A DNA stretch of 64,000 bases, from contig OX387188.1 in the NCBI GenBank assembly GCA_947561395.2, forward strand, positions 14,974,229 through 15,038,228, written 5' to 3'. The notes under the pieces were generated by a model that was given only the letters and a program-made list of their open reading frames with translations, was not told where the DNA came from and ran no database searches. The position numbers and the translations under genes are program-made. The stretch is from Buxus sempervirens. Its lineage: Eukaryota > Streptophyta > Magnoliopsida > Buxales > Buxaceae. Positions 1 through 64,000 of this stretch are shown here, piece after piece. Every line of letters starts with the position of its first letter. The first letter of the stretch is position 1.

Positions 1-5
1 ACAGC

Positions 6-1498
6 ATGAGTTCCATCATCCAGGAACTGATGATCGAACTGAGAGAATTGAGGCAGGCCCCACCAGCGGTACCAGTTGCCCAGCAGCCGCAGCCACAATT
101 CCCACCACAAGCAGAAGTGGCGCCGCCGCCACGTTCGGCAAATCCCCCTCCCCTGGCACCGCCACCACCACTAGCACCGTTCCACGCTGCACAACAAGAT
201 CAGTTTCTACCTATCCACCTGGGGCAAGGTGATGAGGACTGGTACAGAACCTAGGAAGTGCAGTTTGAGGAAAAACTGACGGCAGTAAGGGAAGAGAACA
301 GAACAGAAGTGGCAGTCTTGAAGGAGCAGCTCAACCAACTCCAACCCAGTACAGTGCAGAGCGAGGCTACCCTGGAAAGTCTCTGCTTCTTTTCGGACAT
401 ACAGCTCCCGGCTAAGTTCAAATGCCCTGAGTTGCACCAGTTCGACGGCACCGGGTGCCCGCTGAACCATTTAAGGTCATATTCAGGCGACATGTGCCAG
501 TATGCCAAGGAAGAACGGATCATGGTACAGTTCTTTCAAAAGTCGTTAACAGGGGCGGCTTATTCTTGGTTCTTGAGTCTGGACAAGGCTAAGATAAAAA
601 CATGGAATGACCTGGCCGCAGTCTTTATCCAGCAGTACTGCCTGAATAGTCAGATAGTACAGACCAGGGCAGAATTGCAAAGGCTGGCTAAGAAGAGTCA
701 GGAGTCAGTGAGAGAATACGCCAAGCGCTGGAAGGAATTGGCAGCATTAGTACAGCCGCCGTTGCTAGAACAAGAGATGACGTCATTGTTTATCGCATCA
801 TTGGGCCAACCTTTCTTCACTCTGCTGCTGGGGTAGAGTACGTCAAACTTCAATGACCTGATCTTGACTGCGGATCGGATTGAAGACGCAGTGAGGGCCG
901 GAAAGATAGATGGTAGTGGGCAGAGTGCCGCACCAAGGAGGCCAGTAACAGGACTAGGTAGCAGAAACCAGGGGCAAGAGCCCAGGAGACAAGAACAGCA
1001 GGCAGTCAACTATGTACACCCTGCACCACCCTACCATTTCTCTCAAAGACCAGAAGCAGTGGCACCTCAAGGGACCGGGCAGGCTGCTTACCAAGGGGTA
1101 AGAAGGACGAGAGAAGAAATGGAGGCCAGGATGAAACGGGTTTTCACTCCACTCCCGTATGCGCCAGCAGAATTGTTGCCTACCTTGCTGAAGAAGGGGC
1201 TATAATGCAGCTGAGCGATGCCAGGAGCTATAATGCAGCTGAGCGATGCGAGTACCACTCCGGTGCTCCAGGGCACCACACCAATCAGTGCTGGGATTTG
1301 AGGCACGACATCCAAGACTTGATTGATAGTAAGCGCATCACGGTAGACCCTCCAGCACCACCCGCACAGACTCCGGCAGCCGGCGTGACTACCAATCCTC
1401 TCCTAGATCACTCAAAGGCCTCCACCAGTAGGACGGCGAATCAAGTGAGCAGTGATCAGGGAATCGGGCAGCTCGACCCTTCCATACTTATCTGTTGA
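6..1498 (+). pseudogene. gag: gag of element 1, interrupted
   Basis: Capsid-type retrotransposon Gag. One reading frame (6-254, 258-836, 864-1205) is cut by TAG at 252-254 and 834-836; both sit where Gln is expected. The capsid core spans roughly 430-830 (SWFLSLDKAKIKTWNDL, then RWKELAALVQPP). A zinc-knuckle-like segment (CEYH...GH...C) lies at about 1247-1300, but in another frame. A 28 bp tandem duplication (1201-1228 and 1229-1256) plus a one-base insertion just before it explain the frame change. The N-terminal part is Pro/Gln-rich. The start is uncertain because the leader is outside the window. Its sister copy in element 2 (27148-29523) supports the call. Confidence 0.85.
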
Positions 1499-2475
1499 CC
1501 GGGGCAGACAGTGAAGGTGCAGCTTCAAGCAGGAACCCACTCGGCAGCAATTGCAGTTAATGAGGATACAGATGTCTACATCTGTGCGATATAGGATGAA
1601 CCGCAGAGCAGCGAGGAAGTCACGGGGCCATGGAACCCCATACAATGCGGATGGATCAGTGATTCCCCATCCCCTCCACGTAGGGAAGGAGTGGGCAGCT
1701 CCAGTGGACTCCAGATCAGGGATAGGCCACAGATCTCAGAGGCTTCAGTAGGAAGTTCAAGGGTGCCTCCCCAGTTATCCACCGGATGGCCGCCAGAGGG
1801 CATGTCCGCGACGTCGGGGCCACACCCTTATTTGGCATCCTCTGCCGACTCGTCATCACTTGAGTCTAATCCCGCCCCCTTCCCATACAACATGCATGAG
1901 TGGTTCACCCCCCTCATGCCGTGGAAGAAGAGGAACCACCAGCCACTCCTGAATTCGCAAACCTGCCAGATCCATACGAGAGCTCGGACAAGTCTGCGGA
2001 TACAGACTCAGATGACACGTCAGTAGAAGAGAGTAAGACAGTGAACGTCATCGAAGGAGATGGCGGTGACTCCCCTACAGGTTTCCCTCTGGTGCACTTC
2101 CACCCATCTGAAAACCAAGAATTCTTCTACCCGACCCCCATCTTTCACCCAAGCCCTTTAACCCTCAACATCCACGACATCATGGACTTCCCTCCGCAAG
2201 ACCCCTTCTACCTTTCATTCGAACCACCTACCCTGAACCTTTTCAAGCTTAACCTAGAGCCACCCTCGTACAACGCCGTACCACCGCCTTATCCCACCCA
2301 ATCTTTCCACCATCAAGCTACATCCACCACAACCACTATTGAAGCAGAGATCGATCGAATCACCCGATCCGGTCGATATGTAAACACCGATCAACCACCC
2401 GCACAAGAGGAAGGAGCGGAAGCCGAAGCAAAAAGGAGAGAAAAAGGGAAGGATGTGGTCACTGAATTGCCATAG
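1499..2475 (+). pseudogene. Gag-protease linker region of element 1, acidic/proline-rich
   Basis: Low-complexity coding remnant between the Gag zinc-knuckle segment and the protease. The reading frame of the zinc knuckle continues to about 2026 with stops at 1498 and near 1591. It then moves to the frame of 1900-2475, probably at the C-run near 1911. The later part is acidic, then rich in Pro, Phe and Tyr, and ends with an ITRSGRYV motif. Element 2 has the comparable LMTRSGKCV near 29380, so the motif is a useful lineage marker. TAG at 2473-2475 is in frame with the protease that follows and probably replaces a Gln codon. No enzymatic function is expected here. Confidence 0.65.
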
Positions 2476-2532
2476 ACCCCCAAGAGAAAGGGCAGGGCCA
2501 CAGAGGAGGAAATCATAGACTTACATCACAGT

Positions 2533-3852
2533 GTGTTCACTCCGGAGTATGACCTCCAGCAGTTGAACAAGGTGCCCACCCAGATTTCTATAATGAGACT
2601 CTTGATTGACTCAGAGAAGCACCGGGCAGTACTGATGAAGGTCCTGGGTGACGCACATGTGCCGGAAAGCATTGATCCGGAACAGCTAGGGGCAGTGGTG
2701 TCAGTGATCATGGCACCCCAGGCCATCTCCTTTTCTGCGGTAGATCTACCGCCGGAGGGTTGTGACCATGCTGAGCCGCTCTATGTAACCGTAAAGTGCG
2801 TGGATCTCATCGTGAAACGTGCCATGATTGACAACGGGTCGGCATTGAACATATGCCTTATGAGGACATTCCACAGTCTACAGTTGAGCCCTACCATGAT
2901 CAAGCCAAGTGGGCATAATGTCCGAGGGTTTGACAATGCCAGGAGGGACTCACTGGGAGAGGTCACTTTGGAAGTTATAATTGCAGATAGGCCCTTTACC
3001 ATGGAATTCGAACTCATGGATATCAACGCCTCATTCAACTTGCTGATTGGGAGGCCTTGGCTGCATCAGGCAGGGGTAGTATCTTCCACACTGCACAGGA
3101 TGATCCGGTTCATATCGGGCAACGAGCATATAACGGTACATGCTGAGGACCACCGAGATTTCGAAAGGGTCGGAGTACCCTATGTGGACTACGAGTTGCC
3201 CACCACCTTCAATTTCCAAGCGGTAGAAATGGTGCAAGTGAACCACATCCCAGAATCCGAAAGGGGGCAACAACTCTCGAAGAGAAGAAGAGAGAGCATG
3301 TTTAGCGCGGCCGACTGCGCAGACTGGGGCCTCAGGGCAGGTGATGGACTGGGCAAGTATAAGCAGGGAATTAAAGCAGCCATCCAACCATATGAGCAGA
3401 CCACTGGGTTTGGGCTGGGGTTCAGGCCACAGCCGGAAGACTATTCCCGACTCCTTGGGAACCGTGCCGAGAGGAAAAGAGCCAGAATTGAAGGAAGAGA
3501 CCCCCACTGGCCCATATGCGTGCACGAGCACCTATACCACCGTTTCACTAACATGGAGCGTGAAGCGGCCCAAGCCATTGAGAACATAGTCCCCCAAAGA
3601 TGGGGAGATGAGTTTCTGGACACCCCTGCCATGGAAGAGGACTGCCTACAAGGACTGGCTCAGATGCTCTGGGAGGAACCACCATCTATGGAAATGATTG
3701 AAGATGCAATAGAAGTGGACCCCTTGGCCTCTGAGGGGTCACCAGATAACCTGCCAGCGTTGGTCGCCCTGGACTCTGTTGATGACGTCACCATGGCTTT
3801 CGCTCCGTCAGAAGAGCCGATCATCCTCGATGGAATACCAGTCCCCCCATAA
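2533..3852 (+). CDS. pro: Aspartic protease plus G-patch segment of element 1
   Basis: Retropepsin-like protease that would cut the Gag-Pol precursor. The active-site motif is DNGSALN around residues 100-106, preceded by hydrophobic MI as in other plant Tat proteases, and LLIGRPWL at 170-177 matches the second conserved block. A glycine-rich G-patch-like segment lies at about residues 263-300 (WGLRAGDGLGKY, then TGFGLGFRP). The frame is the same as the upstream 1900-2475 piece, separated only by one TAG, so the ATG at 2533 is merely the first Met and not a likely start. The RT downstream is in another frame, from 3882. Open for 439 codons, so this is the best preserved protease in the window. 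Confidence 0.85.
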   Translation: MFTPEYDLQQLNKVPTQISIMRLLIDSEKHRAVLMKVLGDAHVPESIDPEQLGAVVSVIMAPQAISFSAVDLPPEGCDHAEPLYVTVKCVDLIVKRAMIDNGSALNICLMRTFHSLQLSPTMIKPSGHNVRGFDNARRDSLGEVTLEVIIADRPFTMEFELMDINASFNLLIGRPWLHQAGVVSSTLHRMIRFISGNEHITVHAEDHRDFERVGVPYVDYELPTTFNFQAVEMVQVNHIPESERGQQLSKRRRESMFSAADCADWGLRAGDGLGKYKQGIKAAIQPYEQTTGFGLGFRPQPEDYSRLLGNRAERKRARIEGRDPHWPICVHEHLYHRFTNMEREAAQAIENIVPQRWGDEFLDTPAMEEDCLQGLAQMLWEEPPSMEMIEDAIEVDPLASEGSPDNLPALVALDSVDDVTMAFAPSEEPIILDGIPVPP

Positions 3853-3881
3853 CGGCCATAGAGGCACCGCTGCCAGCTCCC

Positions 3882-6764
3882 GTGGAGGAATCCAAAGAGG
3901 AGGGTCCAATCATGCATGTCTGCATGATGGAAGGGCGTGACAGTTCAGGAGCACCAAGCCGCAGGCCGAGGTCCCCTCCTCCGCCTCCCTACATCCCATA
4001 CCCCAGAACTCGTGATGGTCTGAACCAGATGTTCCGCAGCATGCCTCAGGTACTGGGGCCAGTGCCCGCAGAAGTATACCACTCAACTTATGGCAAGTGG
4101 GCACCGCCAGCTTACTCTTCTACTGTGCGCGGAATCCCGACGGGAATACCCATGGCATTCGCACCTCCTAGAATTGATCGGGCCGACGGAGTCACCATCA
4201 CCTACGCACCACCCGAGGAGGAGATACCAATGGCGATTACCCTCAATGGAGCCTGGGTGGGGATATCATCAGAATCCGGCCCCCAGTTAGAGAGGAGCCA
4301 GAACAAGCCGGTAGGAGGCGCAGCATATGATCCTATTTGCATATCTTCCGACGACAGCGCCAACATGGTACTGGCTGAGGAACCAGAAGCGGCAGTCACC
4401 ATCAGCAAGGAGGATAGGGCACCGCTGAAGAACTGGAGCGCTGTGCCCTTCGCTATCAACAAAGCTACTTTCCCAAAGGGGGTTTCTGTCACCTCTGAAA
4501 TTTCTGTTGTAGCTACTGCTGAAATTTTCAATGAATATTTGACTGCTTCCTACTACTTGCATCTGTTTGAAAATGAAAATAATAAAAATAAGCAACTTGA
4601 GCATCGCAATCTTAGTGCCAATCCCGTCGCACACCTGGAAGGTCTGGGGCACGAGATGGGTAATAAGATTGCCGTAATTGAACAAGAAAAACAAGAAGAA
4701 ATTGAAAGGCTAGTGCAGATGGCAATAAGAAATGAAACGCATGAGCAAGTGTCCAATCTTGAAAACAAGCAAGAACTCGACAAGTTAAATTGGGGCACTC
4801 GCCCATCGCAGCAAGAAGATTCAGACATCATCCCCTGTGACCCTCTCGAGCATGAGGACGACGATGAATCATGGGAGACCCCGCTTGAAATCCAACTTGC
4901 TTTGGAAAGGCACGAAAAGGGTCTCCAGGCTAATATTGAGGAAACAGAGTCAATTGACATAGGTAAAATAGCACAACCAAGGATCCTCCAAATCGGTAAG
5001 AAGCTGTCACCATTATTGAGAAAACAGATGTTTGATTTTCTTAAATCTTATTCTGACGTGTTCGCATGGTCATATGAGGATATGCACTGGTTAGACGTGG
5101 ACTTGGTTGTGCATCGGTTACCAACAAAGTCTGAGGCTGTACCTGTGAAACAGAAACTCAGGCGTACGAAGCCAGAATGGGCCCTAAAGATCAAGGAAGA
5201 GGTCACCAAGCAGTTGGATGCCGGATTCCTGCAAGTAACTCACTATCCAGAGTGGTTGGCCAACATCGTGCCAGTTCCCAAGAAAGACGGGAAAGTCAGG
5301 ATGTGTGTCGACTATAGAGATCTGAACAAAGCAAGTCCGAAGGACGACTTCCCGTTGCCACACATTGATGTACTGGTGGATAATACAGCAACGCATTCGA
5401 TGTTCTCTTTCATGGACGGTTTCTCTGGTTACAACCAGATAAGGATGGCACTTGAAGATATGGAAAAAACATCTTTCATCACGCACTGGGGCACTTACTG
5501 TTACCGTGTGATGCCGTTTGGACTGAAGAATGCAGGCGCTACATATCAGCGTGCGATGACTCTGTTGTTCCACGACATGATACACAATGAGATTGAAGTG
5601 TATGTGGATGACATGATAGCGAAGTCAAAGGAAGAAGAGGATCACTTGGTAAACCTTGGAAAGATGTTCGACAGACTCAGAAAGCACAAGCTCCGGCTCA
5701 ACCCGAACAAGTGCGTATTTGGAGTTACTTCAGGAAAACTGCTCGGCTTCATAGTAGGCAAGCGAGGCATTGAGGTCGATCCCACCAAAGCAAAGGCAAT
5801 TCTGGAGATGCCCCCTCCATGTACAGAAAAGGAAGTGAGAGGGTTCCTAGGCAGATTGCAGTATATCAGTAGGTTCATTGCACAAATGACTCCTGTATGT
5901 GAGCCTATATTCAAGCTGCTAAAAAAGGACAACCCTGTGGTTTGGAATGAAGACTGCCAAGTAGCATTCGATAAGATCAAGGCATATCTGATGAGTCTGC
6001 CGACGTTAGTCCCGCCAGTCCCAGGACGACCCTTGATTATGTATCTGACGGTCTCTGAGACGGCTGTAGGATGTGTATTAAGGCAACACGACGAGAAAGG
6101 AAGAAAAAAAAAAGCAATCTACTACTTGAGCAAGAAATTTACCAACATCGAAGTCAGATACACAATGCTTGAAAAGACGTGTTGTGCCTTGGTTTGGGCA
6201 GCCCAGAAGCTTCGCCATTATTTGCTCAGCCACACAGTCTTGCTGATCTCCAATCTGGATCTGTTGAAATACATTTTTGAGAAGCCGATCTCCACTGGTA
6301 GGGTTGCCAGGTGGAAAGTCCTTTTGTCTGAGTACGACATTGTCTACACAACTAGAAAGGCGATAAAAGGGCAGGCTGTAGCAGATCACTTGGCAGAGCA
6401 TCCGCTGCCGGACTATCAACCACTCCTGACTCACTTCCCTGATGAAGATGTGATGTGCATCGAATCTGCAGAAGAGGCAGAAGAAACCAAGTGGCAAATG
6501 TTCTTTGACAGGGCAGTGAATGTAAATGGAAAAGGAATCGGAGCAGTGTTAATCTCCCCAGATGGAGTCCATCACCCAGTAGCAGCGAAACTTCTGTTTG
6601 ATTGCACCAGCAACATGGCCGAGTATGAAGCGTGTGTGTTAGGCTTGCCAGCAGCAATCCAGATGCATATACAAGAGCTAAAAGTGTTTGGTGATTCAAG
6701 TCTTATCATCTACCAAGTGATGGGAGACTGGAAGACCAGAGACGTGAAGTTAGTGCCATACTAA
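3882..6764 (+). CDS. pol: Reverse transcriptase, RNase H and second (archaeal-type) RNase H of element 1
   Basis: 960-codon open frame. Residues 1-330 are a variable Pro-rich/acidic spacer. RT begins near residue 430 (LANIVPVPKKDGKVRMCVDYR), with the catalytic YVDD at 574-577 (nt 5601-5612) and FLGRLQYISRF near 655. The first RNase H follows at about 705-830, then a second RNase H from about 870 (WQMFFDRA...NMAEYEACVLGL...GDSSLIIYQ). The first Asp motif reads FDRA where the sister element 2 has FDGA, a Gly to Arg change next to a catalytic Asp. The frame ends at TAA 6762-6764 inside the second RNase H. The same frame continues downstream through integrase. Confidence 0.92.
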   Translation: MEESKEEGPIMHVCMMEGRDSSGAPSRRPRSPPPPPYIPYPRTRDGLNQMFRSMPQVLGPVPAEVYHSTYGKWAPPAYSSTVRGIPTGIPMAFAPPRIDRADGVTITYAPPEEEIPMAITLNGAWVGISSESGPQLERSQNKPVGGAAYDPICISSDDSANMVLAEEPEAAVTISKEDRAPLKNWSAVPFAINKATFPKGVSVTSEISVVATAEIFNEYLTASYYLHLFENENNKNKQLEHRNLSANPVAHLEGLGHEMGNKIAVIEQEKQEEIERLVQMAIRNETHEQVSNLENKQELDKLNWGTRPSQQEDSDIIPCDPLEHEDDDESWETPLEIQLALERHEKGLQANIEETESIDIGKIAQPRILQIGKKLSPLLRKQMFDFLKSYSDVFAWSYEDMHWLDVDLVVHRLPTKSEAVPVKQKLRRTKPEWALKIKEEVTKQLDAGFLQVTHYPEWLANIVPVPKKDGKVRMCVDYRDLNKASPKDDFPLPHIDVLVDNTATHSMFSFMDGFSGYNQIRMALEDMEKTSFITHWGTYCYRVMPFGLKNAGATYQRAMTLLFHDMIHNEIEVYVDDMIAKSKEEEDHLVNLGKMFDRLRKHKLRLNPNKCVFGVTSGKLLGFIVGKRGIEVDPTKAKAILEMPPPCTEKEVRGFLGRLQYISRFIAQMTPVCEPIFKLLKKDNPVVWNEDCQVAFDKIKAYLMSLPTLVPPVPGRPLIMYLTVSETAVGCVLRQHDEKGRKKKAIYYLSKKFTNIEVRYTMLEKTCCALVWAAQKLRHYLLSHTVLLISNLDLLKYIFEKPISTGRVARWKVLLSEYDIVYTTRKAIKGQAVADHLAEHPLPDYQPLLTHFPDEDVMCIESAEEAEETKWQMFFDRAVNVNGKGIGAVLISPDGVHHPVAAKLLFDCTSNMAEYEACVLGLPAAIQMHIQELKVFGDSSLIIYQVMGDWKTRDVKLVPY

Positions 6765-7118
6765 GAACTGGTCAAAGAATTAGAAGAAGAATTTGAAAGC
6801 GTGACATTTGACTACATGCTGCGAGACGAGAATCGATTTGTAGATGCACTAGCTACGCTAGCATCAATGGCCACCATCACGGATGATGCCTAGGTGCAAC
6901 CATTGGAGATAAAACTTCGATGCTACCTTGTTTACTGCTTCAGTATTGAGAAGAGCGCACCCGAAGAAGAGCCTTGGTACGCAGACATCGAGAGATACAT
7001 AAGGAGCAGAATCCTGCCAGAGGGTGCCTCAGCTGCAGAGAAGCGAACTATACAGAGGTTGGCAGGACAATAATTCTACAGTGGAGGTAGGCTGTACAAG
7101 AAGTCATACAATGACTCT
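6765..7118 (+). pseudogene. End of second RNase H and RNase H-integrase linker, with stops
   Basis: This stretch continues the pol frame. It encodes the C-terminal part of the second RNase H (DENRFVDALATLASM near 6826-6870, matched by SKNQFADALATLASMV in element 2) and the linker to integrase (KRTIQRLAGQ). It is cut by TAG near 6890 and TAA near 7071. With the TAA at 6762-6764 these make three in-frame stops in an otherwise single pol frame. The latter two fall at positions consistent with former Gln codons. Confidence 0.75.
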
Positions 7119-8222
7119 TTGCTGCTATGCGTCAAAGAAGCCGAGGCGCAGAAGTTGATCAAGGAAGTCCATGGAGGGCTGTGCGGCGCACACATGAATG
7201 GGCATATGCTAGCAAGGAAGATCCTAAGAATGGGTTATTATTGGATGACCATGGAAGCAGATTGCTACGCTCATGTCAGAAAATGTCAGTTGTGCCAGAT
7301 TTATGCCGACAACATGCACGCGCCGCCGAACACACTGTACTCCATGACATTACCGTGGCCGTTCGCTATCTGGGGAATCGACATGATAGGACAAGTCCAC
7401 CCAACGGCTTCCAATGGGCATCGATTCATCTTGGTAGCAATTGATTACTTTACCAAGTGGGTGGAAGCCGTGTCCTTCATAAATGTAAAGAAGTCTCATG
7501 TGCTCAAGTTCATTAGAAACAATATAGTCTGTCACTACGGAGTTCCAAAAGCGATCATCACTGATAATGCAAAGAATCTGAATAATAAGGACATGGAAAA
7601 GATGTGTGAAGATCTGAAGATCAGACATCTAAACTCCACGGCATACCGGCCCAAGATGAATGGAGCAGTAGAAGCTGCCAACAAGAATCTGAAGAAGATA
7701 CTTGAGAAAATGGTAGTCACTTACAGAGACTGGCATGAGAAGCTGCCCTATGCACTGCATGCCTATCGGACGTCGATTAGGACATCGACCGAGGCAACCC
7801 CATTCTCCCTGGTATATGGAATGGAAGCAGTCCTCCCAGTGGAAGCACAGATTCCGTCACTCAGAATCCTAAAGGAAGCCGAGATCAGTGACGTCAAATG
7901 GGAAGAATCCAGATTTGACCAGTTGCAATTATTAGATGAAAAGAGGATCAAGGCTTTGTGCCATGGCCAACTCTATCAGCAGAGAGTGGCGCGAGCCTAC
8001 AACAAGAAAGTGAAGCCACGACAGTTCAAAGTGGGAGATCTAGTACTGAAGAGAATCTTTCCCCATCAAGAGGACAACCGTGGGAAATTCAAGCCAAACT
8101 ACGAAGGGCCATTCGTAGTCCACAAGCTTCTGTCCCGAGGAGCACTCATCCTGCAAGAGATGGACGGGGCAATTTTTCCTGAGCCGATAAATGCAGACGC
8201 AGTCAAGCTGTACTACGCCTGA
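7119..8222 (+). CDS. int: Integrase of element 1
   Basis: DDE integrase that inserts the cDNA. The HHCC zinc domain uses His25, His29, Cys56 and Cys59 (HMNGHM, CQLC). Catalytic residues are Asp88 (GIDMIG), Asp149 (ITDNA) and Glu185 (GAVEAANKN), giving D-60-D-35-E spacing. The C-terminal part has the GPFVVHKLLSRGALIL block and ends with the NADAVKLYY sequence usual for this lineage. The displayed start is the first Met after the TAA at about 7071. The real protein is a pol cleavage product. This integrase core looks intact over 367 codons. Confidence 0.92.
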   Translation: MLLCVKEAEAQKLIKEVHGGLCGAHMNGHMLARKILRMGYYWMTMEADCYAHVRKCQLCQIYADNMHAPPNTLYSMTLPWPFAIWGIDMIGQVHPTASNGHRFILVAIDYFTKWVEAVSFINVKKSHVLKFIRNNIVCHYGVPKAIITDNAKNLNNKDMEKMCEDLKIRHLNSTAYRPKMNGAVEAANKNLKKILEKMVVTYRDWHEKLPYALHAYRTSIRTSTEATPFSLVYGMEAVLPVEAQIPSLRILKEAEISDVKWEESRFDQLQLLDEKRIKALCHGQLYQQRVARAYNKKVKPRQFKVGDLVLKRIFPHQEDNRGKFKPNYEGPFVVHKLLSRGALILQEMDGAIFPEPINADAVKLYYA

Positions 8223-10408
8223 GATCATTCTAATTGGGAAATGAAGAGAGGCCATCCTTGACTCTCCTTAGATTGTGAATCCCCCCCAAATGCCTTGAAA
8301 CTTCCCCTAGTTAAACAATTTTGAGCCTTAAATTCTTTCAACCCATTACCAGTGTTCTACAATGCAAAAGGGCATTCCTGGCAAAGTAAAAAGAAACAGG
8401 GCATGCTTGCCCAGAAAAAAACTCCAAAAAGAAGAAGAAAATACAATAGAAAAAGAAAGAAAAAAGAAAAGACACAAAAAATGGGGAAATGGTTACCCCA
8501 CAAAAAATACTATGATACAAATAAGCCAGGATGTAAGTCCCACCAGCAATAAAAGTAGCATACTTGCAAACCCAGATAAAAAAGCTTTTTGAGCCACTCA
8601 TCCCTTCTTTCATAACCAAGACCAAGCCCACATTTCGTCCTATCACTAAGACCTCTCGGATCCCAAAAAGAATGATTAGGCAAAACAGTTGAGTCTGCAT
8701 TCATCGGTGATGACGGAATTCAGAGTTTCCTAGAAAGGGTGGACACGGCGAAAACCCGAAAAAAGGGCGTTGTGTGGTAAAAAAAAAAAGAGATAGAGAA
8801 AGAAGTTGGTCGTATCTGGACTGAACAGAGCAAGATACAGAAGAGAGCAGTGACAGTGGCAGATAGTGCAATAAGGAAGATGCACAGATCTGAGTATTCT
8901 AGACCGGCAGGTTGCGCCTGAGTTAGAAACTTCACAGTGGCCTGTGATGACAATGCTATTGAAAATACCAAGCACCCCAAGTCCTGTCTGACCTTGGGAA
9001 ATTCTTTGACACTGTAGACACAAGCACACACTGACACACCTGCTTTCTCTATAATTATCCTGCTTAATTGTCTTAAGCTCCACACTGTGCTAGTAACCTG
9101 AGTTAATAACCTCTTGACCTCGGCAGAGGCCACTTCTAGCCGCAATGGGCGAAAGGCTCAGAGCAAAAAGAGAATAAGAATGCTTTGCATTTGATCCCCA
9201 GCTAGTCCAAGATTGACCTTTTGCTCCCTCCCTAACTTCACAGGTACAGCAAAAGTGGGATGATAGACGTCTTCTCCAAAAATCCCCAGTGGAGTTCTTT
9301 CATTTAGGCGGAGAATGATACCCTCCAAAATTCCCCGCGGAAGGCCTTCAGCAAACAAGGGACGACACCCTCATATCCCCAATAGAGTCCTCTCAGGCAA
9401 TAAGAGAATGATACCTGATGAGGCAAACTTCTCAAGCCTCGCCTAGTCTGAAGAGGCCGGCTTTGCGAAGAAGAGCGGAAAGAAGACAAAACAAGCAAGC
9501 ATCAATCCTTAGCGGAGTCTCTCGCACCCGACAAGAGCTGGAACAAGCATGAAGAACTCAAGCCCAGGCAAAAGGAAAAGGCTTTATAAAGAAACAATGA
9601 CAGCGTGAGGAATCCCCCACTTATCCCCAGCGGAGCATCCTTCCTCAGGGAACGCCCACGCTTGTCAGAAACAGGGCTCGACTCAAAAGGAAAGGCAATA
9701 AGGAAAAGATTCCTGCCCAATCCCCAGCGACAGTCACACCAAGCTAGAGAGCCTCTCCAAGAGGGCAAGCCAACCAGAGAGCACTACAAAAGAAGGAATG
9801 AGAAGATATGAAGAAGAATAAGCATAAACGAAGATATCATCGGGCAGGATGGCCCCTGTTGTAATTTTTGATTTCATACTTTTGTAAATAGAGTAGAGTA
9901 GGTGTGAGCTCCCTTGAGGTACTGGACAGCGCTGGAAGCACCTCTTCACCAACAGCAGCTCCTCCTCCACTCTTCCGTCCTTTTTCCTCCATTCAGTCCA
10001 CATCCTAACCCAACCCTTGGCCATCAAAAGAAAAAAGAGAAGTAAGCTTCAAATACAAGACACAAAACAAGTCAGAAGTCCGAAGTCACCTAAAAGCTTT
10101 AATGGAACAAACAAGAAGAAAATAATATTGTCAAGTGTCTGGCATCAACGCCGAAGCAGGTCAGCGAGCTTAAGCCCAATCTAACCTCTTTCAAACCTAA
10201 ATCAAATGCTGAAGAGTTGCCCTACAAAAAGCCGAAAGCAAAGGGTAAGGAAACTCTGAAGCCAGGGAGTGACGCCACATGATTTGGCCGCTTCCCTCTC
10301 GAAGTGAAAATTTCAAAGGACTAAGCTCGTCGACCATGTCGACAGAAATACCAGGCGCAAAAACAAGATTCTTTTTCTCTTGGCCGTTCATCCGCAAGGT
10401 GACTCCGG
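8223..10408 (+). other. Non-coding 3' region of element 1 with repeated anti-PBS motif
   Basis: No convincing gene on either strand. Purine-rich tracts lie at 8390-8490. Between 9283 and 9734 a motif close to TCCCCAGYGGAGTC recurs about six times (near 9283, 9332, 9375, 9510, 9623 and 9721) inside loosely repeated text such as GAATGATACC. The motif is the reverse complement of the primer binding site type seen in element M (17144-17162). Unlike element 2, I see no antisense gene here. The stretch may be a decayed counterpart, but nothing supports that directly. Confidence 0.6.
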
Positions 10409-10422
10409 CAAAGAGGGACAGC
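10409..10422 (+). other. Polypurine tract of element 1
   Basis: A purine-rich run (AAAGAGGGA followed by CAGC) lies directly before the TG that opens the LTR at 10423. This is the position where plus-strand DNA synthesis would start. Confidence 0.6.
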
Positions 10423-11149
10423 TGTAAGCACCTCATTTTTGCGCTCCCAAAAAGCCAGAAATGCAAAACCCGGCTAAAAGTCAAACCCTGACGGGTGAAA
10501 AGTTGACCTTTTAATCAGATAAAATTTGGCCACCTTGCTTTATCTCAATGGATAGAGAATCCCAACACGAGTCCAACGCAACTGAGTTTGCAGGAATCAG
10601 AGTCCGGATAAAGGTTCTGCGGGCGGTCAAACTTAAGGAAGAGCCGAGAGTTGACTTTTCCTCGAACTCCGTGCCAAGTACCTTGCTCTATACCATTGGA
10701 TGGAGAATCTCGACAAGGTTCCAACGCAATTGGGTTTGCAGGAATCGGAGTCCGGATGAAGGTTCTGCAGGCAGTCAAACTTAAGGGAAGGCCAAAAGTT
10801 GACTTTTCCTTGAAGCCCGTGCCAAGTGCTTAGCCCTATGTCATTAAATAGAGGGCTCCGATACGAGTTCAATGCAATTGAGTTTGCTCAAATCGGAGTT
10901 CAGATGAGTAAGATATGAGATGTCGAAGTTTCCGAGCAGCAAAACAAGAAACTGCACACGTGGCGCAGAAACTGTACACGTGGCAGCCAACGCAGCGAAA
11001 TATCTCGGGGACTAAATTGTAAATATCCAAAATTTGCTAAAAATCTCAGGACTAAGCCAAAATTCGCAGGGACCAATTCGTAATTGCTTAAAAGTGTCAA
11101 ATCGATCGAATCGGTCAAGTCGAGGGGCAAATCCGTAATTTTTTAATTT

Positions 11150-11394
11150 GTATCCGGCATTTAATGCCGGATACACTTGCTCCTCTTCATATCCGGACTC
11201 CAAGGCCGGATACAAAGATTTGCTCGGCGAGATTCGCGCTGATTCTCCGACAAATTCGCGGCGGAATCAATTTTACAAATTATTATGTTTTGTATCCGGC
11301 ATTTAATGCCAAATACAAACAAGGCTTAGTGTATCCGGCCTTGGAGGCCGGATACACAGGGGATATAGTGTATCCGGCCTTCAAGGCCGGATAC
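11150..11394. repeat. Five 25-bp CCG-N11-CGG dyads, 39-bp period
   Basis: Units start at 11150, 11189, 11292, 11331 and 11370. Spacing is 39 bp within each run, with a 103 bp gap between 11189 and 11292. The best units have perfect arms of 10-12 nt, GTATCCGGC... paired with ...GCCGGATAC, around a 1-5 nt centre. The array ends 12 bp before the TATA box of the LTR. Confidence 0.92.
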
Positions 11395-11405
11395 ATTAAT
11401 TTGGT

Positions 11406-11412
11406 TATAAAA
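11406..11412 (+). promoter_or_regulatory. TATA box of element 1 LTR
   Basis: TATAAAA followed by a G-run, about 1 kb into the LTR and directly after the dyad array. The equivalent position in element M carries TATAAAG on the minus strand, and the other LTRs carry TATAAATA, so this is the likely U3/R promoter. Confidence 0.7.
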
Positions 11413-12249
11413 GGGGGAAGCAGCCCCCTTTCCAATGGTTGGTCTACTTTGGGCTTTTTCCAAACATCCTTCTTCATTCGTACCCTTCCTCCCAGCACCC
11501 CATTTGGCTCCACCACCTTCCCACACCACCCCAAGCTACTCCCACCCTTCTTCTACCTTCTTCCTCTTCACCCACACTCAAACAAGGAGGAGAGCAAGGG
11601 CTGCTGCTGCAAAGGCAGAACCTCCAGCTGCTGTCCCAGCCACAAGGAGGTGTTTCCACTTTTCCCAGGGGTGTAAAAACCACCAGGTAAGGGTCCTCAA
11701 CACTTTGCATTCCATATATATCAAAATCAGATTTTTTTTTTGATTGGTTTTTCTCCTCTCTTATCCCCTTTGCATGAGTTCCTTTATGTGGTGGCTTGAG
11801 CATGTGTTTTGCTGTGTTGTCATGGCATAAAAACCACCGCAAATAAGAAGTCTATGTAGGTCTTTTAGGAAGCATGAGAGTTTTTTTTTATACCTTTCTT
11901 AGTAGCTTGTAGCTGTTGTTTTGGGCTTTATTTCCAGCAACTATTAGAGGAGCTTGTCCCTCTCCAATTCCATCTCATGTACCCCAATGTAAGCCCCCAT
12001 TTCCCTTCTTGTTTTCTTTTCTTTTTCCTTACTTCTCCTTGTGACTTTGCTGTGTGTTTTGCTTTGTTTTCTGCTTTCTTATTTTTATTGTTCTCTTGTC
12101 TTTCTCTTGACTTACTGCCATGTGATATCTTTCATTCCTTGTTTGGTTGCTGTTAGAGATACAAAGCATCCTGTCCCCCCCATGAACCTTGTTGTTTGTG
12201 GGTATTGATGTATGCTCCCTTTGCCTTTCTCACTAGTTGATATGGCTCA

Positions 12250-13480
12250 CCTGAGCTGCTGCTGGGAGCAGCAGCAGCACCCTCATCTTGGGTATACCAC
12301 CTCCACGCATGATAGGCATGATAAATCCCCATGCACAGCTGCTGTTTTTTTTTACTAGAGCCAAGAATGCTGCCATTTTTTATGCCTTCCCTACTCTTGT
12401 TAATTTGCTGTTTTTTAAGTGTCAAAGCATGCACCCTTTCCCCCTTAACTTGCTGTTTAATGGTGTTACCCCACCTCCTATGAGCATGATGTTCTTTCCC
12501 TGCTCACCTTTGCTGATTGGGTTCCCCAAAACCCAAGCAAGTTGCTGCTGGGGACAGCAGTAAACCCCCACTGTTTGCTGCTGTCCCAGCAGGTTGGAAG
12601 GCCTAAGCATCCCCCCCAAGCCTAGCCTCTTAACCCACTGTCATGCTCCCTAACCTTTTTTCCATTAACCCAAGCAAGTTTCTGCTGGGGACAGCAGTAA
12701 ACCCCCACTGTTTGCTGCTGTCCCAGCAGCTTTGAAAACCCAAAACCACCCCCCAAACTTGAGGTGCTGCAACACCTACCAGCGAGCCTTCAGCTCCATG
12801 AAAATATGCTCCCCTTGCCCCTTGTATTGTCATGACTTATATACGCACCAACAGCACCTTCTGCCCTTGGCAGTACACCAAACCCCACTCAAAACTTGTT
12901 GTCTAAGTTGCTGTCCCTGTACCCACAACAAGCTTTCCTTTTGATTTCTTGAGAATGTAGGTATGATGCATCTTCGTATTGAATTATTTTGATAAGTGTT
13001 CCCACCATACGCTGTTTTGGTTCATGAGTGTGCACACCTGAGTTGCTACTGGGAGCAGCAGTAGCACCTCCGTCCTCGCCATGTTACCTCCATGCATGCG
13101 TGTAGAACTCACTTGGTGGTTTGTTTGGTCTAGACACATGTTTTGTTTGGTTATTTGCCGTTTTTACATATATATGCAAGCATGCTCCTTTCCATGCAAC
13201 TTGCCGTGTTCATGTGAAATGCCATGCTCCCAACCCCCTAATCTGCTGCCATGGCTTAAGTAAGCTGCTGCCGGAGGTGGTGGCAGCACCTCTCATCCTT
13301 GGTGGCACACCAAGCATGTCCTAAACTTAATATACTGGTTGATGTCCCCCTTGTTTATAGTGGGTTTTGTTTACTTCCCATGAGCATGCAACAGGCCCCC
13401 TTTTAATTGTCCTTTTTTATAACACCTTGATGAGTATGCAAGACACTTTTGGGGCTGCTGTTGGCAGCAGCAGCAGCCCC
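12250..13480 (+). repeat. CTGCTG/CAGCAG hairpin-forming repeats in the LTR
   Basis: Inverted CTGCTG...CAGCAG blocks recur near 12255, 12543, 12577, 12680, 12713, 13040, 13265 and 13454. A 60 bp block at 12531-12590 is repeated with 137 bp spacing. Most blocks are followed by CACC and a short pyrimidine run. They lie downstream of the TATA box, so they would be in the transcript. Confidence 0.7.
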
Positions 13481-13760
13481 CATTATTCCAGGTTTTGATG
13501 GCCATAACCCCCCTTGGTGGCATGTTTTTCTGTCCATGGCTTTAACAGCAACCCCCATGCCCTCTTCTCACCTCTCATTTGTGGAGAAACCCAAGGCAAA
13601 CCAAGTGGGGGGCCTCTCCCCTAAACCTAAACCAATGTGGGCCCTCCTAGGGGCCCACATGACTTGTAGGAGGCCCTAGGAGGCCCAAAAGAGCCATCCC
13701 AAGGCCAAGGTCCCAAAAAGAGGCCAATTTAAGGTGATCCGGCCACATTAAGGCCAATGT

Positions 13761-13824
13761 GTAGCCGGCCATAATGGCCGGCTACATTAAGGCCAATGTG
13801 TAGCCGGCCATAATGGCCGGCTAC
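13761..13824. repeat. Second dyad pair of element 1 LTR, 39-bp period
   Basis: Two identical 25-bp dyads start at 13761 and 13800, with arms GTAGCCGGCCAT and ATGGCCGGCTAC around one base. They keep the CCG-N11-CGG skeleton, but T to G in the left arm is matched by A to C in the right arm relative to the 11150-11394 units. Confidence 0.92.
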
Positions 13825-14840
13825 ATCCCAAAAATGCCACTATGGGCTTTTTCATTGTTTGTGATGTTTTCCTTTGGTAGTTTACACCCAAACTATTAAA
13901 CCAATAGGGTTTCCGGGTGACTACCGGTCCGATTTGGAACAATTAGTGGGCATTCCAACGGGGCCCACCAAGTCCAATAAACTTCTTATGCATGCAATTA
14001 AGCAACTTAAAGTAATTAACTGAACCAAGTGGGCCAAGCCTAATGTGGCCCACCCCAAACTGGATGTGTGGAATGATATGTTTGAATTGCATGGTTTGGC
14101 CGAGACCTAGGGCTAGGGCCTATCGGGCCCGCCAAAGCCTATTAACCTAGCCAAGGAAGGGTGCAAACCCTAAGCCTCAAGGAATTGGGCTTTTTAAGCC
14201 CAAATTTGGACTACGGGCCCCAAGCCCAATGTCCAACTCACTTTGGCAAATTTAAACAAGATAAATCTAAAAATATTTTGGCAACTATCTTGGGGGCCCA
14301 CCCGAGGGCCCACAAACCAATGCAGTCCCACCTTTTGCATGGAAATCACTTAAAACTTCAAATTGAACCTCAAGTTAAAAATTAATTCACTAAACCAAAG
14401 CCCACAGGGCCTCCTAGGCTTAGACAAAGGCCCGCATTGGCACATGGGCTTACCCAAGCCCACCAAGGGCCCAGTGGGCCTTCCAACGAGGCCCACCCAG
14501 CCAGACTCAGATAACCTAAAGCAAATAAGATAAAATCCAAGGGACCCACACCACTCAGGTGGTCCCGACAGACTTAAACAAATTGCATATCGGATTAGGA
14601 ATCGGGTGAAAACCAAAGCAAGCTGACTCAAACCAGGGAACCCACGGGACCCGTCATCCGACGAGGCGGACTGGGGTATCTATGGACTTCCCCAGACCAC
14701 AACCGAGAACCAAACTTAGAATCTCAAGCCGCAGACCGAAAGCCCTAAATAGACAAGATTAGGCACCCAGGTGTCCGCCTGCACCCCATCAGGCGGTGGC
14801 AACTCCGAATTACCCGTGCCGTGTTTCCCACGCGCGCACA

Positions 14841-17143
14841 GCAGTCCTCTCTTACTGTGAAGGCCGAGTTATGAACGGTGCCCTAAATGTGTAATACCCG
14901 AACTGTACCTGTTTATCAAAAATTTTGATTAGTCCCTGCTCTAATTATGAAGGGGGTGTTCTGTGTGACGAGATCATTACACCATGAGTGGTGCTCTTGT
15001 GCCATGATTGGAAAAACAAATACAACGCGGTCCATGCATGAAAATCACGACCTAACCAAACAACACTGCAAAGAGAGTGTGACAGTGCCCTGGTTGACCA
15101 AAAAGCTCCTAAGACTTGTGAAATTTAAAGCCTTGTCACATGGTCTTTCAGAGATCTGAAACTCTAGAGGCCATGCCGTATTTGACGATTTTCAAAATTG
15201 TGCAACGTGTGCTTTATGAGTAGAAATCCTTGAAAATCACGTTGCGAGGACTAAACCACAAAATCCATGCCTTGATCGGCAGCGATTGTAAAATCCTTTG
15301 AAGTGATGCAACGGTGAGTGAATCACAACAATCAGAAAACACGTCCTGGACAACCCGCATCGTGCCATGAACGGCATGAGGAATGTCTGCCACAAGATGG
15401 GCGATTTGATTTACGTCTATATGGATAGCTCAATATAACCATAAATGACGGCTTATTGTGCATCGCGAGCGACGATGCTGATGTCATGAAAGACAATTCA
15501 TTGTAGGCCCGGAGGCCATTTTATTGTGTGCTTTGAAAAAGCAACATTGATGTGCGCCTCGAAAGGTGGCTTGATGTACGCCCGAAGGCGGTTGGATGTA
15601 CGCCCGGAGGCGATTTGATTTTGGAAATTCTTTTGTGCATCTTTGAAAGCGGTTTGGCCGAAAGCACTTGTGTCAATGATCTCAATGTGCGTGCACTCAG
15701 TATATAGACAGGCATTTACATAAGTAAAGTGGACTCAAATATTATTACTGCCCAAAAAATTTATGTTAGCAAATAATCATAAAAAACACCCAAAAGTGTG
15801 TGCACAGTCCTAAAAAAGGTTGGTGCCTATCAAGGCACGACTCCTAGACATACTTGTGAAGAGGATCACGTTCAAGTCCTGATCAGTCTTCCGTCTTTCA
15901 TCTGCTTTCGTCTGCTTTCGATGTCAGATCATAGGAAAAATCACAACTTGCTAGCGAGGGCGAAATTTTACAGGATATTTACAAAACCGCAAAGAATTCA
16001 TCCTTAAGGCTATTGGGAGCCAAAAGGACGGATACAAACTGCTTTCAAAGCGGGTAGGTTGAAAATTCCTAGATCTAGGGTTTAGTGCCCATGTTCTGAT
16101 CTGGCCTGCTTTCATCTGTTTGTCTGATCTGGCCGGCTTTCATCTGCTCTAAAAGACCAATCTAGACTTAAAGTGCTCCCAGCGGACTCTAATGGGGCAA
16201 GACCCATAGCATACAGGACTCAATGCATGGATCTGGGGTGGTTCCCCTGATCGAAGTTAGGTTGGCTTCCCAAATTAGGGCTGAGGTAGCCCAGAATCTA
16301 GGGTTTACTCAATTTGATGCAAGAAACGGGGGTTGCTGCCCCTAATGGACTCTGGATTTTATTCCGATTTTACTCCTCTTATATTCATCATTCACAACAT
16401 ACTCACCCTCGCATGCTCAACACGTGGTTTATTCAGAAACATTAGGTGGGGAAGGATATCCAGCCCGAGACATAAGCCTACAAGGGTCTGGACCAGTACT
16501 AGATCCTCGCGTGCCACGGCAAGAAACCTGTGGTGCTAATGGACTCCAGAAAACTGGGGGGATGGTTTTACCCTGCTTTCCCCGGCAAGCCACGGGAGCA
16601 TAGGTGCTAATACCATCCCAAGAGTCAGTTCATAGGAATTTAGAAGGGTAGGCTGCTAGAGAGATCTAGGTTTTGGAAAAGAAGAGCAATATCCGCATTC
16701 ACTCAATCGTTCAGGGTCGAATCATTCACGCATCCTCCCTCATGCGTGTCACCCCATGCAACTTATCACAAAATTGAAAATTAAATCCATCCACGGTGTG
16801 GTGGTGTGCCCTTGTGTGCAGTTGGGCTGAGTGCTGTGTCTAATTGGGTGAGATTTGATTGGATTTTGTTGATAAAGGAATTTTTACCATCTCGTGTAGT
16901 AAGGTGTAGAATTGGCACGCAATACGAGGTTCTGGGAGAGTCCCCAGGTAAGTGGAGGGTCACATGGAACCACTTAAATTCCACTTGCCTTAGGCAATTA
17001 TCTCGTCCTTGTGACAGGACTCCCTAGAATACGTAATTACGTGTATTCCACGTCTTACTAAGCGAGGTAGTAAAAAACCCTAAAATCGACTAAATCCCTC
17101 TTAGGTTGACTCATTCTAACCAAGGGTCCTATTGGGCTGAGAA
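14841..17143 (-). mobile_element. Element M: 5' leader of a minus-strand Tat element, truncated
   Basis: This lies immediately 3' (minus sense) of the PBS and LTR of element M and ends where element 1 starts, so it is inferred to be M's leader split by element 1. No coding region was found. It holds a cluster of tetraloop hairpins (15506-15612) and scattered direct repeats such as TCTGATCTGGCC (16090-16140). The rest of M, if present, should lie left of element 1 outside the window. Confidence 0.7.
15506..15612 (-). repeat. GC-rich tetraloop hairpins in the M leader
   Basis: Read on the minus strand (the sense of M), the units are GGCC-TCCG-GGCC, CGCC-TTCG-GGCG and CGCC-TCCG-GGCG, plus one imperfect unit. 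In RNA these are C(UNCG)G tetraloops on 4 bp or longer GC stems. They sit about 22-24 bp apart within 15554-15612, followed in each case by a GTACATC-like spacer. Confidence 0.75.
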
Positions 17144-17162
17144 GTCCCCAGTGGAGTCGCCA
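17144..17162 (-). other. Primer binding site of element M
   Basis: On the minus strand this reads TGGCGACTCCACTGGGGAC, starting with the TGG that pairs with a tRNA CCA end, three bases after the LTR end. It is of the type reported for Ogre/Tat elements; I believe the primer is tRNA-Arg, but the tRNA was not checked. Confidence 0.8.
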
Positions 17163-18762
17163 GGCTGTGTGCATGGGAAATCGCACGGCGGGGCGCACGG
17201 ATTCTCGTGCGTGTCTCCGGGAGGGTAAAACGGTAATTTGGAGTTGCCACCGCCTGATGGGGTGCAGGCGGACACCTGGGTGCCTAATCTTGTCTATTGG
17301 GCTTTTGGTCTGCGGCTTGAGATTCTAAGTCGGTTCTCGGTTGCGGTCTGGGGAAGTCCGTAGACACCCCAGTCCACCCCGTCGGATGACGGGTCCCGTG
17401 GGTTCCTCCTGGTTTGAGTCAACTCGCTGATTTCTCACCCTTCACCCGATTCCTATTCCGGCATGCAATTTGGTTAAGTCTGGTGGGACCACCTGAGTGG
17501 TGTGGGTCCCTTCAATTGCTTTTATCTTGCTTAATTTAAGTAATCTGAGTCTGAGTGGGCGGGCCCCGTTGGAAGACCCACGGTGTCCTTGGTGGGCTTG
17601 TTTAAGCCCACATGCCTCTGGTGAGCCTCCATCTAAGCCTGGGAGGCCCTTTGGGCTTAGGTGAAGTGAGTTTGTTTTACATTAAGGTGCCATTTAAAGA
17701 TTTAAGTGTTATTCATGCAAAAGTGGGTTGGCATTGGTTTGCGGGCCCCTAGGTGGGCCTCGCAGTGGTGACCAAGTATTTTAACTTATCTCGCTTAGAT
17801 TTGCCAAAATGGACTGGACATTGAGCTTGGGGCCCGTGGTCCGAATTTGGGCTTGAAAGCCCAAGTTCTGTGAAGCTAGGGTTTTGAACCCTTGCCTGGT
17901 CGGTTAGTGAGCTTTGGTGGGCCCGGTAGGCCCTTGCCCTTGGTCTCGGCCAAACCATGCCTAAATCTAGACCAACATGCTTCAAAATTGGGCTTGGGTG
18001 GGCCTCTAATGGTGTGGCCCACTCATTCAGCTTTATTATCTTTATTTGGCAAAAGTGAGCTTGTCGGGCTTGTGGGCCCCGTTGGAAGACCCACGGTATC
18101 CTTGGTGGGCTTGGTTAAGCCCATATGCCTTTGGTGGGCCTCCACCTAAGCTTGGGAAGCCCTTTGGGCTTAGGTTAAATGAATTGATTTTATTTAAGTT
18201 GTTTAAATTGGGGATTTAAATGATTTTCATGCAAAGGTGGGCCGGTATTGGTTTGCGGGCCCCTAGGTGGGCCCCCACAAAGGTTGCCAAATATTTTAAT
18301 TTTTCTTGTTTAGATTTGCCATAATGGGCTAGTTATTGGGCTTGGGGCCTGTAGTCCAGACTCGGGCTAGAAAGCCTAAGGTTTCCGGGGTTAGGGTTTG
18401 AACCCTTTCCTTGTTCGGCTGTGGGCTTGGCAGGCCCGGTAGGCCCTTGTCCTTCGTCTCGGCCAAACCATGCTAATTATCGTATCATGCTACAAAAGGG
18501 CTTTTGGGTGGGCCGCATTGGGTTTGGCCCACCGAGCTTATTTAATTAATTTGCTTATTCACTAAATTACATGCACAAGAGTTCATTGGGCTTGGTGGGC
18601 CCCGTTGGAAGGCCCACTGTGTATCCTGTTGGACCGGTGGTCCATGTCTCATGTTGGGTTTCTGGGTGACTCGGAAACCCTATTGGTTCACTTGGTTTGC
18701 TTGGAAATATCATTTAAATGCAGCAAAAATCAAGGAGTACCCAAAAATGGCATTTCTGCCAT

Positions 18763-18904
18763 GTATCCGACCTTCCGGGCCGGATACACACAAGTTCTAA
18801 GGTAACAAATCGTGAAGGTCGGCTACGCACACAAGATAGTGTATCCGACCTTCAAGGCCGGTTACACAGCAGTCTCAGCTGATCCGACTTGAGTTGTCGG
18901 ATCA
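18763..18904. repeat. Four 25-bp dyads at exact 39-bp period in M LTR
   Basis: Units start at 18763, 18802, 18841 and 18880. The first and third read GTATCCGACC...GGCCGG(A/T)TAC. The second is eroded but keeps the register (GTAACA...GTCGGCTAC). The fourth has changed ends (GATCCGAC/GTCGGATC). The exact 39-bp register is kept even where the sequence has decayed. Confidence 0.88.
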
Positions 18905-20682
18905 GTCTGAAACTGCTCCTTTTGGAGTTTTGCAAGTGGGATGACTCTTATGGGCTTCTCAATGGGTTACTAGGGCTGTGTGGGACCTTGCAAAGGCCCA
19001 CCAGGGTGCTGGAGTTGTGGAGTCTCCAGCTCTTGGTCTCTTTTGGGTGGTTTCTACAGCAAGTAAAGGAGGGGGGAGGCATGGGAAGTTGCCTCCTCCA
19101 TTTTGGATCATATATGCCAATAAATAGGGACCAAGGTGTCCATGTTTGGTCTCTTAGATTCCACCAACAGCAAGCATAATTGATGATGCAACCCAAACTC
19201 AAGAGATACCTAAAGCATGCTCCATGACATGAAATGTGCATGCATGTTTCCATGTGCATCTTGCACGGGGCAGCAAACATTTGGGCTCAAGTTTATGCAA
19301 AGTGGAGAGGGTGGCATGGACGGGAATTGACCTAGCATGCTACTATGGGGTAGAAAAGTTTGCACTTGGTGTGTGCAAATGTGCAAGCATGTAGTACAAT
19401 GGTGTTAGAAGTGAGTAATCAGCATGTTATGGAAACACAAAACAGCAACTAACTCTCATGAGAAAATCATCTAACACAAGGGCCTAAGGCCTGCCTCAAC
19501 CCTAGGTAATGTACACTCATGCTTCCACATACACCTTGGGGGAACAGCAACTCATTCATGCACTCCAAAACCAACAAGACTCAAGTGAAAAGCCACTCGG
19601 TTTGTTTCTAAAACAAGGGAGCTTAGGCATGCATTCACGACAACCAAGCAACAAATATTTCATGTAAGCACCACTCAAAAGTGACTAAAGGGACCTGCTG
19701 TTGGGAGGGGGCAGCAACTTTAAAGGAGGATGAGGATCATGCATTGGGTGAAAGGAGCATGCCGAAATCACAGCCATGAGCAGTAATGGGCAAACAGAAA
19801 ATAACCGGCACAAAATGAGGAAACAACCTAACATACACAGAAGATGTGAGATTAACACTAACATTAGCATGTATCCTCACATGGTGGCATCTTCAAGCAA
19901 AAGTAATAGGAGGTGGTTGTGTTCCCACCTCCCACAAGTGGGTGCTGCCAAAAACCATTGAAGCCACATGTATGCATGAAATAAAATCAGCAAAAAGGCC
20001 ATACACTTGCGAGAAGAACATAAGGAGAACCATGACCTAGCATGTATTCCCTACAAATCTTAGCAAAATCTGAACCTAATCTCATGCTTAAAACAGCACC
20101 TTGGGGACACTTTATACTTCAAAAGAAACAACAAAAACTTCCTTTTGCATATTGTGCACTCTTCCCTTACCATGGAAGATGAACCACCCTTGTAGGATCA
20201 CGAAAGAGAGGGGAGGAGAAGAAAAAAATGGCAAGGATCATGCATAGGAAAAAGAAATGCACCACATGTAACATGCAACATGCTCCAAATGAATCACTTT
20301 CTACATATGTATAACATACTACACCAAGGGTGCTCACCTTGCGGTTAGAACTTTGTTTGAAATGTGCTAGGCTTGCTTTGAAGCCAAAATAGTGGCTGGA
20401 CAGCACCTTGCACCTTCTTCTCCAAGCACCAAGTTCCACTAAGCTCCTTCCTTAAGTCTCAAAGTGAAGAAGGGAGAGAATGGGGAAGGTTTTAGAGTGG
20501 TTTTGAAGGGTTTTAGGGGGCTGGTGGTGGGTTAGAAGGGCAAGAGAAGGGTTGGACGAATGGGGGTTTTTCTTGAGAGGAGGTAAGTGGGAGAGATGGG
20601 AGAGAATGGGTTGGAAGAGATGAGTTGGGAGAGATGGGAGCAACAAAATGAGCTCCTCCATACGTATGGTGTGGAATGGGGG

Positions 20683-20689
20683 CTTTATA
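20683..20689 (-). promoter_or_regulatory. TATA box of element M LTR
   Basis: TATAAAG on the minus strand, about 1.03 kb from the LTR start, followed by CCCCC as in the element 1 LTR. Confidence 0.55.
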
Positions 20690-20699
20690 ATGGGGGTAA

Positions 20700-20995
20700 T
20701 GCATGTGATATGCATGCATGCATGGGGGGAGAGAGAGAGAGAGAGAGAGATGAGATGCTTGCATGGTGCATGCATGAAGGATGGATGCTCATGGGGGAGA
20801 GAGAGAGAGAGAGATAGATATGCATGCATGGATGATGCATGATGCATGGGGGGCATGCATAGGGAACATTAATCATTAGAGGGAGAGAGAGAAAAAGTAT
20901 GCATGATGCATGCATGTATGATGGTGATGATGCCCATGTGGGAGAGAGAGGGAGAGAGAGATGTATGAGGGGTGGCATGCATGGGTGATGCCCAT
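20700..20995. repeat. Compound (GA)n and (TGCA)n microsatellite block
   Basis: Four tracts of GAGAGA of 10-24 bp alternate with self-complementary TGCATGCATG runs, forming a diverged repeat of roughly 80-110 bp. It occupies the place just upstream of the TATA box that carries CCG-N11-CGG dyads in the element 1 LTR. Confidence 0.85.
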
Positions 20996-21029
20996 GCATG
21001 CCCATAGGGGACATCAATCATGATCAAAT

Positions 21030-21300
21030 CCTGGTATTTGTGGATTGGTCCCTGGAACTTTGGATTTTTACAAATTTAGTCCCTGATACCTTTGGACATT
21101 TACAGATTTAGTCCTTGATACTTTTTATATTTACATATTTAGTCCCTGATACTTTTGGATATTTACAGATTGGTCCCTGGGATATTTGCTCAAGTTTTTA
21201 TACTTATGGATCTAGTCCCTGATATCCTTGGATATCTGCAGCTTTACCCTTGAGATATTTTTCATTGATTTGGGTAATTACAGATTTAATCCCTGAGACC
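21030..21300. repeat. Diverged ~30-bp tandem repeat in M LTR U3
   Basis: About eight diverged copies built around TTTAGTCCCTGATAC and ATTTACAGAT. The element 1 LTR has a shorter related set on the other strand at 10995-11130 (GGGACTAAATTGTAAATA). It lies upstream of the TATA box in M. Confidence 0.75.
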
Positions 21301-21714
21301 TTTTTGCTTTGCTGCTTGCCACGTGTGCAGCTTTTCGACACGCTGCCCTAGAACTTCAACTGCTTACATCTCCTTCATCCGAACTCCGATTTGAGCAAAC
21401 TCAATTGCGTTAGACTCGTATCGGAGCCCTCTATCCAATGACATAGGGCTAAGCACTTGGCACGGGGTTCGAGGAAAAGTCAACTTTCGGCTCTCCTTTA
21501 AGTTTGACCGGCCCGCAGAACCTTCATTCGGACTCCGATTCCAGCAAACTCAGTTGCGTTGGACTCGTGTTAGGATTCTATATCCATTGAGATAAAGGAA
21601 GGTGGCCAATTATCACTGGATCAAAAAGTCAAATTTTCACCCTTTATGGTTTGACTTTTCAGCCGGGTTTTGCATTTCCGGCTTTTCCGGGAGTGCAAAA
21701 ATGAGGTGCTTACA

Positions 21715-23064
21715 GTATGCTTTGGATATGCTTAGGAAGGCTTAGTTAGTCTTGCCATACTAGGTTGCCATGTTTCCATGATAAGCATGTTTTGATTAGG
21801 ACTTTAATGTCCTGAATATGTGATTTGAATTTTTGAGAGATGTTTTGAACATGTCAAGCATGCTCACCATAATTGAATGCTATTTTTGTATAACTTGATA
21901 ACATGCTTACATGTTTGATGATTGTGTGAATGCATGTTTAGATGGAGCATGCTAGGTGTTTTTTTATTAATTGGATGTTCTCATGTTTATTTATCTCAAA
22001 TGATATCTATATCATGCCTTGGTGATTTTGGTTGTGCTTGCATGGCTACGAAAAAAGAGCGGCAAGGGTGGGACGTTGTGATGAATGTGACCCACTTTTT
22101 CAAATGCACTTGTGCACCTTTTCTATTTTTTACACAACCTACCTATCACCTATAGGAAGTTGAACAAGAGTGTGTGTAGCTTGGTGCACCGAGGTCATTA
22201 CTTCAGAAAGCGAAATTGAAAACATTCACCTTAGAAGCTTTGAGCCAATGATGTGATGACATGGTGGATCTAGAATTTTGGTCATACACTAGGCTTGAGC
22301 TCTAAGTTGCCAATAAGCCAAATCTCAAAACCCCTACGCTTGAAGGTGTAGAAACACATTTTTGGCCAAAGTAAACCAAATGCGATGGGAAAAGGGTTTG
22401 TAATGAGGGAAGGCCGTCTTGCATGGCTCAGGTGACCCAAGGTATGATATAGACACCATCTTGGAGGTAAACATGAGGTAACACGGTATTTTCAGTTTAT
22501 CCCTTTTAATGGCCTCCATACTTTGAAAAATTAAGCCCATGGTGTCCATTTTGTGGGGGCTTTGTCTTCCCCAAAGAGTTGTTGTATCCTAGGATTGGTG
22601 TAGCCCATAGGAAGAGTTTTAACTCTTCTTAGGTGTCATTCTACCCAAATGCCCATAGGAGGCAACCCAAAGTCCAAAATCCATGCATTGGGTGTCCATT
22701 TTGGTGGGAGCCTAGGCCCTCCTTCGTTTAAATATTATTAATCCTCTTTTTTGCAGGAAAGTTGTATGGGAATGAAACCCAGGAGCTGCTGGTACAGAAG
22801 GCATTCTCTAATTTTAGTTTAGGAATTTTCTCCTCTTTTCAAGCCCAAGAAGGCAAAATTGTATTTTGTTTCATGCCTTCGAAGGCAAATTTGTATTTTA
22901 TTTCACTTCCTTTATTGTAAGGAGTCCTTTTGTATATATTTGTAGTACCCTTGTTTAATCTCATAAGGTTCATGAAATACATGTGTTATTATAAGCAATT
23001 GATGTGTCAAATGCCCAATTTGGGGCAGTCCAGAAGCCACCCAATGGTGAACAGTGAGTTTGGG
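21715..23064 (+). other. Leader of element 2, part 1
   Basis: Non-coding. Colinear with 60.5-61.5 kb of element 3: shared landmarks include AGTGGCAAGG/GAGCGGCAAGG with GGGACGTTGTG, GAAGTTGAAC, GTGTGTAGCTTGG, GGTGTCCAT and AGGAGGCAACC. Bounded left by the element M LTR and right by the solo LTR at 23070. Confidence 0.75.
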
Positions 23065-23608
23065 CAAGTTGTTAGCACCTGATTTTTGCACCCCCAAAAT
23101 GAAAAGTCAAACTAAAGTCAAACCCTGATAGGGTCAAAAAATTGACTTTTTAATTTAAGTAAATTTGGCCATCAAACTTTATCTCATTAAAAAGAGCATT
23201 TCGACACGGTTCCAACGCAACTGAGTTTGTTGGAATCGGAGTTTAGATGAGAAAAATATGAGCTGGTCAAACTTTTGGGGAACAAAAAGTTGACTTTTTG
23301 CTTGACCCCAATTCAGCTGCCAAACTTGATCCCAATGGCAAGGTGGTTTCGAGCCGGTTCCAGCGACGCTAAGTTTACTGAAATCGGACACCGGATGAAG
23401 AAGTTATGGGTAGTTGAAGTTTCAGAAAAACTGCCCATGTGGCAAAAAGGCAGCAAAAAGTGGAATAAACCAATAAAATAAATAAAATAAATATTTTAAT
23501 AAAGCCAATCTCGCTTTATAATAAAATAATCGGAAAAATCAAAACAAAATCTTGCAAAAAATCAAATTGAATAAAGGTTTGAAATCCAAACATTTTAAAA
23601 ACGTGCTG

Positions 23609-23822
23609 GACCATATTTAAAATACGGGTAGGGTATGCTCGTATTTGAAATACGGGCAGGCTTCTAGAAGAGGACGCGCATCACTGTACGGCGGGACACG
23701 CGTCCCGTATGTCCGATTCTGCGAGATTTGCGAATGTGCGTTTTTCGCCCGTATTTGAAGTACGGGCAGGGATGCCCATACTTGAAGTACGGGCAAGGCA
23801 TGCCCGTCTTTTAAATACGGGT
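23609..23822. repeat. 21-bp CCG-N11-CGG dyads, 28-bp period
   Basis: Units start at 23609, 23637, 23747, 23774 and 23802, with typical arms GCCCGTA and TACGGGC around seven bases. Spacings are 28, (110), 27 and 28. The last unit ends 15 bp before TATAAATA. Confidence 0.9.
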
Positions 23823-23837
23823 ACGACCTTTTTTGCC

Positions 23838-23845
23838 TATAAATA
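23838..23845 (+). promoter_or_regulatory. TATA box of the solo LTR
   Basis: TATAAATA, preceded by GCC and followed by GAGAGG. The same TATAAATA context occurs in the LTRs at 44778 and 57705. Confidence 0.7.
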
Positions 23846-24657
23846 GAGAGGCCACCCCCCTCATTTGGACAAGCCTTCCCCTTAGGCCGAATCCCTCTCC
23901 CTCCTTGAAGTTCCTACGGCCAACCCCTGCCCAAACTTTGTCTCTCCCAATACCTAAACCCATTTAATACCCAAAATGCCCTTGTCATCCCAAAACCATG
24001 CCTAAACCCCCAAATGCCTCTTTTTAAACCCAACCTCCTACCAAACCCCTTTTAAAATCAACCTAGAAAATCTCAGAGGACGCGGAAGCACTGCTTAAAT
24101 TGTCGGAGGACCCTAACACCAATCAAACAACTAATTACATTGTAAGTATGTTCTTCCTCTAAATTAAGTGAATTTTGATTTTATTTTCCTCTTCCTCACA
24201 ACCTCTTTTCATTTTTATGTTATTTCTAACATGTTTTGAGTGTTGTATATAATGAGGAATTGCATCCAAAATTAGTCATTCTTATGCAAAAAAGAGGTGA
24301 TAACAAAGGGTTATAAAAAATGCCTCAAAAAAGGAAATTTGACCCCATTTGATCACCATTATGGGAAGAAGATTGAAGCCCTTTTTGAACATCTGATATC
24401 CCCTGTAAATTGCCCCTTTCCCATTCCTAAAAATTGATGGTGAATAACCAAGAAAGGATCTTGCTTACTCAAAGAACAAAAAGAAGGGAAAGATGGTCAT
24501 TTGGACCAAAAGAAGAAAATGCAGTATATTGAAGGAGCTAGAACCATCACAGAGGTTGCCGAAGCACCCAAGGAACACACCGGAACAGATCCCAAGCTGA
24601 ATCGGCACCAGAAATGCAAAATTGGCCACGTCCGTAAACTCAGAACGGTCCGGGCAT

Positions 24658-24733
24658 GCCCATATTTGCTTCACGGGTGAGCCGAACCGAATTTCATTTA
24701 CGGGCAAGGGCAGCCCATATAACAAACACGGGC
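24658..24733. repeat. Second cluster of 21-bp dyads in the solo LTR
   Basis: Three eroded units start at 24658, 24685 and 24713 (spacing 27 and 28). The right arm ACGGGC is best kept. The cluster lies downstream of the TATA box, as in the element 1 LTR. Confidence 0.75.
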
Positions 24734-25543
24734 CAGTGTAAATATAACTTAAAAAATATAATTTTAGGCCCAGTTGGACCCATTCCGACCCGAATTGGCT
24801 TGACCCGGCCCTATAAGGTTATTTGGGCTATTTTTAGCCCATTAGAAGACCATTGGCATAGATGGGCCCACCAAGACCCACCTTGGGCCCACTTGAGTGG
24901 CCCACATTTTGACCGGCCCAAACCAGGCCTGTTTTCAATAAACAGGCCCAAGCCCCTTGACCCTTGGCTAATGGGCCAAATCCAAGCCCATCAAGCCCAA
25001 ATAAAAAATGTAAATAAATAAAGTTTAAATAAATAACCAAATGGGCTACCCAATAACCCAACTGGGCCCCAGGCCCAACCATGGCAACCCTCGGGTCTTC
25101 CAACGGGACCCGAGTCCGACCCACTCCACTAAATAAAAAGATAAAATCAAAGTAAAAGGGACCCAAACCTTCAGAGGGCCCTGCCAGACCCAATAAATAG
25201 CATGCTAGTCTAAGAAGGGTGAGATTGACTCAAAAACTAGGGAGACCTGAGGGACCCATCAGACCGACAAGGCGGGCTGGGGTGTCTTAGGGCTTCCTCA
25301 GACGTAACCGAGGACTTAGCTAGAACTCTGAAAAGCTGTAGACCAGTCTTAGACCTGGATAGGGCAAACACCGTGTTTGCCTGCACCTCTCAGGCAGTGG
25401 TGACTCTGAAAGTCCCGAGGCACGCACGAACCTCCACGTGCGCCTCGTGTACGATCTAGGCCAGAAATAGGTGCGCACACAAGTAATCAAGCTAATAAAT
25501 CAATTGGGAAAGAAAACAACTCGAAAATCTGTTTCTGGCTTAA

Positions 25544-25630
25544 AACCACCCTGAGTATGTGGTTTCTTGCATTTTGGCTACAACCGCAGGATTGATGCGG
25601 TTTGAGCCAAACCGTTCTGAGTGCGCGGTT
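25544..25630. repeat. Three AACCGC-type 21-bp dyads in the leader
   Basis: Starts 25544, 25582 and 25610 (spacing 38 and 28). The first is AACCAC/GTGGTT, a two-sided change from AACCGC/GCGGTT, so symmetry is kept. They match the dyads in the antisense-gene promoters and in the LTR of element 2. Confidence 0.88.
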
Positions 25631-26329
25631 TTAAGCCGAAATTCTGTTTCAGCCATCCTTAACTAACAGTCCTGGATCCTTTCATCCCTAAGTGATATAA
25701 GCAAGTGGTCAGGGGTTCCAAACAAGATTAAAGGCACTTAAATCTCCCAAAACTCATCTAAATCAAGAAATCAAGATCATTTTGAACATATTCACCTAAA
25801 TTGAATAAATTAATCAAACTCAAAGGTGAAAATGACAAAGAAAAGTTTGTTCAAATATGAAACCAGGTCAGGCACCGCAATTCGAGGGTTAAGCTCGTAT
25901 CAGGCTCTTTTCACCTAATTTGAACACTTAACCCATCTTAATTGAAGTGATTAAAAGAGAATTGGTTCAAATAACCAACCCAATCATACTTCAACCTCAA
26001 AAATTGAATTTGGAAATAACCATAAGCTGTCAAAACATATTTTAAGCTTAAAATGCAATCCAATAATAAGGAGGAAACTCAACCCATTTTTAAAATGGAT
26101 CAAATTCCAAATGAGAAATCTTTCATAATAAGGTGTGCAAACTTTTAAGATTTCTCCCCAGAGAGTAATCCGTTTCATAGGTCACTTGGAAACCTTTGAA
26201 TTCCAAGCAAATAATCTTTGAAAACAAAAAATAAATAAATAAAAGAAAATCTTGAAATCATCTCCTTGAAAGTAAATTGAATTTCTTTCTAATTCAAAAC
26301 ACCTAAAGGGGGAAATCAAAAATATTTTA

Positions 26330-26990
26330 GGCATCTGAAAGCCTTGAAGTTTCAGAAATCAAATCATAGGACCCTGGAAGCCTGAAATTCCAGATTTTTC
26401 TCAAAAATCTCATAGGCCTTCTAAAGCCTTAATTTAGAAACTCATACGACCCTAGAACCCTGAAATTCCAAATTTTTCTCAAAAATCTCATAGGCCTTCT
26501 AAAGCCTTAATTTAGAAACTCATAGGACCCTGGAAGCCTGAAATTCCAGATTTTTCTCAAAAACTTCATAGGCATTCTAAAGCCTTAATTTAGACACTCA
26601 TAGGACCCTGGAAACCTGAAATTCCAGATTTCTCTCTAAAGGACTCATAGGCCTTCTAAAGCCTTAATTTAGAAATTCATAGGCCCTTGAAAGCCTGCGT
26701 AATTTCAAGAAGTGGTGGAAGCCTTAATTCCAAAGCATAAGCCCTTGGAAGCTTGCGTGATTCCAAGCCTTGATTTGCTTAAAAGCTTTATTTTAGGCAT
26801 CTCATCCTTTTTGGGGGGACATGTTGGAAGCCCTAGAATATTCCAACATTGGTGGGTCTTTTTCGTACCAACCAAAGCATAAGCCCTTGAAAGCTTGTAT
26901 AATTCCAAGTCTTGATTTGACTATAGGCACATCATCTTTTTGTGGGACGTGTTGGAGGCCCTAGAATACTCCAACAAATTTCTGTCGATT
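26330..26990 (+). repeat. Leader hairpin array with conserved AAGCC loop side
   Basis: Repeated inverted units such as CTGGAA...TTCCAG, TTCTAAA...TTTAGAA, TCTGAAA...TTTCAGA and TGTTGGAA...TTCCAACA. Each has AAGCCT or AAGCCC at the 5' side of the loop. About a dozen or more units occur. Similar units with other stems fill the leader of element 3 (62109-64000). Confidence 0.85.
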
Positions 26991-27147
26991 GATCTTTTTC
27001 GTATCAATCACCTCCTTTTAATAAGGTTATTTTAACCATAAATCCAAAAAGCAAAAAATATGAATACAAGGAAAGTTCCAAACTCATGTTCACCGAGCCT
27101 GCATGCATGCATTCATAGGTGTGTAAACATGATTTAATGGGATACTA

Positions 27148-29523
27148 ATGGTTTTCTTTGTCTTTTCTTTTTATCAAAGGTCTTCGGTTCCTACAGCAAC
27201 CATTGCTCCCCGATGTTCTCAAAGACTCAGATCTGCAACCATGAACCCTATTGAAGAACAGTCTACTGTTTCTACTGAAGCCTTTGCTCAGTTGCAAGAG
27301 CAAGTGGCAGGGATGACAAAACTACTAGAAAATCTGCTGGCTAATCAAGCAGCTCAAGCCCAGATGCAGGCGCAACAGGCGCAGGTTCAGGTTCACCAGG
27401 CTTCATCATCCCACAATGCACCACCAGCTTAACCCCAGGCTGACCTTCCACCACCAGTCCAACCTATCCCACCTCAACCTGAATTCTACCAGCCAACCCC
27501 CGAACCTATCTTGATCCGGGAGGAAGAATCTGAATATGAAAGGGAGAAGGAGAAGGAAAGACTGAGGGTAGAAATGGAGAAGAAGTTCTTGGACAGGCTG
27601 GAATCGATCCAAGAAGAGCTAAAAGAAGTAAAAGGGATCAACACGTTAAGCGGTACCAATTTCAATGATCTGTGTATGTAACCCGACGTATGCCTACCGG
27701 CCAAGTTTAAATGTCCGGACTTTGAGAAATACGACAGCACAAGATGCCCAATGAGCCATCTGAAGCTCTACTGTGGGGCCTTGTGCCAATTTGGCTGGGA
27801 TGACGGCATTTTTATCCAACTATTCCAAAGAAGCCTGACTGGGGCAGCCTTGAGGTGGTTCGCAACTGTGGACCATGGCAGAATCAAGAGGTGGAAAGAT
27901 CTAGCTGATGCTTTCTTAGCTTAGTATTGATTCAATTCTGACATCGTGCGAGACAGGTACGATATGATGAAAATGAGCAAAGGAAAAGAAAAGACAATGA
28001 GGCAGTATGCCAAAAGGTGGAGAGAGGCCGCCTCCCAAGTCAGGCCGCCCATGATGGAGCCCGAGATTGTCACCACCTTTATTGGCACACTGGGGCAGCC
28101 ATTCTACAACCATTTGGTGGGTCAGACTACCACCAGCTTCGCTGCCTTAGTGCAAGTCACAAATCTGAACGAGGATAGAATAAGATCCGGGAGAATCTAC
28201 GACTACTCTGCCATGATTCGTTAGCAGGAGCCCACCTTTGATTCTTCTGCCCAAAAACAGAGAAATGGAGCAAGAAGGAATGGAGGGAAGAAAGAAGGGG
28301 AAGTAAATATGGTGCAACCCCAACCTTCTAAAAAACCTCTCCAAATCAACATTTCTACACCTCCATCCATGTCAGTACAACCACAATCGACCTATCAAAA
28401 CCCTCTCAACATTAATGTTCCTCAAACAGCAATGCCAAACCAAAAAAGGGTGTTCTCCAAAGAGGAGAGGGACGCTTGGATGGCGTCTAGGAGGAACAAG
28501 GTCTTTTCCCCTCTTCCTATGGCTCCATCCCAGCTTTTGCCAACCTTGTTAAACGCAGGGTATGTGACTCTGAAAGAACCAAATCCGAATGCTTCAAAGG
28601 GAAAGAATTTCGATCCCTCCACCACCTGTGAATACCATATGGGTGTGCCAGGACACCCTACAGACAGGTGCTGGCCTCTAAAGCATGTCATTCAGGATTT
28701 GATTGATCAAAAAACCCTGATGTTTAACACGGCTGCTCCCTCTCCTGCCAGGACTGACATTGGTCAGAATCCTCTGCCCCAGCATAATGGGGCAGGCTCA
28801 TCCAATTTTGTGGGGGCCATCTCTTCAAGACCTAGGACATTTAATCCCTCGCAGTTGATTGCGCCTATAAGGACGTCCGTGGAGGTCTATTTTGACCAAA
28901 AAGAGATAGAGAAATAGATCAATGTCATTTCAAGAAATAAAGGAAATGGCAAGATTGCAGAGGACATTAATGCTTCTTTGAATCGGGCCGCTTCTCTCAT
29001 GGCCCAACTCAATGTGTCCAAACCCCCTCTCATCATTAACTGCAACCAAACTGTTGCTTTTCCACCCAGTCCATCATTTAAACCACCTTTGGTCATTAAT
29101 TATGACCCCACCACAGCATCAATTACTTCTTTTTCTCCCTCAACCTTAAAATCCTCTCAGATAAAGGAATTAAGGCAACTCCCACCTCTCGTTATCGAGG
29201 TGCCTCCTTCTAATCCTACTCCTACATCAACTCCGGCACCAAGATCTCATCTCCAGCCTTTGGTGATCCATGTTCCCAAACCCTCTTACTCAGAAACCGC
29301 TGTGCCTTGGAACTATAGCGAGGGTTTTACAACCACTATTCCAGTGGCCAGGGATCAAAGCCAAGAAGAGGTAAATCTCATGACAAGATCGGGAAAATGT
29401 GTTGAAGGAAAGGAACAAGAATTAGAAAAGGAAAGGAAAGAAGCAGAAAAGAATCAGAAGGGGAAAGAAAAGATAGGGGAAGACACCCCCAGGTCGTCAC
29501 TGATGAGGCAGCAGACCTCTTAA
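27148..29523 (+). pseudogene. gag: gag of element 2, interrupted
   Basis: Gag colinear with that of element 1. The N-terminal part has the Gln-rich segment from Met at 27241. The capsid core lies at 27690-28150 (LPAKFKCPDF, AKRWREAASQVRPP) and a zinc-knuckle-like segment at about 28626-28672 (CEYHMGVPGHPTDRCW). A linker follows, ending in LMTRSGKCV. In-frame stops occur near 27430, 27680, 27922, 28222 and 28917; by comparison with element 1 each of these sits at a probable Gln, and a TGA near 27929 at a probable Trp. A frameshift near 29510 follows. The true start may be upstream of 27241. Confidence 0.85.
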
Positions 29524-30893
29524 AAATATTGAAGAAGAGTGAATTCAATATTTTCGATCAACTAATTAAAGTCCCTGCCCAGATATCAATACTGGGATTG
29601 TTGCTTAATTCAGAAAAGCATGGGGACTCATTAATGAAGGTACTTCAGAGTGCTCATGTGCCAAAAATGATCGATCCAAACCAGCTTGGAATGATGATTG
29701 GCTAGATTTGATCTCATAATGTAATAAGCTTTTCTGAAAGTGAGATAAGCCTTGGCGGATGTTATCATGTAGACCCTTTGCACATCACAGTGCTTTGTAA
29801 GGGTAGCATGATAGCACGAGTCCTAATAGACAATGAGTCAGCCTTAAACGTCTGTCCCTTGGTCACATTTGTTAGGCTTGGTCTGGATCAATCCAGAATA
29901 AAACAGAATGGAAGGATAGTGAGAGCTTTTGATAACTCCAAAACACAATCCCTAGGGGAGATTGAATTGCCGATTACCATCGGACCAAATATCTTTAATA
30001 TCACCTTCGAAGTGATAGATATTCCGGCTGCCTTCAATCTACTCCTAGGAAGGCCGTGGATCCACTCAGCTAGGGCAATACCATCCATCCTTCACCAAAG
30101 AGTAAAATATATAAAGGGTCAAAGGGTGGTAACAGTCCTAGCCGAGAATTTAGTCCCTCCAGTCATACCACCTGATGCGCCGTTTATCAATGTAGAATTA
30201 ACTGCCGACAAAATTGCGTTTCATTCTTTTCAGTTTGAAACAGTCAACTTCATACCTGGGGGGGTGTTTAAAAAAGAAAGAGAAGTTGACATGCGCCGAG
30301 AAAATGGTGGAGAAAGTTTTAAAAGATTGGGACTTCCATCCAGGAAAGGGGTTGGGAATCAATTTACAAGGAAGGGTGGAGCCTATAAAGGCACAGAAAC
30401 TGGTCCCACGAGCAGGACTAGGAACAAAACTAAGGAGATGGAAAAGGGGACAGCAGAAAGAGGATGGCAAGGAAAAGGAAAAGAATCAAGAAAAATTCCC
30501 TCAATTAAGGGAAACTTTTCCAAAACCTTCTCATACCATTCAATCCTCTCCTCTCGCGGACCAATCCAAACCTCCATACATTAATGATAATTCCTTCAAG
30601 AAGCCTTTTACCTCAACCCTTCAACCTCTCATCCCACTTTCACCCACTTCTGCACCTAAAACCACGAGTGAACCTGAGCCACTGCCACAAGAGCAGCAGG
30701 ACTTCACAGAAGAGGCTAGAGCATTCTTTGCAATGGCAAGGGATGAAGAAAAAGAAAAAGCAAAAAATGAGATGCCTATTATTGATTGGGCATCAATCAA
30801 GATCCCAAATGGAGTCACATCTGAAATCAACCCCGAAGCAGAAAAGGGTAGTTTTTCCAATTCGGTAATGATGGTATCGGATACAAAGCTTTA
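29524..30893 (+). pseudogene. pro: Protease and G-patch region of element 2
   Basis: Colinear with 2533-3852. The active-site motif has become DNESALN (Gly to Glu next to the catalytic Asp), which should abolish protease activity. LLLGRPWIHSA is conserved. The frame shifts near 30250, after which a G-patch-like segment (WDFHPGKGLGI) and a spacer (EEARAFFAMARDEEKEK) follow to TAG at about 30892. A stop also lies near 29705. Confidence 0.8.
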
Positions 30894-30963
30894 GGAGGAG
30901 CATGCTTGCACAATATCACCTACTCCAGAAGGCTTTGTTTTAAAAAATTGGGAAGAAATCCCT

Positions 30964-32606
30964 TTGACATTTGAGGCTGCATATGGTTGGCAATCAGCTG
31001 CGGCCTCCAAAAAAAAAACTCCATTAGTGGATTGCCCTTTTCCTGAAGGTTTTAATGAACCTTCATCTTCAGGAAAAGTTTCTTTAGAAGGTTCTCAAAA
31101 AACCCAAAAAGATTTTTCAACTTTTTCTAGAAAATCTAAATCTTTCAAAATGGTCCAATCTGCTTATGAACCATATCTGCAAACTGAATTAGAGCAAGTT
31201 GAATATGACTTTGACCTAATGGGGATCGAAGAGGAGACCGAGGCCGAAGAAGATGACCTTCCAAGAGAAATATCATATCAATTGGAACATCATGAAAAGG
31301 GTATTCAACCTAATATTGAAGAAACCATTTCCATAAACCTTGGGACCAAAGAGGACCCAAAAATTGTAAAGATTGGTGCATGCTTGTCTGATATGCAGCA
31401 GAAGGAAATGTTCCAATTCTTGGCCGATTACAAGGACGTGTTTGGATGGTCTTATCGAGATATGCTAGGTTGGATACAGACATGGTTGAACACAGGCTGC
31501 CAATCCTGCCAGGAGTAAAGCCCATTAAGCAGAAATTGAGAAGTTTAAAAGCTGAATGGACTTTAAAAGTCAAGGATGAAGTGGTTAAACAGTTTCAAGC
31601 TGGATTCTTGGCGGTTTCTACGTACCTTGACTGGTTAGCTAATATAGTGCCAGTTCCAAAGAAGGACGGAAAAGTCAGGATGGTCGATTCATAGCACAAC
31701 TCACTGCTATTTGCGAACCGATCTTTAAGCTTCTAAGGAAGAACAACCCAACTATATGGAATGAGGATTGCCAGCAAGCATTCAACAAAATAAAGGATTA
31801 TCTGTTAAATCCACCTGTTCTAGTACCACCAACTCTAGGAAAACCATTGATTCTGTATCTATCGGTTTTAGAAACATCAATGGGATGTGTATTGGGGCAG
31901 AATGATAAAACAGGCAGAAAAGAAAAGGCTATCTACTATTTGAGCAAAAAGTTTACAGATTATGAGACGAGATACTCGCCTTTGGAAAAGACTTGCTGTG
32001 CTTTGGTCTGGGCAACTCAGAGGCTTAGGCACTATTTCTTAAGCTATTCAACTTTGCTAATTTCAAGGATGGACCCTTTGAAATATTTGTTTGAAAAGCC
32101 AGCCTTAACTGGTAGAACGGCAAGATGGCAGCTTTTGCTTTCAGAATTTGACCTAACCTACGTCACTCAAAAAGCAATCAAAGGTCAGGCAATTGCTGAC
32201 CACCTAGCTGAGCATCCGTTACCAGATGATCAACCTCTTAAGACAAATTTCCCTGATGAGGCTATCTTATTTGCTGAAGAAGAAGAAAGTGAAGACTCCT
32301 GGCAAGTGTTCTTTGATGGGGCTACAAATATGAATGGAAATGGAATCGGCGCAGTATTAGTGAAGCCGGATGGTTCGCATATCCCAATTGCAGTAAAGTT
32401 GAGGTTTCAGTGTACAAACAACATCGCAGAGTATGAGGCATGTATAATTGGATTACAAGCTGCTCTAGTTCATAATGTTCAAGAACTTGACGTATATGGG
32501 GATTCGAGTCTTATCATCTTCCAAACAACTGGTGAATGGAAAACCAAAGATCACAAGTTGATCCCGTATCACCAGTATTTGGAAGAAATAAGTACCAAAT
32601 TTACTT
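30964..32606 (+). pseudogene. pol: RT remnant and both RNase H domains of element 2
   Basis: The spacer and the start of RT are present up to VPKKDGKVRM (about 31680). The sequence then jumps directly to RFIAQLT, a point about 570 bp further on in element 1. The missing piece contains the YVDD catalytic core. The first RNase H (31840-32230) and second RNase H (WQVFFDGA from 32302, GDSSLIIFQ near 32500) follow and are well kept. Frames change near 31480 and 31690, and TGA closes the frame at 32604-32606. Confidence 0.88.
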
Positions 32607-33334
32607 GAATTTCTTTTAGCTATATGCCAAGATCTAAGAATCAATTTGCGGATGCCTTGGCGACATTGGCTTCGATGGTTAGCATTCCAGAAGGGGTAGA
32701 CATCCAACCACTCAAAATTGAAGTCAGAGATGAGCCAGCTTACTGTCTTGTTCTAGAGGGAGTGCAAGAAGCAGAAATACCGTGGTTTCAAGATATCAAG
32801 AATTTCTTGAATAATCAGGGTTTTCCAGAAGGTGCTAATTCTACTGAAAAAAAGAACGATACAGAGGTTAGCAGGACAGTTCCTTCTAAGTGGTGGGCAG
32901 TTATACATGAAATCCTACAATGATGTTCTACTTAGATGTGTCACCAAGACTGAAGCAGAAAGATTGATAGAAACAGTGCATGGAGGAGTTTGTGGGCCGC
33001 ATATGAATGGACATATGCTCGCAAGGAAAATACTGCGACTGCGATATTATTGGTCTACAATGGAGCACGATTGTTGTGTACATGTCAAGAGGTGCCATCT
33101 GTGCCAAATATATGCTGATAATAAGCATGCACCACCAAGTGAGCTACATATCATGACCTCACCATGGCCTTTTTCTATGTGGGGTATTGATGTCATTGGG
33201 ATGATTTCTCCAAAAGCATCAAATGGACACCGGTTCATCCTCGTGGCGATCGACTATTTCACGAAGTGGGTTGAAGCTGCTTCATATGTGAATATCATAG
33301 GAAACCATGTTCTTAAGTTTTTGAAGCACAAAAT
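32607..33334 (+). pseudogene. int: Integrase of element 2, N-terminal part
   Basis: Rest of the second RNase H (SKNQFADALATLASM), then linker, then the integrase HHCC domain (HMNGHM, CHLC) and the first catalytic Asp (GIDVIG). A frameshift lies near 32840. The coding sequence stops at 33334 where a solo LTR is inserted; the remaining part resumes at 35855 in a compatible frame. Confidence 0.88.
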
Positions 33335-34207
33335 TATAGACACCTGATTTTTGCACCCCTAAAATGAAGAAAATAAAAAGTCAAACAAAAATTCAAACCC
33401 TAAGGGGGCCAAAAATTGACTTTTTGATCCAAGGAGAATTGACCACCAAACTTCATACCATTGGAAAGAGGATTCCGATACGGTTCTAACGCCACTGAGT
33501 TTGCTCAAATCGGAGTCCGAATGAAGAAGTTATGGGCTAGTCAAATCTGGAAATAGCAGAAATCGGCTTTCTGTAAAACTCCAAATTAGATGCTCAATTG
33601 GACATCAGCAGAAAGAGCGCATCGACACGACTCCAACGCAACTGAGTTTGTTGGAATCGGAGTCCCGGATAAGGAGATATGAGCAAAACTGGCTCCGGGA
33701 CGCGAATTTGCACTTCTGCTAAAAAGCCCGAGTTTGCTACCAACCTTTAGCTTAGTGGATATGGAATCTCAACCTGATTCCTACGCCACCAAGTTTGCTG
33801 AAATCGGATGTCAAATGAGAAAGTTATGAGCAGTCAAAAATCTCAGAAAATCTGCACACGTGGCAAGATTGAAGAAAGGACAAAAAATAAAAATCTAAGA
33901 ATAAAATAATAATATTTTGTAAATATCTAACAATTAAACTAAATCAAAAAATAAATGAAAAATAGAAAACACAAGTGTCTTCTAACAAACAAATCTTAAG
34001 AATAAAATAATGATAAAACTTAAAAGAATCTTAAGATTAAAATAAATAAAAAATAAACAAAAAATAACAACCACATGTCCATAATATGGATAAGAATGAT
34101 GTGTTGGATGGATAAGGATGAAAATTAAATTTTAGCTACCTTGGTTATGAAATTAAAATTAAGTCAAGAAAGGTGATTAAAATTCACTTTTAGGACAATT
34201 TTTCAAC

Positions 34208-34214
34208 TATAAAA
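34208..34214 (+). promoter_or_regulatory. TATA box of the solo LTR in integrase
   Basis: TATAAAA followed by GGGGGG, in the same context as in the element 1 LTR. No CCG-N11-CGG dyads were found just upstream. Confidence 0.6.
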
Positions 34215-35042
34215 GGGGGGCCATCCCCCATTCCATTCCAAGCATCAAAGCCCTTTTCCTCTCTCCCTCTTGCTCTCTCCTTCACTCACCCCCTCCCTTC
34301 TCTCTCCCTCCTTGATTTCCAATCAAGAGAGGTTGGCCTCCCTTTAGCTCTATCCCCCCCCCCCCCCTTTTTTTTAGCTTCTCTATGTCCAACCCCTACC
34401 CAAACTCTGCCCCACTCAAAACCAAAACCCAAAATACCCTTGGATTGCACCATTCCCCTTTCCATTTCATTCCTTTCAACCGAGAAGTGGGGAATCCCTT
34501 TTCAAATCCATTCTTGGAATTCTACGGGGGTGCGGAAGCGCTGCCAAAATCATCGGAGAACCACCACAACCAAATCAAGAAGGTAGTGTTTGGGTAACAT
34601 TTCTAATGACTTTCTCTTTAACATATATAAAAATTGCTTTGTTTAAGCAAATTTGAATTCTTCTTAGTTTACTTTATTGTTACTAATTTGTTTATTATGT
34701 CTGGCATATCATGAGAAACCCCATGAAAGATGGGTGTTTGGATGCAAATGGGAAAAAGGTAGTTTTGCCATTAAAGAAGGGAGTTGTCCTTCTAAACTAT
34801 CTCATGTATCCCATACTCTCCCCTCTTATTCCCTTCTTGATATCAGTCATGGGTGGTTAAAAGAAGATCTCACTCCTTTGAAGAATGCAAAAAGCAAGGA
34901 AAGGAAAGCCTTGGAGGCTAAATGAAGAAAAAGTGCCCCTGTGAAAATGCTACAGAACCCCAATATAGGTCGCCGGACCTCCCAAAAAAGCAATCAAAGC
35001 AATCCCGGCAAAAAAGTGTACAAAACAGCAAGTTCAGACAGA

Positions 35043-35121
35043 AACCGCACACTCAGTATGCGATCTGGTCTAAACCGCACTGCATCTGCGGTTTAGACCA
35101 AACCGCATAATAAATGCGGTC
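35043..35121. repeat. AACCGC-type dyads in the integrase solo LTR
   Basis: Starts 35043, 35073 and 35101. The middle one extends to 13-nt perfect arms (GGTCTAAACCGCA and its complement, 35067-35099) around seven bases. The third is perfect over 7 nt. Confidence 0.88.
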
Positions 35122-35854
35122 AATTCATAAAAAATGAGATTTTTTGACCCGGATAAGTTTGAACCGACCCGAATCAATTTAACCCGACCCATATTGGCTG
35201 TTTGGGATATTTTTAGCCCATTAGTAGACCATGGGCCTAGATGGGCCCACCAAGACGTCCTCGGGCCCACTTATGGGACCCCCTTTTGACAAGCCCAAAC
35301 CAGGCCCGTTTGCAATAAACGGGCCCAAGTCTATTTGCAAACCTGCTAATGGGCCAAATCCAAGCCGACTAAGTCCTTAGCATGTTTAATTTAATTAGAT
35401 AAATAACTAAAATGGGTTACCCAATAACCTTGCTGGGCTCAAGCCCAACCTTGGCAATCCACGGGTCTTCCAACGAGACCTACCTCCGACCAACTCCGCC
35501 TAAATAAGAAGATAAAATAAAATAGAAAGGGATCCACACCTCCAGAGGGTCCCACCAGACCAAACCAAGTGACATGCTGGCCTAGGAAGGGTGAAACTGA
35601 CTCAAAAACCAGGGAGACCCGAGAGACCTATCAAATCGACGAGGCGGGCCAGGGTGTCTTTAGACTTCCCTGATCGTAACCGAGACCTTACCTTGAATCT
35701 CTAAAAAGCCGCAGATTAGTAAAAATAGACCTATATAGGCACCCCTTGTGTCTGCCTGCACCTCTCAGGTAGTGGCAACTCCAAAATAGTCCCGAGGCAC
35801 GCACATCACCACGTGCGCCCCGTCGTGCGACTGATTTTAGGTGCGTACAAACAT

Positions 35855-36551
35855 AATTTGTCGCTTTGGATTGCCAAATGCCATAGTATCAGACAATGCT
35901 TCAAATATTAAAAACAAGGATATGAAGAAAATGTGTGAGCAGTTTCAAATAAATCATCACAAGTCAGCTCCATACAGGCCAAAGATGAATCGGGCAGTAG
36001 AGGCGGCAAATAAGAACATAAAGAAGATAATTCAGAAAATGATAGTGAGTTATACAGATTGGCACGAAATGCTACCATTTGCTCTACATGCTTACAGAAC
36101 CTCAATCCGGACTTCTACTGGGGCAACGCCATATTCCTTGGTTTATGGAACGGAGGCAGTCTTACCTGTTGAAGTGGAAATCCCATCACTGAGAGTGCTT
36201 ATGGAAACAAAACTCGAAGAAGCTGAATGGGTTCAATCTAGATATGATTAACTCAACCTAATAGAGGAAAAGCATCTGAATGCACTTTGTCACGGCCAAT
36301 TGTACCAGAAGAGAATGGCCAAGGCCTATAATAAGAAGGTGAAGCCTAGAGCTTTCCAAGTGGGTAATTTGGTTTTAAAGAAGATATTACCATTTCTGGA
36401 GGACCCTCGTGGAACGTTTAAACCAAATTGGGAAGGACCTTATATGGTGAAGAAAGTCCTATTAGGAGGCGCTCTCATCTTATCAGAAATGGATGGGAAG
36501 GATTTTCCTGAGCCAATCAACTTTGACGCAGTCAAACGGTATTTCCCTTGA
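35855..36551 (+). pseudogene. int: Integrase of element 2, C-terminal part
   Basis: Continues the integrase after the solo LTR: second catalytic Asp (SDNASN), Glu in AVEAANKN, then the C-terminal block ending FDAVKRYFP. One TAA near 36249 replaces a Gln that is present in element 1 (FDQLQLL). The C-terminal domain (GPYMVKKVLLGGALIL) is otherwise intact. Confidence 0.88.
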
Positions 36552-37621
36552 AAGAATATCACTAAGAAATGATCCAAGGCCATCTTTCTTTATCCCTCAA
36601 AAATTTTAAAATCCTTAGCTTAAACAAATTGACCCTGTTCGTATCTTTCTAAAAAACCTAAACTATGACTTATAGTTGCAACTGGGGCAAAGCCAATAGG
36701 GGCAAAAATAAAGAAAAAAAGAGAAGAAGAAAAATAAGGTGGCAAATGAAAGCCAAATACAAAAGGAGAGAAAAAGGGCAAATTTTGGGAATCGGGGTTA
36801 TATCCATCATGACTGTAAGCCTAGTTGTCCTATTCAAAATATCAAAATTTTGAGCCTATAATAACTTTTCTTTCATAAACTTAACCTAGCCTTCATTTCG
36901 TCCTATTGACCAAGCCCTCGATGATCTTAGTGTATTCCTTCAACTCTTGGTGTTGGAATGGCAATGACGGAGTAAATGAGCCGGCCCTAGTGAAAACCGT
37001 AACAAGCACTAGGGACAATATTGGCCAGAAAAAGGCAAAAAGAAAAAGAAGAACAAAAGAAAAATGAAAAACAGAGAAAAGGTCAAAAACCGCACTGTGG
37101 GTACAGATTGGTCCAAACCGCATTGTTCATACGGTTTTGGCAGAACGATCAGGCAACCGCATGCTAAATGCGGTTTTGGCTAAACCAGTCTGAATGCACG
37201 GTTCTGAGCAGCAGATTTGAGTTGAGCAAATTTTCAGCACAAGACTGAGCCAGTAAGCATTGGCATGATCCATGAAGATGAGAAGGGAGTTTGGGGATGA
37301 GTCTAAAGGTCCAAAGGTCGACAGAATGGATTCTTCCCTATTATTTAAAATACCCTTTTTGCCCAACTTGCTTTAATTCATCAAACTATATGTGATTAAA
37401 GCGTTATGAACCAATTTCCAACAAAAATACATAAAAAAGAAAATTATATTTTGTCCGATGATGAGAAATCAATGACTTTTCATTAAACTATCAGTTTTAC
37501 AAGCATATAAGAGTTCTGAGGCCAATAGTATAAAAATCTATTTTTGTATTCCTTATCTTTCCACTAATGGAGTTTCTCTTTGTACAAAAGTGTAAAAAAT
37601 GAAAAAAATACAATAAAGGGG
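36552..37621 (+). other. Region between integrase and antisense gene B, with AACCGC dyads
   Basis: No gene. Purine-rich tracts at 36700-36790 and 37020-37080. Four AACCGC-type dyads start at 37088, 37116, 37155 and 37183 (spacing 28, 39, 28). The third has 8-nt perfect arms (AACCGCAT/ATGCGGTT). They lie about 0.4 kb past the 3' end of antisense gene B. Confidence 0.75.
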
Positions 37622-39272
37622 CTAATCTCTATCCCCTAGCCTCTCTTCGAGCTCTCTAATCCGAGCTGCCTGAACCGCGACAAGCCTCTCAGCCCCCTCT
37701 GCATCCGGGTCACTGAGGAAGGAAATGACATCATCTGAGAGGGTCTATCTGGTCCTCATATCTCTGAGCCTGGCCATGGTCTCATCATGCCTGTGCCATG
37801 CGGCTCTAACCTCGAAGCGACAGGCCTGTATCTGCACTGCAAGCTGTCTCTCCAATTCCTCCTTCTCCAGTCTCATGGCTCGAGCCTCCTCTACCCATAT
37901 ATGCTAGAGCCGCCTATAAGAAGCCTCTCAGTCTCCAAATGATCCTCATAGGTAGGACACGGGACAGCAGGGAGATCCACTGGTATAGAAGCACATCTTT
38001 GCGCCTGCTCCCTAATCCAGAAGAGGTAGTCATTCTCATGCAATTTGGAGAAGACAGGACCACTCAAGAAGCAGGCATGGGACCACTCCTTCATCAAACG
38101 ATAGCATGCCCCATGGTGGCCGGTGTGAGAGGGCAATGAACTCATCATAGCCCTGAGGTACCAGGATCCCCTGAGCCTTCTCTCTGAACTACCGGATGAC
38201 CCTCAAAGGCAAGGAAAGCAAAGCAGACCTCAAGCCCATGAGCACGGCAAAATTCCGATCTGGGAAGTTGATCACCGTCTCGGCAGAAGGCTGATAAGTA
38301 CCAGGCCATCTCACCTGGTCATCTTGGAGTGTCCCTAAAAAGACAAACCACCCCCTCTTGCCTCCTGGGATAAAAGGACACCTCCGGTTGTTCATCAAAG
38401 TGAGAACATCCATGTTCCTGGCGAAGTGTCTGTCTATCTCCTCAATCTGAGTCAGATGATCCAGAAGCCAGAGCTACAAAGAAAAGGGAAGCATTTCAAT
38501 TTATTTAGAAAATTTCAATTTCATAAGAAAATTGTAATTCAAGAAAGAGGTTCAAATTTTACCTGAAGGATAGAGGCGCAGGCGAGGAAACTCTTCTTCA
38601 TCCGATGATAGCAGTCAGTCAAGGCCTGGTATATTTCAGCCAGGATCATAGGGGCAAGCCTTTTGCGCTCCCTAACTTGGTAAATGACTGAAATGAGGGA
38701 TAAATCAACCTCGCTATCATCTCGAGGGAATAAGAGTTGGTTGACCACTATCAAGGTCAAAGCATTGAACCGAGCCGGCTGGTTCAAGCTATTCAATAGC
38801 TTTTTAGTCAAAAATGACTTGGATAGGGTCAATAAGGCGTTATCATCCCCTAACTCTTTCTTGCCAATACCTAAAAAAGTGGAGGCTTCCTTTTTAAAGC
38901 TTGGTTTGAGAGGTGGGTTGACTACCTTTTTGGAGAACCTAGTATTGAGGATGGTTTCAACCTCCTCGACTGTAGGGGTCATCTCCTTCTCCCCAAACCT
39001 GAAAAGGTTTAATTGGGTTCCCAATGCCCAATCAGTGCTTCTATGATTTCCCATTTTAGGGAAACCTTTGGGAGTGAGAAGATGTGGCCTAGACTGGTAA
39101 AGTCCCAGTCTATCTTATCTCGATGGGTCATTGAGTCAACCCATCTCTCATAGCAAGTATCTACAATGGCATACCTTGTCAAATTTGGAGGTTTGGATCT
39201 AATGGTTGGTCTGGAGGTTGATGTTTCAGGTATAGAGGATGAAGAAGGCGCAGAAGCTGAATCAGAGGCCAT
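37622..39272 (-). pseudogene. Antisense gene B of element 2, DUF7745-like
   Basis: Minus-strand gene starting at ATG 39272 (Ser/Pro-rich N-terminus, then DFTSLGHIFSLPK). The core has FRFGEKEMTPTVEEVETIL, LTLIVVNQLLFPRDDSEVDL and LAPMILAEIYQALTDC. I recognise these as like the DUF7745 domain of plant retroelement-associated proteins, from memory of the family. An 89 bp intron at 38474-38562 has GT/AG ends on the minus strand and joins ASILQ to LWLLDHL. The C-terminal part is a predicted coiled coil (EKEELERQLAVQIQ) ending near 37622. Frameshifts near 39015 and 38180 and several stops make it non-functional. Function unknown. Confidence 0.7.
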
Positions 39273-39400
39273 TAATGGTCAAAAGTGGATTAAAGGCAGC
39301 TAGGAGAGAGAATCGTCGAAAAGGGGGTTTCTGACCTAAGCAATACGTCAAAGTGACGTTCTACCCGCGATTTGCGGCTTTAAAATCACAAAAGCGCAAA
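39273..39400 (-). promoter_or_regulatory. Putative promoter of antisense gene B
   Basis: A TTTTAAA TATA-like sequence (minus strand, about 39379-39385) lies roughly 105 bp before the ATG at 39272, directly next to the dyads at 39401-39518. A short ACGTCA...TGACGT inverted repeat lies between, near 39345-39358. Confidence 0.4.
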
Positions 39401-39518
39401 AACCGCATACTCAGAATGGTTGTACCTGAATCGCGCCAAATGTGCAGTTACATTTTCGCGAAGTTTAAAAACCGCGGGATAAGTGCAGTTCTTGCACAAC
39501 CGCTCTGTATGTACGGTT
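39401..39518. repeat. AACCGC-type dyads at the antisense gene B promoter
   Basis: Starts 39401, 39429, 39470 and 39498 (spacing 28, 41, 28). The second has become TCG...CAG, two transitions. A compact CCGC...GCGG dyad also lies at 39365-39377. Confidence 0.88.
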
Positions 39519-39757
39519 TTTTCACAAAAACAGTTTTTTCCTCTTTCTTTTAATAAGTCATGTTTCCAAAGATACCTGTTACCTGTGTAGCAGTTATATC
39601 ATGATAAGAAACAAATAAAAAGCAAAAAAATAAAAGAAAAGAAGCAAAAAATGAATAATTTTCTCTTTTATATACACATGCAAATGAATACATCAGTTTT
39701 TATATATACAAGTGTCAGATGTAAGAAGGAAAAGAATCCTAATCTATCTCTTGCAGG

Positions 39758-42700
39758 TCAATCCCCATCGCCTCCGCCTCGCCGTCGCCATCGGATAAAA
39801 AAATGATCTGAGAAACGTGGGCTGGCAGGAGAAGATGGGTCAGCAAGAGTAGAGGGACCAACTGTAGGAGGCAAATCGACTGGAAGCACCGGCTTGATTG
39901 GAGGCACCGGCTCAACTAAAGGGATTGGAACTGGATCGTCCAGACCATCATGGATAAGATCCATGAAGCGGGAAACCGAGGTATCTGTCGCCAAGGGGAC
40001 CAGGTCCAAAACCCGAGAATCCTCAGCAGCGAGAGATGAATCAACGTCTATAGGCTCTGCTGCCTCACGGACCTCTGCCACCTCAGGCTCGGGCACATCA
40101 TGCACATCCTCCTCCATCGCAGGCTCGGCTGCCACAGGGAGCTCAGAAACCTCAAGGCCACCCTCTTCTGGCTCAGTGGCAATCAAAGGATCCTCCTCTG
40201 GCTCAATAGTCTCCGGCTTAGGAGCACTCTCAAGCATAGAGGTAACCTCCGGCAGCTCGACTGGCTCTGGAACGGCAGCAAAAGTAGCCTCTGCCACTAT
40301 CTCTGGATCTCTCTTCGGAATCTCTGCAGCCTCTACAGAAAGAGATAGGGTACGGGAGCTGGATGGCGAAGCTGCCAGATCCTCCTGAAAACAAAAAAAG
40401 CCTAATCAAAAGCAGAGAATATAAAAGATTAAAAGCAGAAACTGAAAAGGATAGAAGGATGACCTAGGCTCCTGAAAGCCCTGCCTGGTCCTGAGCCCTG
40501 GGTAGCTGAGCCCACAAATCAGCAATAAAAGCGGCCTGCCCAATGATGATGACGTCGCTCTCAGCTATAGCAACGTCTCTCTCTGCCAGCTGACTCTCCA
40601 GATCCGCATAGCGAGCTCGGATCTCCCCTAACTGTGCCTCCTGAAATAAGAAGAAAAGGACATTAGCAATTTCAAATATGGGAAAAGCTAAAAGAATAGA
40701 GCAGGACGGGATTCATACCATGGTGTCATATAGGCGGATCACCACCCCTCCAATCTCGGTAACTCCACCTCGAACGGGCATGGGCTGCATAAGACAACCT
40801 ACTAAGACCTGCCCGAACTAGGCATCATAGTCACCCTCTGCTAAGTGTATCACCAGCCTCCCAATCGCCAAAATGGGCTGGATCGAATGGACCGGGAGGG
40901 GTGACAGGTTCCGTATCTGGAGGAGCCACAGGGATCCGGAGCTCACCGGTGTGCTGAAAGTAGAAGCGCTCGCCGAGGTACCATATGCTACCCAGCTGCC
41001 CGATGAAGAACGGGTACCTCTGACGCTACTCATCTAGAGTGAACGCCTCATCTACAAATGGCTGAAAAGCCAACTCATCATGAAGGCCATCTAGGCGGGG
41101 GACAGATAGCTGAAAATAAACAAAGATGAATATCAGATTCTTGAAAAAAAAAGAAAAGAGAAAATAAGAATAAGTGGAATCCGTGAAAGCCTACCTCTAT
41201 CCTAAAGGTCCTATCCGAGTGAGCCCTGGCCGACCTAGGGCGACTCTTCTCAGAGTCGCGCTGAATCTGACTCCATCTACGTGCCACAGGGAATGTCCCC
41301 TCAGGCAGTGTGGAAGTCAAGCGAAAGTGGGTCACATAGACCCGAGCAAAGAATTGAAAGAGAAAGAAAAAAGAAGATAAGAAAAAAGAAAAAGAAAAAA
41401 AAAGAAAAGAAAAAAAAGGAAAGAAGAAAAGAAAAGAGAAATGAATTCATACCTGCAGAAAGGGCCAGAAAAACCTGCAGCCAACCCCAGCACCTCAACC
41501 AAGTCCGGGAAATGCGACTGATCCTACTCCTATCCCACGCCTCCACTGGCATCTCCTCATATCCTAAAAGCTTGGCAATCTCCAAATCGGCCGGCCTATC
41601 CAACTCAGTGATGACATCTCCAGTCATCCTAATCCCGATAATGAGAACGAAGTCAGAGGGACGAATCCCAATCTCTACGTTAAGCAAATGGAAGCTCAGG
41701 GTCTCTGGAAAAAACAGCTCCATCATAGCCGCTATCAGAGGACGATCCTGACGAACGCTGGTGATGGTGATGAAGGGGCCGAACCCAAAACAGCCCATCT
41801 CTTGACGCAAAGGAGTCGAACATACAGCCACTGTCTCGGCAAAAAGAGCCCAACTCCTGTGATAATGAAAAGACGGGTAGACAAGGGGAATGTCAGCCCT
41901 GACGCCCGCTGAAGGGTGCGTCCTCAGATCATGGAGAAGAGAAGTATCTTGGACCTGATTTGCTATCTCGACAGGAATAGCAACGCGGATCGCCCGAGCC
42001 TCTGCCCTACCTCTACGGCGAGCCCCGCTGCGACCTCGGTAGCAGGCTAGAAATGCAAACAGAATGAGGTCAGGTTAAAGGTTGTAAGGGAAAGGCTTGG
42101 TTGTTGAAAAGAAAAGAGAATACCTCCAGGGTTGGCTCCTGCGAACCCCCAGATGCTCCAGAATCTGAATCTGAAGCCTCCAAACTGCTGGGAGAAGAAG
42201 GATCAGGGTCCTCCTCAGCCCTAGAAGAAGATGCCACATTGGCCGGGTCCCTCCAAACCCTCAAAGAGGAAGGCTCATCTGCGGGACCCCGAGAAGCGCG
42301 ACATTGCGAGCCATCTATAAGACCAATTGCAGAGAGAAATTCATTATGTGTTTACATTTGAAGCCATTATATTTGCTTTCATGTTTCCGTTAATTTGGCT
42401 CTTCTTTAGACTAATCAATTCTACGTGGTTTGCAGAAAAATGAAGATCGGAAGAAGCACTTCAAAAAGTGCCCGACTGAACCAAGATTGGATTTCTTTTA
42501 GTCTTTAATATTGTTTTTATTATCCTTATTATTCATAATATGTATAAGAATTATATATAGAAAGTAAAATTCCTATATATCCTTTTTATATGCAAAAAGA
42601 AAAAAGAAAGAAAGAAAAAAAAAGAAGAGAGACTGTGAAAGGAGTTTTTAGGAGCCTAATTTCATTTCTAAAGGTTGTAGAACTCTAATGTGTCTACAAA

Positions 42701-43780
42701 ATTGTTTAAAGTCTCTAAACTGCTGAATTGTTCCATTCCCAGGTTCATAAAAGGAAGGCAGCAAAAGGTAATCAAGGCATGCTCAAATCAGCATGAAACT
42801 ATTCAAGCATGCTGGCAAATCAGTAAGTCCAAGAGAAAAGAAAAACAGTTCTAAGCATGCCTTCAAAAGAGAAGCAGATGCATTCAAGTGTGCGTACACA
42901 GCATCTTTTAGAAAAAAATCAAAGCATACTATAGACATGAAGAAGTGGTTAGCTACACTGCATAAAAAATGATCAATAACAAGCAAAGATCATGCATTTC
43001 TAGGTGGAATGTCAACCAAGAGAAGTCAGATGTATAGTAGCATGAACAGATATAGAAATTGGAAATATCGACAGTGTTGGCATTCAAAAGAATCACCAAT
43101 TGTTATTCAGCTAAATCTATGATGTCGGCAAGCACAGAAATTGGGGGTCTCCCTCGATCAAGAGCAAATAACCAAAATCATTCCATAAATCTGAGCAATA
43201 CAAGTCATCGTTGAGTTTAGATCAATACAGGCAATGGGCACATGCAAAATTGGGGATTTTATCCCATTGACAACAAAGCAACCAATGCAGTAAATCAAGG
43301 GCAAAGAATCAAATTCGGACACGAATTAAGCTCATGCAATCATGGAATCATGGCACAAAACTTTCGGACTGACTGTTTGCAAGTAAAGTCAAGGGTTCGG
43401 CCACTTACCTGGGATAGACGAAGCCTGAGTATTCACAAGGAGAAGGAATTCTTTGTCTCACCGGAACTCCAATGGCAGTGGATGGAGGTAGGGGCTGAAG
43501 GAGATCCTCGGTCATGAAGGAGGAGTGACCACAGTCACGATATTAGCAGGAAGGATGTGAGCACAGTGGGTGCTCGCCGAAATCCCCAATCACAGGAAGT
43601 TGTTGATCACTCGGACAAGAGTCGCCGGAGGAGTAAGGTCGCCGGAGAGCGGGTAACGTTGCCGGAGAAGAAGAGGTGAAAGCCGGAGAGAAGGCACGGT
43701 CGCAAGAGCAAACAGCAAGCTTTGAAGAGCAAGGGTTTTTGCGAACAAAGTGAAGCCTGTCGCGGTCGCGTTTATATGCA
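39758..43780 (-). pseudogene. Antisense gene A of element 2, plant-mobile-domain-like with introns
   Basis: Multi-exon minus-strand gene. A 5' UTR exon (about 43780-43409) is followed by a 1.1 kb intron (42315-43408) whose acceptor directly precedes ATG 42314. Further GT-AG introns: 42047-42123, 41110-41194, 40641-40718 and 40385-40463, all 77-85 bp. Another begins with its donor at 41452, and its acceptor (about 41343) seems mutated from AG to GG. The N-terminal exon is Ser/acidic. The core (RPLIAAMMELFFPETLSFHL near 41730) resembles the plant mobile domain (aminotransferase-like) family. The last exon is a Glu/Pro-rich tail ending at 39758. The N-terminal frame is broken. The protein's role is unknown. 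Confidence 0.68.
43771..43778 (-). promoter_or_regulatory. TATA-like box of antisense gene A
   Basis: CATATAAAC on the minus strand, followed by the Pro/Ser-type 5' UTR exon. AACCGC dyads start 11 bp upstream on the minus strand (43789-43848). Confidence 0.5.
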
Positions 43781-43788
43781 ACCTAGAG

Positions 43789-43848
43789 AACCGCATAGAC
43801 AGAGCGATTGATATTTAAATTGCCAAAAACCGCATGTTCAGTACGGTT
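43789..43848. repeat. Two AACCGC-type dyads upstream of antisense gene A
   Basis: Starts 43789 and 43828, exactly 39 bp apart. The second is AACCGCA with right arm ACGGTT. They lie immediately upstream (minus strand) of the TATA-like box of gene A. Confidence 0.85.
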
Positions 43849-44181
43849 AGCACCCAAAAAATGAATTTTCAAAACTTTTTCCATTCTCGTTCAAGAGATT
43901 TGTGTCCAAGATAGTTGTGAATTGCAAGAAACACCACGCTATCAATTTTTGTTTTAAAAATTTGCTCAAATCTCACTTCATAGCCACGAGCGCTCTGTGA
44001 GACGCGAGAAGAGGATTTGCCCCTTAAGGTTAGGGACTTTTTAGCAGATCTCCTAAACAAATTCTTTTTCCAAAAATCATATTTTTGAGTTCTTGCAAGT
44101 CATGATTGAATGGACATAATCTTGGGAAGCGCAATTTGCGGGTCTTTTTGCTCTCCACTGTTAATTGATTCCAATTCCAGC

Positions 44182-44194
44182 GAAGAGGAGGTAG
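44182..44194 (+). other. Polypurine tract of element 2
   Basis: GAAGAGGAGG followed by TAG, ending one base before the TG of the 3' LTR at 44196. Confidence 0.7.
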
Positions 44195-44308
44195 TTGTAG
44201 ACACCCCAAATTGCACTTCAATATGAGAGAAAAATCAAAAGGAATTTTAAATGTTTTATTTGAGCTTTGGCATGTGTCAAAAACTCAAAAATACTCAAAA
44301 AGGGTGCT

Positions 44309-44576
44309 AACCACACTGAATATACGGTTTTTGAGAATTTGGTCTCAACCGCCCCGTGTATGCGGTTGCGACCGCACACACAGGACGGTTGAGGTTTATG
44401 CTTCTTGCGTGAGTTGTCATGTGGCTTCTAGAAGCTTTGGCCGTTAAGCCACGTCGACAGCAATCATGAGGAGCGTAACTAAATTGGAACCGCCCTGTAT
44501 GTGTGGTTAAGGTGAGTTTGCATGAAAACCGCATATAAGGTGACGGTTTTGTGGAAACCGCACTGTATATGCGGTT
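44309..44576. repeat. Six AACCGC-type dyads in element 2 LTR
   Basis: Starts 44309, 44347, 44370, 44488, 44527 and 44556 (spacing 38, 23, 118, 39, 29). The last is perfect over 8 nt (AAACCGCA/TGCGGTTT). The one at 44527 carries a one-base insertion. They lie about 200-470 bp before the TATA box. Confidence 0.9.
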
Positions 44577-44777
44577 TTGCTTGTTTCGGAGATTTGTGAA
44601 AAGGCTCGATCTTTGAGCCTTATTTAAACATATTACCTCTCTCTCGGGGACTTGAACTCCTTATTTCACCCTCTGAAACTTCTAGATTTACATCAATTCA
44701 ATGCTTTAACTTGAATTAGAACAATCTAGAGAGTTTTTTGGGCATACCCTTGGGACTTTATTGCCCTTGGTTGTGCC

Positions 44778-44785
44778 TATAAATA
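44778..44785 (+). promoter_or_regulatory. TATA box of element 2 LTR
   Basis: TATAAATA in the context GCC...GAGGGGTCCTCCTC, shared with 57705-57712 in element 3. Confidence 0.7.
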
Positions 44786-46610
44786 GAGGGGTCCTCCTCT
44801 TGCAAATGGCTACAATTTGAAGCTTAGAAGCTCTGCAAGAATAGGAGAAATTTTGTTGGATTGTCTACTCAAGTCATCAAAGGTAAAGCTCTATTTACAT
44901 TTCCAGCTTCCTCTTTACATTTCCAACCCCCATCTTCTACCTTTCTGTAATGTAAGGCCCTGAGTGTCTTTTTGAAGCCACAAACCTCTTCCAAAGTACC
45001 TGAGAATTCTCTCTAGCCGTAAAACGTGAAGAGAGAGCCTTGGGAAAAAGAAGTAAGAATGGATCTTCTAGGCTTAGAACCCACATACAATGAAGAGCAT
45101 GCAATTTGGTTATTTTGAGCCTATGGTTGAGTTCTCTGATGTATTGTGCATTTGTTTGTAGAAGAGATCTACGAATCCTTGCTCTCATAGCAATGGATTC
45201 CAGCCTTCTCCTAGAAATTTGATTTCCACTACCACCAAGCACACTTTTTACTATTTTATGCAAGGATAAGCTAGATCTTGGATTTCCATGTTTAATATGG
45301 ACAATCTGGGATCATTGGCTTTAGAATGAATTTTAGAACTTCATGAGGTTGTTTTTCATGGTTTCCAAGTGTTTTGGTCAAATCCACTTGCACACATGCA
45401 CAGGTTGTGGTCTTTTATTCAAAAATCTTCAAAACAGGGCAGCATCTGTGGCTTGTCTTGAAATGCTTATAACTTCATCCTCCAGATGAATTTTTGAGTG
45501 ATTCCAAAGATGTGTGATAGATGGGATAGCCTACTTTGTATCTGGAAATTTTCGTTCATTTTTATGAAGCCAATTTTTTACACCATTTGTTTAAAGTCTA
45601 TAAGTCAGTTCAGCCCAGATTGCTGAACTTGCCGCTTTGATGGTGCACCATTTACTCAATTTTAATCCGTTTTGAATGATTTCAGTCTCTGTGTTTTCCT
45701 TGAGGAGTCTATTTTCCATTTCAACTAGTTTCAACAGATTTTGATTTGATTTGTGGCTGGTGTGCTTGATTGACTCAGAGTGGCTCTGCAACAGAGTTCT
45801 GTGTTAATCTGTGATCCTGTAGGCATGTTCAAGAGGAAACACAAGTCACAAATGGATGGAGTTTGGTGTAAGGCCTATTTCGTTTGAAAGATAGCACCAT
45901 ATACTTCATCCGTGCAAGTTTTTACGAATTTATATGGAGCCAAACTCCACAAATAAATTTTCAAAAATGCTTACTCGCCGCTTTTCTCTGAGTTACAATA
46001 GCAGATTTTCATAGAATATTTCTCTCTTGTTTTAAACCGGAATGAGCTGATTTTTTCATAGAATACTCTATTTTGTACCAGTTATTAAATGGCCCTGGTT
46101 TCATTTGATTTGGATTTAAATCAAGTGATTTATGGTTGATCGAAGTCTCAAGTTCTTATAACTTGATTTTTCCAGATTTACCTTAGCTTGATTTTTCTTC
46201 ATTTTTACTTTGATTTTCATTCACTCGTGAAGTTATAGAAGTGGTATATCCATGAGGAGAGTACAAATTCATTAGACTACTCATGTGGAATAATCACATA
46301 TATTTGCTTATTTTTAAGCATCCTTTGTCTATTTTTTATTAGCAAGCAACCCTTAGCATAAGCAAGCATGTGGCAACCGTCTTAGACGGATGAGTGGGGG
46401 TGCCTAACACCTTCCCCCGCTCATAACTAATTCCCCTTACCTGATCTCTGGATTTTTCCTTGTATTAGAGCTACCTTGGCTCTATTTGGCATTTATGAAC
46501 CCTTTGGTGTCCATTCACACCCTAACTTGGATGGTGGCGACTCTTTATTTTTACCGATCCCCGTGTGACGATATAGGAAGTCATCTTAGGTGACATTTCT
46601 ATGTCTCACA

Positions 46611-47709
46611 ATAATCTGTTCTTCTCTTTTTATACAATAAGGCCTTTGATTGTGTTTGTATCCCCAAACCTATCTCCAAGTACCTCAAGACTCCTCTCTA
46701 GCCGTAAAACGTGAAGAGAGAGCTAGGGGAAAAGCGAACAGGCAGATCCATAGGATAGACCCCCATGTTCTATAATCTGTGAGATGTGGTTGCTTTTAAT
46801 ATCCTGTTAATGTTTTAATGGTTTTATTTTGAATCTGGAGGAATCCTATGGATCTAGGTTGTTTACAGCATGAGATTCCCACTTCTTTCTATAGTTTGGA
46901 TTTTCACACCTTTGCACCTACAGCATTGTTTTTCTTAATTTTGGTGATATTTGGCTAGGATTCTGGGTCTACCATGATCAATATGGTAAATTTAAAACCA
47001 AAAGCCTGAAAGTAACCTGTAGGGTTTCATAATGTGATTTTTGAAATTGTTTTAATCTTGGAGAAAGGATCCTATGGTCTAAACTCTCCCTTTTGATGTT
47101 TTTCAACATGGGTTGAGGGGGGGTTCTATTTCTCCACTATTGAGAGATCCAGATCAGATCTGTACTTTAAATAAATTTATTCTTCAATGCTCTAATCAAG
47201 AGATTTCAATCTAGTTTTTCAACCTTTTAATGGTTTAGCCTAAAGCCAGTTTTTCAGGTTTTTCTTTGGATTGGTTTTATCTGATTCTTATCTCAATTTT
47301 ATTTTAATCATGAAACCCTTAGAATAGTATGATCATATTGAAGGTTCTGAATTAATCTGGATATTCATATGAAAAACCATACATTTTGGTTATTTTTATG
47401 TTTTTTTTTTCTTTTTGTAAGCAAGCATCCTTTATTTTAACATGAACAATACCTGGCAACCACCTTGTATGGATGAATAGGGGTGCCTAACACATTCCTC
47501 TGTTCATAACATAATCTCCTTACCCATCTCTGGTTGTTTTTGTTTTCTTTTTTAAATGGAGTTATTTTTACTCTTATTTTGTATTTTTTGTGCTTATTTG
47601 ATGATTTTGGTGTCCATTCACACCTAAACAGAATGGTGGCGACTCTTTCTTTTTAATGAATCCCGTGTGATGATTAGGAAGTCATTGAATTGATTTTCCA
47701 TGTCTCGCA
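46611..47709 (+). repeat. Duplicated 3' part of the element 2 LTR
   Basis: Starts at a TACAATAAGGCC text that matches TGTAATGTAAGGCC near 44950 and runs to a second LTR end (ATGTCTCGCA at 47709). It repeats AAAACGTGAAGAG, CCTAACAC and GGTGGCGACTCT in the same order as the first unit. Either a tandem LTR made by unequal recombination or a duplication inside the LTR. Confidence 0.75.
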
Positions 47710-48541
47710 GGAAGCATGTGCACTACTACACCTTGATATAGGTGGTTAATGGAGGTACCCCTTGGGTGATAGGTCCTTTTAACGATATATAGACGTAGGT
47801 GGTTATTTGGCAAGTTAAGAATGTTTGAGTTGATGGTTACGATTGAGTTTGAATATGCAGAAGTGAGGATGTTTGGGGATGAATACTAATTGATTTCTTG
47901 ATTTCAAGAAGGCATTTTTGGAAAGAAAAAGGGAGAGCTAGAATCTGGAGAATATTCCCCAAAGTTGGCTTTATAGTATAGATACTCTTACAAGCTTAAT
48001 TAAAGATCTCAAGCTTGGGTCATTGATAACCCTAATGTCTATAAGAATTATTTTCACATGGGTATGCTCCAATACTTTTGGTTCGGTCTTGAAACGAGCT
48101 CAACCCGGACCCAATCGACCCCAGTTGCACCTAGTGTCGATATCATTAATGGAAAGCAAAAAATTCAACTTGGTTCACAATAGATATGAAAATATTGTGA
48201 CCCAAGTCAGCTTTATTCAGCCCATATCTTTGGTTCTAGTCTGGCTAGCTTATATATATATTCGGACCCCCATCTCAACGCTATCCCATCATTAAAAGAA
48301 GAGAAAAATGGGAAAATTCTTCTTGGACGCCACTTGGGCTAGCGTGGCTCATGCTCAAACTGCGATTATTGGGAGATAGCATTGATTAAACAACAAACTT
48401 TCACCTAACATAGTTACTCTATTTTACCCCAAATTAGGGTATCTACTTCAAAAAGTGAGGACAAACTTGTCATTTTCCTTCCACGAACATTAAGCCTCCT
48501 CACCTAATTAGCGCAATTTAGCAAATACCATTAATATTCAT
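47710..48541 (+). repeat. Direct duplication, copy 1 (832 bp)
   Basis: By eye about 95% identical to 50024-50855 over the full length, including GCACTACTACACCTTGATATAG and the TTAGCGCAATTTAGCAAATAC end. It does not have LTR features (no PBS, no shared terminal TG/CA, no matching flanks). Its left edge is the end of element 2, with GGAAG as the predicted target duplication. Confidence 0.9.
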
Positions 48542-50023
48542 ACTAATAAGTTTCCAATATGGAGACGTGCACAACAATGGCTAGTTTTTATCCATGGCTG
48601 GTATAGGAAGATCTTCATAATTTGTCACTAAATTTTGTACTCACTCTCTAAATTTTTACTTGTTAGAGAACTTTTTGTTCAGAAGTTCATTTTGAATACA
48701 AAACAGATAAATTTTTGTCCACAATCAGTAGTAGAAGATCTTCAAACTTTATCACTCATGTGAAAAGTTTCATAAACATTAATAAAATTTCAAAAAATGA
48801 ATGTTCTTAACCCTAGATACACTAGAAAAACTTTGAAAATAACATTTTTAACTCAAACCTTAAAGATAGTTCCCACCATCAACCCAAACTGCATCTTTCC
48901 TCCCCAGGAAAAAGGACTTTTTGAATACCCATAAGCACTAAATGAAAGGAAAAAGGAGTTAGGTAACTATTCTTTACTTTCTCAATGTCAATTAAGGAGT
49001 TAGGTACTATTCTTTACTTTCTCAATGTCAATTTTGGGCTGTATTGTCTATTTCAAATTTCCCCACAGCACACCCGGAAGCAAGAGATAATGCATGTGGG
49101 TCCCACAAGCTAATTTGGAAGGGGTCAAATTAATTAGCATTCACCTTTTGGCGGCATGCAAAACGTGCTTTTTGTTTGAGTTTCTGGACTCTTGGACTTG
49201 GGTATGACCCAATATTAATTTTTATAAAGGTAAAGCCTGGATTTCCTTGTAGGACGATTAGCTAGTGAAATGGCCGGCTTGAGAAAAGCCCAATTTGGCC
49301 CATTACCTATATCCCATGAATACACTGTCGATTTCATATTTTGCTCATTAGTATTTTATAATTTGTAGAATAATTTAAAATTAACCAAGCTTAAGGCACC
49401 ACTGAATATATAGGAAGATAGATTCATAATATCACACAAAAATGATCTAAGGCTTACCAAAATAATATAGATATATAGATACGAGCTAAGGTTTGATCTA
49501 GCAATGCCCATTAACATGGGATTAGTCTTATAAGATGGGAAAATTAGGTTTTAGTGATACTTTTTCAACATAATTCAAATTCAGTTGAACAATTCTTGGT
49601 CATTGAGAATTAGTGATACTTTTTTGAAATAATTGAGAACCAGTGTCATTTTAATGTTTATAAAGAATTTCTTCCAAAAATATCCTTAAAAAGACTTACA
49701 AACCTCACTTTGTACCTAATGAGTGAAAAGGATTTCAAAGTCTTTTGAGGGCATTTTCGGAAGAAATTCTTTATAAACATTAAAATGACATTGGTTCTCA
49801 ATTAAACAGGATATGGGTAATTGTCTAGGATGTCCAACGATTTAAACAATGTTGATAGATATTATTTAAAAAGTGAGAGTAAATTAAAAGATCAACTTGC
49901 CTATATAAAAATATGTACATTAGAACCAACCAATGTGTAGTTGTTTTCATAAAAATTATCTTATTTTTGGCACATTCTCGAAGAGGCCCTCTCCCATATA
50001 GGTTAGCTTTATTTATTACTCGG
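48542..50023 (+). other. Intergenic segment between the two duplication copies
   Basis: No gene recognised. A 40 bp tandem duplication lies at 48953-49033 (AAGGAGTTAGGTA...). A foldback element lies at 49631-49803. The rest is ordinary AT-rich intergenic DNA. Confidence 0.6.
49631..49803. mobile_element. Foldback/MITE-like inverted repeat
   Basis: The left arm begins AATTGAGAACCAGTGTCATT and runs to about 49695. The right arm (about 49739-49803) is its reverse complement with a few mismatches, ending GGTTCTCAATT. About 40 bp of non-repeat centre. No coding capacity. Target duplication not clear. Confidence 0.7.
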
Positions 50024-50855
50024 GGAAGCACATGCACTACTACACCTTGATATAGGTGGTTAATGCAGGTACCCCTTGGGTGATAGGTCCTTTTAATGAT
50101 ATATAAACATAAGTAGTTATTTGGCAAGTTAAGAATGTTTGAGTTGATGGTTTGATTGAGTTTGGATGTGCAGAAATGAGGATGTTTGGGGATGAATATT
50201 GATTGATTTCTTGATTTCAAGAAGGCATTTTAGGAAAGAAAAAGGGAGAGCTAAAATCTGGAAAATATTCCCCAAAGTTGGCTTTATAGTATAAATACTC
50301 TTACAAGCTTAATTAAAGATCTCAAGCTTGGGTCATTGATAACCCTAATGTCTATAAGAATTATTTTCACATGGGTATGCTCCAATACTTTTGGTTCGGT
50401 CTTGAAACGAGCTCAACCCAGACCCAATCGACCCCAGTTGCACCCTAGTGTCAATATCATTAATGGAAAGCAAAAAATTCGACTTGGTTCACAGTAGATA
50501 TGAAAATATTGTGACCCAAGTCAGATTTATTCAGCCCATATCTTTGGTTCTAGTCTGGCTAGATTATATATATTCGGATCCCCATCTCATCCCTATCCGA
50601 TCATTAAAAGAAAGAAAAAAGAGGGAAAATTCTGCTTGCACGCCACTTGGGCTAGCGTGTCTCATGCTCAAACTGCGATTATTGGGAGATAGCATTGATT
50701 AGACAACAAACTTTCACCTAACATGGTTACTCTATTTTACCCCAAATTAGGGTAGCTAGTTAAAAAAGTGAGGACAAACTTGTCATTTTCCTTCCAGCGA
50801 ACATTAAGCCTCCTCACCTAATTAGCGCAATTTAGCAAATACAATTAGTATTCAT
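50024..50855 (+). repeat. Direct duplication, copy 2, upstream of the P450 gene
   Basis: Second copy of the 832 bp duplication. Its left flank (ACTCGG then GGAAG) looks like the uninterrupted site at which element 2 inserted in copy 1. Its right end is about 400 bp before the P450 start, so the copy may carry distal promoter sequence. Confidence 0.88.
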
Positions 50856-51141
50856 CCTCACCCATCATTTACTTATTATATGTAAATTGCACCACAAAAC
50901 ACCTGAATTCTACAGGGATTGGTGCTCTTAGGTTAACTGTCACAACCAACTCTCATCCTCCAAACACATTCAAACCCCACCACTTTAAGACATCCAATTT
51001 GACACTCAAAACACCCCTTCAACATCCCCTTTTTGGAATCCCCATTTGAGAATTCTTGAAGCCCATTCAAACCTTCACAACAAAAAAGTTTGAAAACTGA
51101 AAATTCAGCAGCCCCCTTCATCCCAAAATTACCACACCCGC

Positions 51142-51149
51142 ATATAATA
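51142..51149 (+). promoter_or_regulatory. Possible TATA box of the P450 gene
   Basis: ATATAATA about 105 bp before the ATG at 51252. A second weaker TTATAAC at 51243-51249 would place transcription start downstream of that ATG and favour the ATG at 51333. Confidence 0.4.
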
Positions 51150-51200
51150 ACCATGACTGCTTTTTTTCAGCTCACCAAATCAATCTGCTTAATTAAGAAC

Positions 51201-51248
51201 ATGCACGCCAAGAAACACACAACTCAGCCTTCACACTCTCCCTTATAA
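51201..51248 (+). other. Possible upstream ORF in the P450 5' UTR
   Basis: A 15-codon frame (MHAKKHTT...) whose TAA at 51246-51248 lies three bases before the ATG at 51252. It would matter only if transcription starts upstream of 51201. Confidence 0.35.
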
Positions 51249-51251
51249 CAC

Positions 51252-53656
51252 ATGAACATTCCATGCTACATTTACCCACCAATACTCTCCACAGTACTAC
51301 TACTCCCTCCTCCCTTCTTCTTCACCCCCAACATGATAAACAACCCCATCAACCACACTGCAGTACTCTCCTCTGGCGGTGGCGGCGGCGACGTTGCCCG
51401 GGATGTCGTTTCGTGGCGACTGTTACTCCTGTCAGAGATCCAAACGGTGGAGGTCTTCATTGCTTTGGCCATCTTTGTGACTATAAACTCTCTAAGGCAG
51501 AAGAACAGTCAGGGCCTCCCCGTTTGGCCCTTTGTCAGGATGCTACCCTCGCTGCTCTTAGGTCTACGTGGTCATATGTATGAGTGGATCACCGGCGTTC
51601 TTTGCCGGAAAAACGGGACGTTTGTGTTTAAGGGTCCATGGTTTACGAGCCTGAACTGCGTCATCACCGCCGATCCTCGCAACTTGGAGCATCTTCTCAA
51701 GACCAAGTTCGTCAAATTCCCCAAAGGCCCCTTCTTCCAGGACACCGTTCGGGACCTTCTCGGCGAAGGGATTTTCAACGCCGACGATGAGATCTGGCGT
51801 CGCCAGAGGAAGACCGCAAGCATTGTCTTCCACTCCGGCGAGTTCCGGAACATGACGAGCGAGTCATTGTACGAGCTTGTGCACGCTAGACTCCTACCAG
51901 TGTTGGACAATTTCGTTGACCAATCAATCCCCATTGATCTACAAGACGTTCTTCTGAGATTAACGTTCGATAACGTTTGCATGATCGCTTTTGGGGTCGA
52001 CCCCGGATGTCTCAGGCCAGGATTGCCTGAAATCCCATTCGCTCGAGCGTTCGAGGACGCGACAGAAGCGTCGGTCCTGCGCTTCGTGATGCCGGTGTTT
52101 GTGTGGAAGACGATGAGGTATCTCAACTTGGGTACAGAGGGGGTTCTCAAGGTTTCGATAAGGAGGGTCGACGAGTTCGCCGACGAGGTGATTCGTACAA
52201 GGAAGAAGGAGATTTCTTTTGAATCTGATAACCATAAGAGCAAGTCGGATCTTCTAACCGTGTTCATGAAGATGGAAGACGATGACGGGAAGCCTTTCTC
52301 CGACAAGTTCTTGAGGGATATCTGTGTGAACTTCATACTCGCCGGGAGGGACACTTCCTCGGTTGCACTGAGTTGGTTTTTCTGGTTGCTTGACCAGAAT
52401 CCGGCGGTGGAGGACAGGATTCTTGCAGAGGTCTGCGGTATAGTCCGTGAAAGGGTGAATTTGGAGAAGAACGAGACTAAGAGTGCAATGGTGTTAAGGC
52501 CTGAGGAGGTGAAGAAGATGGATTACTTGCAAGCAGCTCTTTCAGAGGCTCTAAGATTGCATCCTTCAGTGCCTGTTGATCACAAGGAGGTAAATTCCTC
52601 ATTTACTTCATGTGGGTTTGTTTGTTCATGCATATTACATTCTGTACGTATAAATGTTCATAAGAAACATGTTTGTTATTTGCTATCTGTTGATCTCTTA
52701 AACATGTATAGTATATATATATTAATTTGCCAAAAGGTGCTCATCTTCCTTCATAGTTATTTTTTTTAATAAAATTCTTAGCATTTATACACTGAAAAAT
52801 TATGCACATGTGTATATATATAAGATGATTTTCTGCCATATATATATAAATATTTTAATTTCTAGAATAACTCTTTAGTTGCTTATTTATTGTGACAATT
52901 ACTGTGGAAGCTTATTTAGACAGTTTTGCTTCTTCCAATGGCTGTGAACCAAACTTGATCACAGACCCAGGTTTTGCAGCAAAATAAATTTTCTCATGGC
53001 ATAAAAGAATATAATCAACTAATTACTGGCTTGTATCATCCATAGCCCAAATCCCCCTACAGTCCTGCCTATATCAACACATAGCTATGTGGGGCCCAAT
53101 GAATATTCACTTGGTAGGCCCCATTTAGTAAGGAAAATCTGGGCTGTAGATGATAAAATAAAAGGTGATGAAGGATTAAATAAGATAAAAATTCCTTACT
53201 TTAATGGATACATGACACTAAAGATTATTATTATTATCATATTCTGATCAGGTCATTGAAGATGATGTATTCCCAGATGGAACTATACTTAAGAAAGGAA
53301 CAAAGGTACTTTACTCCATCTACTCAATGGGGAGGATGGAGAGCATCTGGGGAAAGGACTGCAGAGATTTCAAGCCAGAGAGGTGGATGCGAGAAGGACG
53401 GTTCATGAGCGAATCTGCGTACAAGTTCACAGCCTTTAATGGCGGACCCAGGCTTTGCTTGGGGAAGGACTTTGCATATTATCAGATGAAATATGTTGCT
53501 GCTTCCATCATCTATCATTATCATGTGAAGGTGGTGGAGAACCATCCTGTTGCACCCAAGATGGCATTAACCATGTACATGAAGCATGGTTTGAAGGTGA
53601 AGCTCTATAGGAGAGATGAATCCGAGCTTGCGAAGTATTTGAAGAAAAAATCTTAA
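51252..53656 (+). CDS. CYP86B1: Cytochrome P450, CYP86B1-like fatty acid omega-hydroxylase
   Basis: Two exons, 51252-52589 and 53252-53656, with a phase-0 GT-AG intron of 662 bp; 580 aa from the first ATG. Residues 60-79 are a membrane anchor, followed by GLPVWP. I-helix AGRDTS is at 364-369, EALR at 432-435, PERW at about 488-491 and heme-binding FNGGPRLCLG at 508-517 with Cys515. The long motifs DVLLRLTFDNVCMIAFGVDP and SESAYKFTAFNGGPR match the CYP86 family; family knowledge links CYP86B1 to omega-hydroxylation of very-long-chain acids for suberin and seed-coat polyester in the ER. The ATG at 51333 (Met28, 553 aa) fits the family length better. No stops or frameshifts: an apparently functional host gene. 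Confidence 0.92.
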
Positions 53657-53830
53657 TTAATGGAGTTGTTTAACTAATAATTAAGGTTGTTGTGGCATTA
53701 GTCCTTTTTTTTTTTTTTTGTTTTTATATTCATACCTTAAATATTTATAGATTTTAGAAAAAAAAATGGGGGGAAGAGAGGTATATTCTAGTGTGTTTGT
53801 CACATTAAATAAAAGCTTGATGTGGATTTG
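53657..53830 (+). terminator. 3' end and poly(A) signal region of the P450 gene
   Basis: A T-rich run at 53705-53724 is followed by AATAAA at 53809-53814, about 155 bp after the stop codon. Confidence 0.45.
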
Positions 53831-56800
53831 TTACTAATCTTTTTATCATTTTATTTAAAGTGGAAGGGACAAAAAATGATGTATCGGATGGCCCACAATT
53901 TCATGATAATTTATATAAATGTATAAAAAATATGGAGTTGACGTGGAGCTTAAGGTTTACCAAAAAAAGGTAAAAAAACGTGGAGCTTAAGAGCTGGGGA
54001 ATTGATTATAATGACAAGTGTGCCACATCACCTATACGGCAGTTGGTCAAATTAATTATGGGTTATGTCTTAATTAAGGTTCCTCCTTAATTGGCATGTA
54101 GCCTTAAATTGCCAAAACGTTATGGTTGCACCCTCCTTAAAAAAAAAAAAAAAAGAGTTATGGTTGACAAAAAAAATAAATAAATAAATTGCAATGGTTG
54201 ACAAAAGTCAGTGTAAAAGGTACAAAAGATTTATTTTCCTTCCTTGGAATTGGTCTTTCCACCGGAGAAGTTGATGATACTTTCTAGAAATAATTTAGAT
54301 TCGGTAAGAAAAATCTCTATAATTAAGAAATAATAATACTTACTAATAATTATTGGAGGTTTTAAACAAAATTAAACAATAACCCCAATGGTTTATATAT
54401 TTGTTAATTAAAAAGTTTTAAAAATATTTCCTGACGATTCAAAAACCCTGCTAAATCTCTAGAACGCAAGTAAAACATACTATTCGTCTTCTTCTATGAC
54501 TTTTAAACCTTCTTCACAGACTTGTAACAATCGATTTGCAGACTTTTAACTACATAAAATGACTTGTAAACCTTGTTAAGAGACTTGTAATAGCCCATGT
54601 ATGGACTTATAAGCCTCATTAGAAGACTTGTAACAACCGATTTATAGGCTTATTAGTCACATAAAAAGACTTGTAGATGTCATTAAAAGACTTGTAACAA
54701 TTTATTTACCTACTTGTAATTATGTTTATTTCAGGGCCTTAATTTGAGAAAAACGGGAGACAAAAGAGTGTTTAGGTAATATTTAAAAATAAGGATGATA
54801 AATAGTATGAAAATTAATAAATTAAGAGTTTCTAATTGTAGAGGATTTAGGAGATGAGATTAGAAAGAAGAATTAAGGAAAGATATATATAAGTGGGAAA
54901 GTGAGGTATTATCCAAATCTAATTAGGACTTCTAAATAGGAGAATTTAGGGTTTCTCAATATCCCAAACATATGAAGAATAGAAGGTAAATAAGGGAAGC
55001 TTACACAGCTGGAAATAGAGAGAGCGATAGAGAAAAGAAAAAGATACTTTTTGGAGAAGAAGTGCTACAGAATTCCGACCAGCAGTCATCAAATTGAGAT
55101 ATGGATATTTTCAACCGTTGGATCGACCTCAAATTTAGAGATTATGATCATGACACGTAGGGTTTCAATCTGAACGGTAGAATTTAATTTGAAGATCCCT
55201 AGAGTGATACGAAAATTTCAGAAAATTGATGAACATTTGGGTTTATCGGAAAGAAGGATTTCGTATGTTGAGGCAAGTAGCGAACACTTTGAAAACTGGA
55301 GGAATTGCATGTTTTCCATATGATTTAGATGTTTATTCTTGGTTTGCTTAAATTTTGATTTTGATTTCAAGTATTAAGGTTTTACTAAGTTGATTTTGTT
55401 TCGTAAACTTTAAAAAAAACTTGAGAAAATTATTGAATAAGAACGGATTATTTAAGTAAGTCATTTTAAAACAATATATAATTGAAGGGAATATATTAGA
55501 GTTGTTTAAGAAGTGATTTAGAATGAAGTTAAGATGAATAGAATGAATTAAAACTATATAAAATATGTTATATCTCGAAAAATTCAGAAAACCCAAAAAA
55601 TATTGTAGAAACCATTTACCGACTTGTAAACATTGTTAAAAGATTTGTAACCATGCATAGTTTGTCATATTGGTTTCGACGCCATTTTGTTAATGGTTCA
55701 TAATATCATTTCATTGGAATTTTATTGGCACATTGCTTGTGTTGCTGCATTTTTCTAGTGATAGTATTAGAACATTTCAAAAATCTCAAACTAAAATAAA
55801 TCCAATGAACTTATAAAAATGAAAAATATCAATTTTTTTTTTTGTAAAATATATATAATAAGGTTTACAGTCATTAAAGAAGGTTTTACAACTAGAAGGG
55901 TAAATCTTTTACCTACGATTTTGCCATTTTTAGCGTGTTTTCTATACCCATAGATAAAAGTTTTATTTTATAAAGTAATATATATAGGCAGTTTTGGGTA
56001 AACCGATGGTGAAGATTAATTTTCTAAAAGGTAATTTTGAAGAGAAAATTTTGGTAGTTTGCATAACTTTGGTGTTCTGACACTCATTTTTAAATATTTT
56101 AAGAAAGTATCACTGTTTTGTAAATCATAGAGACTCAGGTGACTGAATCTGAATTATTTTAAAAATACCACTAAAATCAATTTTCTATTAATGCATCCCT
56201 TGTTTACATAAAATCATACAAGATCATCCGGGGTGAACAAGAATTGGGGATCGGATGCAGGCGAAATTCTCGCCAAAGGGTGAGATTTTCAGTCGACTCC
56301 ATCCCCCTTTGTGGGGTCCGGACCCCTACGAGTGAGCAGAAAAGGGAAGATGAAAGCTCCATATTTTAGCTATTCTGAACAGTAATATGTGTACATATAA
56401 GCTTCATACACATATATGTACATATATTTGTATTATTATTAAGCAAACTCTACTGAATATTTTAAGATTGTGATCAGCCTTTTTAATTAGTCAAAAAATC
56501 TTTTAAATTTTCTTTAAAGACTCTGTCCTAAAAATACAACTCACTAGGGATGACAATGGGATCACTATGGATGACAATAGGCGAGTTACCTGTTTAACCC
56601 ACCCCGCCCCTAATGGTTAATTAGGATTTGGTATGCCTAATAGGGGCGGGTTTAGGTTTAGCCCAACCCGTCCCTAACCCGACCTTCATATATTATAATA
56701 TTTTTTAATATGTTTTTTTATGTTATTTCTTATATTTTATATATAAAAAAACATTTATTATTAATAAACATATTATTAATGTATATATTCTACTTTTATT

Positions 56801-56862
56801 AATATATATTTTCTACATTTAAAAGCTTTATTTTTCTTTTTTCATTTTATACACCAACCAGG
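53831..56862 (+). other. AT-rich intergenic region downstream of the P450 gene
   Basis: No gene recognised. Poly-A tracts lie near 54137 and 54170. A degenerate repeat built on GACTTGTAA lies at 54497-54721, with isolated copies near 55617. At 56540-56690 GGGATGACAATGGG with CGGGT/ACCCG text resembles a dispersed plant repeat. The AT content is typical of non-coding DNA. It ends with CCAGG (56858-56862), the predicted left target site of element 3. Confidence 0.6.
54497..54721. repeat. Degenerate GACTTGTAA repeat
   Basis: About nine GACTTGTAA or close variants (GACTTTTAA, GACTTATAA) spaced roughly 20-35 bp apart, with partly shared text AACAATCGATTT and ACATAAAA between them. Confidence 0.6.
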
Positions 56863-57435
56863 TGTAGATACCCCAAAATTGCACGATTTTTGATAAATCT
56901 TGAAGGAGAGATATTTTATTGGAATTTTCAATTCTGTGCATTGGGTTTGAGATACTTAACCCATTTGAATCCAAAACCGTAAAAGAAAAGGCCCGAATTC
57001 AATCTTTTGTGCAAAGTCAAACTTTTTCCGGTTGAATTTTGTTGACTTTTGACCCCAAAAAATGAAATATTTTTTAAAGCCAGATTTCAAGATAATTTTT
57101 CCTGGTAATCAGGTTTTTAGCCATGTTATTGCATAAAAGAATTTTTTGAGATTTTAAATCTTGACGAATACCTTGGTTTTAACATGTTGAATCTTTTTAC
57201 CGGACCTGAAAAATCGGAATTTTGCCTAGAACTGGAAAATTGACTTTTTATTCACTTGGAATTTGGGTCTAGAACTATTTTTAATGGATTCAAATTGGGG
57301 GGGGGGGGTGTTTGCTTATTTACATGTAATATCTTAAGTAAATAGAAATTAAAAAATATGAGGACATTTACTTAAACGATATTACATGTAAATAAGTATT
57401 GCCTGTGTTAAAATTTGGATAAAAGCTTCTTTATT

Positions 57436-57538
57436 GTATCCGACAAATAATGTCGGATACAAAAGATCTTTATTGTATCCGACAGATAATATCGGATACA
57501 AAGAGAATTGCTTGTATCTGACCTGACATGTCGGATAC
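57436..57538. repeat. Three 25-bp dyads, exact 39-bp period, element 3 LTR
   Basis: Starts 57436, 57475 and 57514. Arms GTATCCGACA/TGTCGGATAC; including flanks the first is perfect over 12 nt per arm. They end about 165 bp before the TATA box. Confidence 0.92.
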
Positions 57539-57704
57539 AAGCGTTTTGCTCAAAATTAGGGTTTTCCGAAAGTTTTCACTTTTTACCATCACATCCTTCA
57601 TTAAAGAAGTGGAAATCTCGGAAATAGCCTTAGGGTTAAGGTTGGTGGACTCTAGACATCATTTTGTGTCTACCATCATGCAAACCCTAACCCTAGCCTT
57701 TGCC

Positions 57705-57712
57705 TATAAATA
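57705..57712 (+). promoter_or_regulatory. TATA box of element 3 LTR
   Basis: TATAAATA in the context GCC...GAGGCTCCTCCTC, shared with element 2. Confidence 0.7.
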
Positions 57713-59772
57713 CGAGGCTCCTCCTCAAGCTAATGGCCATTAACTCTTGCCAATAACTTTTGCCAAGAAGTTGGAGATCAAAGAGCTCCGAGTGAAGAGG
57801 GGAACCGCTGCAGTCTTGCTTCCAGAAGCCCAGGTAAGCCTCAAACCTCTCTTTATTTTTCTGTTTTTACATTCTAGATCTAGATCTCTTCTCCTACCTT
57901 TCTGTAGAATAAGGCCTCTTCTATGTGTGTGAAAACCCTTCCCCTACTCAAAGTACCTCGAGACTCTCCCTAGCCATAAAACGTGAAGGCGGGATCTAGG
58001 GGAAACGAGACTGGGGATTGATCCTAGTGCTAGAACCTTGATTGGAATAAGCCTTTTGATTCTATGAAAACCGTTTCATATTCAAAGTACCCCAAGATTA
58101 TCTTGAAGAACCGTGTGTAACGGGGAGAGAGAACTAAGGGAAACGATAATGGAACGGAACCCTAGGTTGTTTTAGAACCCCATTTGATTGATTTAAATGC
58201 ATGCTATATGTTATTGTATTGTTAAAGAATGGACATAGCACTTGTTTTGTCGGATTTGGCTTGTATTTTGGATCTATTGCCGTCATTGTGGTAGATCTGA
58301 AATAAATATCCTCTAACAATTCTGGGATATTTCTTATTGATTTCAAGCAAGTTTTGTTGAGTATTGAAGGCCTCTAGGTTCAACCTCTCGGTTTCGGGCA
58401 CTTTTGCTCAATATTGGGTCTTTTTGGCATATTCTCTCCAATCGGAGAGAATGGTAAGCCAAGCTTGTGCCCTATTTTTCCTAGAGGTTCTTCAACACTT
58501 TTTCAAGTGATTTTGATTCATCTTGCACGGAACACACACACTTGGTCACTGTTTTAAATTGATTTTACTCAAAAGTGGTAAAACGGGACAACATCTGTAC
58601 CCCAATTTCGGACACTCGTAACTTCATCGTCCGGATGAATTTTGGAGTGATTCTAGAGCCATGGGAAATATGAGGCTGTCTAGTTTATGCTTGTAAAAGT
58701 TCATGAATTTCTATCAAGCGAATTTTTGACACCTCTCTGTCGAAGTTGATAGGACAATTCAGATCTGAATACGGAACCTGTCACTTCGACTGAGCGCCAT
58801 GTGTTCGTTTTAAGTCTGATGCGAGTGATTCTTGTTTCTGTGTTTTCATTTGGAAGTCTAGTTTTAAATCCAGTTGATTTCATAATTGTTTGACTCCATT
58901 TGTGTCGTGGGTAGCAGATTTACTCAGAACTGCTCAACAGAACTTTTCTGGGCAAACCTGTGATCCTCGGGGCCTGTTCGGGAAATCACCCCAGGCACAT
59001 CCGAATGAATTTTTGTATGAGGTTAGTTTCATCTAAAAGATGGCCATACATACTTCATTCACACCAAATTTCATAGATTTATATGGATCCAATTGTTCTA
59101 AATAATTTTCCAAACTTGCCCACTTGTCACTTTTAACTATCTCCAACAGCACTTTTAAAGGAGGATAACTCTTAGGTTTTTAACCGGATTTAATTGCAAA
59201 TTTGCATGAGTCTTCTATTTATCATAATCTTTCAAATGAATTTGGTTTGATTTAATTTAAATTGGATTTGAATGATTTTAAGACAAATGATACTATCTTT
59301 TACCAAATTTCCCGGATTTGACTCAACTTGGCTTTATGCAATTTTTGCTTTGATTTCTATTTATTGGTGATATTCCAGAAGTGATATTGACATAAAAGAG
59401 GATCTGGAATCCAATTGGATTTCTCATGTGAAGATATCACACATTTGTTTAATCCTTTTTCAAGGTTTTTAATGATTTTAGCAAGCTTTCTTACTTTTTT
59501 AGCATGAACAACACTTGGCAACCACCTTGTGTGGGTGAATGGGGGTACCTAACACCTTCCCCTGTTCATAATCTAATCCCCTTACCCATCTCTGGATTTT
59601 ATTTGCAAGTAGGGTTATTTTTACTCTAGATTTGCCTTTTTGCTTATTTTGCATCTTTTGGTGTCCATTCACACCCTTAAAATTGAATGGTGGCGACTCT
59701 CTAATATTTCTGTTGAACCTATGTGTTGACGGAGGGGAAATCATCCTAGGTTATTTTTCCATGTCTCACAAC

Positions 59773-59791
59773 TGGCGACTCTGTTTAGGAC
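59773..59791 (+). other. Primer binding site of element 3
   Basis: TGGCGACTCTGTTTAGGAC, two bases after the LTR end. The first ten bases match the M site except one; the middle has diverged. Confidence 0.75.
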
Positions 59792-60039
59792 TTGTGGATT
59801 TAAGCCATTTTGTGTATTTGTTCATGCTTTTTCTTTATTTTTGAATGCTTGCTACTTTACCTATTCTATGTGCGCATATTGTTGTATTTCAAATCTGATT
59901 GGGATGCTTTAAAATTTACATGGATAAAGGCCTGTGTATATTGTTTGATTATGCCTACAATCATGTTTATGGTCTTATCTCGGTGTACATGCCTACTTGT
60001 ATTTTTATACCTCGCTTTGGGGGGTTTTAGTGCCATGTT

Positions 60040-60690
60040 TTGAACATGAAAATGAGGTGCATAAATTCAGTAAACTCAATGGGTATTGTTGGGGGTTTCC
60101 AAGCATATTTTCCCCAATTCAAACCTTTCTTGTGCCATATTTTTAGTTATTGAATTTCTAAGCTTTGATTTGGGTATGAATAAGGCATGTTGAGCACAAA
60201 AATGAAGAATACAAAATCTGGAAATTCAGTGGGTAATTTTGGGATTTTTCAAGCATGTTTTCCTCAACAAAACACCTCTTATACAATACATTTAGATGCT
60301 GTATTTTTAGGCTTGGATTTGGGCATAAAACAATGTAACTTTAGCACAAAAATGAAGAATACAAAATCTGGAAATTTAGTGTAGTCTTGGGAATTGTCAA
60401 GCATGTTTTACCTAATCAAAACCCTTCTTGTACCATGATAAGTAGTTGCTGGGTTCTTAGGCCTTGATTTGGGGTATAAATAATGCACTTTGAACATGAA
60501 AATGAGAACCTTAAAACCCAGAATTCAACAAATATTTTGAGGAGTTTTCAAGCATGTTTTCCCTGGTTAAAAGCTTCTTGTACAAAATGCCTAGTTGCTG
60601 AATTTTTAGGCTTCAATTTGGGTAGAAAGAATGCACCTAGAGCATGAAATCTAGAAATTTAAGTGATGTTTTGAGGTTCAAGCATGCTTC
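60040..60690 (+). repeat. Tandem ~150 bp repeat in element 3 leader
   Basis: Diverged copies start near 60040, 60190, 60340, 60490 and 60630. Each contains a variant of GAACATGAAAATGA, then TTTTCAAGCATGTTTTCC, then GGGTATAAATAATG. Confidence 0.7.
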
Positions 60691-61651
60691 TATGGTTTAA
60701 TTGTTGTTTGCACAATATGATAACATGTTTGTATGCTAATTTTTGGTATGTAACAATTGTGTACATATTTAGATTGCTTAGGTTAGCTTCCTTGCTTACG
60801 TTTTGCTTTCATTATAATGTCATATATGCCTTGGCTTGAAATTGTATGCATGACTACGGAAAAGAGTGGCAAGGGGCTGGGACGTTGTGAATGTACCTCA
60901 ACTTTAAATGCACTTGAGCACTTTAAACACTTTTCACAGCTTACCCATTACCTACAGGAAGTTGAACCCGAATGTGTGTAGCTTGGCGCACCGAGGTCGA
61001 TACTTCGGAAAGTGAAAGTGAAAACATTTACCTTAGAATTAGAGTCAATGATGTGATGACAATGGGATCTGTGATTCGATTCCGGGCATCACTATACTTG
61101 AGTTCTAAGTTGCCAATTAAGCTAAAACCCAAAAACCATACGCTTGAAGGTGGAAAAACACGTTTTCAGCTAAAAGTTCACAATTGCGTTTGGGGAATTG
61201 GGTGTAAATGTGGGAAGGCCGTTTGCAAGTTCACAGGCCAAGGTATAATATGAATACCATATTGAAGGTAACACAAGGTCGCAAGGTAAAGCCATGTATT
61301 CTTTTATCTTCATGTAAATTAAAAACCATGGTGTCCATATGGTTGGGAGGAAATTTTTCCCAAAAATGTTTGTAGCCTATGATTGGTGTAACCCATAGGA
61401 TGAGTTTCCAACTCAATTTAAAGGTCATCCTATCCAAAGTCCATGTAGGAGGCAACCAAGTGTACAAGATCCATAAATTGGTGTGTAACTGTCAAAGGGG
61501 CAAGTACCCTCATGAATGTGCATATTTTGCAAGTATAGTGTCAAAGTCCAATTGGGGACTATTTTTGAAGGCCAAGTCAAAGTGAACATCAAGTGGGAAT
61601 GAAAATAACATAATCTGGTGAAAAAATGAGTCGAAAGGGGCCATTTCGGCA

Positions 61652-61793
61652 TTAACCGACAACTCAGGTCGGTTAAACAGAGTTTTATTCGTATCCGACA
61701 TATTCCGTCAGTTACAAAGGCTTATGCGTGTATCCAATCATTTGTGTCGGATACAATAATACATAGCCTTAGCCGACATATCATATCGGATAC
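61652..61793. repeat. Four 25-bp dyads, exact 39-bp period, element 3 leader
   Basis: Starts 61652, 61691, 61730 and 61769. The first has arms TTAACCGAC/GTCGGTTAA, the others variants of GTATCCGAC/GTCGGATAC. The two arm types differ symmetrically. Confidence 0.92.
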
Positions 61794-62108
61794 ATTCAGA
61801 AAATGTAAAAATTGGTTTTTCATCCCAAATTTTTGGAATAAAATGCCTAAAACACTGTGGATAATCCTTAGGCACCCTAAAGAGAATAAAAATTTCAAAA
61901 AATATATATATATAAAAAAATAAATAAAAAATAAAAAAGAGCTCACTAAGGGTATAACCTAATGTTGAAACACAAATCTACATTATACCCTCAAGATTCA
62001 TTAAGGTAAACTGAGGTGTCATATTTTTTGATATCAATTCAATTCAAACATATTTCAATCAAGCTTTTGAACTTGAAAACTGAGAAAATTCAGCAACCAA
62101 AAAAAAAA

Positions 62109-64000
62109 CCTTTGTTTGGTCACGAGAACCAATCAAATCAAAAATTTGTGGGACATTTGGAAGCCCCAGAATATTCCAAAAACAAAAAAACAAAAAAAAC
62201 CTTTGCTTGGTCACGAGAACCAATCAAATCAAAATTTTGTGGGCACTTGGAAGCCCTAGAATATTCCAAAAAAAAAACCTTTGATTGGTTATTTTTTCCA
62301 ATCAAATCAAAATTTTGTGGGACACTTGGAAGCCCTAGAATATTCCAAAAAAACCTTTGGTTGGTTATTTTTTCCAATTAAATCAAAATTTTGTAGGACA
62401 CTTGGAAGCCCTAGAATATTCCAAAAAACCTTTGGTTGATCTTTTTTGTACCAATCAATTGAATTTTGTGGGCCATTTGAAGCCTCTGAATTATAGACAC
62501 ATATCCTTTGAGCCGTCTAAAAGCCTCTGAATTTTAGACACAACCTTTTTGGGCCATTTGAAACCCTCTGAATTTCAAACATCAAACTTTTTTGGGCCGT
62601 CTATAAGCCTCTGAATTATAGACACATATCCTTTATGCCGTCTAAAAGCCTCTAAATTTTAGACACAACCTTTTTGGGCCATTTGAAAGCCTCTGAATTT
62701 CAAACATCAACCTATTTTGGACCGTCTATAAGCCTCTGAATTATAGACACATATCCTTTGGGCTGTCTAAAAGCCTCTAAATTTTAGACACAACCTGTTT
62801 GGGCCATTTGAAAGCCTCTGAATTTCAAACATCAACCTATTTTGGGCCGTCTATAAGCCTCTGAATTATAAACATATCCTATGGACCATCTAAAAGCCTC
62901 TGAATTTTAGACACAACCTTTTTGAGCCATTTGAAACCCTCTGAATTTCAAACATCAAACTTTTTTGGGCCGTCTATAAGCCTCTAAATTATAGACACAT
63001 ATCCTTTTGGCCGTCTAAAAGCCTCTAAAGTTTAGACACAACCTTTTTAGGCCATTTGAAAGCCTCTGAATTTCAAACATCAACCTATTTTGGGCCGTCT
63101 ATAAGCCTCTGAATTATAGACATATATCCTTTGGGCTGTCTAAAAGCCTCTAAATTTTAGACACAGCCTGTTTGGGCCATTTGAAAACCTCTGAATTTCA
63201 AACATCAACCTATTTTGGGCCGTCTATAAGCCTCTGAATTATAGACATATCCTATGGGCCATCTAAAAGCCTCTGAATTTTAGACACAACCTTTTTAGGC
63301 CATTTGAAAGCCTCTGAATTTCAAACATCAAACTTTTTTGGGCTGTCTATAAGCCTCTGAATTATAAACACATATCCTTTTGGCCGTCTAAAAGCCTCTA
63401 AATTTTAGACACAACCTTTTTGGGCCATTTGAAAGCCTCTGAATTTCAAACATCAACCTATTTTGGACCGTCTATAAGCCTCTGAATTATAGACACATAT
63501 CCTTTGGGCCGTCTAAAAACCTCTAAATTTTAGACACAATCTTTTTGGGCCATTTGAAAGCCTCTGAATTTCAAACATCAACCTAATTTGGGCTGTCTAT
63601 AAGCCTCTAAATTATAGACACATATCCTTTGGGCCGTTTAAAAGCCTCTAAATTTTAGACACAACCTTTTTGGGCCATTTGAAAGCCTCTGAATTTCAAA
63701 CATCAACCTATTTTGGGCCGTCTATAAGCCTCTGAATTATGGACACATATCCTTTGGGCCGTCTAAAAGCCTCTGAATTTTAGACACAACCTTTTTGGGC
63801 CGTCTAAATGCCTATGAATTTTAGACAAATCATTTCTTTGGGCCGTCTATAAGCCTCTGAATTATAGACATATATCCTTTGGGCCATCTAAAAGCCTCTA
63901 AATTTTAGACAAATCATTTCTTTGGGCCGTCTAAAAGCCTTTAAATTTTAGACAAATCATTTCTTTGAGCCAGCTAAAAGCCTCTAAATTTTAGACACAA
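62109..64000 (+). repeat. Leader hairpin-repeat array of element 3
   Basis: 62109-62450: five units of about 75-90 bp, each with two hairpins (TTGGAA...TTCCAA and GATTGG...CCAATC types). 62460-64000: a higher-order repeat of 125 bp made of three ~41-43 bp subunits. Each subunit holds a hairpin: GTCTATAA...TTATAGAC, GTCTAAAA...TTTTAGAC, and TTTGAAA...TTTCAAA. All three share the loop GCCTCTRAA. For example, subunits start at 62599, 62640, 62681 and again at 62724, 62765, 62806. It continues past the window. Confidence 0.92.

Follow-up and report, generated by a model that had tools for sequence, protein, structure and literature searches.

The window, the whole 64,000-nucleotide stretch of Buxus sempervirens DNA analyzed here, contains LTR retrotransposon sequences designated elements A, B and C and a family of related LTRs (T1; L1 to L4). 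Element A carries gag, reverse transcriptase (RT), RNase H and then integrase, which is the Ty3 order, and element B carries RNase H followed by integrase pieces. Both A and B have a dual RNase H (RT_RNaseH and RVT_3, both over cut-off), a feature that defines the Tat lineage in the part of the literature consulted (PMC9289625), and by this criterion the elements appear to be Tat-like Ty3 elements. Clusters of short dyads, hereafter arrays, are found in LTRs, in leaders and downstream of pol. Since a PBS-like site directly follows the LTR of element C, the sequence downstream of it is treated as leader. The features are as follows (arrays have no assigned strand; types and scores are those of the dyad analysis below).

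10423-14840, plus strand: LTR L1, a T1-family member regarded as the 3' LTR of element A; ends inferred from TGTAAGCACC, GCGCGCACA and comparison with L2-L4
11150-11395: array L1a1, five type I units (GTATCCGGC) ahead of the TATA box of L1
11404-11415, plus strand: TATA box after L1a1, GTTATAAAAGGG
13761-13826: array L1a2, two type I units (GTAGCCGGC) 39 bp apart, in the 3' part of L1
17166-21714, minus strand: LTR L2 (T1 family), followed by PBS-like TGGCGACTCCACTGGGGA at 17145-17162
18763-18905: array L2a, type I, 4 units, every spacing 39 bp, one unit at score 7
23070-25479, plus strand: solo LTR L3 (T1 family), target-site duplication CAAGT at both ends
23609-23825: array L3a1, five type III units (GCCCGTAT) at 27/28 spacing, interrupted once by 110, ahead of the TATA box of L3
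23836-23847, plus strand: TATA box after L3a1, CCTATAAATAGA
24630-24740: array L3a2, four weak type III units (score 7-8), spaced 28/27/28
25544-25655: array in the element B leader, type II (AAAACCGCA), with 25592, 25620 and 25644 as units of the final list and 25554 as a unit of an earlier one
33335-35849, plus strand: LTR L4 (T1 family), inserted within the element B integrase region, its flanks (AAAAT/AACAT) alike at 4 of 5 letters
35043-35125: array L4a2, a pair of strong type II units 28 bp apart
37088-37205: array after element B pol, type II, 4 units, spacing 28/39/28
38542-39114, minus strand: antisense ORF with DUF7745 similarity (PF24924, 7.3e-14) and weak plant mobile domain similarity (PF10536, 2.4e-7, below the curated cut-off)
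39401-39520: array between the element B antisense ORFs, type II, 3 weak units (score 7-8)
41304-42074, minus strand: antisense ORF weakly similar to the plant mobile domain (PF10536, 8.9e-6, below the curated cut-off)
43789-43850: array of two type II units, 39 bp apart
44196-46610, plus strand: LTR regarded as the 3' LTR of element B, purine tract ahead of it at 44182-44195
44309-44580: array in the element B 3' LTR, type II, 6 units, upstream of the LTR TATA box
44776-44787, plus strand: TATA box about 196 bp past the 44309 array, CCTATAAATAGA
57436-57540: array of three type I units (GTATCCGAC), 39 bp apart, in the element C 5' LTR ahead of its TATA box
57703-57714, plus strand: TATA box about 163 bp past the 57436 array, CCTATAAATACG
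59773-59783, plus strand: PBS-like TGGCGACTCTG, directly past the end of the element C LTR (about 59770)
61652-61795: array in the element C leader, type I, 4 units, every spacing 39 bp

Each dyad unit consists of two half-sites of about 9-11 bp with a CCG core, the core centres lying 14 bp apart. The exact pattern CCG-N11-CGG occurs 35 times in the window, whereas 30 dinucleotide-shuffled versions average 2.2; the comparison with shuffled sequence proposed earlier for these dyads, run here within the window, came out in their favor. The fixed distance of 11 bp claimed in the original prediction is a sharp peak, with 1-9 occurrences of CCG-N-CGG at every other gap from 0 to 30. The reversed order, CGG-N-CCG, showed smaller peaks at gaps 22 (14), 11 (13) and 9 (11), the first two of which are expected from neighbors 39 and 28 bp apart. 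Cluster units account for 28 of the 35 exact cores, the other 7 being isolated. A dyad caller placed 47 units within 13 hand-bounded intervals, close to the approximately 48 predicted, and the clustered arrays are real, with dyads at all 13 coordinates given in the prediction, which put the total at 12 clusters. Its assignment of the arrays to all three element families holds when these are read as elements B and C plus the LTR family T1.

The 47 units scored 11 (10 units), 10 (11), 9 (9), 8 (11) and 7 (6), and 19 of their 94 half-site cores are not CCG. A scored search of positions 1-62450, with 10 shuffles as control, recovered 22 dyads at score 10 or more (none in shuffles), 36 at 9 or more (30 inside clusters and 6 outside; shuffles mean 2.2, maximum 4), 88 at 8 or more (28.1 in shuffles) and 194 at 7 or more (145.9). 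Given the shuffle counts at the two lower thresholds, units of score 7 were accepted solely by their location. Arrays 24630-24740 and 39401-39520 have no unit above score 7-8, and the unit at 25554 (CCA/TGG) was dropped because both of its cores are inexact. All array statistics describe one window of one genome.

Units are also phased with respect to each other. Among 30 adjacent centre distances of 17-60 bp, 28 fall in 27-29 or 38-40 bp, with exactly 28 bp in 9 and exactly 39 bp in 15. A recount over positions 1-62450 without cluster coordinates found 21 of 24 pairs in phase (maximum of 1 in 40 shuffles), and control gaps of 9, 10, 12 and 13 gave 0-1 adjacent pairs each over the same positions. 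The 39-bp register was found with types I and II and the 27-28-bp register with types II and III. In an IMG/VR control of 124 stretches (1.16 Mb), only one pair of neighbors among 158 such dyads was 60 bp or less apart (43 bp), and pattern scans of viral contigs for two motif types returned no phased arrays among the matches listed.

The arms of the dyads change together, as had been predicted. In the 35 exact cores, which were picked blind to arm sequence, own-arm complementarity was 4.49 of 7 non-core positions against 2.42 when permuted (maximum 3.57; none of 5000 permutations reached 4.49), and the best unit per cluster (n = 13; picked by score and thus biased upward) gave 5.08 against 2.65 (0/5000). 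Three motif types (I, II and III) are found among the arrays, and each of the four elements with at least two arrays holds to a single type. Type agreement was 0.57 within elements (13 pairs) and 0.31 between them (65 pairs), given an assignment of arrays that depends on nested and decayed elements, and the within-element value was matched by 18 of 20000 label permutations. When arrays at matching positions in different elements were paired, 8 of 9 pairs differed, with scores of 0.09-0.29 (e.g., 0.25 for 44309/57436 and 0.29 for 25544/61652), the exception being L1a2 and L2a, which were alike at 0.64. Arrays 25544 and L3a2 were internally loose (0.37 and 0.41).

A strong sense-strand TATA box lies 9-196 bp downstream of 4 of the 13 arrays (each p 0.011-0.016, uncorrected for 26 looks), and the other nine had none at p < 0.02 in either direction. 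The L4 LTR has a TATA box, yet no array was seen upstream of it, suggesting that the array is dispensable in some old copies. A minus-strand TATA-like site 11 bp left of the 43789 array was weak (p 0.25), which leaves the idea of an antisense promoter unproved. The CpG observed/expected ratio was 1.24 in arrays and exceeded that of the flanks in all 13. No tRNA genes were found in the window with bacterial settings.

For the antisense ORF at 38542-39114, none of 64 candidates reached E <= 0.001, no PDB relative appeared at E <= 1, and the AlphaFold single-sequence model (mean pLDDT 37.5) was too poor for use. Between the two antisense ORFs with plant mobile domain (PMD) similarity there was no significant match (E 0.10). 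When the ORFs in 8300-10450, 14800-17200 and 44900-62450 were compared with element A and with the post-pol region of element B, only self-matches of element A resulted, and no relatives of the element A RT were confirmed in viral contigs.

The original prediction took the VANDAL transposons and their VANC proteins as the closest analogy. Only the working logic of that analogy stands; in the portions of the sources consulted, the closest known system is the set of palindromic CGG-CCG repeat motifs (RM boxes) described in Ty1/copia LTRs of Sireviruses (Bousios 2010, PMC2829016) and called Sirevirus-specific in comparison with classic retrotransposons. Both systems are high-copy, cluster in LTRs upstream of a TATA box, have a second cluster elsewhere in the element, and combine family-specific flanks with constant CGG and CCG triplets. 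Both also appear to be palindromic around these triplets and rich in CpG; the Sirevirus boxes form CpG islands, and the arrays here exceed their flanks in CpG. They differ in that the carriers here are Ty3 and not copia elements, the half-sites read CCG...CGG instead of the CGG...CCG of most Sirevirus consensus boxes, the gap is constant at 11 instead of variable, and units keep a fixed register, a property not seen in the description consulted. Clustering shortly upstream of the promoter, a Sirevirus trait, is shared by 4 of the 13 arrays and not by the other 9. VANDAL elements likewise carry dense arrays of short motifs in non-coding parts that change between families, also in introns and upstream regions, but they are DNA transposons with a known and tested protein, and the part of the source consulted describes no dyad (PMC5735166). 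As possible counterparts of an element-encoded protein that binds the motif and lowers methylation, the analysis turned up only the DUF7745/PMD-like antisense ORFs of element B. Membership in that system was rejected, since the VANC21 motif arrays consist of nine-base sites that all point the same way (Hosaka 2017, PMC5735166) and the units here are dyads. Like the elements described here, Retand elements of the Tat lineage have tandem arrays, a proposed DNA binding and antisense ORFs that lie past pol and before the 3' LTR, but their antisense domain is TRP28 (PMC11963269, as far as consulted) and not DUF7745 or PMD. The main text of that paper does not contain 'inverted', 'hairpin', 'dyad' or 'mobile domain', and has 'palindrom' in one reference title only.

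On the sequence evidence, we place at roughly two in three the probability that the clusters serve in cis as operator arrays, bound by a dimeric and probably oligomerising protein, in the promoters and leaders of Tat-like Ty3 elements. A homodimer would sit on each dyad unit, and adjacent dimers would touch, or their placement on DNA would allow mainly the 28- and 39-bp registers; 28 is twice 14, and 39 is 28 plus 11, approximately one extra helical turn. Binding upstream of the TATA box, in the downstream part of the LTR and in the leader would activate or de-silence the element. The preference of the protein for bases flanking CCG would vary between elements and be common to the arrays of one element, so that site and protein (or choice of protein) would change together. 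Candidate binders are the element-encoded antisense PMD-like ORFs or a family of host factors.

Within the operator reading, a host dimeric transcription factor family could bind the arrays, with elements having adopted different members (enhancer hijacking) and encoding no partner of their own, a version that we regard as possible though not probable. It would agree with motif types that cross LTR families (two families each for type I, seen in L1, L2 and C, and type II, seen in L4 and B) and with the arrays in the element A LTR, given that none of four antisense ORFs tested after element A pol matched PMD. No plant factor is known to us that combines a CCG-N11-CGG dyad with half-sites of such length, which counts against it, and one type per element is equally expected from a co-evolving element protein. 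Comparable CGG-CCG boxes in Sireviruses, whose cis-element matches are mainly stress-related in the part of the source consulted (PMC2829016), again favor a host factor. The self-encoded version, in which an antisense PMD-like protein would bind as oligomerising dimers to arrays in the LTR, the leader and its own promoter, with VANC-like activation or anti-silencing and a joint switch of specificity, appears unlikely. PMDs do occur in Gypsy elements (PMD-A clades) and have a link to silencing, and the promoter motif 'DOWN' (CATGCAGTTT) is tied to MAIN/MAIL1/PP7L, a complex that includes the PMD proteins MAIN and MAIL1 and whose direct contact with DNA is left undecided in the portions consulted (PMC5418596, PMC7156037, PMC9899485); DOWN does not resemble the dyads here.

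Two explanations dispense with a DNA-binding protein, and we consider both improbable. Dyads could be selected or tolerated as transcribed hairpins or siRNA precursors, or for RNA packaging. Each of seven folded array stretches was indeed more stable than all of its 200 shuffles (z -4.1 to -12.3), and palindrome clusters of maize Sireviruses draw small RNAs (Bousios 2016, via the part consulted of PMC10760457). However, a hairpin needs neither a fixed N11 nor 28/39-bp phasing, four arrays precede a TATA box, and no Rfam family reached gathering score within the window. Arm mismatches (21 G/T against 37 A/C) reveal no G-U excess, so a sense-strand stem is not favored as main cause, although an antisense-strand stem is compatible with these counts. 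Of the two causes offered in the original prediction, a dimeric protein is best supported, phasing adding to the case, and the selected stem is not favored for sense-strand RNA. Alternatively, a single dyad per element may have spread by tandem duplication and gene conversion, with spacing and type inherited and not functional. Some of the spacing agreement may stem from such copying: TRF reports repeats of 28 bp in L3a1 and of 39 bp in three arrays (L1a1, L1a2 and 57436), and arm similarity within a cluster (4.40) nearly equals that to the own arm (4.68). But cores and register persist although most spacers differ (identity of 39-bp spacers 0.25-0.56 within clusters, 10 pairs, and 0.33 between; of the five-letter spacers of the 28-bp register 0.40-0.60 and 0.47), and recent tandem copying is consequently not a full account of the register. 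Furthermore, the same registers return across motif types, between which both arms differ together.

Stricter, phased CGG/CCG arrays in a Ty3 lineage suggest a shared class of host factors or repeated evolution. The fixed 14/28/39-bp geometry makes a candidate binding protein testable, and the element-wide motif types provide a natural series for the co-evolution of retrotransposon promoters and their binding proteins. The arrays could also supply a function for the antisense ORFs of Tat elements.

The window is plant DNA in which Ty3 elements are nested in one another. The elements are decayed, and similarity suggests the following assignments to three Tat-like elements (A, B and C) and their LTRs.

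Putative features of the nested elements
255-833, gag of element A
within 3786-6761, RT and RNase H of element A
7074-8219, integrase of element A
10423-14840, LTR L1, terminating element A
31643-32605, RNase H of element B
32811-33344, integrase zinc-binding region of element B
35841-36248, piece of the integrase core of element B (match below its cut-off)
44196-46610, LTR terminating element B, with a purine tract just before it
end near 59770, 5' LTR of element C, followed by a PBS-like site

The gag region of B was detectable solely through similarity at the DNA level (61%) to the gag region of A, and antisense ORFs 3' of the B pol show DUF7745 and weak plant mobile domain (PMD) similarity. 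The leader of C (60658-61486) is similar to the putative leader of B (21832-22695). The T1 LTR family comprises L1, L2 (minus strand), L3 (a solo LTR with the duplication CAAGT) and L4, which interrupts the integrase of B. Elsewhere lie cytochrome P450 gene pieces (51249-53653), the sole host-type gene among scanned ORFs; a short element-like stretch (47710-50858) whose ends, 47710-48544 and 50024-50858, are 94% identical; and a satellite-like tandem array (62480-63999; period 125, higher order 373-bp).

The CCG-N11-CGG dyads of the original prediction are real. Exact cores number 35 against a mean of 2.2 in 30 dinucleotide shuffles, and across gaps of 0 to 30 every gap other than 11 yields 1 to 9 occurrences. 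A scored search recovered 36 units at score 9 or above versus 2.2 in 10 shuffles, with little excess at score 7 (194 versus 145.9). Dyads occur at all 13 places proposed, and the estimate of about 48 units becomes 47, six of them at score 7 (the unit at 25554, neither of whose cores is exact, was left out); CCG is intact in 75 of the 94 half-site cores. The expected covariation of arms was also borne out. Over the seven non-core positions of all 35 exact cores, chosen blind to their arms, own partners match at 4.49 of 7 versus 2.42 when right arms are randomly reassigned, a value reached in 0 of 5000 reassignments. The best unit per cluster (n = 13) gives 5.08 versus 2.65, a comparison biased by score-based choice. 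In the 47 units, few bases pair at offsets 1-2 or past offset 13, which gives each half-site a span of about 9-11 bp; pairing at offsets 4, 5, 9, 10 and 11 is flattered, these being part of unit selection.

The phasing of units is an addition to what had been predicted. Thirty of 34 adjacent centre distances fall within 17-60 bp, and 28 of these 30 are 27-29 or 38-40 bp (exactly 28 in nine, exactly 39 in 15), the exceptions being 23 and 24; the remaining four are 69, 103, 110 and 118 bp. When positions 1-62450 were recounted with the satellite tail excluded and cluster coordinates unused, 66 units gave 24 adjacent pairs at 60 bp or less, 21 of them in register, against a maximum of one in 40 shuffles; control gaps of 9, 10, 12 and 13 each gave 15-27 units with no more than one adjacent pair. 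Outside the window, 158 dyads with at least 4/7 arm matches were counted in 124 IMG/VR stretches (1.16 Mb) chosen for containing a type I or II dyad, and their sole adjacent pair within 60 bp stands 43 bp apart. Since half-site centres lie 14 bp apart, 28 being twice 14 and 39 being 28 plus 11, the register is compatible with protein contacts along the helix. Copying of units finds support in the tandem repeats that TRF reports in four arrays; however, spacers of 39-bp pairs are only 0.25-0.56 identical within clusters (0.33 between clusters), which argues against recent copying as the full reason for the register.

Arm motifs fall into three types.

Arm-motif types and the elements that carry them
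Type I, GTATCCGRC and near variants: L1, L2 and C
Type II, AAAACCGCA: B and L4
Type III, GCCCGTAT: L3

Every element with several arrays carries a single type (5/5 arrays in B; 2/2 in each of L1, L3 and C); L2 and L4 each contain a single array. Of 78 array pairs, the 13 within elements have a similarity of 0.57 and the 65 between elements one of 0.31; 18 of 20000 label permutations reach the within-element value. Eight of nine between-element pairs at matching positions score 0.09-0.29, including B and C upstream of the TATA box (0.25) and in the leader (0.29) and L1 and L3 upstream of it (0.21); the exception is the second L1 array with that of L2 (0.64). By simple count, at least three type changes would be required if nearest relatives are L1-L2, L3-L4 and B-C.

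Array position and composition match a promoter role in part. A strong sense-direction TATA box lies downstream of the first arrays of L1 and L3 (9 and 11 bp) and of those at 44309 (B 3' LTR; 196 bp) and 57436 (C 5' LTR; 163 bp). Compared with 2000 randomly drawn places, each of these four has p of 0.011-0.016 before any correction for the 26 looks. The remaining nine arrays have no TATA box that strong on either side, and L4 has a TATA box with no array found before it. The scored search called no array in L2 at about the place of the upstream L1 array; GA-rich tandem repeats lie about there (20593-21021). CpG observed/expected is 1.24 in arrays versus 0.51 in the window and exceeds the flanks in 13/13, an excess that is largely the dyads themselves, because their cores hold 77 of the 122 counted CpGs. 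Isolated dyads with a polyadenylation-like inner AATAAA stand at apparently matching places in L3 (24929-24945) and L4 (35306-35322), reading CTG...CAG in L3 and CCG...CGG in L4, with both arms changed.

VANDAL transposons had been proposed as the nearest analogy, but VANC21 targets are nine-base motifs in the same orientation (PMC5735166), whereas the arrays here are dyads. The closest description is instead the RM box, which PMC2829016 terms Sirevirus-specific: palindromic, with a CGG-CCG core, it forms CpG islands and clusters before env and upstream of the LTR TATA box. Among the papers listed, drawn mainly from the open literature, no title or displayed abstract describes dyad arrays of this kind for Tat, Ogre or Retand elements. 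Antisense TRP28 proteins of Retand have been proposed as possible DNA binders (PMC11963269), and PMD-A clades are reported as encoded exclusively by Gypsy (PMC5418596); on these grounds the antisense PMD-like protein is a candidate array binder and nothing beyond. Element A has arrays, yet no PMD match emerged from the four antisense ORFs that were tested 3' of its pol; a protein search with the antisense ORF at 38542-39114 and a viral-contig search with the A RT returned no relatives.

The dyad arrays are a real family, statistically strong and unusually geometric, best read as putative protein operators. They are a variant of palindromic LTR boxes already known, and this version is new.
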